From Liolophura sinensis (Eukaryota > Mollusca > Polyplacophora > Chitonida > Chitonidae): DNA of 64,000 nt. Below, in pieces: positions 1 to 64,000 of this stretch (position 1 is the first letter of the stretch; each line of letters begins with the position of its first letter). Location of the stretch: positions 930,001 to 994,000 of the forward strand of contig NC_088300.1 in NCBI RefSeq assembly GCF_032854445.1, in the 5' to 3' direction. The notes under the pieces were generated by a model. The model worked only from the letters and a program-made list of their open reading frames with translations, searched no databases and had not been told where the DNA came from. Both the position numbers and the translations under genes were made by a program.

Positions 1-288
1 ATTCCAACATGGAACATTTCTCTCCGAGTCTAACTGCTAATTTTTGATTGTTTTATCACCATAAATCAGGTTTATACACATAGCTTTTCTCCCCATAAGT
101 TCGTAATCTTGGTAACTACATTGCCTGAAGGGGAGCTGTCCCATGAACCGCCCACATGCACTCGAGGCCAGTGCTAGTAGTGTACATCACTACGCTTACT
201 ACAGCTGGTTTTGGCTTGACCTTGCACCTTCATTTCTAATGCTAACAACAGCACCTTTCGTTTTAATGACGTGTCTGTATTTGTCTAG

Positions 289-471
289 ATTCTTCCGTGT
301 CAGAGTCGTCATGGAGACTCAGTGTTCACCTGTTTCAGTGTCACTCGCAGCAAGAATTTCGATGCCATCCTGCGCTTCCCAGTAGACAATCTGAACTGTG
401 CGCAAGCCGTGAACATCAAACGTGCCAGTTCCTACAAACCTGGACAAAATTCAACACTGGCCCATCAATGA
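289..471 (+). CDS. Terminal coding exon of an unrecognised upstream gene (partial)
   Basis: A pyrimidine-rich tract ending TTGTCTAG precedes position 289. From there one frame stays open for 60 codons to TGA at 469-471. The peptide starts ILPCQSRHGD, includes FDAILRFPVDN and ends NSTLAHQ; it looks like ordinary globular coding sequence, with mixed composition and no repeats. I chose this frame over two other open frames here (143-385 and 297-497) because it alone begins at a plausible acceptor, and it does so on a codon boundary. The rest of the gene lies left of the window. I do not recognise the family. The next gene, LIN52, starts 216 bp downstream on the same strand. No canonical AATAAA is evident in the gap, so the poly(A) site is unresolved. 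Confidence 0.5.
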   Translation: MLPCQSRHGDSVFTCFSVTRSKNFDAILRFPVDNLNCAQAVNIKRASSYKPGQNSTLAHQ

Positions 472-687
472 AAACGGACTCCACAGTTTCCATTTAAATC
501 TAAAGGTTACACTCTGTATTTAGTTTTGCGTTTGATAGTTTCTAATATGTTGAAAACTTCCAGCTTCTAAAATAGTCTGTGTGCTATTATTTGTGAGAAT
601 GAAAAGATATCACCTTGTTTTAAAAGATATTGACCCAGGTAGCTTAATATGGAATTTTGTAACGACCCCTTAACTTCGGCTTTCAAG

Positions 688-3600
688 ATGGTGTCCCCGA
701 GTGGAAGTGCGGGTAATTTGTTTGTGGTGTAGACATGTTCCTGGAAGACGTTAACTGTAATTGTGTATATGATAGCAGATATATTTTACGTACGTGTTGT
801 AATTTACGTGCACTGTTGAAATTGGTCCATATAGAATGCAGTTTTTGCGTTCAACTGACACTAATCATCAAGCTGAATTAGATATCAGTAATATCACACA
901 AATTCCATGCAAGTGAAATTATTATTTTAAAAATGAAATGTCATAATTTTTTTCCACTGATAAAAGTGTTATTTCACATATAAGATACCAGTTTTGTTAT
1001 TACATTTTCATATTTCACATATCAAACACCTTTATAGACACCTTTCGATGTCAAAATCAAAACATTTTGTGTCCTGATGTTCCAATCCAAGCTCACAGAG
1101 ATGACATCATGTGAAACCAATTTGAGTCAACTATTAATATTCCCAACAAAACACTACATCATACAAGATGTCATGTTCGGCGTCATGATCAATATATACA
1201 AGTCTATGAAGGCCTGCAACTATAAACATTACATAAGATATTTAATTACACAAAATCATGATGTCAAAAATATAAATAAGAAATAGAATATTGCATGATG
1301 AATGTTGAACATCATAAATATTGAGCGAGAGGTAATGATAACCCGTGAGATGCTTTGTGTTGACTGTGTTGTCATTTCCAACACTTACTGACAATATATT
1401 TATGGTATTCAACGTTCTCTATGCAATATCCTGTATTCATATGTCCCATGTGGTTAGTAGTGAACATGCAACGCTGGTTTGAGTGATGAAACAGAGAGAG
1501 TTACAGCGCAAAACCATATCCAATGCATCAAAGTCTCTGGAAGATATTTTTTGCAATATTTTGAATAAATCAGCACCATCATCCACAACTATAACTATGA
1601 TGAGTTCCGTGGAAAACCTCATATTTTCAAGTTATCTCCTTCTTTGCACATGTGTTTTATACCACAGAACTGGTCTATACATCCATCGCAGAACAGTTCA
1701 TTTTTAATTTTCAGAGTTACATGTGTATTTTTGCAACTGACTGTGGTTAGATGTCTTACAGTGCAATCCAGCTGGTGTATTGTGTGTAGACAAGTTACCT
1801 CAGGTGCTCCAATCCAGCTGGTGTATTGTGTGTAGTCTAACGAGCTCAGTGCTCCAATCCAGTTGGTGTATTGTGTGTAGATATCCAAGCTCAGGTGCTC
1901 CAATCCAGCTGGTGTATTGTGTGTAGTCTAACGAGCTCAGGTGCTCCAATCCAGCTGGTGTATTGTGTGTAGTCTAACGAGCTCAGGTGCTCCAATCCAG
2001 CTGGTGTATTGTGTGTAGATATCCAAGCTGAGGTGCTCCAATCCAGCTGGTGTATTGTGTGTAGATATCCAAGCTCAGGTGCTCCATCCAGCTGGTGTAT
2101 TGTGTGTAGATATCCAAGCTCAGGTGCTCCATCCAGCTGGTGTATTGTGTGTAGATATCCTAGCTAAGGTGCTCCAATCCAGCTGGTGTATTGTGTGTAG
2201 ATATCCAAGCTCAGGTGCTCCATCCAGCTGGTGTATTGTGTATAGACTTCCCAGCTCAGGTGCTCCAATCCAGCTGGTGTATTCTGTGTAGATATCCCAG
2301 CTCAGGTGTGCCATTCCTGCTGGTGTATTGTGTGTAGATATCCAAGCTGAGGTGCCCCATCCAGCTGGTGTATTGTGTGTAGATATCCAAGCTGAGGTGC
2401 TCCAATCCAGCTGGTGTATTGTGTATAGACTTCCCAGCTCAGGTGCGCCATTCCAGCTGGTGTATTGTGTATAGATATCCAAGCTCAGGTGCTCCATCCA
2501 GCTGGTGTATTGTGTGTAGATATCCAAGCTGAGTTGCTCCAATCCAGCTGGTGTATTGTGTATAGACTTCCCAGCTCAGGCGCACCATTCTAGCTGGTGT
2601 ATTGTGTGTAGATATCCAAGCTCAGGTGCTCCATCCAGCTGGTGTATTCTGTGTAGATATCCCAGCTAAGGTGCTCCAATCCAGCTGGTGTATTGTGTGT
2701 AGACTTTCCAGCTCAGGTGCTCCAATTCAGCTAGTGTCTTGTTTGTAGGGTTCCAAACCTCACATTCTCAAAGAAATTTAAAACTATGGTGTTTATATTA
2801 ACCAAGATGTACACAGACACTGGCCATTTCACAGTAAGACAGCTTGTTTGACCTACTGGTTAAAGCGTCCGCCTGGAACATGAGAGACCCAGGATCAAAC
2901 CTGGGTCAAGTCATACCTGGCACTAGGCACTGAGAGGTTAGATCAAGAAAACAGGGCTGGTTTCCCCAGTGTCAGTATAATGTGTCTGGGCCAGGTGTCA
3001 TGCCCGTTGTGTTAAGCATGACACTTCAGTGGCAACAGCACTTTGGTGGGATGGATTCTCCTTGCGACAAGAAGATACAGTACATGGCTCCTCATATTCA
3101 TGGGACTGAAAAATTGAAAAGTACGACGTAAAGCTGTAATACATGTACATACATACATACATTTCACTGTACACGCCGTACATGGTAGATATGCCATCAC
3201 CTGCGGATGGTCAAGGCTTTCCCTAAGCCCAGTTTCCTCCCACCATAATGCTAGCTGCCGTCGTATTTGGTTAAGTATTCTTGGGTGTGGTGTGAAATAC
3301 TAATCAAATAAATAAATTTCACTGTTCACCTGGTGCTTGGCGTGTGTTCGTGATGTTCCACAAATTTTAAATGCTTTGTTCAAGTTTTATGGAAGTCATA
3401 CAATTTTGTAGCTAGCATGTTTGGAAAATATTTGCTTTTGCCTCTTTTTGAGTATATTTCATCCATCATATGCTCTGTGTGCCAGGAGAATAAAGCATCT
3501 AAGCCCTAATGTTTATGTTGGTAAGAGTTATTCCCCTTTAGCTTATGTGCGTATGTATACCATACGTGTTTTAATCAAGCACAAAAATTTTAATTTCAGA

Positions 3601-6600
3601 CGATCTGGACCAATTGCTACTGAGCACAGAAAAATTGGACAGAGCCTCACCTGATTTATGGCCGGAGAAAAGTAAGCTTTTCAAGTTTATAAAATTAATA
3701 ACAAAAGATATTCATTTTTATAAGTTTAAATGTGCAGTTTTCTCTAAGAGGTCTTTGATTATACTGCATAAAATACTTACAGTGATCATGGTGTTGTATG
3801 TAAAGAATTTCTGTGTAATGAAATGTTACCATTTGCTATTTGTAAATGTGTTTAAATTGTACTTTGAAACTTCCTTTTCATTTACAGTTCCTGGTGTATC
3901 TGAATTTGCAGCTTTAAAAAGTGTAAGTTATTTAAAGGTCACAGAAATTTGTCAATTTATGCACCTTTTATAGCATATATGGTTATGACCTGAAGTCCAG
4001 TGAGTGTTAAGTTATCTACAAGTCAAACAGATCATTTTGTAGTAATGGTCTAAGCTAACTTAGTACATATATGCTGACACTTGTAGAAATGTAGTAAAGT
4101 AGAACTGAATATCTCATGAAAGGAGTGTAGTTGAAACATTATGCTAAATGTTTACTAGATAAACCACACCTATAAGCTCTTCAGTGGTCTGTCACTGATA
4201 ATAGTATGACATTGTAAGGTGAAGATATTTTGTTGTGTTACAGCCAAACCAAGGCGAGAACCCTACCCCCAAATGGATGACTGAGTTGGAGAAGGAGGAC
4301 ATAGATCTGCTACAAGGTAGGGATTGGATGTGGAATCAGAAATCTCATTTGACTGTCTTCTGTTTAATCCAATTTTATGAAGCATTGGTAAAAATCACTA
4401 AGCACATGTCATCTTGGAATATATACAATAAAGTAATGTATATTTAAATATTTACATTTGGTAAGATAGCTTCTCATGCAGTGGAAATCTGTTGTTTTCA
4501 GAGTTTGGCAGCTTAACCACATCACAGTTAGTAGAGAAAATGAAGGGTTTACAGAACTTGGCCTACCAGCTGGGATTGGAGGAAGGTTTGTACTAGGGCT
4601 ACATACTACATGTATATGTCTTTATTCTGTGTTTGTAACAAAACTGATGTAGCTACGGAGGGTTATTTTGATTTCACCATACTTTTATTATTTATGTGAT
4701 GGGTGTTTAATGCTGGAAGCGGCCTGCTTTTGGACAGCAAGCTCTGATGGAGATTTAAAACTGTTGAAGGTGGTTTTTGGGAGTGGGCTGTGGCCGAGTG
4801 ATGATGATGCTTGCCTTTCATTTGCTAGGACACAAGAGCTGCGGGTTCAAGCTTGGTCATGGACAGTGACACCTTGAATTCATTGCCTGTCATATTGTGG
4901 GCACTGACACCTTGAATTCATTGCCTGTCACAGCATGGGCACTGACACCTTGAATTCATTGCCTGTCACATTGTGGGCACTGACACCTTGAATTCATTGC
5001 CTGTCACATTGTGGGCACTGACACCTTGAATTCATTGTCTGTCACATTGTGGGCACTGACACCTTGAATTCATTGCCTGTCACATTGTGGGCACTGACAC
5101 CTTGAATTCATTGTTTGTCACATTGTGGGCACTGACACCTTGAATTCATTGCCTGTCACATTGTGGGCACTGACACCTTGAATTCATTGTCTGTCACAGC
5201 ATGGGCACTGACACCTTGAATTCATTGCCTGTCACATTGTGGGCACTGACACCTTGAATTCATTGCCTGTCACATTGTGGGCACTGACACCTTGAATTCA
5301 TTGCCTGTCCTATTGTGGGCACTGACACCTTTCATTCATTTCCTGTCACATTGTGGGCACTGACACCTTGAATTCATTTCCTGTCACAATGTGGGCACTG
5401 ACACCTTGAATTCATTACCTGTCACATTGTGGGCACCTTGAATTCATTTCCTGTCACATTGAGGGCACCGACACCTTGAATACATTGCCTGTCATATTGT
5501 GGGCACTGACACCTTGAATTCATTGCCTGTCACAATGTGAGCACTGACACCTTGAATTCATTGCCTGTCTTATTGTGGGCACTGATACCTTGAATTCATT
5601 TCCTGTCACATTGTGGGCACTGACACCTTGAATTCATTGCCTGTCACATTGTGGGCACTGACACCTTGAATTCATTACCTGTCACATTGTGGGCACCTTG
5701 AATTCATTTCCTGTCACATTGAGGGCACTGACACCTTGAATTCATTGCCTGTCACATTGTGGGCACTGACACCTTTCATTCATTTCCTGTCACAGTATGT
5801 GCACTGACGCCTTGAATCCATTGCCTGTCACAGTGTGTGCATTGACTCCTTGAATTCATTGCCTGTCAAAATGTGGGCACTGTCACAGTGAATTCATTGC
5901 CTGTCACAGTGTGGGCACTGACACCTTGAATTCATTTCCTGTCACAGTGTGTGCACTGACACCTTGAATTCATTGCCTGTCACAGTGTGGGCACTGACAC
6001 CTTGAATTCATTTCCTGTCACAGTATGCGCACTGACACCTTGAATTCATTGCCTGTCACATTGTGGGCACTGACACCTTTCATTCATTGCCTGTCACGGT
6101 ATGTGCACTGACACCTTGAATTCATTGCCTGTCACAGTGTATGCACTGTCACAGTGAATTCATTGCATGTCACAGTGTGGACACTGACACCTTTCATTCA
6201 TTTCCTGTCACGGTATGTGCACTGACACCTTGAATTCATTGCCTGTCACAGTGTATGCACTGACTCCTTGAATTCATTGCCTGTCACAGTGTATGCACTG
6301 ACTCCTTGAATTCATTGCCTGTCACAATGTAGGCACTGTCACAGTGAATTCATTGCCTGTCACAGTGTGGGCACTGACACCTTGAATTCATTGCCTGTCA
6401 CATTGTGGGCACTGACACCTTGAATTCATTGCCTGTCACAGCATGGGTACTGACACCTTGAATTCATTGCCTGTCATATTGTGGGCACTGACACCTTGAA
6501 TTCATTTCCTGTCACAGTATGTGCACTGACACCTTGAATTCATTGCCTGTCACAATGTGGGCACTGTCACAGTGAATTCATTGCCTGTCAAAGTGTGCAC

Positions 6601-7263
6601 TGACACCATGAATTCATTGCCTGTCACATTGCGGGCACTGACACCTTGAATTCATTTCCTGTCACATTGTGGGCACTGACACCTTGAATACATTGCCTGT
6701 CATATTGTGGGCACTGACACCTTGAATTCATTTTCTGTCACAGTATGTGCGCTGACACCTTGAATTCATTGCTTGTCAGAATCTGGACAGTGATGTCTTT
6801 GAGTTCAAAGCCTGTAAGACTCTCAACAGTGACGCCTTGAATTCATTTAGTGTCAGAACCTGGACATTGACTCTTTGAATTCATTGGCTGTCAGCATCTT
6901 GACTGTGGCCCCTTGAACTCATTACCTGCCAATTATGACAATGACATCTTCATTTCATTGCTTGTCAGAATCTGGACATTGACACTTTGAATCCATTGCC
7001 TGTCACAGTCTGGTTTGTTTTGAACTCAGTTTGTACTCAGTTTAGAACCCAGTTGGTACTTAGTTTAGAACCCAGTTTGTTCTCAGTTTAGAACCCAGTT
7101 TGTACTCAGTTTAGAACCCAGTTTGTACTCAGTTTAGAACCCAGTTTGTACTCAAGTACTTGTGTCATACAATTGGTAATTGTTCTCTGATATTTTGTTT
7201 ACAGCTCGTGAGATGACCAGAGGCAAATTTTTAAATATTCTACAGAAATCAGAGAAAAGGTGA
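688..7263 (+). CDS. LIN52: LIN52, DREAM/MuvB core complex subunit (complete, 6 exons, 115 aa)
   Basis: Exons are 688-712, 3600-3671, 3888-3922, 4244-4316, 4502-4585 and 7205-7263 (stop TGA 7261-7263). All junctions are GT/AG, the phases agree, and the total is 348 nt. The protein has the LIN52 signature from end to end: N-terminal MVSPSG, then EKLDRASPDLWPE, PGVSEFAALKS, PKWMTELEKEDIDLL, GLQNLAYQLGLEE and a C-terminal EMTRGKFLNIL. Its length is almost that of human LIN52 (116 aa). In animals LIN52 is a nuclear scaffold of the MuvB core that links LIN9/LIN37/LIN54/RBBP4 to p130/p107 (DREAM) or to B-MYB for cell-cycle gene control. The pocket-protein-binding LxSxE motif is present (Leu15, Ser17, Glu19). 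Ser25 matches the human DYRK1A target Ser28 in the SPDLWPE context. The short first exon (8 codons plus 1 nt) is supported by the phase match and by the SP dipeptide. The last intron (4586-7204) is filled by a SINE-like head and a 38-bp minisatellite. Confidence 0.95.
1755..2750. repeat. Minisatellite, 45-46-bp unit, in LIN52 intron 1
   Basis: About 21 tandem copies of a unit containing CAGCTGGTGTATTGTGTGTA and ending near CTCAGGTGCTCCAATC. Variants alternate ATATCCAAGCT, CTAACGAGCT and CTTCCCAGCT inserts. The open frames here (1619-1903 minus, 2055-2291 plus, 2120-2542 minus) are by-products of the repeat. Confidence 0.93.
2841..3165 (+). mobile_element. tRNA-derived SINE, family A
   Basis: The head resembles a tRNA gene: a box-A-like CCTACTGGTTAAAGCGTC, then an AGGATCAAACCTGGG box-B-like block. 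A body with GGCACTGAGAGGTTAG and CAGTGTCAGTATAATGTG follows and ends in an A-rich region and an (ACAT)n microsatellite at about 3142-3162. The same body and head recur inverted at 29275-29400. It lies in LIN52 intron 1. The head is diverged and is not a functional tRNA. Confidence 0.6.
3200..3325 (+). mobile_element. SINE tail fragment, family B
   Basis: Contains CCCACCATAATGCTAGCTGC and TATTCTTGGGTGTGGTGTG followed by AATCAAATAAATAAAT. This is the reverse complement of the conserved tail seen at 25921, 30388, 39290 and 43850. No head is attached. It lies in LIN52 intron 1 next to the family-A SINE. Confidence 0.6.
4786..4862 (+). mobile_element. tRNA-like SINE head at the start of the 38-bp array
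   Basis: GTGGCCGAGTGATGATG resembles a tRNA-Leu/Ser box A and GCGGGTTCAAGCTTG resembles box B, about 45 bp apart. The 38-bp minisatellite starts within a few bases of this head. This suggests that the array grew from the SINE body. No intact tRNA cloverleaf is claimed. Confidence 0.4.
4862..6990. repeat. Minisatellite, 38-bp unit, in LIN52 intron 5
   Basis: About 50 copies of a unit containing GGGCACTGACACCTTGAATT followed by CATTGCCTGTCACATTGT. Most units contain a GAATTC. Copies are near identical at the left and centre and increasingly diverged from about 6780 to 6990. An unrelated 23-bp repeat follows at 7020-7155. Confidence 0.95.
7020..7155. repeat. Short tandem array, 23-bp unit
   Basis: About five copies of a unit built from TTTAGAACCCAGTTTGTACT, ending 50 bp before the last LIN52 exon. 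It is the closest repeat to that exon's acceptor. Confidence 0.9.
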
Positions 7264-8435
7264 TGATGTGAAGTGATGCAGTCCTAGACCATCTAATTTA
7301 CCAAACTGAGGACGGATTCTGGGCATCAAGGAGGTCTGGATGAATTCCAAACAGACTGGCGTGAACTGAATTAACGAGTTAGCAAAAAAAGGAGAATGAA
7401 TTGTATGTGGTTGTAAATGCGTTTTATTGCTAAAAAGGGTTTGGTCTCTTCCTGATAAACTCTGTTATTGTGGATTGACCATCACAGTAACAGAGTTCTT
7501 TCTCAAGTTTGTACTCATGCTACCTACCACCTTAAGCCCAACATTTAAAAAGGCCAAAATTTGTTTGAGAAACTGAACATTTGTTGCTTGTGTGAAAATG
7601 TCAGGTTTTACAGCCCCTACTGGCAGGATCATGAAGATGATGCAGGTTAATCCTGCTTAACTGGTAAATAGGAATCCCTAATAAACTTGGAATTGTTAAC
7701 TTTACACTGTAAATTTGTAAATTACACTGTAAAGTTGTTGAGAAGTTGATGAATAAATAAATGATAAATTCTTGTTATGAGCTTTGTAAAGTATGAAAGA
7801 ACATGCAAAGGGCAAACTGTTCTTTGTAGCATCACAAGTTGTCATAAATCAAACCAGGGGTTTTGATGAGACAATGATATCTTAAATTCACATCATATGT
7901 GTCTTTGTGGAGTATCTTGACATGTCAAATTTCAGCAAATCATACATGAATAAAATCCTAACATGCAATATCCTTAGCTAATGTGTTTATTTGAGAATCA
8001 CCAGAACACAATGAACATCAGATCTTCATCTCATATTTTATTTGCTGACATTCAATAGTATCAATCATTCATGTGCTGAGACATGCAAACACTGAGGTGT
8101 TTTATGACAAGTGTTGGGTAGGTTTACAAAGGCATCAGGTGGGTCTTGTGTAACCTGAACGTTGTGAGTCATCAAGGAGTTTACACCAGCAGCATACTGC
8201 TGGCCTAATCCAGGAAGCTAGTGTGTATGAGGTCATTGACACGAGTCGACTCGGTTACAGTACATACCATTAGTCCTTGTGTACATGGCTGGTTTGGCCG
8301 ATTTGACGGCTTTACAAAAAGTGTAATTTTATCAGTTTACACAAAATAATGCCCTCAGAAAATTCTTTAATAAGTATCTTGTAAACACGTGAAAAATGTT
8401 GAAGACTTACACTGGTCCCACTTACATCCCAGAAA
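7264..8435. other. LIN52 3' UTR and unique flank
   Basis: AT-rich unique sequence. It holds the LIN52 3' UTR and its poly(A) candidates; no other coding signal is seen on either strand. Confidence 0.5.
7752..7761 (+). promoter_or_regulatory. Candidate poly(A) signals for LIN52
   Basis: Two overlapping AATAAA hexamers (7752 and 7756) lie about 490 nt after the LIN52 stop codon in AT-rich sequence. A further ATGAATAAAATC occurs near 7945. The position suits a 3' UTR of about 0.5-0.7 kb. There is no transcript evidence. Confidence 0.4.
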
Positions 8436-8439
8436 CTGG

Positions 8440-9330
8440 TATGTATCAGGTTAGTGAGTTTGACTCAGTTACAACAGCTACATGTAGTTCTGATGGAATG
8501 TAGCAGGCCACTGACTTCAGTTTGACTCTGTTACAACAGCTACATGTACTCCTGATCCCAAAGGCTGGCATGTAGCAGGTCATTGGCACCAGTTTGACTC
8601 AGTTACAACAGCTACATGTAGTCCTGATCCCAGAGGCTGGTATGTAGCAGGCCATTGACATCAGTTTGACTCTGTTACAACAGCTACACCTAGTCCTGAT
8701 CCCAGAGGCTGGTATGTAGCAGGCCATTGACATCACTTTGACTCAGTTACAACAGCTACATGTAGTCCTGATCCCAGAGGTTGATATGTAGCAGGCCATT
8801 GACATCAGTTTGACTCAGTTACAACAGCTACATGTAGTCCTGATCCCAGAGGTTAGTATGTAGCAGGCCATTGACATCAGTTTGACTCAGTTACAACAGC
8901 TACATGTAGTCCTGATCCCAGAGGCTGGCATTGAGCCATTGACATCAGTTTGATTGGTTACAACAGCTACATGTAGTCTTGATCCCAGAGGCTGGTATGT
9001 AGCAGGTCATTGACATCAGTTGACTCAGTTACAACAGCTACATGTAGTCCTCATCCCAGAGGTTGGTATGTAGCAGGCCATTGACATCAGTTTGACTCAG
9101 TTACAACAGCTGCATGTAGTCCTGATCCCAGAGGTTGGCATTGAGTCATTGACATCAGTTTGACTCAGTTACAACAGCTACATGTAGTCCTGATCCCCCG
9201 AGGTTGGTATGTAGCAGGCCATTGACATCAGTTTGACTCAGTTACAACAGTTACATGTAGTCCTGATCCAGAGGCTGGTATGTAGCAGGCGATTGACATC
9301 AGTTTGACTCAGTTACAACAGCTACAACTA
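8440..9330. repeat. Minisatellite, ~72-bp unit, between the convergent genes
   Basis: About 13 copies of a unit containing CCATTGACATCAGTTTGACT, CAGTTACAACAGCTACATG and TAGTCCTGATCCCAGAGGCT, with small indels between copies. Non-coding. Confidence 0.93.
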
Positions 9331-9334
9331 TCTT

Positions 9335-11500
9335 ACGGCATCCTCTAACTGTAGTCCAGTGTCAGTAAAGTGCCAGTGGGTGGGACACCCAGTCTATCTG
9401 GTACCTGCAATACAGTGTTGCAGTGATGCAGCACCAGAGCTCTCCATGCAGTGCATTAGCACTGCTCATTATGTTAAGAATTAATTTTTTAAAGCATAAT
9501 TAAATGAAAATTATAACTGTGTTAAACCGCAAGCAAAGAAAGCGGACAACCAATGAAGATCAAATCAAGCTCCAGTCTGGAATACACATTCGTTGCTTTT
9601 TTCATCAAAAAGTCAAGAAAGATCAAATCCAGCACATAATCCTGTCCATTTACATGAAATTTCAACCAGTGGGTGAAAAATTCTTATGCATGCAATAAAC
9701 AAACTTATAATTAAATCGGCCACAGTGTATGTGTGAAGTGATATTTACAATGGATATATAACCGCGAGTGAAACCGCGAGATTTTCATACTCAAGATTTA
9801 AAAGTTTAAATGCCATTTTGAGTTAAGTAATGGGATTTTTTGAATGGACTGCAGACTCCCGGTGGTCGGACATAAGTTAAACTACTGAACTAAAGTCTGT
9901 TCATAACTGATATGAATGCAGCAATATAATTCGCTCAGAATGATACCAAAACGTAGCCTTTGCTTCCTTGTGAAAGGCGCGAATGCCGTGTGTAACCGAT
10001 AAAATACGGTATAAAACTGTCTGCTATCATAGAGTGCGTGACAGCAACTGCGCTAACACTGTGAGATCAGTAGGCTGCAGGCCTGTGGGCTATCATCTGT
10101 CTGAACCAGTGACACTACACGGGCAATTAACGAGACTAAAACAACGACCACGCCACCTGGGATGAGAACATCAAAGGAATGTGCGGAGAAAAACTAGCTG
10201 ATCGCGTGTTCTTGTCTGTCAGTCTGTCTCTCAGCTCCATTACGGGGCTTGATGATCGTAATCCGCCAGCCTTTCCTGCCTTCTTCAAAGACAAGGGACA
10301 CTAGCATGTTGTGCCTCCAGTGAGCGGCTCGTATTTACCTCGTGTCGGCTCACGGAGATAAAAGGCTTTGCTGGCCTATATGATAATTTACAAGGCAGAT
10401 ATCACAGAAGACAGTAAGTCTTCCGGGCACAGCCAGGAACCGGACAAATGTTTACCTATTTTACAAGTGTTTTACGCACCTGTTTTGAATGGATATGTAA
10501 CAGGCCTTACTTTTCTGTAGAGATTTTGGAATGCCGTTCATGCCCGTCTATGTACTTTTGTCTACAATTGAGTTTTGTGGCCTAATGTAATTTATATCAA
10601 AGAATTTATGCTGCAAGAGTCATTACGATACATATAGGGCGAATATATTTCTGGATGGCGTGTAACTAAAGCGTCGCGACTGGTTTTAGTTCCAATACTA
10701 GTAATATCCAAGACGTTATACATAGGCCTACTAACATATACCTATACTTATATGTGTAATGAAGTCCAGTCAAACCAAAGCAATTCCATTAACTATATAA
10801 TGACTGTAACTGCGTATTGTTTTAAGTAACATATCCGAAGCTGGGCTGTAACTTCAAAAAAGACAAACGAGGTTTAGTGTGGACTAATATTATCACAACG
10901 CCGAGTAAAAAGATGCGTATATGTTGCCTTGTTTTATACTTAGGTTTTATCGAAACATACATGCAACATGTTGGAATGGATGTATAGGCCTACTGTCAAA
11001 TACATAATTCGCCTTTTTGTCACGTTATCAAACTGAGAGCAGAAAGGCAGAGAGAACGACGACAATTTATAGTTTTCGACATGGCCAACGCGACATTTTA
11101 GCTTAAACTCCATGGCCCGTATTTATCAAGCAACTTAACACATAAACTGCAAGTCCTTAAAGGGACAGAACTCACCATGTAATTACTTCATTACTCTGCA
11201 GTAAATAAGCACAATACAAATTTTAAACATTCTAGAGCGATTTTAACGGTAGGTGTGTTGAAATTTTTCTTTCTAAGTCTTTAGACGTTTCGGGCCGATC
11301 AGTAATTCAGGCCGATCTGTAACATGCCAGAAGTCGGCGATTAACCCCAGGCACGCGGCCAATAAAACAGCCCACCATCATATATAGGTGGCGTTGAGCA
11401 ACAACCAAAATAAATAAACAAATTCTTGTATGTGGCGTTAAACAGCAGTCAAGTAAATATCTTGACTATGAAAAGGGTACATCATGAAGAAGGCCGAGCT
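9335..11500. other. Unique intergenic sequence, no gene recognised
   Basis: Around 9960-10460 the sequence is richer in CpG and has short open frames (9983-10165 plus) without splice or homology support. A SINE-tail-like remnant (GTGGCGTTAAACAGCAGTCA) sits near 11433-11460. Nothing here can be called a gene. Confidence 0.35.
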
Positions 11501-11544
11501 TTCTGGCAATGCATAAAAGTCCCCTATCGATTTGCACAGTCAGC

Positions 11545-11990
11545 ATAATAGCTTTGTCAAAGTCGTCTACCGGTTTAAACAGTCTGAATAATAGCTTTAT
11601 CAAGTCCCCAACCGCTTTGGACAGTTAGAATATAGCTTTGTCCAAGTCCCCTACCGTTTTGGGCAGTCAGAATAATAGCTATGTCAAAGTTCCCTGCCGG
11701 TTTGGACAGTCAGAATATAGCTTTGTCAAAGTCCCCTACCGACTAGAACAGTCAGAATAATTGCTCTGTCAAAGTCCCCTACCGGTTTGGACAGGCAGGA
11801 TATAGCTTTGTCAAAGTCCCCTACCGCTTTGGACAGTCAGAATATAGCTTTGTCAAAGTTCCCCGCCGGTTTGGAGTCAGAATATAGCTTTGTCAAGTCC
11901 CCTACCGCTTTGAACAGTCAGAATAATAGCTTTGTCAAAGTCTCCTACCGGTTTGGACATTCAGAGGAACAGCTTTATCAAAGTCCACAA
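11545..11990. repeat. Minisatellite, ~42-43-bp unit
   Basis: About 10 diverged copies built from GTCAAAGTCCCCTACCG, then GTTTGGACAGTCAGAATA and TAGCTTT. The open frame at 11787-12029 is a by-product. Confidence 0.9.
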
Positions 11991-11999
11991 CAATACAAA

Positions 12000-13855
12000 A
12001 ATTTTCTAAAATTCGAACTTGAATGTTAGTTGCGTTACCTTACTGATGACTTGAATCTACATATCGTGATCATCAGATGTAAACACATACTCCTGAAAGC
12101 CCAACGTCCAACTATATAACAACAACTCCAGTGTCACGTAACAAAAGGCACTTTAATTTTATGTAGATGTGAAGCTCTTAAAGACAACAGGACCGATTTA
12201 CAAAACAACGCTGAATGACAATCGGGTACTCCGAATGACAACGAATGAATGAATCACTGAGCTTAACCACATTAAGTTCACAGCGAACTCTGGGATCAAT
12301 ATATGGTGCTGGGTGGTGGGACAGTGCAGTATTTCTCACCTGTTAGTCACCATGCATTCCTGTTCTCTCAAGACCATGTCGGTTTGGAAGGTGACACTGG
12401 TTGAAAATGGATCTCGCCCCTCTTAGCCGGATCATCATATCTTTGACAACCTTTCTACCACCACACACAGCTATAGAGTCTGTTTCACAAAGCGATCTCG
12501 GGCTTTAGCTTAAACTATAATCCCGTTTAAATGAATCATCTTCAACAGATGCATCAAATAAGCAAAACATTGACAGTAGCTTCTGTCCTGTGCTAGTCCA
12601 GTTTTAATGAAAGTTGAGCATATGGCTTCAAATATTTTGTTTTGTGATTTCAAAGATTTTGGACCATCCCAAAATGGCTATTTGAAACGGCCCCTGGAGT
12701 GCTGACCAAACCATATCCAAGTTTCAGTTTGAAAGCTTGTATTATGGTCTGTAGATATAGGTGGGCATGGTTTGGCACTGGCTTAGCCTCTTCTACACAT
12801 AAAATGCACCTCCAGACCACACGTCAGTATAACATCACGTGATCCTAAATATTCATGAATGTTCATAATAACAGGCATGCAGACATCGGATAAATGTTTT
12901 CTGCAGAACACTACTTTCCAAGATTTACCAGTTCATGAAGAAAAAGGATGCTTTTGTCCACTATACATCATGAATGCTAAATACATAGTACCTGTGTAAG
13001 TACAAGTTAAAAGATCTACCCTTATTACTGCGCGTTTGCATGTATACACAACCATGACGACGACAAGAGAAGAGAAAGAATATAAATTATCACCATTAAC
13101 TCTGCTCTGCTGACAATCTATTATACAAATTTCGTTTCTATTCCTGCACAGCAGAAGTCGGTAAAAGAAAAAAAAAAGAATAGGAAAAAAAAAGTAATGG
13201 TCAACATGCAGCTTTCCAAAATAATATTGGCCAAATTTGCCATTTTCTACGCGAATGGATTAGGAATCTACAGTTAGTCCTCATTCCGTGGGCCAGTTAG
13301 GTGGTTTGGACATGTTCCTTGGTCGAGCATTCACAATGAGTACCAAAATCAACCCAAACAGGACTATAGTAACCCAGTTCACGGGGATCAATATTTGTTG
13401 GAATTCAATATTCGCAGAGATAATGCAACTTGTTTCCAGTACTCCGAGACTTGTTTCGAAAGAGTCAATTTGCCAACTGCGAGCACCATGCCTTAGGCAA
13501 AGGAAAATGCCACCGCCTGAAGAGCTAAAGAAAGAGTGCTAATGAGGTTTCCAAAGGATACTTGGTACAATGTGAAATTACAGAACCTGATTCCACGTGA
13601 CAGCTAATCAGCCCCTTTCACCACAGCAACGTGTCAAACTAGCCTACACTTCCCAGGCTGTTTCGTTTCACGATTCAAGCCTGGGGGCTTCAGCTCACAG
13701 AACAAATGAGATAAAATAGTTTTAAAATGACAAAAATTGAAGCTAAACAGTTACATGAGCAAGGCGATAAGTGCTAACTTCTACAAAACCCACAACCCAT
13801 AAGCAGTTTTTCAGACGGTCGATTTTGGGGGAATACAACATCAAAACTGGTTTTC
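12000..13855. other. Unique sequence, no gene recognised
   Basis: No convincing exon on either strand. The 84-codon frame at 13288-13542 has random-looking composition and no splice support. Confidence 0.4.
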
Positions 13856-13867
13856 GACTTGCTTCGA

Positions 13868-15540
13868 AAGATTCGAATGATTACACGTTAATTTCTGTCC
13901 CTCGTGTCCGACATACCACCTATTCCACTACACAGGATTCGAATGCTTACACGTTCATTTCTGTCCCTCGTGTCCGACATACCACCTATCCCACTACACA
14001 GGATTCGAATGTTTACACGTTCATTTCTGTCCCTCGTGTCCGACATACCACCTATCCCACTACACAGGATTCGAATGCTTACACCTTCATTTCTGTCCCT
14101 CGTGTCCAACATACCACCTATCCCACTACAAAAGATTCGAATGCTTACACGTTCATTTCTGTCCCTCGTGTCCGACATACCACCTATTCCACTACACAGG
14201 ATTCGAATGCTTACACGTTCATTTCTGTCCCTCGTGTCCGACATACCACCTAACCCACTACACAGGATTCGAATGCTTACACGTTCATTTCTGTCCCTCA
14301 TGTCCGACATACCACCTATCCTACTACACAGGATTCGAATGCTTACACGTTCATTTCTGTCCCTCGTGTCCGACATACCACCTATTCCACTACACAGGAT
14401 TCGAATGCTTACACGTTCATTTCTGTCCCTCGTGTCCGACATACCACCTATTCCACTACAAAAGATTCGAATGCTTACACGTTCATTTCTGTCCCTCGTG
14501 TCCGACATACCACCTATTCCACTACACAGGATTCGAATGCTTACACGTTCATTTCTGTCCCTCGTGTCCGACATACCACCTATTCCACTACAAAAGATTC
14601 GAATGCTTACACGTTCATTTCTGTCCCTCATGTCCGACATACCACCTATCCCACTACACAGGATTCGAATGCTTACACGTTCATTTCTGTCCCTCGTGTC
14701 CGACATACCACCTATTCCACTACAAAAGATTCGAATGCTTACACGTTCATTTCTGTCCCTCGTGTCCGACATACCACCTATTCCACTACACAGGATTCGA
14801 ATGCTTACACGTTCATTTCTGTCCCTCGTGTCCGACATACCACCTATTCCACTACAAAAGATTCGAATGCTTACACGTTCATTTCTGTCCCTCATGTCCG
14901 ACATACCACCTATCCCACTACACAGGATTCGAATGCTTACACGTTCATTTCTGTCCCTCGTGTCCGACATACCACCTATCCCTCTACACAGGATTCGAAT
15001 GCTTACACGTTCATTTCTGTCCCTCGTGTCCGACATACCACCTATTCCACTACACAGGATTCGAATGCTTACACGTTCATTTCTGTCCCTCGTGTCCGAC
15101 ATACCACCTATCCCACTACACAGGATTCGAATGCTTACACCTTCATTTCTGTCCCTCGTGTCCAACATACCACCTATCCCACTACAAAAGATTCGAATGC
15201 TTACACGTTCATTTCTGTCCCTCGTGTCCGACATACCACCTATTCCACTACACAGGATTCGAATGCTTACACGTTCATTTCTGTCCCTCGTGTCCGACAT
15301 ACCACCTATCCCACTACACAGGATTCGAATGCTTACACGTTCATTTCTGTCCCTCATGTCCGACATACCACCTATCCCACTACACAGGATTCGAATGCTT
15401 ACACGTTCATTTCTGTCCCTCGTGTCCGACATACCACCTATTCCACTACAAAAGATTCGAATGCTTACACGTTCATTTCTGTCCCTCGTGTCCGACATAC
15501 CACCTATTCCACTACACAGGATTCGAATGCTTACATGTTC
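13868..15540. repeat. Minisatellite, 66-bp unit, open on both strands
   Basis: About 25 highly uniform copies of a unit containing GATTCGAATGCTTACACGTT, CATTTCTGTCCCTCGTGTCC and GACATACCACCTATTCCACT. Because 66 is divisible by three and the unit lacks stops in several frames, the array gives long spurious frames on both strands (565 and 562 codons). Copies alternate between ACACAG and ACAAAA at the unit end, suggesting higher-order units. The flanks carry an imperfect inverted repeat (AACTGGTTTTCGAC near 13846, AATTGGTTTTCAAG inverted near 15553). Confidence 0.95.
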
Positions 15541-15559
15541 ATTCTTGAAAACCAATTGC

Positions 15560-17384
15560 CTGAATAAACAACACAAGCGCGCTGAGTTTTCGTTCTCGTG
15601 ATTGTGGCTGATCAGGCAGTTTCAGATTTGGCAAATAAGATGGATATATTTCTAAAGAAACACTAGTTACCATCTGCTTTGTCTCGCTTTCCTAACACAG
15701 ATGCTACCGTCATTTCTCACTAAAGCCAGGATATACATGTACCTCGTAAACTTACGGCATCCATCAACTGTTCCATATGACATTCGAAAAACATTTCTTA
15801 TGTTTCAAAAATGATTGAGTTTAATGAATCAAAAGAAAGAAAGAAAGAAAAAAAAAAGTCTGAACTTGAAGTTCATGTATACAATGATAACACTGAACAT
15901 ATTTCCTGATTTTATTTCTAGCTGCTAAGTACTTGGAGGACAGAAATGGTGTAAAGGGTTTTGTCCTAACAAAATGGCGCTTTACTCAACTTACACTTGA
16001 AAATTACAAGGTTAAATTGGCCATGTTTGATTTTCCTTCCTCACTGAAACTGGCAGGTAGCTGTAAGTCTTACAGAACAGAGATACATTTAGAAAACCAA
16101 GTCAAGAGCACTCAACGATCGTAATCCCTATCTGGACAATCTGAGATCTCAATTTCATTTAAAACGTTTTTTACAAAAAACTTTAAAAAGACATTTATCT
16201 TGGGTATAAAGGAACTAAACACATTGCTATTGTGTACATCAATACTTCTTTTTGTTTTCTGTGGAAGATAATTGGCTTGACTAAAGTCAGTGTGGTTTCT
16301 GCAGTTCTGTCATGATTCAGTGCAGTTCAGTCATGACTCTGTGCAGTTCTATCATGACTCAGTACAGTTCTGTCATGAGTCAGTACAGTTCTGTCATGAC
16401 TGATGATTCACAAAAGTTTCATACTTCCAGGAAACAAATATCCAAACTAAAACCCTTTAAGCAGCTCGTTAAAAATAGCAAAAACAGTTACACCATTTGT
16501 TACATTTAAAAGACAAATTTAACAATAAGTTAAGAATTCTGGAGAAATGCTAATAGAAAAAATCTTAAAGTTCATCAAATCATTAACAACACCACCATGG
16601 GTACACAAAGAGCCAATATGTGAATATCAGTAACAATCACTGAGCAAGCTGAGGAGTCAGCAATCACCAATACACCTGGCTGAGGAAAACTACACCTAAA
16701 ATTGTACACATCTGTGCTTAAAATTTAGGAAACTACCATTCCTATATTAAACCCTTCAAATTAAACATATTCTGTTTGAATGCTGCCTGAGTCACAGAGC
16801 TATCTAAAATAATAACATTTGTGCATTTATAGAAATAAAAAGTTTTCCATGTTCGGCATTCTACATGTTTATACAGAGCAGTGAGTAACCATCTGCGATC
16901 AAAAACTGGACCCTGTAACCATCCCTGTGCAAAAACTCTCCGGGCACATTTTATACATAATTATTGCTATAATCTTTACAATGCATTTATTTTGCTCACC
17001 CTGCACACTATGAAATAAACATGCATAGAAGCGAGGCACAATGCCAATACATCTTCACGTTTCCAGTGTTCAGGTTTGAGTTCAGCCATTCAAATGTTTA
17101 GTATTTCACTAATAACACTTCCTGAAATAGAAATGACACAAATTCATTAAAAAAACATTGGAGATGAGGATGGGAATTCGCTTATAAAATCTTCACAATA
17201 ATCATTTACAAAATACTGGAGAGAAAACACTAATAACAACTTTCATTTAACTGATTATTTTTATGTTGGTAAGGTCATACTCAATAATTCTTCATTCATG
17301 GGATGGTGGTCAGTTCTCTGGATGAAGGAAACAGGAGTAAAACTGGCAGATCACTGACCTTTGAGAAATTACTTACAAACTTTT
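15560..17384. other. Unique sequence including the inferred kinase 3' UTR
   Basis: A few 21-bp repeats (TCTGTCATGACTCAGTACAG) sit at 16308-16400. The right part is the downstream flank and probable 3' UTR of the minus-strand kinase gene. No other gene is seen. Confidence 0.45.
16986..16991 (-). promoter_or_regulatory. Candidate poly(A) signal of the kinase gene
   Basis: AATAAA on the minus strand, about 395 nt beyond the stop codon at 17385. It is the first canonical hexamer I see downstream. Confidence 0.35.
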
Positions 17385-17582
17385 TCAAGAGTGACATACA
17401 GCTATGCCCACCAAACTAGCTGATGACAAGCGGTCTTCAGTAAACACAAAACTGCGGAAACGGTCACCCAAGCATGGTCTAATGCTTAATGTCACTAACG
17501 CCTCTGGCCCTGGCATCACAAAGTCATAAAAACTAGTCCAAATTTCAAATCTCTTTGATGGACCCCTGGGAGCTGGGGTAGA
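17385..17582 (-). CDS. Kinase exon 13: conserved-looking C-terminus
   Basis: 65 codons plus TGA, beginning STPAPRGPSKRFEIWTSFYD and including GDRFRSFVFTEDRL. Acceptor GATCAG at 17583, phase 0, matching the preceding donor. Aromatic and hydrophobic content is much higher than in the tail before it, so this is probably a small folded or docking segment. Family unknown. Confidence 0.65.
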   Translation of the reverse strand, partial: STPAPRGPSKRFEIWTSFYDFVMPGPEALVTLSIRPCLGDRFRSFVFTEDRLSSASLVGIAVCHS

Positions 17583-20500
17583 CTGATCAGTGTTGAACAC
17601 TAGACTTGTATCATGGCAGTACTTGGGGAGGAACGTGATACATATGGTGTCTAGAAACAAATGTCCCACATGTGTCCCTCACTTGCTGAGCAAGCTCAAT
17701 GTACATCTAATGCTCAATATTGGTGGAGGTCAAGTGATCTTAATGCAAAACCAATTATCTGACCCTACAAGTGGCTCCCAAGAAGATTGGAGGCAAGGGA
17801 TGTAAAACAATCCCCTATCTAATGCTAGGATTAAACTCACTTCACATAAATCAAACAAATGAAACACAAGCAACCATCCCAACCACCTGGCCACCTGTGG
17901 ACCCTCGTCATCTACATGTATTTCTGACAAACATCATTGTCTACAGAGCCTACCTCGTCACTGTCATCTGACAATGGACTACTTGGCCCAGCCTCGTCCC
18001 CCACTGCTGTCTGAATCTGACCTCTGCCATTTTCACCTTCACCTCTGACTGCTGACCTCTGTACGATCTTCAACCTCTGAGCCTCTCTTTGTAGTGAGAC
18101 ACCTAAATATTTAACAGCTGAAGACTTCCCAAGTCTCTGTGAATGCCTTGACAAATCTGTGTCACTCTGACAACCATGGTACTGTGGATCACCTTCAGGC
18201 TTGTGCAATGCAGTTCTCTCTAGGTCAGACCATTCTCTGTGCAAGGTTTGATCATGCTTTCCTGTCTTGGCAGATGTAGATTTGACACTGAAGGTGTCAC
18301 ATGATTGTTTTGCATTCTCAAGTTCACAGGTGCTTCTTTGTGGTTTATCTGGACTTTGAATTACTTCCTGTTTTACACGACTGTTAAATGAGGACGTTCT
18401 CACTTCAGAACTAAATTTCTTCACACAATGGTTAACAGTTGCCTTTTCTGGTGTTAATGTTACCAATTTAGCAGCAATTCTACCAAATTTTTCTGAATGT
18501 TTCTTCTTTCCCCAATAGATGATTCTTGCCTTGGACTTGCTTTTGCAACTAGCTGGCTGTCCATCACTGCATGAGGAGTATGAATTTGAACTACCATTTA
18601 TGACAAGTGCTTGGACAGGTTCAGATTTCAGAGCAACTGAGGAGCATGGCAGTGGTTGTGAGGTAACTGGGGAGAAGCATGGCAGTGGCTGTGAGGTAAC
18701 TGGAGAGGAGCATGGCAGTGGTTGTGAGGTAACTGGAGAGGAGCATGGCAGTGGTTGTGAGGTAACTGGAGAGGACACTGGTCCTGGCTGATTGTATGCT
18801 AGTTGTTTCCTGGTAGTGTTACGAGGATGCTCTAATACCGGCCTCCTGGCAGGCTGTATATTTGTTCCTATCCTTTTGCTGGATTTACCCGTCTCCTTTG
18901 TTCCAATCCTTTTCCTAGATTTACCCGTCTCCTCTGTGAGGAAGGAAGAAGATTGTGTAGGTTCATAAGTATACTTTATAGAAACTTGTTCTTTCGCATA
19001 ACAGGATTTCTTAACTTTTACTTCACATGAAGTCATTTTCCCTGAAGATTCAAATCTTTTCTGCCTCTTAGCGCTTTTAGTAGTTCTGGCCTGGGCTTTG
19101 CGTCCATCAACTTTAACTGGACACTGTCTATCTTTAGCACCAGCTGGACGATCTTGAACTCTGGGACTAGCTTCTCCTGATGTTGAGTCTGATGGACCAT
19201 CCCGAACTCTGGGACTAGCTTCTCCTGATGTCGAGTCTGATGGACCATCCTGAACTCTGGGACTAGCTTCTCCTGATGTCGAGTCTGATGGACCATCCTG
19301 AACTCTGGGACTAGCTTCTCCTGATGTCGAGTCTGATGGACCATCCCGAACTCTGGGATTAGCGTCACCTGATCTTGAGTCTGCTGATTTGGTCGTACTG
19401 ATCTGACAGGCCTGGAACCCTAAAGGTGGAACCTTTGCAACACGACGTTTCTTCCCACCACTGTCTCCACGCCCAGGTAAAGATGTGCCCATATAAAGTA
19501 GGTCCAAGCTGGATGGGTGACCCCTAAGAATGTCTTTATCAATATGTGGCTTGTAGGAATAGGATTTCTTAGAAACTAAGACTGAAGGATAACCACACTT
19601 TTCATCTGAAGGTGCTGAAAAAAGAGATAACCCAAAAATTGTTTAAGGTTTAGACATCAGCACGTACAATATTCAGACAGCAGGTAGATCATCATCTATG
19701 CTAACTGTACACATGACCAAGAAGTTTTACCACACAGTCAAACCACCTGGTCAAATGGGTATAAACAGTTTTACAATTTTCTAAGAACATCAAAGCCAGA
19801 GTGATTTTGGATAAATCAGTTATACATTCCTATTTTCATGCAGATCATTCTAAACAGCCTTGGTGTTGAAAACAATTCAGTCACAAATTACTTTGTGTAA
19901 TTCTGACTCTGTGTAATTCTGACTCTGTGTAATTCTGACTCTGTGTAATTCTAACTTTGTGTAATTCTGACTGTGTAATTCTGACTCTGTGTAATTCTGA
20001 CTGTGTAATTCTGACTCTGTGTAATTCTGATTCTGTGTAATTTTGACTGTGTAATTCTGACTCTGTGTAATTCTAACTTTGTGTAATTCTGACTCTGTGT
20101 AATTCTGACTTTGTGTAATTCTGATTCTGTGTAATTCTGACTCTGTGTAATTCTGACTCTGTGTAATTCTAACTTTGTGTAATTCTGACTGTGTAATTCT
20201 GACTCTGTGTAATTCTGACTGTGTAATTCTGACTCTGTGTAATTCTGATTCTGTGTAATTTTGACTGTGTAATTCTGACTCTGTGTAATTCTGACTCTGT
20301 GATATTCTGACTCTGTGTAATTCTGACTTTGTGTAATTCTAACTTTGTGTAATTCTGACTCTGTGTAATTCTGACTTTGTGTAATTCTGATTCTGTGTAA
20401 TTTTGACTGTGTAATTCTGACTCTGTGACATTCTGACTCTGTGTAATTCTAACTTTGTGTAATTCTGACTCTGTGTAGGCTGTACCGGTGTGGGTAGAGG

Positions 20501-23500
20501 CTGGGATCTGATGTGTGAGTGTGTGATGACTGTACCATTGTGGGTAGAGGCTGGGATCTCATGTGTGAGTACCTGGTGAGACTGTACCATTGTGGGTAGA
20601 GGCTGGGATCAGATGTGGGAGTGTGTGGTTAGGCTGTACCACTGTGGGTACAGGCTGGGATCTGATGTGCGAGTGTGTGGTGAGACTGTACCATTGTGGA
20701 CAGAGGCTGGGATCTCATGTGTGAGTGTGTGGAGAAGTGTACCATTGCGGGTGGAGGCTGGGATTAGATGTGTGAGCGTGTGGAGAGTCTGTACCATTGT
20801 GGGTAGAGGCTGGGATCAGATGTATGAGCATGTGGTGAGACTGTACCATTGTGGGTAGAGGCTGGAATCAGATGTGTGAGTGTGTAGAGAAGTTGTACCA
20901 TTGTGTGTAGAGGCTGGGATCAGATGTGTGAGCATGTGGTGAGACTGTACCATTGTGTGTACAGGCTGGGATCAGATGTGTAAGTGTGTGGAGAAGCTGT
21001 ACCATTGTGGGTAGAGACTGGGATCAGATGTGTGAGCATGTGGTGAGACTGTACCATTGTGGGTAGAGGTTGGGATCAGATGTGTGGGTGTGTGGAGAAG
21101 TTGTACCATTGTGGGTAGAGGCTGGGATCAGATGTGTATGTGGTGAGACTGTACCATTGTGTAGAGGCTGCGATCAGATGTGTGAGTATGTAGTAAAACT
21201 GCACCACTGTGGGTAGAGGCTGGGATCAGATGTGTGAGCATGTGGTGAGACTGTACCATTGTGGGTAGAGGGTGTAATTAGAAGTGTGAGTGTCTGGAGA
21301 AGCTGTACCATTGTGGGCAGAGGGTGTGATCAGATGTGTGAGTGTGTGGTGAGACTGTACCATTGTGGGTAGAGGCTGGGATCAGATGTTTGAGTGTGTG
21401 GTGAGACTGTACCATTATGGATAGACGCTGGAATCAGATGTGTGGGTGTGTGGAGAAGCTGTACCTTTGTGGGTAGAGGTTGGGATCAGATGTGTGAGTG
21501 TGTGGAGAAGCTGTACCATTGTCGGTAGAGACTGGGATCAGATGTGTGAGAGTGTGGAGAAGCTGTACCATTGTGGATAGAGGTTGGGATCAGATGTGTG
21601 AGTGTGTGGTGATTGTACCATCGTGCTTAGAGGCTGGGATCAGTTATGCAAGTCTGTGGAGAAGCTGTACCATTGTGTGTACAGGCTGGGATCAGATGTG
21701 GACGTATGTGGTGAGGCTGTACCATTATGGATAGAGGCTGGGATCAGATGTGTGGGTGTGTGGAGAAGCTGTACCATTGTGTGTAGAGGTTGTGATCAGA
21801 TGTGTGAGCATGTGGAGAAGCTGTACCATTGTGGGTAGAGGTTGTGATCAGATATGTGAGCATGTAGTGAGACTGTACCATTGTGGGTAGAGACTGGGAT
21901 CAGATGTGTGGGTGTGTAGAGAAATGTACCATTGTGGGTACAGGCTGGGATCAGATGTGTGAGCATGTGGAGAAGCTGTACCATTGTGGGTAGAGGTTGG
22001 GATCAGATGTGTGAGCATGTGGAGAAGCTGTACCATTGTGGGTAGAGGCTGGGATCAGATGTGTGAGTGTGTGGTGAGACTGTACCATTATGGATAGAGG
22101 CTGGAATCAGATGTGTGGGTGTGTGGAGAAGCTGTACCATTGTGGATAGAGGTTGGGATCAGATGTGTGAGTGTGTGGAGAAGTTGTACCATTGTGGGTA
22201 GAGACTGGGATCAGATGTGTGAGTGTGTGGAGAAGCTGTACCATTGTGTGTAGAGGTTGTGATCAGATGTGTGAGCATGTGGAGAAGCTGTACCATTGTG
22301 GGTAGAGGCTGGGATCAGATGTGTGAGTGTGTGGAGAAGTGTACCATTGTGGGTAGAGGCTGGGATTAGATGTGTGAGCATGTGGTGAGACTGTACCATT
22401 GTGGGTAGAGGCTGGGATCAGATGTGTGAGCATGTGGAGAAGCTGTACCATTGTGGGTAGAGGTTGGGATCAGATATGTGAGCATGTAGTGAGACTGTAC
22501 CATTGTGGGTAGAGACTGGGATCAGATGTGTGGGTGTGTGGAGAAGTGTACCATTGTGGGTAGAGGCTGGGATTAGATGTGTGAGCATGTGGTGAGACTG
22601 TACCATTGTGGGTAGAGGCTGGGATCTCATGTGTGAGCATGTGGAGAAGCTGTACCATTGTGGGTAGAGGCTGGGATCAGATGTGTGAGCATGTGGTGAG
22701 ACTGTACCATTGTGGGTAGAGGCTGGGATCAGATGTGTGAGTGTGTGGAGAAGCTGTACCATTGTGGGTAGAGACTGGGTTCAGATGTGTGAGCATGTGG
22801 AGAAGCTGTACCATTGTGGGTAGAGACTGGGATCAGATGTGTGGGTGTGTGGAGAAGTGTACCATTGTGGGTAGAGGCTGGGATTAGATGTGTGAGCATG
22901 TGGTGAGACTGTACCATTGTGGGTAGAGGCTGGGATCAGATGTGTGAGCATGTGGAGAAGCTGTACCATTGTGGGTAGAGGCTGGGATCAGATGTGTGAG
23001 CATGTGGTGAGACTGTACCATTGTGGGTAGAGGCTGGGATCAGATGTGTGAGCATGTGGAGAAGCTGTACCATTGTGGGAAGAGGTTGTGATCAGATGTG
23101 TGAGCATGTGGTGAGACTGTACCATTGTGGGTAGAGGCTGGGATCAGGTGTGTGAGTGTGTAGAGAAGCTGTACCATTGTGGGAAGAGGTTGATATCAGG
23201 TAGGCTAGGCTCATTTCCTGGGCCAGGAACGGATGACAAGCAGCTTCGCATGGGGACAAGCGCTCATCTGTAACAGAGTAGCACACAGACATGGATGTAC
23301 AATCACAAACTGGAAAAAACTGGCAAAAAAATAGAGAATAACTTGAATCAGCATCAAAAAGATCACCTTTGTAAGTATGTGCAAAATGCTCATAATCAAA
23401 AAAAAGGATTGTATGTCAACAGGTAATACAACCTTACTAATATTACCACCAATAGCCAGCCGATCATTATAAAAATTTGAAATACAAGCTATTATTTATT

Positions 23501-26500
23501 ATAAGCTTTAGGAGAACAAAGAAATTCACTAGAATCAGCCAGTACACACAAGTCTACACTGGACGGCTGACACTACATACAACATCACCAAGACAGACAC
23601 TACATACATCTATACAACATCACCCAGACAGACACTACATATATCTATGAAATACAACATCACCCAGACAGACACTACAAGCATCTATGAAATACAACAT
23701 CACCCAGACAGACACTACATACATCTATGAAATACAACATCTCCCAGACAGACACTACATACATCTATACATCACCAAGACAGACACTACATACATCTAT
23801 ACAACATCACCCAGACAAACACTACATACATCCATGATATACAACATCACCCAGACAGACACTACATACATCTATGAAATACAACATCTCCCAGACAGAC
23901 ACTACATACATCTTTGACATACATCACCCAGATAGACATTACATACATCGATACATCACCCAGACAGACACTACATACATCTATGATATACAACATCACC
24001 CAGACAGACACTACATACATCTATACAACATCACCCAGACAGACACTACATACATCTATGATATACACCATCACCCAGACAGACACTACATACATCTATA
24101 CAACATCACCCAGACAAACACTACATACATCTATGATATACACCATCACCCAGACAGACACTACATACATCTACACAACATCACCCAGACAGACACTACA
24201 TACATCTATACAACATCACCCAGACAGACACTACATACATCTATGATATACACCATCACCCAGACAGACACTTCATTTACGAACACATACAGTATACACT
24301 GCTGCACACCACCACCACCGACCCAAACTCCACCAATGACTGACGATACATATACAGCACAGCACCACCATCGACCCAAACTCCACCACTGACTGATGAT
24401 ACATATACAGTACTGCACCACAGCCACCACTGACCCAAACTCCACCCCTGACTGATGATACATATACAGTACTGCACCACAGCCACCACCGACCCAAACC
24501 CCACCACTGACTGATGATACATATACAGTACTGCACCACAGCCACCACCGACCCAAACTCCACCACTGACTGATGATACATATACAGTACTGCACCACAG
24601 CCACCACCGACCCAAACCCCACCACTGACTGATGATACATATACAGTACTGCACCACAGCCACCACCGACCCAAACCCCACCACTGACTGATGATACATA
24701 TACAGTACTGCACCACAGCCACCACCGACCCAAACCCCACCACTGACTGATGATACATATACAGTACTGCACCACAGCCACCACCGACCCAAACTCCACC
24801 ACTGACTGATGATACATATACAGTACTGCACCACAGCCACCACCGACCCAAACTCCACCACTGACTAATGATACATATACAGTACTGCACCACAGCCACC
24901 ACCGACCCAAACTCCACCACTGACCAATGATACATATACAGTACTGCACCACAGCCACCACCGACCCAAACCCCACCACTGACTGATGATACATATACAG
25001 TACTGCACCACCACCACCACCCACCCAAACTCCACCACTGACTGATGATACATACACAGTACTGCACCACAGCCACCACTGACTGATGATACATATACAG
25101 TACTGCACAACAGCCACCACTGACCCAAACCCCACCAATGACTGATGATACATATACAGTACTGCAACACAGCCACCACCGACCCAAACTCCACCACTGA
25201 CTGATGATACATATATAGCACTGCACCAACCACCACCACCGACCCAAACTCCACCACTGACTGATGATACATATACAGTACTGCACCACCACCACCACCG
25301 ACCCAAACTCCACCACTGACTGATGATACATACACAGTACTGCACCACCACCACCACCGACCCAAACTCCACCACTGACTGATACATATACAGTACTGCA
25401 CCACCACCACCACCGACCCAAACTCCACCCCTGACTGATGATACATATACAGTACTGCACCACCACCACCACCGACCCAAACTCCACCACTGACTGACGA
25501 TACATATACAGTACTGCACCACAGCCACCACCGACCCAAACTCCACCACTGACTGATGATACATATATAGCACTGCACCACCACCACCACCGACCCAAAC
25601 CCCACCACTGACTGATGATACATATACAGTACTGCACCACCACCACCACCCACCCAAACTCCACCCCTGACTGATGATACATATACAGTGCTGCACCACC
25701 ACCACCACCACCGACCCAAACTCCACCACTGACCGATGATACATATACAGTACTGCACCACAGCCACCACCCACCCAAACCCCACCCCTGACTGATGATA
25801 CATATACAGTACTGCACCACAGCCACCACCGACCCAAACCCCACCACTGACTGATGATACATATACAGTACTGCGCCACCCACACTGAAGCTACACATAA
25901 ATACAATGTAAAATGAAGAAAAGGTTTATTTATTTATTTGATTGGTGTTTTACGCCATCCCAGGAATATTTCACTTAGTAGACGGCGACCAGCATTACGG
26001 TGGGAGGAAACCCGGTAGAAACGAAGAAACTAAAACAAGCCTCCTTACCCGGATCGTAGCGAAGAATCTGAGAGAGGAAACTGGCAAAGGCATAATTGGT
26101 GCACTTTTGTATTTTACCAGTTTTCAAGAGTAATCTCAGGTCATTTGTGGCTGAAAGGCAAAACAACCAAGTGATATCAGTTCATCAGGAAAAAGGGCAG
26201 TGTTTTGAATTCAAAATACATTCTATGAGAACATTCTAAATTTGCTGAATTACACTGTGGTTGAAAATACCATTGAATGGGGTAGCTTTGAGATCAAACC
26301 CTTTCTTCACAAGAGGTAATGAAAGTCCTTCTAGATCATGTGACTTGTCAAAAATGCTAGACAACTTCTGTTGATATTAATTCACCGATTACCCGTCTCA
26401 CCATGTTCTGGAGGCACAAATGACACGTGTTTTCTTCAGAATCTCACTGACCTCACAAACACTCAGCTCCTCACTTTTCTCCAAATTACTTTCAAAAACG

Positions 26501-29500
26501 TTTTGTAAAACTTTCTTCAGACTCCCATTTTATAGTATATCTAATTCTGAAATTTCTTATACGTTACATGGTACAGCAGGACTTGATAAAAGGCTTCAAA
26601 CTCAAAACTGCCCTATTGCGTTGATTTCGTAACAGCTTTCTCGATCTCACAGCATCGTACATCTACAGGTATATGTAATTACAGTTCCCCCTGAGAATGG
26701 TGTATGCAGTTCTCACCCCCTAATGCACTTATAAAGTGCATGTAAGTTTGTAACAACCTACAAAAATGGTGTATTGCATGTAATTCTTTCAAGCTGTAAA
26801 CATGATGTTTGTATTCTCTATCTACTAATATGGTGTAGGTAGTTATAACAACCATCTAATGTATGCACACATATGCTGGGGTTTTACGTCATACTTAAGA
26901 ATATGACGAAGACGAATCATTAGGGGTGTGTACGTTTACTGTCTCTTCTTGTGAGTCCATGCCGCCAATGCACTGCCACTACTGAAGCATCATACAAACC
27001 ACAGCGGACATTACACCCCACCTAGACACTACACTGAAGCATCATACCAACCAGAGCAGACATTACACCCCACAGACACTATAATGAAGCGTCATACCAG
27101 AGCAGACATTACACCCCCACCTAGACACTATACTGAAGCGTCATACGAACCAGAGCAGACATTACACCCCACCTAGACACTACACTGAAGCATCATACAA
27201 ACCAGCCACCATTAGACCCCATCGAGAGACTATACTGAAGCATCATACCAACCACAGGACACAGTACACCCCCACAGACACTACACTGAAGCATCATACC
27301 AACCAGAGCAGACATTACACCCCACCTACACACTATACTGAAGCATGATACCAACCAGAGCAGACATTACACCCCACCTACATACTATACTGAAGCATCA
27401 TACCAACCAGAGCACACATTACACCCCCACAGACACTATACTGAAGCATCATACCAACCACATCCGACACACACACAGTGTATGTATGATACTGAAGCAT
27501 CACACCAAACAGAGCAGACATTACACCCCACCTAGACACTACACTGAAGCATCATACCAACCAGAGCAGACATTACGCCCCACATAGACACTACACTGAA
27601 GCATCATACCAACCAGAGCAGACATTACACCCCACCTAGACACTATAATGAAGCGTCATATCAACCAGAGCAGACATTACACCCCCACAGACACTATACT
27701 GAAGCATGATACCAACCAGAGCACACATTACACCCCCACCTAGACACTACACTGAAGCATCATACCAACCAGAGCACACATTACACCCCCACCTAGACAC
27801 TACACTGAAGCATCATATCAACCAGAGCAGACATTACACCCCACCTAGACACTACACTGAAGCGTTATACCAACCAGAGCAGACATTACACCCCAAGCTA
27901 GACACTACACTGAAGCGTCATATGAACCACAGCAGACATTACACCCCACCTAGACACTACACTGAAGCATCATACCAACCAGAGCACACATTACACCCCA
28001 CCTAGACACTACACTGAAGCGTTATACCAACCAGAGCACACATTACACCCCCAGCTAGACACTACACTGAAGCATCATACCAACCAGAGCACACATTACA
28101 CCCCACCTACACACTACACTGAAGCATCATACCAACCAGAGCACACATTACACCCCACCTACACACTATACTGAAGCATGATACCAACCAGAGCACACAT
28201 TACACCCAACCTACACACTATACTGAAGCATCATACCAACCAGAGCACACATTACACCCCCACCTAGACACTACACTGAAGCATCATACCAACCAGAGCA
28301 CACATTACACCCCACCTACACACTATACTGAAGCACGATACCAACCAGAGCACACATTACACCCCAAGCTAGACACTACACTGAAGCATCATACCAACCA
28401 GAGCAGACATTACACCCCCACCTAGACACTACACTGAAGCGTCATACGAACCAGAGCACACATTACACCCCACCTAGACACTACACTGAAGCGTCATATG
28501 AACCACAGCAGACATTACACCCCACCTAGACACTACACTGAAGCATCATACCAACCAGAGCAGACATTACACCCCACCTAGACACTACACTGAAGCGTCA
28601 TACCAACCAGAGCACACATTACACCCCACATAGACACTACACTGAAGCATCATACCAACCAGAGCACACATTACACCCCACCTAGACACTACACTGAAGC
28701 ATGATACCAACCAGAGCAGACATTACACCCCACCTACACACTATACTGAAGCATGATACCAACCAGAGCAGACATTACACCCCACCTAGACACTACACTG
28801 AAGCATCATACCAACCAGAGCAGACATTACACCCCACATACACACTATACTGAAGCATGATACCAACCAGAGCAGACATCACACCCCACCTACACACTAT
28901 ACTGAAGCATGATACCAACCAGAGCACACATTACGCCCCACCTAGACACTACACTGAAGCATCATACCAACCAGAGCACACATTACACCCCACCTAGACA
29001 CTACACTGAAGCATCATACCAACCAGAGCACACATTACACCCCCACCTAGACACTATACTGAAGCATGATACCAACCAGAGCACACATTACACCCCCACC
29101 TAGACACTATACTGAAGCATCATACCAACCAGAGCAGACATTACACCCCCAGCTAGACACTACACTGAAGCGTCATACCAACCAGAGCAGACATTACACC
29201 CCACCTAGACACTATACTGAAGCATCATACCAACCAGAGCAGACATTACACCCCACCTAGACACTATACTAACATCGGGCAACCTGTCCGGTTTCCTCAC
29301 TCTAGCCTCTCAGTGCTGAGCACGCAGCAAGACAGCAACAAGTACTATCTCAGATCTTCCAATATTAGTGCAGATGCTCTAACCAGTAGGCCACAGAGAC
29401 AGTCTCTAAACATGGTGTTTATGCTTTTAACAACCCTTATACAAGGCGTACCTGGTTCTTCCAGCCTGGCAACACGGCATAAGTAGTTCTAACTATCTGT

Positions 29501-32500
29501 AAACACAGTGTATGTAGTTCTAACTATCTGTAAACACGGTGCATGTAGTTCTCACTATCTGTACACACGGTGTATGTAGTTCTCACTATATGTAAACATG
29601 GTGCATGTAGTTCTCACTATATGTAAACCATGATGTATGCTGTTCTCACTATATGTAAACAAGGATGTATGTTGTTCTCATTATCTGTAAACACGGGGCA
29701 TGTAGTTCTAACTATCTGTAAACACAGTGTATGTAGTTCTAACTATCTGTAAACATGGTGCATGTCGTTCTCACTATCTGTACACACGGCGTATGTAGTT
29801 CTCACTATATGTAAACATGGTGCATGTAGTTCTCACTATATGTAAACCATGATGTATGCTGTTCTCACTATATGTAAACAAGGATGTATGTTGTTCTCAT
29901 TATCTGTAAACACGGGGCATGTAGTTCTAACTATCCGTAAACACGGTGCATGTAGTTCTAACTATCTGTAAACACGGTGCATGTAGTTCTCACTATCTGT
30001 ACACACGGTGTATGTAGTTCTCACTATATGTAAACATGGTGCATGTAGTTCTCACTATATGTAAACCGGGAGGTATGTCCTTCTCACTATCTGTAAACAC
30101 AGTGCATGTAGTTCTCACTATATGTAAACATGGTGCATGTAGTTCTCACTATATGTAAACCGGGAGGTATGTCCTTCTCACTATCTGTACACACGGTGTA
30201 TGTAGTTCTCACTATCTGTAAACATGGTGCATGTAGTTCTCACTATATGTAAACCAGGATGTATGTTGTTCTCACTATCTGTACATACGGTGCATGTGGT
30301 TCTAACTATCTGTAAACACGGTGCATGTGGTTCTAACTATCTATAAACATGGTGTATGTAGTTCTCATTATCTATAAACACGGTCTATGATTTTATTTAT
30401 TTATTTGATTGGTGTTTTACGCCGTACTCAAGAATATTTCACTTATACGACGGCGGCCAGCATTATGGTGGGTGGAAACCGGGCACACCCCGAGGGAAAC
30501 CCACGACCATCCGCAGGTTGCTGGCAGACCTTCCCACTTACGGACGGTCTATGAAGTTCTAACTATCTATGAACACAGTGTATGTGGTTGTAAGTAGTTT
30601 TAACTATATGTAAACAGAGTGTATGTGGTTGTAAGTAGTTTTAACTATCTGTAAACAGAGTGTATGTGGTTCTATCTGTACACACGATGTTAGTAGTTCC
30701 AACTATCTGTAAACACATTGTATGTAGTTGTAAGTAGTTTTAACTATCTGTAAACACAGTGTATGTGGTTCTATCTGTACACACGATGTTAGTAGTTCCA
30801 ACTATCTGTAAACACATTGTATGTAGTTGTAAGTAGTTTTAACTATATGTAAACACAGTGTATGTAGTTGTAAGTAGTTTTAACTATCTATAAACACAGT
30901 GTATGTGGTTCTATCTGTACACACGATGTTAGTAGTTCCAACTATTTGTAAACACATTGTATGTAGTTGTAAGTAGTTTTAACTTTATGTAAACACAGTG
31001 TATATAGTTGTAAGTAGTTTTAACTATCTATAAACACAGTGTATGTAGTTCTATCTGTCTATAAACACAGTGTATGTAGTTGTAACTATCTATAAACACA
31101 GTGTATGTAGTTCTATCTGTCTATAAACACAGTGTATGTAGTTGTAACTATCTATAAACACAGTGTATGTAGTTGTATCTGTCTATAAACACGCGGTACA
31201 TAGTTCTAACTATCTATAAACATGGTGAATGTAGATCTAACTATTCATAAACGCGGTGCAAACATGCTGTGGTTATAACACCTCGTAAACATGCTGTGTG
31301 TGGTTATAACACCTTGCAAACATTCTGTGTGTGGTTATAACAACTTGTAAACATGCTGTGTGTGTTTATAACAACTTGTAAGCATGCTGTGTGTGGTTAT
31401 AACAACTTGTAAACATGCTGTGTGTGGTTATAACAACTTGTAAACATGCTGTGTGTGTTTATAACAACTTGTAAGCATGCTGTGTGTGGTTATAACAACT
31501 TGTAAACATGCTGTGTGTGTTTATAACAACTTGTAAGCATGCCATGGGTGGTTATAACAACTTGAAAACATGCTGTGTGTGGTTATAACAATTTGTAAAC
31601 ATGCTGTGTGTGGTTATAACAATTTGTAAACATGCTCTGTGTGTTTATAACAACTTGTAAGTATGCTGTGTGTGGTTATAACAACTTGTAAGCATGCTGT
31701 GTGTGGTTATAACAACTTGTAAACATGTTGTCTGGTTATAACACCTTGTAAACATGTTGTCTGGTTATAACACCTTGTAAACATGCTGTGTATGGTTATA
31801 ACAACTTGTAAACATGTTGTGTGTGGTTGTCCATGAACCTGTTACCAGACATATATCTTTGTAGTTTTCACCCGCTGTGTTAAATCTTACCATCGGGCTG
31901 CAGGCCTGAGAAGGTGAACATGTCCAGACTGGAGTAGAACTTCCCTCTCTGTACCAGAGACCTAGGCACAGGTCCCAGTAAATGTACCATCTGAGACAGA
32001 AAACAACCATCCAAACATGACTCAAGAAATGTTCGCGTCTATGACAGCAATCAGGTTTATCAGTGAAAAAAACAGGGATACCTGCAGTAAACCAGTGAAC
32101 TTCCCTGGGTACCTGACAAACATCCTGACTGAAAGCTCAGGGATACTCTAGAAAATATGATACTCAGCAGTAACTCTCGCAGCTTAACACAATAAATGTA
32201 AATAAATTATGTAAAGATAATTCCTCTTTTGACTGACTGAGTAATTGAGAAGGCCAATGTAGGCCCTATACATATGTTGTGTATTTCAAAAGTGCTGCAG
32301 TTTGCCAAACCAACTCCCCAAACAAATCTAGTGAGCATTCAGCAGATACTGGTCACAATGATTATCACACATGCAGAACCAAATCACACCTCTTTCCCTG
32401 TTTGTTTGTCGTCATTTTGATATCCTTATCATAAAACGGCCATGTACATTTGTCATGAGGTTGTATCAGTTCTCCCCCTTGTGTTGTTGACACAGTCATG

Positions 32501-35500
32501 AGGTTGTATCACTTCTCCCCCTTGTGGTGTTGACACAGTCATGAGGTTGTATCAGTTCTCCACCTTGTGGTGTTAACGTAGTCATGAGTTTGTACCAGTT
32601 CTCCCCCTTGTCATGTGGACATAGTCATGAGGTTGTATCAGATCTTGCCCTTGTTATGTTGATATAGTCTTGAGGTTGTATCAGTTCTCCACCTTGTGGT
32701 GTTGACAGTCATGAGAATGTATCAGTTCATGCCCTTGCGGTGTTGACATAGTCATGAGTTTGCATCAGTTCTCCCCCAAGTGTTGTTGACACAGTCATGA
32801 GGCTGTATCAGTTCTCTCCCTTGTGGTGCTGACAGTCATGAGGTTGTATCAGTTCTCCCCCTTGTGTTGTTAACATAGTCACGAGGTTGTATCAGTTCTC
32901 ATCTTTGTGGTGTTGACATAGCCATGAGGTTGTATCAGTTCTTTCCCTTGTGGTGTTGACATAGTCATGAGGTTGTATCAGTTCTCCACCTTGTGGTGTT
33001 GACATAGTCATGAGGTTGTATCAGTTCTCCCCCTTGTTGTGTTGACAGTCATGAGGTTGTATCAGTTCTACCCCTTGTCGTGTTGACATAGTCATGAGGT
33101 TGTATCAGTTCTCCCCTTGTGGTGTTGACATAGTCATGAGCTTGTATCAGTTCTCCCTCTTGTGGTGTTGACAGTCATGAGTTTGTATCAGTTTTCCCCC
33201 TTGTGGTGTGGACATAGTCATGAGGTTGTATCAGTTCTCGCCCTTGTGTTGTTGACATAGTCATGAGGTTGTATCAGTTCTCCCCCTTGTGTTGTTGACA
33301 CAGTCATGAGGTTGTATCAGTTCATGCCCTTGTCGTGTTGATATGGTCATGAGGTTGTATCAGTTCTCGCCCTTGTGTTGTTGACAGTCATGAGGTTGTA
33401 TCAGTTCTCCCCCTTGTCGTGTTGACATGGTCATGAGGTTGTACCAGTTCATACCCTTGTGTTGTTGACATAGTCATGAGGTTGTATCAGTTCATGCCCT
33501 TGTTGTGTTGATATAGTCATGAGCTTGTATCAGTTCATGCCCTTGTGGAGTTGACATAGTCACGAGGTTGTATCAGTTCTCCCCTTGTGTTGTTGACATA
33601 GTCATGAGGTTGAACAGGTAGGCTTGTACAGGTAATCACATAACTCTCTAATCCTCTTGGTCTTAATTATAACTGCCCAACCTACATGTACTTAAAGAGC
33701 TGTTTTAAAACATTTTGAGTCAATAAGTCTGGACTGTGGTCTGTATTTCATGACAGATGGAGTTTTATTTCAGTTACTCTGCACACCTGCCCTGGGGTTA
33801 AAACCCAGCTAACCAACATGACCAACACTTGCTACCTAAAATAGAATGTTTAGATCCTGGTCTTAAGTAATCCAGAATATCTGTTATCTGCACACCAGAA
33901 GCATTTGCTGTGTTCAGAATATCTGTTACCCACACACAGGCAGCATTTGCTGTGTTCAGAATATATGTTACCTGCAAACAGGCAGCATTTGCTGTATTCA
34001 GAATATATGTTACCCACACACAGGCAGCATCTGCTGTATTCAGAATATGTGTTACCCACACACAGGCAGCATTTGCTGTGTTCAGAATATCTGTTACCTG
34101 CACACAGGCAGCATTTGCTGTATTCAGAATATCTGTTACCCACACACAGGCAGCATTTGCTGTGTTCAGAATATCTGTTACCCACACACAGGCAGCATTT
34201 ACTGTTTTCAGAATATCTGTTACCCACACACAGGCAGCATTTACTGTTTTCAGAATATCTGTTACCCGCACACAGGCAGCATTTACTGTTTTCAGAATAT
34301 CTGTTACCCACACACAGGCAGCATTTACTGTTTTCAGAATATCTGTTACCCACACACAGGCAGCATTTGCTGTATTCAAAATATCTGTTAGCCGCATACT
34401 GGCAGCATCTGCTGTATTCGGAATATATGTTACCTGCAAACAGCCAGCATTGCTGCATTCAGAATATCTGTTAGCCGCATACAGGCAGCATCTGCTGCAT
34501 TCCGAATATCTGTTACCTGCAAACAGCCAGCATTGCTGCATTCAGAATATCTGTTAGCCGCACAGAGCCAGCATCTGCTGTATTCAAAATATCTGTTACC
34601 TGCACACAGGGAGCACCTGCTGTATTCAAAATATCTGTTACCTGCACACAGGTAGCATTTGCTGTATTCAGAATATCTGTTACCCGCACACAGGCAGCAT
34701 CTGCTGTTTTCAGAATATCTGCTTGCCATACACAGACAGCATCTGTATTTGCTGTGTTCAGAATATCTGTTTGCCATACACAGGCAGCATCTACATTTGC
34801 TGTGTTCAGAAGAATCTGTTAGTCGCATACAGCCAGCATCTGCTGTATTCAGAATATCTGTTACCCTCACACAGGCAGCATTTACTGTTTTCAGAATATC
34901 TGTTACCCGCACACAGGCAGCATTTACTGTTATCAGAATATCTGTTACCCTCACACAGGCAGCATTTACTGTTTTCAGAATATCTGTTACCCACACAAAG
35001 GCAGCATTTGCTGTTTTCAGAATATCTGTTACCCACACACAGGCAGTATTTACTGTGTTCAGAAAATCTGTTACCCTCACACAGGCAGCATTTACTGTTT
35101 TCAGAATATCTGTTACCCACACACAGGCAGCATTTACTGTTTTCAGAATATCTGTTACCCACACAAAGGTAGCATTTGCTGTTTTCAGAATATCTGTTAC
35201 CCTCACACAGGCAGCATTTACTGTTTTCAGAATATATGTTACCCACACAAAGGTAGCATTTGCTGTTTTCAGAATATCTGTTACCCTCACACAGGCAGCA
35301 TTTACTGTTTTCAGAATATCTGTTACCCACACACAGGCAGCATTTACTGTTTTCAGAATATCTGTTACCCACACACAGGCAGCATTTACTGTTTTCAGAA
35401 TATCTGTTACCCGCACACAGGCAGCATTTACTGTTTTCAGAATATCTGTTACCCACACACAGGCAGCATTTACTGTTTTCAGAATATCTGTTACCCACAC

Positions 35501-38500
35501 ACAGGCAGCATTTACTGTTTTCAGAATATCTGTTACCCGCACACAGGCAGTATTTACTGTGTTCAGAAAATCTGTTACCTGCAAAGACTGTGGGTGCAAA
35601 ATACCATCTGTTAAGAATTCTTATTGTGAAATTTTTGGGATGCCTGGATCATTAAAAAATGTTGTCCATTGCACTGGGATTAAGAAAGAGAGATTAAATC
35701 CACCCACAAAAGCTGCTTACAATGCCATGTGTAACATCTAACACACATATAGATGTTCAACCATTCACAGTATCACATACATGTAATGAATATTTTGACA
35801 GAAATAAATAAATTTTGTTTCTAATTATAAAGTGTCCAGTCAACCATTTCCAACTGAAGGAGAATTTATGCTACAAGCAATACGAGTATTAAAATCATTC
35901 AATGGTCCCTCAGAACAAACCAAGTCCCCTTTGGGTGGAGTATCACAAGTACATCTACACTGCACATCCATCAAGCAGGTTAAGGGGCCTCCCCACAGAG
36001 CCTGCATCTTTTCTTCACTTTTCTCACCTCCATATCCAAAATACAAAAACAAATGGTATAGACTTCATTCGTTTTAGCGTAAGAAAAAATGAATCAAAGG
36101 CGATAAGTTTAAACGAGTGCTCATTTTTCATTCAAGATTTCTTCAAAAGTAGCCCTTGCCAATAACACAGAACCCAGCTGTTCTAAGTTCCATTACCTAC
36201 ATACATGTTGACTTATTGATTTGCTTAGTTGACATTTATCACTTCGTCAGGTATTAAAATCCATGCTAAGTATGCCGACATACTGCAACATACCTATCGT
36301 ATGCACGTATTATGCAAGTGCTTGGGGTTTAACGTCATGCTTATACTTTTTCAGTCATATGACGACAAAGGAACCCTTAGAGTGTATGTAATGTGCCTCC
36401 TTGCTGCAGGACGGATTTCACCGCTATTCTATCTCATGCGGCTTCAATGAGATGGCTTTCCAAAGGCAAGTAAATCGCCCTGCCTGAGCCATTATCCTGA
36501 TAGGGGTCAACCAGTCATTGCACTATCCCCTTAATGCTGAAGGCCAGGTGAGGAAGTTACAGCTTCTTCTGTTTTAAGGTCTTAGGTGTGACCCAAGAGT
36601 GACCATGGATCTACTGATCCTGAAGCGGACGCTCTACGCAGCTGTCGAACCCAAATGTCATTAAGTCAAGAGCAAAAGCCCTGGACCACAAGTCCTAACC
36701 AACTCTCGACACAGCTTATAGTAGTAACAGCTGTTCTGTGACTGGTTATCTGACCTTTAAGAACTTGTTAACTATTGTTCAGCCTTTTACAATCTACTAC
36801 AAAATCACTGTTTTCATAAAAACATTTTAAAACAGCTGCATTGCATATGTCTTTACAGAGCTGTAAGTCAAAGGTCGCCTGTACTTAATTTGTACAACCA
36901 TTCCAAAGTATTCTGCGCTTAGCACTACACAGGTACATGAACGTGACAGCCCAAAAACATACTCTGATTTATGCTGATATTCAAAGAACCAACCAGTGCA
37001 CTGTTCATGGAAATAAAACTACACGACAATATGTGCCATGCCACCACAAGCAGCTTCCATGTGATTTACTCATGGCATACATGTAATCAGAACTTGACAT
37101 GATCCCAGCTTCAGAAGGCAGGTCCCAGAGTAATACAAGTACATGAAATAATGTCTCATCACATTTTCAAAGCTTACTGACACCATCTCTATCTGCACAC
37201 AGTCAATGAGTAACCATGTAACAAATTTATCCTGCAAAAGACCTATCAATTCAGAGAAGAAGGCTGATGTATTTGCAAATCGCTGCTGCGACATCACTGT
37301 TTTCACATCCAAATGCCACAATGAAGGGAGATAACCTAGTTAAAATGAGCATATTGCATTTGCTGTAGGATACATATATACAATATCAGTCTCCCAAGTG
37401 ACTTGCATTGCTCAGTTAACACAAGTATTTTGTCTGATGTGGGATGCATAACAATACAAACACAGACACCCATTACAAGTTCTGTTTTTCAGGAGGGACG
37501 AATGTAATTCTGTGTATTTTAGGGTGTAAAGTTTTGTCTTGCTGACAGCTTGCCGTTTTTGGTGTACAGGTGCATGCTTGGTATTAAAATGATGGAAACT
37601 GTCAAAGCTTTGGAGAGGTATGGGTTTTACTGATGAAAGTTTGAAATTCTGGGAGAGAGGACACAAGGAGACAGGTGGTGATGAGGCTGCGAGTGACGTC
37701 CCCTTTGGCGTTGCTAGGCACCCCGCCCTTTTGCCCGCAGAGAAAGGTCCAGATTTTGACGGTCAACCTATGTCAAGCTTTCATGGCTTCTTTCTCAAAG
37801 GCGAGGTACGCATCATAGCTTATTGGCCACGGAATGTTTGGGGCTGAGCTACAGCACTAAACGTTAACATTGTCGCTTATGGAAAATTAATGGCATATAG
37901 TTGTATTTTAAAAGTAATTTCTTTGTCCACATCTTTTAATTTGATGGCGATATTGGAACATAACCTACGACACATTCACGTGACCGCAGAATACAAAATG
38001 CATATCATCACCCGCATGCCATTCTGGGCTTACCATGAGGTGAGATTTATTCCTAAGACAGAGGAAGATGTGGTGTTGTACTGTTCACCCACTCACCATA
38101 CAGATTATACATATTGTAGGGGGCCAAATGCCCATTGTTGCATTGTTGCATCCATTAATATTTGGGGTGTTTGGATTTTGGAAGGTTATTCAGTAAATAT
38201 ACAATGCATTTGGTGATTATATGCATACACCCACCTTCTGCAGGACTTCCTCTTTGGTTGCACCGTAGAACAGTGGTCTGCCCAGGAAGAGCTCTGCCAG
38301 TATACAACCCACAGACCACAGGTCTATCTCCTGACCAAACTGTAAACCAAACATCACCTGCAACACACAAACCAGCACATACAGTACAGTGTACAACCCA
38401 CAGGTCTATCTCCTGACAAAACTGTAAACCAAACATCACTTGCAACACATAAACCAGCATATACAATATAGTGTACAACCCACAGATCACAGGCCTTTCT

Positions 38501-41500
38501 CCTGACCAAACTGTAAACCAAACATTCCCTGCAACACATAAACCAGCACATACAATACAGTGTACAACCCACAGACCACAGGTCTATCTCCTGACCAAAC
38601 TGTAAACCAAACATCACCTGCAACACACAAACCAGCACATACAGTACAGTGTACAACCCACAGGTCTATCTCCTGACAAAACTGTAAACCAAACATCACT
38701 TGCAACACATAAACCAGCACATACAATACAGTGTACAACCCACAGATCACAGGCCTTTCTCCTGACCAAACTGTAAACCAAACATTCCCTGCAACACATA
38801 AACCAGCACATACAATACAGAGTACAACCCACAACTCTCCTGACCAAACTGTAAACCAAACATCACCTACAACACATAAACCAGCACATACAATACAGTG
38901 TATAACCCACAGACCACAGGTCTATCTCCTGACCAAACTGTAAACCAAACATCACCTGCAACACATAAACCAGCACATACAATACAGTGTACGACCCACA
39001 GGTCTATCTCCTGATCAAACTGTAAACCAAACATCACTTGCAACACATAAACCAGCATATACAATACAGTGTACAACCCACAGATCACAGGCCTTTCTCC
39101 TGACCAAACTGTAAACCAAACATTCCCTGCAACACATAAACCAGCACATACAATACAGAGTACAACCCACAACTCTCCTGACCAAACTGTACACCAAACA
39201 TCACCTACAACACATAAACCAGCACATACAATACAGTGTATAACCCAAAGACCACAGGTCTATCTCCTGACCAAACTGTACACCAAACATTTTTTTTTTT
39301 TTTTGATTGGTGTTTTACGCCGTACTCAAGAATATTTCACTTATACGACGGCGGCCAGCATTATGGTGGGTGGAAACCCACGACCATCCGCAGGTTGCTG
39401 GCAGACCTTCCCACGTACGGCCGGAGAGGAAGCCAGCATGAGCTGGTCTTGAACTCACAGCGACCGCATTGGTGAGAGGCTTCTGGGTCACTACGCTGCG
39501 CTAGCGCGCTAACAGACTGAGCCACGGAGGCCCCTAAACCAAACATCACCTACAACACATAAACCAGCACATACAATACAGTGTATAACCCACAGACCAC
39601 AGGTCTATCTCCTGACCAAACTGTAAACCAAACATCACCTGCAACACACAAACCAGCACATACAGTACAGTGTACAACCCACAGGTCTATCTCCTGACAA
39701 AACTGTAAACCAAACATCACCTGCAACACATAAACCAGCATATACAATACAGTGTACAACCCATAGATCACAGGCCTTTCTCCTGACCAAACTGTAAACC
39801 AAACATTCCCTGCAACACATAAACCAGCACATACAGTACAGTGTACAACCCACAGACCACAGGTCTATCTCCTGACCAAACTGTACACCAAACATCACCT
39901 ACAACACATAAACCAGCACATACAATACAGTGTACAACCCACAGACCACAGGTCTATCTCCTGACCAAACTGTAAACCAAACATTCCCTGCAACACAAAC
40001 CAGCACATACAGTACAGTGTACAACCCACAGACCACAGGTCTATCTCCTGACCAAACTGTAAACCAAACATCACCTACAACACATAAACCAGCACAAACA
40101 ACACAGTGTACAACCCACAGATCACAGGCCTATCTCCTGACCAAACTGTAAACCAAACATCACCTGCAACACATAAACCAGCACATACAATACAGTGTAC
40201 AACCCACAGGTCTATCTCCTAACAAAACTGTAAACCAAACATCACCTACAACAACCAGTACATACAATACAGTGTACAACCCACAGTCCACAGGCCTGTC
40301 TCCTGACAAAACTGTAAACGAAACATCACCTGCAACACATAAACCAGCACATACAATACAGTGTACAACCCACAGATCACAGGCCTATCTCCTGAACCAA
40401 ACTGTAAACCAAACATCACCTACAACACATAAACCAGCACATACAATACAGTGTACAGCCCACAGGCCTGTCTCCTGACAAAACTGTAAACAAAACATCA
40501 CCTACAACAACCAGCACATACAATACAGTGTACAACCCACAGTCCACAGGCCTGTCTCCTGACAAAACTGTAAACCAAACATCACCTGCAACACATCAAC
40601 CAGCACATACAATACAGTATGCAACCCACAGGTCTATCTCCTGACCAAACTGTAAGCCAAACATCACCTACAACACATAAACCAGCACATACAGTACAGT
40701 GTACAACCCACAGGTCTATCTCCTGACCACACTGTAAACCAAACATCACCTGCAACAACCAGATTACAACCCACAGACCACAGGCCTATCTCCTGACCAA
40801 ACTGTAAACCAAACATCACCTACAAGAAACCAGCACATACAATACAGTGTACAACCAACAGACCACAGGCCTGTCTCCTGACAAAACTGTAAACCAAACA
40901 TCACCTACAACAACCAGCACACACAATACAATATACAGTCCACAGACAACAAGCCAATATAATGTGAACATTGCTAAAGGTGACATGCAACATGAACATT
41001 GCTAAAGGCACAAAGCTTTCTTGTCTACAGTCATGGGAGGGGCCGTTAAGTATGGTTACAGAGTACAACACTTTCCTAAAGGTGCAATCCAGACTGGCAT
41101 AGTTGTCCCCTTACCTCTGGTGCCCTGTACAGTAGAGTCTGGAGATCAAAGTCTTCATAGTATAGGGAAACTTCATCATACACGCAGTGAATGGCGTTTC
41201 CAAAATCTGCCACGTGCAGGGAGTTTAGGTCACCTTCTGCAAAACGTAAGTCCATCTTAATAACTACAGTGACAGGACTGGATTCACCAACCTATCACAG
41301 CCTAAAACTCTGGCAGGGGATCACAACATATTCCATCAACACTTGTACACTGTTACTGGAAACATTGTCTGTTCCACAATCAATAATAACAAATAATAAA
41401 ATATGTCTTATTGTATTGACTGATGACTTTTCATGACATACAAATATGGCTGTGGTGTTGGTGGATGACAGGTGATCTTCAATAAATGTAAAACAGACTC

Positions 41501-44500
41501 GAAATGTTCTTTCAGGAAACATTTCAGATGTTGGTTTGACTACTGCCACATGGGAGATACTCAGGTTTTCTCTGTGTTACACACTTGTTTTAAGAAGTAG
41601 GTTGTCTGGTTTCAGGTCAGCATGGATGACATTCTGTTGACGAAGGAAGCCGAGAACCATGAGCAGTCGCACAGCTACTTGGCGAATTTTGGAGTAGATT
41701 TCCTGCAAAAAGAAAAAAGAAAACATCAATTTTATCATGAACCATCAATTTCACACCATATATGTTTAAAACAAATTGTTAAATTAGCAAAAAGATTTAA
41801 TTTCTTATGTTGAGTGAAATAAGGCCTAACAGATACTAGGTGCTCTTTAAAAAGAAAATACTAATATATGGAATGACTCCTGAAGTGCTAGAGTTGATGT
41901 TTTCTTTTAAAACAATACTATGGACAACATACAGGTTAATTTTACAACAGATATATGTATACATTTTGCAGCTGAACACAATCTTATTCTGACATCTGAA
42001 CATAGCATTTCAAAACAACCAGTTCTGAAATATACATTTGATAAGTGTTATCTTACCAGCTATTACAATAAATCACAAACACTTGTGCAAATATTTCTTA
42101 ACATTGCATCTGCCTATTTATTTTTTTTCTCTTTTTTTATGAAATCCTAAAACTGTTACTGTTGTATTGTAAGCTTGCCCGGTGGTGCCAAATGTAAACT
42201 ACTGCAGCTGTGGGTGCTTACATATACCTCAGGGTGGGTACCTCTTAGAGTGCGTAACCTATGTGGGTGCTTACCTGAGGGTGCATAACCTATGCGGGTG
42301 CATACCTCTGTGGGTACTTACCTCTGAGGGTGCGTCCCTCTGCAGGTGCTTACCTCTGAGGGTGAGTAACCTCTGTGGGTGCATACCTCTATGGGTGCTT
42401 ACCTCTGAGGGTGGGTAACCTATGTTGGTACTTTCCTCTGAGGTTGCGTACTTCTGTGAGTGCTTCCCTGTGAGGGTGCTTACCTCTGAGGGTGCTGATG
42501 TGTCATCAGGGTAGAAGAGCTCCACCCAGTTGGGTTCACACATCAACTCAAACACCATGCAGTAATGGTCATCAAACGAAAATGTATTCTGTCAAGTGAA
42601 AAAACACAACTGCTTTAACAATAAATCCTCAAACTCATCAGTATAAAACATTAACTTGAGAAGCCCATTACAACAGTATTCTAATTACAGCACCTCAAAC
42701 TCACCAGGCAGTAGTCTACACAATGTTCACATGTCAAAGTCAGCGAATACTTTACAGACAAGTGAACAGTCACACTCACCAGCAGTCCTAATCTACAGAC
42801 AAGTGAATGGTCACGCTCACCAGCAGGCCTAATCTACAGACAAGTGAACAGTCACAATCACCAGCAGGCCTAATCTACAGACAAGTGAACAGTCATACTC
42901 ACCACCAGGCCTTATCTACAGACAAGTGAACAGTTACACTCACCAGCAGGCCTAATCTACAGACAAGTGAACAGTCATACTCACCAGCAGTCCTAATCTA
43001 CAGACAAGTGAACAGTCACACTCACCAGCAGGCTTAATCTACAGACAAGTGAACAGTCACACTCACCAGCAGGCTTAATCTACAGACAAGTGAACAGTCA
43101 CAATCACCAGCAGGCCTAATCTACAGACAAGTGAACAGTCACACTCACCAGCAGGCTTAATCTACAAACAAGTGAATGGTCAAACTCACCAGCAGTCCTA
43201 ATCTACACACAAGTAAATGGTCACACTCACCACCAGGCCTAATCTACAGACAAGTGAACAGTCATGCTCACCAGCAGGCTTAATCTACACACAAGTGAAT
43301 GGTCACGCTCATCAGCAGACCTAATCTACAAACAAGTGAATGGTCACGCTCACCAGCAGGCCTAATCTACAGACAAGTGAAGAGTAAGACTCACCAGCAG
43401 GCCTAATCTAGAGACAAGTGAACAGTCACGCTCATCAGCAGGCCTAATCTACAGACAAGTGAGCAGTAAGACTCACCAGCAGGCCTAATCTACAGACAAG
43501 TGAAGAGTAAGACTCACCAGCCGGCCTAATCTACAGACAAGTGAGCAGTCACGCTCACCAGCAGGCCTAATCTACAGACAAGTGAAGAGTAAGACTCACC
43601 AGCCGGCCTAATCTACAGACAAATGAAGAGTAAGACTCACCAGCAGGCCTAATCTACAGACAAGTGAGCAGTCACGCTCACCAGCAGGCCTAATCTACAG
43701 ACAAGTGAAGAGTAAGACTCACCAGCCGGCCTAATCTACAGACAAGTGAGCAGTAAGACTCACCAGCAGGCCTAATCTACAGACAAGTGAACAAACAACT
43801 TAGCAGTGATTTACAGAACATATGACCACAGAAGTAACCTACATGTACATTTGTTTATTTGATTGGCATTTTACGTTGTACTAAAGGATATGTCACTTAT
43901 ACAACAGCGCTCAGCATTCTGGTGGGAGGAAACCTGGCAGAGCCCAGGGGAAGCCCATAACCATCAGCAGGTTGCTGGCAGACTTTCCCATGTACAGCCG
44001 GATAGAAAGCCAACATGAGCCAGACAAACTCACAGCAACCACATTGGTGAGAGGCTTGAGTCGCCTCACCTACATGTACAGCTACATACGATCACATGTG
44101 TTCAATCACACTCACCAGTAATCTGCAGACATGTGAACAACCACACTCACCAGTACTCTACAGACATGAAAAAGCACACTCACCAGTACTCTACAGACAT
44201 GTGAACAATCACACTCATCAGTACTGCACGAACATGTGGACAATCACACTCACTAGTATTCTATAAACGTGAACAATCACACTCACAACAACTCTGAAGA
44301 AATGTGGACAACCACACTCACCAGTACTGAACAGATGTGGACAATCACACTCACCACTACTAAACAGACATGTGCACAATCACACTCACCAGTACTGAAC
44401 AGACGTGAACAATCACACTCACCAGTACTGAACAGACATGTGAACAATCACACTCACCAGTATTCTACAGACATGTGAAAAACCTCACTCACCAGTATTC

Positions 44501-47500
44501 TACAGACATGTGAAAAACCTCACTCACTAGTATTCTACAGACATGTGAACAACCACACTGACCAGTAACCTGCACACATGTGAGACACCAAATGGGTCAG
44601 CTGCCCTCAGCCTGAGACAACAGTCAGTCTCCTGGTAACCCAACCGGTAGAAGTGTGAGTGCAGGATCTTAATCGCCACAGCCTTGTTACCATTAAACAT
44701 GTCCTGAAGGAGTAAAGACCAGTGTCAGCATACATGGAAGCTTACAGATAAATTATCCGTATTATTAGATTGATGCTTACAATGATTGATCAGTAAGCAT
44801 AATGAAAGATCACTTTAGGCAGAAGAAAGATACATGTACATCTACATATAATTAAATGTGATGTCATAAAATGTGTTTATTATAAAGTAGCTGCAAAAGG
44901 ACATTGCAAGAAACCCTCCTTTTTATTAAGCTTAATAAAGACACCAAACAGGGTTTTTTCCCTTCACATACAAACACCAACATTATACACAAATCAAATA
45001 ATGGACTTTGTTAACTTGATTTCCAAGTTTTTAAAAAGTCAAAATCTGAAATGAAAGTTCACCTGTGCCCTGATGACCACAGCTGACTGCCCTGTCCCTA
45101 GCACTTCCACAAACCTGTACCGGAGGGCCAGAATGCACTGTCCATCATTCACATCAAAACAACCATAAACGTCTGTGTAGCAACCATAGTCTGAAGGTAG
45201 ACAAACACATCAACACAGCCATTAACATTTGTGTAATAGCCATCATCTGAGGGTAGACAAACACATCAAAACAGCCATTAACATTTGTGTAGTAGCCATC
45301 ATCTGAGGGTAGACAAACACATCAAAACAGCCATTAACATTTGTGTAGTAGCCATCATCTGAGGGTAGACAAACACATCAAAACAGCCACTAACATGTGC
45401 ATGACAGGTATACATGTACACATCAAAACAGCCATTAACATTTGTGTAGTAGCCATCATCTGAGGGTAGACAAACACATCAAAACAGCCATTAACATTTG
45501 TGTAGTAGCCATCATCTAAGGGTAGACAAACACATCAAAACAGCCATTAACATTTGTGTAGTAGCCATCATCTGAGGGTAGACAAATACATCAAAACAGC
45601 CACTAACATGTGCATGACATGTATACATGTACACATCAAAACAGCCATTAACATTTGTGTAGTAGCCATCATCTGAGGGTAGACAAACACATCAAAACAG
45701 CCATTAACATTTGTGTAGTAGCCATCATCTGAGGGTAGACAAACACATCAAAACAGCCATTAACATTTGTGTAGTAGCAATCATCTGAGGGTAGACAAAC
45801 ACATCAAAACAGCCACTAACATGTGCATGACAGGTATACATGTACACATCAAAACAGCCATTAACATTTGTGTAGTAGCCATCACCTGAGGGTAGACAAA
45901 CACATCAAAACAGCCACTAACATGTGCATGACAGGTATACATGTACACATCAAAACAGCCATTAACATTTGTGTAGTAGCCATCACCTGAGGGTAGACAA
46001 ACACATCAAAACAGCCATTAACATTTGTGTAGCATCATCTGAGGGTAGATGTAGTTCACATGGGACGATTTGCCTTGGACTGTTACATGTAGTTCACATG
46101 GGACGATTTGCCTTGGACCACTATATGTAGCTCACATGGGACGGTTTGCCTTGGATCGCTACATGTAGTTCACATGGGACGATTTGCCTTGAATTGCTAC
46201 ATGTAGTTCACATGGGACGATTTGCCTTGGGACGATTTGCCTTGAATCGCTACATGTAGTTCACATGGGACGATTTGCCTTGGATCGCTACATGTAGTTC
46301 ACATGGGACGATTTGCCTTGAATTGCTACATGTAGTTCACATGGGACGATTTGCCTTGAATCGCTACATGTAGTTCACATGGGACGATTTGCCTTGGATC
46401 GCTACATGTAGTTCACATGGGACGATTTGCCTTGAATCGCTATATGTAGTTCACATGGGACGATTTGCCTTGGGACGATTTGCCTTGAATCGCTACATGT
46501 AGTTCACATGGGACGATTTGCCTTGGACCGCTATATACCTTGGACCGCTTGTTCACAAAGCAGTCCAAAGCTATAAACTCTTGTTCTTTCCTTCATTACG
46601 TCACAATTACTGGTGTGTCTGCTCATATAACATGTAGGTACATGTGTAGTACACAAGCACTGCAGCATCACAGAAGAAACCAATGTGCTCTATTGTGCCT
46701 GGACCCTTTACTATAGCCAAGTCTCCAAGTCTGCCATTTCTTACAAATATATTATGACAGTCCGGTTTATGGGCAGAGGAACTGTCTATAGGACACTATG
46801 GAATATTAAACACTGACTCAACACAGCAGCTACACAAGTGTGGCTCTGATCTGTTTTCCAATCATATTCCCCACGGTCATCAAATTAATAATTAATAAGT
46901 GAAATCTTACAGCATGTAGTAAAGGTAAATTACCAAGCATAAAATGTAGGTATCCTGAATTAACTGTGGTATTTTTGAATTATTCCAATACCCCGTCTGG
47001 ACACTCATTGTGATTTGTGAAATCTGCCATTAGGTGCTGAGTTGAAAAAAAAAATCCACCTAAAATATGCTACTGACAAAGTCCAACAATTGGTTTTAAA
47101 CTGAATAAAAATGCCAAAAACTAAACATAAATCCATACTTTTAACTCTGCAGTAAACGTAATGGTTTTACATTAAAGCAATCAAGAAAGAAAAAAGAAAT
47201 ACAAATGACCCTTAATAGCTGTGTTCAAATGGGGGAAAAAATGCAATGTTAGATATTCATACAATGTCAACCAAGATATTGCCAGAAGCAGGGTAATTAT
47301 ACACATTACGCATTAGCTGCCCAATAAACCACAGAAAAACTGAAAGGTCAGACCAGAGAGGGGTTCTAGTTAGGCTTTCTCTGGGTCCTATCAGCTCACA
47401 CGAGAAGCTCATATCCCCATAAGGTCTTCAAGGATTATCCCCACATAGTTAACCTCAAAAACCAAATCTGGGTTAAATATGCGCACAATGAGAATCGATG

Positions 47501-50500
47501 GTTAACAAAAACTGGCTCTTGGCCTGCCGACACCTCCCTCTCCCCAGTGATACCCCAGAGCTGTCGCCCAAAGGGATTCTGGCCAGTTTTAATCATGAAT
47601 GAGTCACAAAAAAATGAAGGAAAACGTTTAGGAATGAACAGCGATCCAAAATGTCTGCTGGAGATGAATGGGCTTACTCATTCAGTGTACTGTCACAGGA
47701 CAAAAACCTGCAGTATTTGGAATGCAAAAAAAAAAAGAATAATGTAATTGTCTCGAGCATGAGTTCCATTAAGAGGATTGACAAGGGTGTTGAATTACAC
47801 CCGCAGCCGGCTGTCTCTGATTCGGGGCAGGGATGCTGCTTCTCACAATGTCAACATGCTCAATAAACACAGGCTAAAAATAGTATGAAAAGTGACACCA
47901 ACACAGCAAGACTTTCTGCCAAATTCCTAATTCTCCACAAATCTTCATCATCTCCAAGAATCAATTCCTTTCCTCATGACAAACTTCTCTAACACTGTCA
48001 AATCTAATACTTTGGTACGAAAGTCTGCTACAACTTTTTAAGGGTGCGAAAAAAAAGGGTAAGGAGAAGTGACGATTTTCATGAGGAGCAGCATGGCACA
48101 ATTACACTATACGTAAATAACAGGCCAGGATCAGCACGGCACAAATACCCTACATGTAAACAACACGCCAGGATCAGCACGGCATAAATACCCTACATGT
48201 AAACAACAGGCCAGGATCAGCACGGCACAAATACAGTACATGTAAACAACAGGCCAGGATCAGCACGGCACAAATACAGTACATGTAAACAACACGCCAG
48301 GATCAGCACGGCACAAATACAGTACATGTAAACAACACGCCAGGATCAGCACGGTACAAATACAGTACATGTAAACAACACGCCAGGATCAGCACGGTAC
48401 AAATACAGTACATGTAAAAAACACACCAGAATCAGCACGGCACAAATACAGTACATGTAAACAACACGCCAGGATCAGCACGGCACAAATACAGTACATG
48501 TAAACAACACACCAGAATCAGCACGGCACAAATACCCTACATGTGAACAACATGCCAGAATCAGCACGGCACAAATACAGTACATGTAAACAACACACCA
48601 GAATCAGCACGGCACAAATACCCTACATGTAAACAACACGCCAGGATCAGCACGGCACAAATACAGTACATGTAAACAACACACCAGGATCAGCACGGCA
48701 CAAATACAGTACATGTAAAAAACACACCAGAATCAGCACGGCACAAATACCCTACATGTAAACAACACACCAGGATCAGCACGGCACAAATACAGTACAT
48801 GTAAACAACACGCCAGAATCAGCACGGCACAAATACAGCACATGTAAACAACAGGCCAGAATCAGCACGGCACAAATACAGCACATGTAAACAACACGCC
48901 AGGATCAGCACGGCACAAATACAGTACATGTAAACAACACACCAGGATCAGCACGACACAAATACAGTACATGTAAACAACACACCAGAATCAGCATGGC
49001 ACAAATACAGTACATGTAAACAACACACCAGGATCAGCATGGCACAAATACCCTACATGTAAACAACACGCCAGGATCAGCACGGCACAAATACCCTACA
49101 TTTAAACAACACGCCAGAATCAGCACAGCACAAATACAGCACATGTAAACAACACGCCAGAATCAGCACGGCACAAATACAGTACATGTAAACAACACGC
49201 CAGGATCAGCACGGCACAAATACAGTACATGTAAACAACAAGCCAGGATCATGACGGCACAAATACAGCACATGTAAACAACAGGCCAGAATCAGCACGG
49301 CACAAATACAGTACATGTAAACAACACACCAGGATCAGCACAGCACAAATACAGTACATGTAAACAACACGCCAGAATCAGCACGGCACAAATACAGCAC
49401 ATGTAAACAACAGGCCAGAATGAGCACGGCACAAATACAGTACATGTAAACAACACACCAGGATCAGCACGGCACAAATACAGTACATGTAAACAACACG
49501 CCAGAATCAGCACGGCACAAATACAGCACATGTAAACAACAGGCCAGAATCAGCACGGCACAAATACAGTACATGTAAACAACACGCCAGGATCAGCACG
49601 GCACAAATACAGTACATGTAAACAACAGGCCAGGATCAGCACGGCACAAATACAGTACATGTAAACAACACGCCAGAATCAGCACGGCACAAATACCGTA
49701 CATTTAAACAACACGCCAGGATCAGCACGGCACAAATACAGTACATGTAAACAACAGGCCAGGATCAGCACGGCACAAATATAGTACATGTAAATAACAA
49801 GCCAGGATCATGACGGCACAAATACAGCACATGTAAACAACACACCAGGATCAGCACGGCACAAATACAGCACATGTAAACAACAGGCCAGAATCAGCAC
49901 GGCACAAATACAGTACATGTAAACAACACGCCAGGATCAGCACGGCACAAATACAGTACATGTAAACAACACGCCAGAATCAGCACGGCACAAATATAGT
50001 ACATGTAAATAACAAGCCAGGATCATGACGGCACAAATACAGCACATGTAAACAACACACCAGGATCAGCACGGCACAAATACAGTACATGTAAACAACA
50101 GGCCAGAATCAGCACGGCACAAATACAGCACATGTAAACAACACGCCAGGATCAGCACGGCACAAATACAGTACATGTAAACAACACACCAGGATCAGCA
50201 CGGCACAAATACAGCACATGTAAACAACACGCCAGGATCAGCACGGCACAATACAGTACATGTAAACAACACACCAGAATCAGCACGGCACAAATACAAT
50301 ACATGTAAACAACAGGCCAGGATCAGCACGGCACAAATACAGCACATGTAAATGACAAGCCAGGATCATGACGGCACAAATACAGCACATGTAAACAACA
50401 GGCCAGGATCAGCACGGCACAAATACAGTACATGTAAATAACAAGCCAGGATCATGACGGCACAAATACAGCACATGTAAACAACACGCCAGAATCAGCA

Positions 50501-53500
50501 CGGCACAAATACAGTACATGTAAACAACACGCCAGGATCAGCACGGTACAAATACAGCACATGTAAACAACACGCCAGGATCAGCACGGCACAATACAGT
50601 ACATGTAAACAACACACCAGAATCAGCACGGCACAAATACAGTACATGTAAACAACAGGCCAGGATCAGCACGGCACAAATACAGCACATGTAAATAACA
50701 AGCCAGGATCATGACGGCACAAATACAGCACATGTAAACAACAGGCCAGGATCAGCACGGCACAAATACAGTACATGTAAATAACAAGCCAGGATCATGA
50801 CGGCACAAATACAGCACATGTAAACAACACGCCAGAATCAGCACGGCACAAATACAGTACATGTAAACAACAGGCCAGGATCAGCACGGCACAAATACAG
50901 TACATGTAAATAACAAGCCAGGATCATGACGGCACAAATACAAGACATGTGAACACCACTGGGTATGTATGTTATACAGGCATCTCAACATGTACATGAA
51001 ACATGGATTTTGTATGTTATGTGAACACCACTGGGTATGTATGTTATACAGGCATCACAACATGTACATGAAACATGGATTTTGTATGTTATGTGAACAC
51101 CACTGGGTATGTATGTTATACAGGCATCACAGCATGTACATGAAACATGGAGTTTGTATGTTATGTGAACACCACTGGGTATGTATGTTATACAGGCATC
51201 ACAACATGTACATGAAACATGGAGTTTGTATGTTATGTGAACACCACTGGGTATGTATGTTATACAGGCATCTCAACATGTACATGAAACATGGAGTTTG
51301 TATGTTATGTGAACACCACTAGGTATGTATGTTACACAGTCATCACAACATGTACATGAAACATGGATTTTGTATGTTATGTGAACACCACTGGGTATGT
51401 ATGTTACAGTCATCTCAACATGTACATGAAACATGGATTTTGTATGTTATGTGAACACCACTGAGTATGTATGTTATACAGGCATCACAACATGTACATG
51501 AAACATGGAGTTTGTATGTTATGTGAACACCACTGAGTATGTATGTTATACAGGCATCACAACATGTACATGAAACACGGAGTTTGTATGTTATGTGAAC
51601 ACCACTGAGCATGTATGTTATACAGGCATCTCAACATGTACATGAAACATGGAGTTTGTATGTTAGGTGAACACCACTGAGTACGTATGTTACAGTCATC
51701 ACAACATTTACACAGGACTAAGGAATGCGAGATATCGAGTACATTAAAACATATGTTGTACATGTAGCATACATGTACATAAATAGGCCTACAGCTGCAC
51801 ATCTTTCCCCATCTTCGCAGCAAATGCTGGCGATCTTCAGCATCCTTGTCAGAGCTAACAGAAAACAAATTTTATGGATTCCTACCGCACTTTGTGAACT
51901 TCACAAGTTATTTAATTTATAACATTACAGGGTGTCGCTAAGACAGTGAAATCAAGACTGCACACACGAATGAGACACGGCACATAAAAACACACAACAT
52001 GGAATGTTTACATTGCAGGACAGCCACACATCTGAATGGAAATCAATATGACTACATGTGTACCAGTGACTGCTGGGGCTATTACATGTATTACTGTAAT
52101 GGTGAGGATAGTCCAAGCTGTACTGGCTGTTATCCTGATGGATTGGCCGAGGACTGATGGCGAGAGGAGGGTGGGGTGGGGTGGGGTGTAGTGAGCTGGG
52201 GTTATGGGTTTGTGTGCCCTGTGTAAGAAACTCTGTTCATTGATTTGATCATGCTGTGTTTGCAATAAATAGGTCAGTTCACAGGAGCAGCTGACACACT
52301 AACCCAGTTTGTGAGGACAGGAGGGTCAGGCCAGCCTGACAAACTGACACCAACCAGATCCAGGCATCACCAAGTCCCTAAGATACAACCATTACCAAAC
52401 AATCTTGCACAAACGACCCAAAACACACCCATTACCTCACAATCTTACACACAGAGACATTATCACAGAACCCCTAACACACACCCATTACCACACGATC
52501 TTACACACAAGGACATTATCATAGAACCCCTAACATACAGTCATTATCACACAATCTTACACACAAGAACATTATCACAGAACCCCTAACACACAACCAT
52601 TACCACACAATCTTACACACAGGGACATTATCATAAAACCCCTAACACACAACCATTACCACACAAACTTACACACAGGGACATTATCATAGAACCCTTA
52701 ACACACAACCATTACCTCACAATCTTACAAACAGGGACATTATCAAAGAACCCCTAACACACAACCATTACCTCAAAATCTTACACACAGGGACATTATC
52801 ATAGAACCCCTAACACACAACCATTATCTCAAAATCTTACACACAGGGACATTATCACGAACCCCTAACACACAACCATTACCTCAAAATCTTACACACA
52901 GGGACATTATCATGGAACCCCGAACACACAACCGTTAGCACATAATCTTACGTACAGGGACATTCTCATAGAACCCCTAACACACAACCATTACCTCAAA
53001 ATCTTACACACAGGGACATTATCACAGAACCTCTGACACACAACCATTACCAAACAATCTTACACACAAGGACAATATCATAAAACCCCTAACACACAAC
53101 CATTACAACACAATCTTACACACAACCATTACCAAACAATCTTACACACAAGGACAATATCATAAAACCCCTAACACACAACCATTACAACACAATCTTA
53201 CACACAGGGACATTATCATAGAACCTCTAACACACAATCATTACCACATAATCCTGCACACAGGGACATTATCATAGAACCCCTAAGACACAGCCTTTAC
53301 CACAAAATCTTACACATTAACATTGTCAGAGATCCTCTAACAGATGACCATTACCTCAAAATTTTATACACAAAAAGCGACAAACACAGAAGTTACCATC
53401 ATCAAAGAGCCACAAACACAGAAGTTGCAATTATCAAAGAGCGACAAACACAGAAGTTACCATTATCAAAGAGCTACAATCACAGAACCATTATCAAAGA

Positions 53501-56500
53501 GCCACAATCACAGAACCATTATCATAGATCCACAAACACAGAAGTTACCATTGTCAAAGAGCCACAATCACAGAACCATTATCAAAGAGCCACAAACATG
53601 AAGTTACAATTATCAAAAAGCCACAAACATGAACCATTACCACAGAGCCACAAACACAGAATCATTATCAAAGAGCCACAGACACAGAAGTTACCATTAT
53701 CAAAAAGCGACAAACACAGAAGTTATCATTATCAAAGAGCCACAAACACAGAAGTTACCATTATCAAAGAGCCACAAACACAGAACCACCATCACAGAGC
53801 TGGAAACACAAAACCCTTATCAGAGAGCAACAAACACAGAACCATTATCAAAGAGTCACAAACATAGAAGTTACCATTATCAAAGAGCCATGAACGCAGA
53901 AGTTAGAAGAGCTACAGAAGTTACCATTATCAAAGAGCCACAGAAATTACCATTATCAAAGAGCCACAAACACAGAACCATTATCACAGAGCCACAAACA
54001 CAGAATGACTGCAGGTGAATAACAAACTAACAAACAATATTCACCTACATATTCATCTAGTCTTTCATTTCACATTGAGGGGATTGCTTCCTTAAGCATT
54101 TCATAGTTAGGTTGAAGGGCAGGGTTTGTCTAAAAATTATCTGCTTTCCATATGAGGGCATTGTCTCTACTGTGAATAGGCTACATGTATGCTATAGTCA
54201 GTAGAAAATACTTGAGCTATAATACAGCCAAGCACCATTACAAGTTTACAACTCTCTACCACAGTACATGTACCTGCCTTTCAATCACTATGTAACATGA
54301 GGTGTTGGTTCAAATCCAGACTTTGACAGAAAATGTGCAGACTGTCCCGTTTTCACTGTGTGTGGGGCCGCTCTCACTGCATGTGGGGCCACTCTCACTG
54401 CGTGTGGGGCTGCTCTCACTGCGTGTGGGGCCGCTCTCACTGTGCGTGGGGCCGCTCTCACTGTGTGTGGGGCCGCTCTCACTGCATGTGGGGCAACTCT
54501 CACTGCATGTGGGGCCGCTCTCACTGTGTGTGGGGCATAATCGGTTGCAATAACTGGTCAGTGACACTCATGTGTCCATTTGCAGTGTCTAAAAATCACT
54601 GAAGATTTCTAGTCCTCCACCAATATGGTGTGCATATCATAGTCTGAAGATACTCTAAATGACCTGGAATTTCCTCCCTGACTAAGTTGTTCATTTTCCA
54701 GATTTTGAGGATTGTATTGATTTTAGAAAGATGATTTTAGGTTTGTTTGGAAGGTCAGATGATATCCTACTTGAAAAATCGAAAGTAATACTTTATAACA
54801 TTAACTTTCCTACAGAAATGCACTTTTGGATAAAAAGTTCATTTAGGGTAACTTGAAAAGGGTCAGTGGTTTACCCTAAGCACTCAGGTTTCCTGCAGCC
54901 ATAATACTGACTGCCAGGAGGAAAATTCTTCAGTATGGCATTAAACAAAAATCCAATAAATCAATCAATCTATCACAATTTAACTGCAATGCTCTTCTTG
55001 TCTGAGATTACTTTAAAAGTGTGCACATGGTTGAACGCTAAAAATACAGATCTACATACTATTTGTTTCCAAAAATCTAAAACACTAGACATGAAAAAAA
55101 ACAAAACAATTTCAAGACATTATTTCAGTTTTTAATTTCCATCAAAACTGTTCAATTAATTCCAAGCTTAAAAGCATTAAATAATAAAGAGACCATTATT
55201 TCTGTAGAGTGAATGCCTGATTGCTTGGGATAGCCTGAGGTGAGTAAAGGGTAATAATCATATCTCATGCATATGTTAATACTAGCTGTTCCCATTAGCA
55301 GAGTTGTGCTGACAGACATATTACACTGGTGATGAAGACATACACTATAAAGTAAACAGTCCCTCAGATAATTATACCCTAAACTGGAGAGAGATAGAGA
55401 GAGAAAAAGGAAGGCATCAGCTGTGGCGGTCTCCCACCTCCTGTATACAACAGAAAAGACCATGGTTATCTACGGTTATCTTGTCACAAGCCAACATGCC
55501 CTGCCAGTCAGAGCCCACATTACATAAGGTTAGGCTGAGCCAAACCAAGCTGGCCAATATCAGCACCAGGGTAACTGGGGCAGATAGGTGCAGGCTGTGT
55601 CAAAAAACCATCCAATGACCCAGTAAGCCTTTACCTATCAGATCACTTGAGCCACAAGGCCTGATGTGAATCGACCAATCGCAAGACTTGTTACATCTCG
55701 AATGTGATCTCAAGTCATTCTGACCTGATGTTACATCGGAGGCGTGAGCAGGAGAACTAAACCCTCTACTGCAGAGCATCAAGGTTAAACATGCAGTTGG
55801 TGGAGCTGTTTTATGCAGGTGACATTTATATATCCATGTAGCTTTATAAAAATAAACATCATACTGAATTACAAATACATGTGTGCAAAAATTGTCAGGG
55901 CAAGATTAACTACTGTTATGCTGAACGTACAAGAATAATGCTGTCAAAACTCAATGTAAACATATTTTATTCTACTTTGTTTACTTGTTTTTCTTTGCAC
56001 TCTAATTTTTCTCTAACATAAACACATGATTTACATGAATCTCTTAAGATGAGTAATGTTAGAAAATTAAATTACCATAAGTCTACATGTTGGTGTGAAA
56101 TGTACCCCGATTTCAACAGTGGCTGAATCAAACTAGAAAGTCACCTCCTCCCCATGTAGACTCTCCTCCCCATGCAGACTCTCCTCAACACTCCGGCTCT
56201 CTTCACCAGTCAGGCCCTCCTCACCAGTCAGACCCTCCTCCCCATGCAGACTCTCCTCACCAGTCAGACCTCTTCTCACCAGTCAGACTCTCCTCACCAC
56301 TCGGGCTCTCCTCACCAGTCAGACTCTCCTCACCAGTCAGACCCTCCTCACCAGTCAGACTCTCCTCACCACTCGGGCTCTTCTCACCAGTCAGACCTCT
56401 TCTCACCACTCGGGCTCTCCTCACCAGTCAGACTCTCCTCACCAGTCAGACCCTTCTCCCCATGCAGACTCTCCTCACCAGTCAGACCTCTTCTCACCAG

Positions 56501-59091
56501 TCAGACCTCTTCTCACCAGTCAGACTCTCCTCACCACTCGGGCTCTCCTCACCAGTCAGGCCCTCCTCACCAGTCAGACCCTCCTCACCAGTCAGACTCT
56601 CCTCCCCATGCAGACTCTCCTCACCAGTCAGACCCTCCTCCCCATGCAGACTCTCCTCACCAGTCAGATCTCTTCTCACCAGTCAGACTCTCCTCACCAC
56701 TCGGGCTCTCCTCACCAGTCAGACTCTCCTCACCAGTCAGACCCTCCTCCCCATGCAGGCTCTCCTCACCAGTCAGACCCTCCTCCCCATGCAAACTCTC
56801 CTCACCAGTCAGACCTCTCCTCACAGTCAGACTCTCCTCACCACTCGGGCTCTCCCCACCAGTCAGACCCTCCTCACCAGTCGGACTCTCCTCACCACTC
56901 GGGCTCTCCTCACCAGTCAGACTCTCCTCACCAGTCAGACCCCTCCTCCCCATGCAAACTCTCCTCACCAGTCAGACCTCTTCTCACAAGTCAGACTCTC
57001 CTCACCACTCGGGCTCTCCTCACCAGTCAGACTCTCCTCACCAGTCAGACCCTCCTCACCAGTCGGACTCTCCTCACCACTCGGGCTCTCCTCACCAGTC
57101 AGACCCTCCTCACCAGTCGGACTCTCCTCACCACTCGGGCTCTTCTCACCAGTCAGACTCTCCTCACCACTCGGGCTCTCCTCACCAGTCAGACTCTCCT
57201 CACCAGTCAGACCCTCCTCACCAGTCGGACTCTCCTCACCACTCGGGCTCTCCTCACCAGTCAGACTCTCCTCACCAGTCAGACCCTCCTCCCATGCACA
57301 CCCTCCTCCCCATGCACACCCTCCTCACCAGTCAGACCCTCCTCCCCAGTCAGACTCTCCTCACCAGTCAGACCCTCCTCACCAGTCAGACCCTCCTCAC
57401 CAGTCAGACTCTCCTCACCAGTCAGACCCTCCTCACCAGTCGGACTCTCCTCACCAGTCAGACCCTCCTCACCAGTTGGACTCTCCTCACCAGTCAGACC
57501 CTCCTCACCAGTCGGACTCTCCTCACCAGTCAGACTCTCCTCACCAGTCAGACCCTCCTCACCAGTCGGACTCTCCTCACCAGTCAGACCCTCCTCACCA
57601 GTCAGACTCTCCTCACCAGTCAGACCCTCCTCACCAGTCGGACTCTCCTCACCACTCGGGCTCTCCTCATCAGTCAGACTCTCCTCACCAGTCAGACCCT
57701 CCTCCCCATGCAGACTCTCCTTACCAGTCAAACCTCTCCTCACCAGTCAGACCCTCCTCCCCAGTCAGACTCTCCTCACCAGTCAGACTCTCCTCACCAC
57801 TCGGGCTCTCCTCACCAGTCAGACCCTCCTCACCAGTCAGACTCTCCTCACCACTCGGGCTCTCCTCACCAGTCAGACTCTCCTCACCAGTCAGACCCTC
57901 CTCCCCATGCAGACCCTCCTCCCCATGCACACCCTCCTCACCAGTCAGGCCCTCCTCCCCATGCAGACTCTCCTCACCAGTCAGACTCTCCTCACCAGTC
58001 AGGCCCTCCTCACCAGCCAGGCACTCCTCCAAGTCAAACACACCTCTCCAGACACTATCCTCACCAGTCAGACCATCAACAACCAGTTACTCTCCTCACT
58101 TTCAAACTCTCCTCACCAGTCAGACTCTACCTCACCAGTCAGACTCTCCTAACCAGTCAGACCCTCCTCCCCATGCAGACTCTCCTCACCAGTCAGGCAC
58201 TTTTTGCCAGTCAGACTCTCCTCCCAAGTCAGACCTTCCTCTCCAGTCAGATTCTCCTCAGCGGTCAGACTCTCCTCATCAGTCAAACACTCAGTCATTG
58301 GTCACTCTCCACACCAGTCACACTCTTCATCAGTCATACTCTCCTCCCCAGTCATACTTTCCTCACCAGTCACTTTCCTCACCAGTCACATTCTCCTCAT
58401 CAGTCAGACTTTCCTCACCATTCATTCTTTCCTCTTTCTCATTCACTCTCCTCAGACAATCCTCTCCAGTCAGGCTCCTCTCATCAGTCAGACACACCTC
58501 ATCAGTCAGACTCTCCTCATACGTAAGGCTATCCTCATCAGTCACTCTCCTCCTCAGTCTCTTTACCATTCAAACTCTCCTCATTAGTCACACTCTGAAG
58601 CAGCAGCCATTTTGTTTTCACCAAAGTTATGGGTTACATCCATGTTAAGCCTGAAAACAAGAGTCTCTTGGTCGATTTGTTTAGAAATAGTTTGCCTTAT
58701 AATGAAATCGGGTATGATGTATGCTATACCATAGGTTGCTGCCACGGTTATGATATTCCACCAACCAAGTACCATAAAAAGAGAGGAGTTGAAACAGCCA
58801 CCTGGGGCTTCGCATCTGTCACACTCTGATTACCTGTATGACAAATGGACAACTCATGGGTAGAGGGCATCAAGAAATGCGTACAATATCCAGCCAGGTA
58901 CCTGACAAACTTTCCACGGCTATAAATTCCATGTATCAAACATTCAAAAATGCAAAATAAAAAACTGCTCACGTTGTAAAACAGGGAGAGTATGAGTTGT
59001 GATCTCTTTGAAAAGCTGAGCTATTCCTCCAGAAGCCTTGGCTACCATGTGATGTTCGCTTGGGGTTCGACTCAGAATATTTCGTCTTGAC
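17385..59091 (-). CDS. DYRK/HIPK-like CMGC protein kinase with long disordered tail (13 exons, 5' end missing)
   Basis: Exons on the minus strand are 59091-58973, 51854-51793, 45190-45063, 44703-44563, 42588-42484, 41702-41585, 41236-41115, 38357-38235, 31990-31891, 26150-26049, 23267-23175, 19614-17954 and 17582-17385. All introns are GT/AG, every phase matches and the sum is 3,072 nt (1,023 codons plus stop). Residues are counted from the first exon found; the ATG lies further upstream. Residues 85-393 form a protein kinase domain: GTGQSA loop (92-97), VAIK Lys115, alpha-C Glu128, HADLKPDN (Asp214, Lys216, Asn219), DFG (235-237), APE (263-265), Asp277 of IDLWSVG and Arg376 of ERLSP. All catalytic residues are present, so the enzyme should be active. 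HAD instead of HRD and the overall alignment place it near DYRK/HIPK/PRP4. I recognise no specific orthologue. The tail (405-958) is low-complexity and basic and ends in a conserved-looking 65-residue exon. Exon boundaries are my own predictions. Confidence 0.85.
17954..19614 (-). CDS. Kinase exon 12: large disordered tail exon with coding repeats
   Basis: A 1,661-nt exon open throughout, acceptor TTTTTTCAG, donor GACGAG|GTAGGC. It begins PSDEKCGYPSVLVSK and ends PSSPLSDDSDE. It is rich in Ser, Lys and Pro and contains basic patches (GGKKRRVAK, SKSKARIIYWGKKKHSEKF) that could act as nuclear localisation or nucleic-acid-binding segments (inference). Three in-frame tandem repeats are visible: a 16-residue unit (SPRVQDGPSDSTSGEA), an 11-residue unit (SSPVTSQPLPC) and a two-copy 11-residue unit (ETGKSRKRIGT). 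No known domain is recognised. Confidence 0.85.
18640..18785 (-). repeat. Coding tandem repeat, 33-bp unit (11 aa)
   Basis: Four copies encoding variants of SSPVTSQPLPC inside the large tail exon. The unit length is a multiple of three, so the frame is kept. Confidence 0.92.
19140..19365 (-). repeat. Coding tandem repeat, 48-bp unit (16 aa)
   Basis: Four to five copies encoding SPRVQDGPSDSTSGEA and variants (VRDG/VQDR) inside the tail exon. Each unit has Ser-Pro and acidic Ser sites that could be phosphorylated (inference). Confidence 0.92.
19885..20478. repeat. Short tandem array, 16-bp unit (with 13-14-bp variants)
   Basis: About 37 copies of TAATTCTGACTCTGTG with T/C and length variants, in the intron between kinase exons 11 and 12. 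Confidence 0.95.
20479..23174 (-). repeat. Minisatellite, 52-bp unit, derived from the exon 11 donor
   Basis: About 52 copies. On the gene's sense strand each unit contains CTCTACCCACAATGGTACAG, which matches the last bases of exon 11 and its donor (CTTCCCACAATG|GTACAG). The array starts at the exon edge itself. Open frames throughout are by-products of the repeat. Confidence 0.93.
23175..23267 (-). CDS. Kinase exon 11: end of the kinase domain
   Basis: Splices as ...RYDP-D-ERLSPCEAACHPFLAQ. Arg376 and the HPFL block close the kinase fold. Acceptor TGTTACAG, donor AATG|GTACAG. The donor is unusual, but the phase (1) fits the next exon exactly, and the same sequence is repeated in the array downstream. 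Confidence 0.8.
23575..24290. repeat. Tandem array, ~32-42-bp units
   Basis: About 19 copies of CACCCAGACAGACACTACAT followed by ACATCTATACAACAT or ATCTATGATATACAACAT. Intronic. Confidence 0.92.
24300..25880. repeat. Minisatellite, ~59-bp unit
   Basis: About 27 copies containing CCACCGACCCAAACTCCACC, ACTGACTGATGATACATATA and CAGTACTGCACCA. The sense strand of the gene is G-rich (GTGGTGG runs). It is stop-free in several frames, giving spurious frames of over 500 codons. Confidence 0.93.
25921..26035 (-). mobile_element. SINE tail fragment, family B, beside the exon 10 donor
   Basis: TTTATTTATTTATTTGATTG, then GTGTTTTACGCC, ACTTAGTAGACGGCG and CAGCATTACGGTGGGAGG. It is the same conserved tail as at 30388 and 39290 and has no tRNA-like head. 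It ends about 14 bp from kinase exon 10. Confidence 0.7.
26049..26150 (-). CDS. Kinase exon 10: subdomain X-XI
   Basis: Encodes TNDLRLLLKTGK...YAFASFLSQILRYDP, matching the hydrophobic helix and (L/Y)DP block before the HPF motif. Phase 1 at both ends, acceptor CCTTTCAG, donor CCGG|GTAAGG. A SINE tail begins about 14 bp past the donor. Confidence 0.85.
26160..26985. other. Unique intronic sequence
   Basis: No exon recognised. A diverged fragment of the 'ggggttttacgtcatactta' element lies near 26870-26945. Confidence 0.4.
26985..29275. repeat. Minisatellite, 52-bp unit
   Basis: About 44 copies containing ACTGAAGCATCATACCAACC, AGAGCAGACATTACACCCCA and CCTAGACACTAC. Intronic. Unrelated in sequence to the other 52-bp array. 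Confidence 0.95.
29275..29400 (-). mobile_element. tRNA-derived SINE, family A (5' part)
   Basis: On the minus strand: GGCCTACTGGTTAGAGCATC (box-A-like), a diverged middle, then CACTGAGAGGCTAGAGTGAG. This matches the order seen at 2841-2960. It sits exactly between two minisatellites. Confidence 0.55.
29460..31255. repeat. Minisatellite, ~31-bp unit, interrupted by a SINE
   Basis: Copies of GTAGTTCTCACTATCTGTAA followed by ACACGGTGCAT, with longer-period sub-arrays after 30550. A family-B SINE at 30388-30545 splits it. Confidence 0.93.
30388..30545 (-). mobile_element. SINE tail, family B
   Basis: TTTATTTATTTGATTGGTG, GCCGTACTCAAGAATATTTC, CGACGGCGGCCAGCATTATG and GCAGGTTGCTGGCAGACC. It is near identical to the copy at 39290. 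The minisatellite resumes on its right side. Confidence 0.75.
31258..31815. repeat. Minisatellite, 31-bp unit
   Basis: About 18 copies of TGGTTATAACAACTTGTAAA plus CATGCTGTGTG. It has the same length as the adjoining array and shares GTAAACA, so it may be a diverged relative. It ends about 75 bp from kinase exon 9. Confidence 0.93.
31891..31990 (-). CDS. Kinase exon 9: CMGC-insert region
   Basis: 33 codons plus 1 nt, MVHLLGPVPRSLVQRGKFYS then SLDMFTFSGLQPD. The LLGPVP block is typical of the region after subdomain IX in CMGC kinases. Acceptor GTCTCAG, donor GATG|GTAAGA, phases 0 and 1. Confidence 0.85.
32450..33620. repeat. Minisatellite, ~40-43-bp unit
   Basis: About 28 copies of AGTCATGAGGTTGTATCAGT followed by TCTCCCCCTTGTGGTGTTG and ACAT. 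Intronic. Confidence 0.94.
33880..35585. repeat. Minisatellite, 42-bp unit
   Basis: About 40 copies containing TTCAGAATATCTGTTACCCA and CACACAGGCAGCATTTACTG. The unit length is a multiple of three, so frames of 200-390 codons appear on both strands; none is supported as a gene. Confidence 0.95.
35600..38230. other. Mostly unique intronic sequence
   Basis: No exon recognised apart from the mobile element at 36297-36710. The rest is AT-rich and without coding signal on either strand. Confidence 0.4.
36297..36710. mobile_element. Dispersed element, family C ('cttggggtttaacgtc')
   Basis: Contains GTGCTTGGGGTTTAACGTCA, TTTTTCAGTCATATGACGAC, ATGTGCCTCCTTGCTGCAGG, TTGCACTATCCCCTTAATGC and a tail with CCATGGATCTACTGATCC. 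A short copy of its start is at 59465-59525 and a diverged one near 26870. It has no open frame and is probably a non-autonomous element; class not determined. Confidence 0.55.
38235..38357 (-). CDS. Kinase exon 8: subdomain IX
   Basis: 41 codons encoding VMFGLQFGQEIDLWSVGC, then ILAELFLGRPLFYGATKEE. It continues directly from APE of the previous exon in phase 0. Acceptor GTGTTGCAG, donor AAG|GTGGGT. Its first ~55 nt with the acceptor are the core of the 38358-40950 array. Confidence 0.9.
38358..40950 (-). repeat. Minisatellite, ~80-90-bp unit, made from the 5' part of kinase exon 8 and its acceptor
   Basis: About 27 copies. On the sense strand each unit reads GTTTATGTGTTGCAG, then GTGATGTTTGGTTTACAGTT and GGAGATAGACCTGTGGTCTG. 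This is the real acceptor and the first ~55 nt of exon 8 (VMFGLQFGQEIDLWSVGC), followed by ~30 nt of intron. Copies vary by a 9-bp deletion in the exon part. A SINE interrupts the array at 39290-39535. Confidence 0.95.
39290..39535 (-). mobile_element. Full-length tRNA-headed SINE, family B, inside the exon 8 array
   Basis: On the minus strand: a tRNA-like head with CCGTGGCTCAGTCTGTTAGC (box A) and GTGAGTTCAAGACC (box B), a body with GGTCTGCCAGCAACC, the conserved tail CATAATGCTGGCCGCC and a poly(A) run (T run at 39290-39303). ACCAAACAT stands on both sides and fits a target-site duplication. Confidence 0.8.
41115..41236 (-). CDS. Kinase exon 7: DFG, activation loop and APE
   Basis: Encodes SLHVADFGNAIHCVYDE then VSLYYEDFDLQTLLYRAPE. 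DFG 235-237 and APE 263-265 are intact. The tyrosine(s) that DYRK (YxYIQS) and HIPK (TYLQS) place before the P+1 loop align with Asp253 and Asp255 here. Donor GAG|GTAAGG. Confidence 0.9.
41585..41702 (-). CDS. Kinase exon 6: catalytic loop
   Basis: Encodes EIYSKIRQVAVRLL...NVIHADLKPDNLLLKT. It holds Asp214, Lys216 and Asn219. Arg of HRD is Ala, as is usual in DYRK, HIPK and PRP4 kinases. Acceptor TTTTTGCAG, donor ACAA|GTGTGT, phases 0 and 1. Confidence 0.9.
42190..42483 (-). repeat. Array derived from the exon 5 donor, ~16-49-bp units
   Basis: On the sense strand CACCCTCAGAGGTAAGCACC recurs, identical to the end of exon 5 and its donor. Intermediate copies read CTCTGTGGGTGC or GTAACCTATG on the plus strand. 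The array begins at the exon edge. Confidence 0.85.
42484..42588 (-). CDS. Kinase exon 5: hinge region
   Basis: 35 codons with FDDHYCMVFELM, matching the DYRK/HIPK beta-5/hinge (HICMTFELL, HTCLVFEML). It is followed by a Pro/Asp-rich insert ending DDTSAPSE. Donor GAG|GTAAGC; copies of this exon edge and donor recur in the intron just downstream. Confidence 0.85.
42700..43800 (-). repeat. Minisatellite, 41-bp unit
   Basis: About 26 copies. On the sense strand the unit reads CTGGTGAGTGTGACTG, TTCACTTGTCTGTAGATTAG and GCCTG. It shares CTGGTGAGTGTG, TTCAC and TGTCTGTAGA with the 44090-44562 array, so both appear to come from the exon 4 donor. Confidence 0.92.
43850..44070 (-). mobile_element. 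Diverged family-B SINE separating two related arrays
   Basis: TTTATTTGATTGGCATTTTA, CAGCATTCTGGTGGGAGG, AGCAGGTTGCTGGCAGAC and ACTCACAGCAACCACATTGG, ending GTGAGAGGCTTGAG. It aligns with the 39290 copy but is much more diverged, hence older. Confidence 0.7.
44090..44562 (-). repeat. Minisatellite, ~36-38-bp unit, derived from the exon 4 donor
   Basis: About 12 copies. On the sense strand TTCACATGTCTGTAGAATAC then TGGTGAGTGTGATTG. The real exon end reads CTCACATGTGTGCAGGTTAC then TG|GTCAGTGTGG. The array starts at this exon edge. Confidence 0.88.
44563..44703 (-). CDS. Kinase exon 4: VAIK and alpha-C helix
   Basis: Encodes 47 codons including NKAVAIKILHSHFYRLGYQE (catalytic Lys115, alpha-C Glu128) and GVSHVCRLL at the end. 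Donor CTG|GTCAGT was chosen over two nearby GTs because it keeps phase 0 and gives an ungapped by-eye match to the DYRK region NIVHMLNHFTF. The donor is weak, while repeat copies of it downstream read CTG|GTGAGT. Confidence 0.75.
45063..45190 (-). CDS. Kinase exon 3: glycine-rich loop
   Basis: Encodes YGCYTDVYGCFDVNDG, then RYRFVEVLGTGQSAVVIRAQ, which is kinase subdomain I with loop GTGQSAVV. Acceptor CTACCTTCAG, donor CAG|GTGAAC, phases 1 and 0. The first ~35 nt of the exon and its acceptor are duplicated many times in the upstream intron (45191-46045). Confidence 0.85.
45191..46045 (-). repeat. Minisatellite, 56-bp unit, made from the exon 3 acceptor and exon start
   Basis: About 14 copies. 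On the sense strand GATGTGTTTGTCTACCCTCAG is followed by ATGATGGCTACTACACAAAT and GTTAATGGCTGTTTT. The real junction has CTACCTTCAG followed by ACTATGGTTGCTACACAGAC. Each unit could encode GYYTNVNGCFDV, parallel to GCYTDVYGCFDV of exon 3. Some units carry a CATGTGCATGACAGG variant. Confidence 0.94.
46045..46545. repeat. Minisatellite, 38-bp unit
   Basis: About 13 copies of TGTAGTTCACATGGGACGAT followed by TTGCCTTGGATCGCTACA. It is fused directly to the preceding 56-bp array. Confidence 0.94.
46550..48090. other. Unique intronic sequence
   Basis: No exon recognised. The short frames at 47547-47866 have no splice or motif support. Confidence 0.4.
48095..50950. repeat. Minisatellite, 43-bp unit (largest array)
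   Basis: About 66 copies of CAGGATCAGCACGGCACAAA followed by TACAGTACATGTAAACAACA and CGC. Recurring blocks of units (for example those with AAATAACAAGCCAGGATCAT) show higher-order duplication. Confidence 0.96.
50950..51715. repeat. Minisatellite, ~72-bp unit
   Basis: About 10 copies containing GTGAACACCACTGGGTATGT, ATGTTATACAGGCATCACAA and CATGTACATGAAACATGG. It abuts the 43-bp array and ends about 80 bp from kinase exon 2. Confidence 0.94.
51793..51854 (-). CDS. Kinase gene exon 2 (small, 62 nt)
   Basis: Lies between acceptor CTGTTAG and donor GCT|GTAGGC. It encodes SDKDAEDRQHLLRRWGKMCS plus split codons at both ends. It has no motif, and was found because its phases (2 in, 1 out) join the flanking exons exactly to give ...GKMCS-YYGCYTDVYG.... 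Both splice sites are only moderate, so this is the least certain internal exon. Confidence 0.55.
51860..52375. other. Unique intronic sequence left of the 56-bp array
   Basis: Contains a short GGTGGGGTGGGGTGGGG run at 52169-52186, a possible G-quadruplex on the plus strand. No exon recognised. Confidence 0.4.
52380..53345. repeat. Minisatellite, ~56-bp unit
   Basis: About 17 copies of AACCATTACCACACAATCTT, ACACACAGGGACATTATCAT and AGAACCCCTAACACAC. Intronic. Confidence 0.93.
53360..54010. repeat. Minisatellite, ~25-32-bp unit
   Basis: About 22 copies of CACAAACACAGAAGTTACCA followed by TTATCAAAGAGC, with shorter variants. Confidence 0.92.
54355..54536. repeat. Short tandem array, 21-bp unit
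   Basis: Eight to nine copies of GGGGCCGCTCTCACTGCGTGT. The length is a multiple of three, which explains the overlapping open frames on both strands. Confidence 0.95.
54870..54962 (+). mobile_element. SINE tail fragment, family B (diverged)
   Basis: GCACTCAGGTTTCCTGCAGC, CATAATACTGACTGCC and CTTCAGTATGGCATTAAACA, followed by AATCCAATAAATCAATC. It matches the reverse complement of the 39290 tail. Confidence 0.5.
56155..58600 (-). repeat. Minisatellite, 18-bp unit, in the first kinase intron found
   Basis: About 130 copies of CAGACTCTCCTCACCAGT with variants (CCCTCC, CCACTCGGG, CCCATG), decaying towards 58600. The 18-bp length leaves most frames open (784, 728 and 514 codons on plus; shorter on minus). 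On the gene's sense strand the unit is ACTGGTGAGGAGAGTCTG, which contains a donor-like CTG|GTGAGG. Confidence 0.96.
58973..59091 (-). CDS. Kinase gene, first exon found (disordered N-terminal segment)
   Basis: The acceptor CTATTTCAG precedes 59091 and the donor AAC|GTGAGC follows 58973. The chosen frame begins VKTKYSESNPKRTSH and ends SYSPCFTT; it is polar and Ser-rich. A second frame is also open, but only this one (phase 0 to 2) splices in frame into the next exon. There is no ATG, so at least one more 5' exon must exist, probably between 59.2 and 61.2 kb or beyond. Confidence 0.6.
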
Positions 59092-59099
59092 CTGAAATA

Positions 59100-60865
59100 G
59101 CCCACAATTAACATGCAAATTAAGATTACATACAAAAAAAAAATGGTTAGAGATAAAAGTAAACAACTAGACTTTCAAAGCTTTAGGAAGTTAGATATTT
59201 CTTTCATCATCCTCCTTTTGATTCATTCATTTATTTGGTTGGCGTTCATATTTTACTTATACAACACATGTAAATTTTATGTATGGAGACCATATATAGA
59301 AAAAAAAATATGAAGGTTATGATTTCAAACTTTAGAGGCAAAGATAATAAATAATAACAAGGAGATAATAATAACCAGAATCATTTAGAAAGAGGTTTGA
59401 AAACAATAAATAGTCAGACATGTTTTCAGACATGCTTGGTAAATCAACTGAGACCACAGGAGTGAGTGAGTGCTTGGGGTTTAACGTCGTTCTCAACAAT
59501 TTTTCAGTCATATGACGACGAGAGACCACAGGATGTTACCTGTTAGAGCAACCAGAAACACACAGTGGTGTCACTCATTCCATGCACAGACATGTATGGT
59601 AGAAAGGCAAAACTAGAAATAACTTGTGCCTGATTAGACAAACCTTATAACATGGTGACACTTTTGATTGCCTCAAGGTGCGTGATTTTCATTACTTAGA
59701 AAGGCGATACCTCAGATACACGTGCAACATCACAAAGATAAAAAGTTCTGCTTTTTAAACTTCCTTTGGGATACTTTATGGAGAATATATACATTTGGTC
59801 AAGTGTTGTCTTTTCTTTTAAAGGTGACATATTGACTGTGCCTTAAGAAATTTTATCAAATGCAACTCAAAGTGATCCTTTCTGGGGAGCTTTTTAATCT
59901 GTGAGTGAATGAAATTTGCAGGAAAACTTAACTTATATCAGTAAACCATCATATATTTGTTTAGTTTACTTGTTAGTTTAAAGACATCATGATTAGTTTG
60001 AAAACCAAACAACAACCACATTTAAATAAAGTATGCATCACCTGTATTACCATTTCATGCAGATTTCACATGTAGTTTTCATGATTTTATATACACTTTT
60101 CTTTACAGTTAATGATGTGCAAAAAGCACCAAGGTTCTACCGTGGACTTTATGAGCATATTGAACAGGTGACATCACTGTGCTTCAGCTTGTTCAATATG
60201 GTTCAAAAAGTCCACCGTTGAACCTATCTGTATTTTAGTCACAGTCAACTGTGAAAAAAAAACGCAAAAAAATCAAGAAGACTATATTTGGACTCAGCAA
60301 GAAATAGCCTTTTTAATGACGAATACTTTATTTATTGACGGTCTGTTCTACCCTGTACACTCGTGCTACCAGACAAGAACAAGTAAGCACACTTCAAGGT
60401 GAATGTTTGTTGACGAAATTTGTGCGATATTCTTTCCTCTTCAAACAAATTATGAGAAGGCTGAGAAGCAGACATTCTGGGCGTATCCAACAAATGACCA
60501 GAGCCCGTCGCTGATATTTTACGTTTCTAGCTTCCATCTCAAAATTTCAAGTTTGTAAGGTAAGGCTGTCAATGTGGTGCCCGTGTAAAACTTCGCTAGA
60601 AACACATTTCTTGCTGCTTTTGGTGCGGTTACAACAACAACATTTAAGTGTTGTAAACAGTAAAGACAAAGGAGTTGACAACTAATACCGGATATACACA
60701 CCCGTCGTGGGGTTTATTGAAAGCACTCATGTTTCACTTTCAACTATTCCATCATCCAGCGTTCATAAATGTTCATATCATCGTCTCATCCGGCCTGTCA
60801 AAGCAATCTCGCAATGCCCTCTAGAACATTTTCAGAATTCAAAACTAAGCGCCTTCTGCTTCCGC
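59100..60865. other. Unique sequence upstream of the first kinase exon found
   Basis: Fragments of family-B (59215-59262) and family-C (59465-59525) elements are seen. No coding exon is recognised. The missing 5' kinase exon or exons may lie here or further right. Confidence 0.4.
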
Positions 60866-60869
60866 CTTT

Positions 60870-61290
60870 GTAAATCTCGCGATACTTGGTGAGAATAAGC
60901 CACGTGGCTGATGTCATGCTGGGAGGAGTTAATGTTTACATCAGCATACGCGATGCCTGTTCTGTGAAGATTCAGAGATAATAGTACGAATTTGGGCGTG
61001 AGTCGTTCGTAGAATATTGCAGTTTAATCAACTGAAGAATGGCACGGAGATTTGTCTGTGACAAGTAGTCTAGATATTATCCTGTAAGCCAGAAAGCTTG
61101 GTCTTACTCTACAACTAGCGTAGTAAAATGTTCTGGCGTGTTTGAACCTGTCAAATGCAGCAGCTTTTGATTGGTGGAGCCAAACATAGACCACTGACGT
61201 CACGCACCCAAACAAACGCGTCCATGTGAGCTGTACATACTTCTGTCAAAACAATTACAAGAAGAGGTCGTGAATGTACGTTTACTAAGG
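60870..61290. promoter_or_regulatory. Candidate bidirectional promoter
   Basis: CpG content rises relative to the flanks. Elements seen: TCTCGCGATA (60875-60884, close to the TCTCGCGAGA promoter motif known in animals) and CACGTG (60901-60906). A strong plus-strand donor lies at 61289. The region separates the minus-strand kinase gene from the plus-strand gene at 63140. No transcription start can be fixed from sequence. Confidence 0.4.
61220..61289 (+). other. Candidate 5' untranslated exon of the right-hand gene
   Basis: A near-perfect donor (CTAAG|GTAAGTAT) ends at 61289 inside the CpG-richer region. The next acceptor of good quality on this strand is at 63084, just before the coding exon. 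The start of this exon is a guess; only the donor is firm. Confidence 0.4.
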
Positions 61291-61299
61291 TAAGTATCC

Positions 61300-63084
61300 T
61301 GCTGTGAGTAGGTGTTATTGTAATCGAAAGAGGGAATGATGATCGAGGGTTCTATAAAGTGGATATATCATGATTGTTTTCATCTCATCATACATCACAA
61401 AAAGATGTCGCGATGCCTTGGCCAGCGCACATGCAATGCATGCTGTCAGTGCAGGTTGGGACAATCAATGGAATACGCTGCACGCGCACACTGTCGACTA
61501 GCGGAGTTGTGCTCACTGCTGGAATGGTAGCATGTTTGCATTAATGTCTACAGCAAAGCATCTTAGTTATTACAGTTGGGGCTTAAAGCAAAAACAGCAT
61601 TCTTATAAATTTTCCAAACAAAAGAGTAAAGCAAGGATTATTTTGATAGGGTGGTGCAATCTGTTGAATATTAATCCCAATATTTTTGTTTTGAATGGGG
61701 ATTTTTTCAGTAATTGTTTTTCTATTTTTGTTTTGCTTTTTTTGTTTGTTTTTTTTTTTTTGCTTCTTTTTTGACATGCTCGAATTCATGATGTTGCTAA
61801 AAATATCTGTGACGTAACTGACAGTAAATTAAACGCCACTGAACGGACCCACCAATCATATATACAACAAATTATCTTGTATAAATTCCGCAAATGCGTT
61901 GGTCCTTTTACGCGTTTTAATTTTTTTGTTTGTTTGTTTTTTGGGGAAAATCGCGTCTATTGTGAATTGTATGGCCTGCTTAATCCCGTGCTTCATTGTC
62001 AAGGCTGTGGACAGTTGAGCTCATTTGCAGTAATTGAGTGACTGCAGCCATGCCAATGCATTGGCGGGGCAGTTGACGGAGGGGCTCGCTTTTCCTGCCT
62101 CGGCCGTCAGCTGAAATGTACAAGCCTGGTGATGTCACCCAGAAGGTATTTCCTGAAACGAGGCAACCGAGCGCGCGCGCGCGCTCGGGCTGGTCACGTC
62201 TTGAAATAAACATCCGTCGATTTGTCACTTATCTCATTTATAGCGCGTTCGGGTAAACACAGTAGTGAGAAATTATCTGCGTAACCTCAGTTTTCCGGCT
62301 GACATTTCAAGAATATTATAAGGTCACATACCGAGTACCATTTCGGTGAGGATTGTTTTTTTAGTCTGTGCTGAAGTAGCTGTTCACTCCTGAGGCAGCC
62401 CATCGTAAAGCGATACCCCAAGTTTGTGATTGAGATAGGCGGGAAAAAGTGAACCCTCAAAACGATACAGTTGACACATTTTGCGTGCAGAGTTATTTTT
62501 GGATTCTGTCGGTGAGCACATGTCCGGAGATAAACTTTTGGAAGGAGGACATGACAACGAGAGTTTACAAACAAAAACAGAGGCACGCAAGTCAGTTGTC
62601 AGTTGGTGTCAGAGCACGTACATGTACATGTAGGTCTGACTGGCAGCTTGTCCTCAGCCGAAATCAACGTTTACCTTCGGAGGAATAGCAATAGTTGCGA
62701 AATGTTTCAATGAACATGGTAATTTAACAGTTGTATTTTGTTCTGTTTACATTTCACCACATAGTCTCTTGATGTCTGTGCCTCTTATTGATAGATTTCT
62801 TATTAAACGTTGTAGTGAACTTGTATCTGTTTTCACCCAACTGTATCTTCTTTTGGCTTCACCTCTTGTTTGGCTTTTGTTTTTTATAAAGTGCGTTATC
62901 TTTTTTTGCCATTTATTTTTCACTTACATATAATTATTTAATGATAATATCATTGAAGGCCTTAATATTTGATAACTGTTATGACCATTCAGTTGTTGGT
63001 ACTGTCTTAATGTTAGGCAGTATTCTATACATGTTAGTGCAAAATTTTTGTAATTGTTTCTTTGTGATTTTCTAACTGTTTCAG
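61300..63084. other. Probable first intron of the right-hand gene
   Basis: Contains T-rich tracts (61735-61770, 61920-61945), CpG-rich sequence at 62030-62250 and a perfect 22-bp palindrome at 62167-62188. No coding exon recognised. Confidence 0.35.
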
Positions 63085-63139
63085 GTCCCACTTTAGTAGT
63101 TATAGTTGTGCCCGTTCTTTTCTGGGAGCCTTGCCCAAA

Positions 63140-63956
63140 ATGACTGAGCGAGGAACAGGTGGGGGATTTTCGCTCAGTCCAGAAGATAACAAACCAGGAA
63201 AAACCTCCCCATTGACACCCCAAACTCCACAATCTGGGAAAAGAGACAGTGGTTACCTGACTGACTACTCCCCTGCCAGTGGCACCAGTTCCAGTCGTCA
63301 CTTTACATTTGAGTCGCCGTTTCCTCCAGAGGATGAGGCTGATGAAGCTGATGAAGAATTGTCAGCATTAGGCGCCGTCGGGGGTCACATGGGGGGTAGC
63401 CGCATGTCGCGTGCCTCCTCAATCACACCTGAAATAGACGTGTTCTCACCACCTACAATTGAGCCAATGAGCGGCCGTCGGAGCAGGGGTCGTCCTCGGT
63501 CCCGATCGTCTGTCACCCCAGACATAGATGTATTCTTACCAACCCCAGAGGTGGAAGAAGAGGAGGAGCTAGCCCAAGTCAGGTTCAATGACAACTTGTT
63601 CAGTGTCGTCGAGCCATCGTTACCTGTCCACATGCAGCCGCCAAACTTTGTTTCGCGGCCGATCCCAATTCCCCACTGCGTAGCACGGGGATTGGCTGGG
63701 GCACCCAGGATGCCACCTGGCGAGGTTCAAGGTCACATGCGGTACCCGTCCCCCGCGTCCTGCCCCTGCACCCTGTCCAGCTCCTCTACACTTCATCACA
63801 GTGCTAGCTCATTGGGCTCGCCCAGGAACGCCCTTATGTACTTTGGGCATGTGGGCATGCTAAGTCGCAGCATTGGCACCCAAACACCAAACCAGCACTC
63901 TCTCATCATCCAAGACCTGATTCAAGGCGGAATTGAATCACAAACATTTGCAAGAG
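63140..63956 (+). CDS. First coding exon of an unrecognised disordered protein with a TQT motif (partial)
   Basis: The exon runs from acceptor CTGTTTCAG (63085 on) to donor AGAG|GTAAGA (63956). ATG at 63140 has A at -3 (CCCAAAATGA). 272 codons are open, ending in phase 1; the gene continues outside the window. The protein is Ser/Pro-rich and predicted disordered by eye. It has a DSGY motif (36-39), an acidic run (64-73), a twice-occurring motif TP(E/D)IDVF (96-102 and 126-132), each preceded by an Arg/Ser-rich stretch, a second acidic run (137-143) and SIGTQTP at 244-250, which fits the dynein light chain (DYNLL) xTQT binding consensus. TQT motifs together with DVF-type segments occur in BH3-only proteins of the BMF/BIM type, but no BH3 domain is visible in this exon, so that identity is only a thought. 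Confidence 0.75.
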
Positions 63957-64000
63957 GTAAGAATTATTGGTAATTTTTTGCTGTTTTTTTTTTATTGGTT

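Follow-up and report, generated by a model that had tools for sequence, protein, structure and literature searches.

Minisatellites made of exon-intron boundaries in a chiton protein kinase gene

Tandem repeats of intron/exon boundaries are known from amphioxus, where they have been named "mirages" and are reported for Adh3, the globins BflGb6 and BflGb9, troponin C and PGBD5 (PMC3087553, PMC3902484). In the globin genes both 3′ and 5′ boundaries are duplicated, many of the copies have AG or GT, and haplotypes differ in length; splicing was regular by RT-PCR, and the repeats were proposed to be able to make introns, with the mechanism left unclear (PMC3087553). Unit lengths are given as 10-72 bp for Adh3 and 150-160 bp for the globins (PMC3087553). 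The PGBD5 study, which cites Adh and troponin C, describes repeats that overlap two exons (PMC3902484). A related process is intron gain by AGGT-type tandem duplication, in which exon sequence is likewise duplicated in tandem together with splice signals (PMC4974935). Minisatellites have also been reported in a first intron of an earthworm, where they may or may not span a junction. Among the papers searched, we came across no account of boundary-spanning repeats in a mollusc, chitons included.

The locus described here lies in a 64,000-nucleotide stretch of the genome of the chiton Liolophura sinensis (the window, to which all coordinates refer). The host gene encodes a protein kinase on the minus strand, and seven of its exons could be placed. 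The six kinase exons, all on the minus strand, are exon 1 of our model (45063..45190, acceptor at 45190), exon 2 (44563..44703, donor at 44563), exon 3 (42484..42588, donor at 42484), exon 4 (41585..41702), exon 5 (41115..41236) and exon 6 (38235..38357, acceptor at 38357), and their joins were fixed from the reading frame, GT-AG dinucleotides and an unbroken kinase alignment. Joined in one frame, they encode 245 residues that Pfam assigns to the protein kinase domain and whose alignment to PRP4 and DYRK kinases is uninterrupted (best E = 2.3e-34, for a query with one wrong residue). The domain ends in the seventh exon (23175..23267, minus strand). The donor predicted for this exon, at 23175, falls past the region of kinase homology; it is based on the open frame and on an acceptor at 19614, compatible in phase, from which a long frame opens, an agreement in phase to be expected by luck one time in three. 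The following and last exon (17915..19614, minus strand) is predicted from its open frame and contains three arrays with periods of 33, 36 and 48. A search for exons between 38235 and 23267 found none, and at least one exon is missing from the gene model. An Rfam scan of the window gave no match at the gathering threshold.

Five tandem arrays in this gene are copies of exon-intron boundaries, as had been noticed in the original prediction, whose coordinates proved exact to the base at all five. Three are donors (23175, 42484 and 44563) and two are acceptors (38357 and 45190), in agreement with the numbers first given. Every unit consists of an exon edge, a splice site and some intron, and the arrays found by Tandem Repeats Finder (TRF) overrun all five splice sites into the exon. 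The unit sizes are 16, 35, 52, 56 and about 82-89 bases, tandem and in the minisatellite range. All five arrays are given on the minus strand, as follows, with the splice site marked by a slash. Upstream of exon 1, the array at 45150..46049 has a unit of 56 bases, plus longer multiples, with about 41 exonic bases, the acceptor (CTTCAG/ACTATG) and intron; AG is intact in 12/12 scored copies. At the donor of exon 2 (TTACTG/GTCAGT), the array at 44094..44583 has a unit of 35 bases with about 21-25 exonic bases, the donor and intron, and GT is intact in 12 of 13 scored copies. The 16-base unit at 42231..42496 is essentially the donor site of exon 3 itself (CAGAG/GTAAGCACCCT; junction TCAGAG/GTAAGC), with GT intact in 9 of 12. 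The acceptor of exon 6 (GTTGCAG/GTGATG) is repeated at 38316..40955, an array that TRF reports as three overlapping rows and that is split by a SINE-like element (39293-39535); its unit of about 82-89 bases contains about 40 intronic bases, the acceptor and at least 42 exonic bases, and AG is intact in 24 of 27 scored copies. Finally, the predicted donor at 23175 (ACAATG/GTACAG) is copied at 20479..23189 in a 52-base unit with about 15-25 exonic bases, the donor and intron, and each of the 52 scored copies has an intact GT.

The arrays could in principle reflect a fault of the assembly, or their resemblance to the junctions could be due to chance, two possibilities that had been raised together with the original prediction. 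Local alignment of unit to junction gives scores of 71, 100, 44, 62 and 79 (in the order 23175, 38357, 42484, 44563, 45190), and 2,000 segments of 120 bases drawn at random from the non-array parts of the window score at most 17, 21, 19, 26 and 17; each unit thus beats 2,000/2,000 random segments. On their own, the 60 exonic bases reach 17, 44, 13, 16 and 26 in the same order, with maxima of 11, 16, 9, 11 and 12 in a smaller null (60-base segments taken every 13 bases of 36000-38000). Chance similarity of units to junctions is therefore rejected, as no random segment attains the observed scores. The five units are also mutually unrelated, as predicted: no pair among them scores 20 or more. The assembly comprises 609,464,459 bases in 632 contigs, and GCA_032854445.1 was built from HiFi reads with a mean length of 8.3 kb (PMC11068029). 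Coverage of just 14x counts in favor of an assembly fault; against one, the longest of the five arrays is 2.7 kb at most, so that the mean read exceeds each array, and the copies of an array are not identical to one another. Taken together, we consider it highly improbable that the arrays are an artefact of assembly or a product of chance matching.

The original prediction held further that the other arrays of the gene are not junction-derived. This is correct for most of them, the remaining units in or upstream of the gene scoring 10-15 against the placed junctions and the array at 48084 scoring 19, and it fails for a sixth array, at 42753..43793 (minus strand, unit of 41 bases), which lies in the same intron as the array at 44094..44583. 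This unit scores 30 against the donor junction at 44563 and 48 against the 44094 unit; by these matches the array derives from the 44563 donor, so that two arrays arose from one donor. The sixth array was absent from the list first drawn up.

A further question is the direction of copying, which may have run from exon to array or may be only apparent, the arrays having been intronic at first and the exon edge having later moved into them. At 38357 the first 42 exonic bases are found in the unit without a mismatch, and they encode conserved kinase residues aligned with PRP4 and DYRK. Because the unit encodes conserved residues, we take it as firm, on the kinase alignment, that the exon is the source there. 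The boundaries at 45190 and 44563 are also within the aligned domain, and the same direction is likely for them. The reverse order is conceivable at 42484 and 23175, since the exonic bases in these units are few or do not belong to the conserved domain; as an account of the arrays in general it is very improbable.

In kind, the chiton arrays are mirages and not a new phenomenon, boundary repeats having already been published for amphioxus. As in the amphioxus accounts, the unit combines exon edge, splice site and intron (here at 5/5 boundaries, in tandem units of minisatellite size), donors and acceptors are both affected, and AG or GT is retained in many copies. The array likewise occupies the intron and ends at the authentic exon, and the unit lengths overlap with those reported for amphioxus. 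The chiton differs in belonging to another phylum, the molluscs, and in having arrays at five boundaries of a single gene, with a second array at one of them, and up to 52 scored copies. Normal splicing and length variation are features described for amphioxus, whereas the chiton arrays are known here from the sequence of one assembly. Compared with intron gain by tandem duplication (PMC4974935), the chiton case amplifies a pre-existing boundary, and a new intron is not in evidence. In their periods, copy numbers and divergence the arrays resemble the other arrays of the window, as ordinary intronic minisatellites (VNTRs) would; unlike these, their units include coding sequence and a splice site.

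The copies present the splicing machinery with many potential decoys. Over 21 arrays, 201 of 214 scored copies have an intact splice dinucleotide (137/144 donor copies and 64/70 acceptor copies, all alignable; copies scoring below half of a perfect match were left out). Such retention, together with the 52/52 intact copies of the 23175 array, might be taken to mean that the arrays are functional and that splice-site copies were kept since they aid or regulate splicing. However, splice dinucleotides are neither purged nor specially kept relative to the other dinucleotides of the unit (0.926 vs 0.879, P=0.13, 14 arrays), nor relative to GT, AG, CT and AC dinucleotides only (P=0.19). Selection on the decoy sites thus left no signal in the dinucleotide comparison, and a functional role for the arrays is doubtful in the extreme. 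The copies seem to drift and homogenise as ordinary minisatellite units do.

How common such arrays are was examined in adjacent exon pairs of conserved gene families elsewhere in the genome, in a survey of 302 introns and 604 boundaries of which 176 introns are from dynein heavy-chain genes. Set 1 comprised dynein AAA_6 (90/90 rows used), myosin (80/81), chaperonin (47/50) and ABC transporters (46/49), the omitted chaperonin and ABC rows being long single-exon hits and the one missing myosin row an oversight. Set 2, meant as a repeat of set 1, comprised kinesin and dynein DHC_N2, with all 218 rows used. For set 3 (dynein MT, UCH and some kinases) part of the rows were used, chiefly those with a possible neighbour, and set 4, four dynein gene stretches read via paralogue matches, was added since set 3 was small. 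AMP-binding matches, mostly single-exon genes, were excluded. Junctions were refined by phase, homology gap (except in set 4) and splice-site score, with generic weights; 10/235 junctions in sets 1-2, 4/27 in set 3 and 10/64 exon pairs in set 4 resisted refinement. The 71 array rows were reduced to 60 distinct arrays, 8 being merged by hand (same intron and unit) and 3 dropped as lying outside refined introns.

Junction arrays are widespread in this genome. An array is contained in 53/302 introns; of the 60 distinct arrays, 16 extend across a splice site (12 donors and 4 acceptors), spread over 15 different gene loci. This amounts to 16/604 boundaries, or about one in forty (95% CI 1.5-4.3%). 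In a unit-homology test that covered sets 1 and 2, two further arrays (L035/L036 and L049), 85-230 bases from a boundary, match their own boundary beyond all 224 other junctions. A weaker case, L124, is also donor-spanning (17 vs a null maximum of 13), and L044/L045, L055, L070, L085 and L090 beat the null with an intron-side match only or with 5 exonic bases; these were left out of the counts. Arrays make up 11.6% of surveyed intron bases; their share is 52% over the whole window and 69% in the kinase region. The sole surveyed array that is wholly exonic has a period of 21.

The original prediction suggested that some process preferentially amplifies splice junctions. Under a model of uniform seeding, in which the founding unit has the same chance of landing anywhere on intron free of arrays, edges included, one expects 8.4 of the 60 arrays to cross a splice site, and the 16 found are a 1.9-fold excess (CI 1.1-3.1, p=0.005, pooled). 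The test was first run on sets 1 and 2 together, and the statistic was written down beforehand for set 3 only. Set 1 alone has 9 crossings against 3.6 expected (p=0.004), and sets 1-2 with the two unit-homology arrays give p=0.0007; among arrays with at least three copies, 11/36 cross against 5.1 expected (p=0.008). Sets 2-4 alone, however, have 7 crossings against 4.8 expected (p=0.19), an excess so weak that a general one is not clearly repeated. Array coverage in the 302 introns has no peak at the boundaries and rises steadily away from the exon: it is 0.8% at a point 60 bases into the exon, 2.5% at 5 bases into it, 2.8% at +5, 7.9% at +200 and 19.9% at +500. Given the weak excess in the later sets and the absence of a coverage peak, preferential amplification of junctions is not established, despite the pooled excess, and nothing in these data calls for a general splice-junction mechanism. 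The frequency of junction arrays is near that of random seeding, or up to about twice as high. In the kinase gene, which was picked for its arrays, 5/11 cross a splice site against 0.7-0.9 expected (p=0.0004-0.001, computed with 14, 16 and 18 boundaries to cover the missing exon or exons).

There is, however, an excess at donors. Twelve donor crossings were found against 4.2 expected (p=0.0006, CI 1.5-5.0-fold), and sets 2-4 contribute 6 of them where 2.4 are expected (p=0.028), whereas the 4 acceptor crossings match the 4.2 expected over all sets. A feature of the 5′ splice site may raise the rate of the first duplication; candidates are R-loops or a pausing polymerase where U1 is bound to the donor, and short repeats of the donor word. 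The acceptor arrays would then be chance cases. The split was noticed after the data had been seen, and 12:4 by itself gives p=0.077; at three or more copies it is 7:4, so that part of the donor excess consists of two-copy duplications, and the absence of a coverage peak also speaks against such seeding. Such a split would also follow if selection were weaker against donor than against acceptor copies, but an excess over random seeding would not. On balance we regard seeding linked to donors as a tentative alternative, with perhaps a minor share of the probability.

We favor the view, with a probability of roughly 0.7, that the chiton arrays are mirage-type minisatellites, which result when segments are tandemly duplicated indiscriminately and selection on exons decides which copies last. 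In this genome, segments some 15 to 110 bases long would often duplicate in tandem, largely regardless of gene structure. Where a segment spans a splice site, purifying selection would keep the copy with the coding exon edge, and surplus copies would accumulate in the intron, which is upstream at an acceptor and downstream at a donor, with splicing staying at the exon-proximal site despite intact decoys in most copies. Segments within introns would give ordinary intronic arrays of any period, and those within exons would persist at lengths divisible by three. The many cases in the kinase gene would then follow from its being very array-rich. We infer the neutrality of the extra copies, the origin of the first duplication and the use of the proximal site. 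Selection on exons is supported by the three arrays of the predicted last exon, whose periods are all multiples of three in an open frame. The mirages of amphioxus, spliced normally by RT-PCR, behave in a similar way. Several observations argue against indiscriminate duplication: selection should reduce the number of crossings, yet the pooled count is above that of uniform seeding; the excess is at donors; and five of the 11 arrays in the kinase gene cross where fewer than one is expected.

Finally, the survey suggests that mirages are not an amphioxus oddity, as about one surveyed chiton boundary in forty bears one. Arrays with up to dozens of intact decoys beside constrained exons offer a natural test of how a choice is made among near-identical splice sites, and junction arrays may supply sequence from which exon edges shift and introns are gained. 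They also raise a question that can be answered by counting, namely whether tandem duplication is seeded by splice sites, and by donors above all. If true, donor seeding would link the origin of minisatellites with what happens at the donor of a transcribed gene, such as U1 binding, R-loops or pausing.

In the window (1-64000), 52% of the sequence consists of tandem arrays, compared with 11.6% of the sampled intron bases elsewhere. Two of them are crossed by long open frames, exceeding 500 codons in the 66-base array at 13870-15543 (25 copies) and 700 codons in the 18-base array at 56145-58552 (134 copies). These frames exist because both periods are multiples of three, and they need not represent genes. 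The predicted exon at 17915-19614, which would follow the predicted 23175 donor of the kinase gene, also contains three in-frame arrays (18639-18775, 18861-18937 and 19145-19383, with periods of 33, 36 and 48); lying in a single open frame, these would be repeats at the protein level.

The array at the acceptor of kinase exon 6 (the 38357 array) contains a SINE-like element with a T-run at 39293-39535. Both of its flanks are ACCAAACAT, which may be a target-site duplication or, possibly, just the repeat unit of the surrounding array. Parts of the element recur at five further sites in the window and at many sampled loci, and it was therefore inserted into an array that already existed.

A second array in the intron after kinase exon 2 (42753-43793) is related to the 44563 donor and to that donor's own array.

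Elsewhere in the genome, arrays in two sampled introns of conserved genes (C6:35119964-35120408, locus L036; C9:13731639-13731768, locus L049) lie about 210-230 bases from their own exons, and their units can still be matched to the donor junction. They are probably old boundary arrays that have since become separated from the exon.
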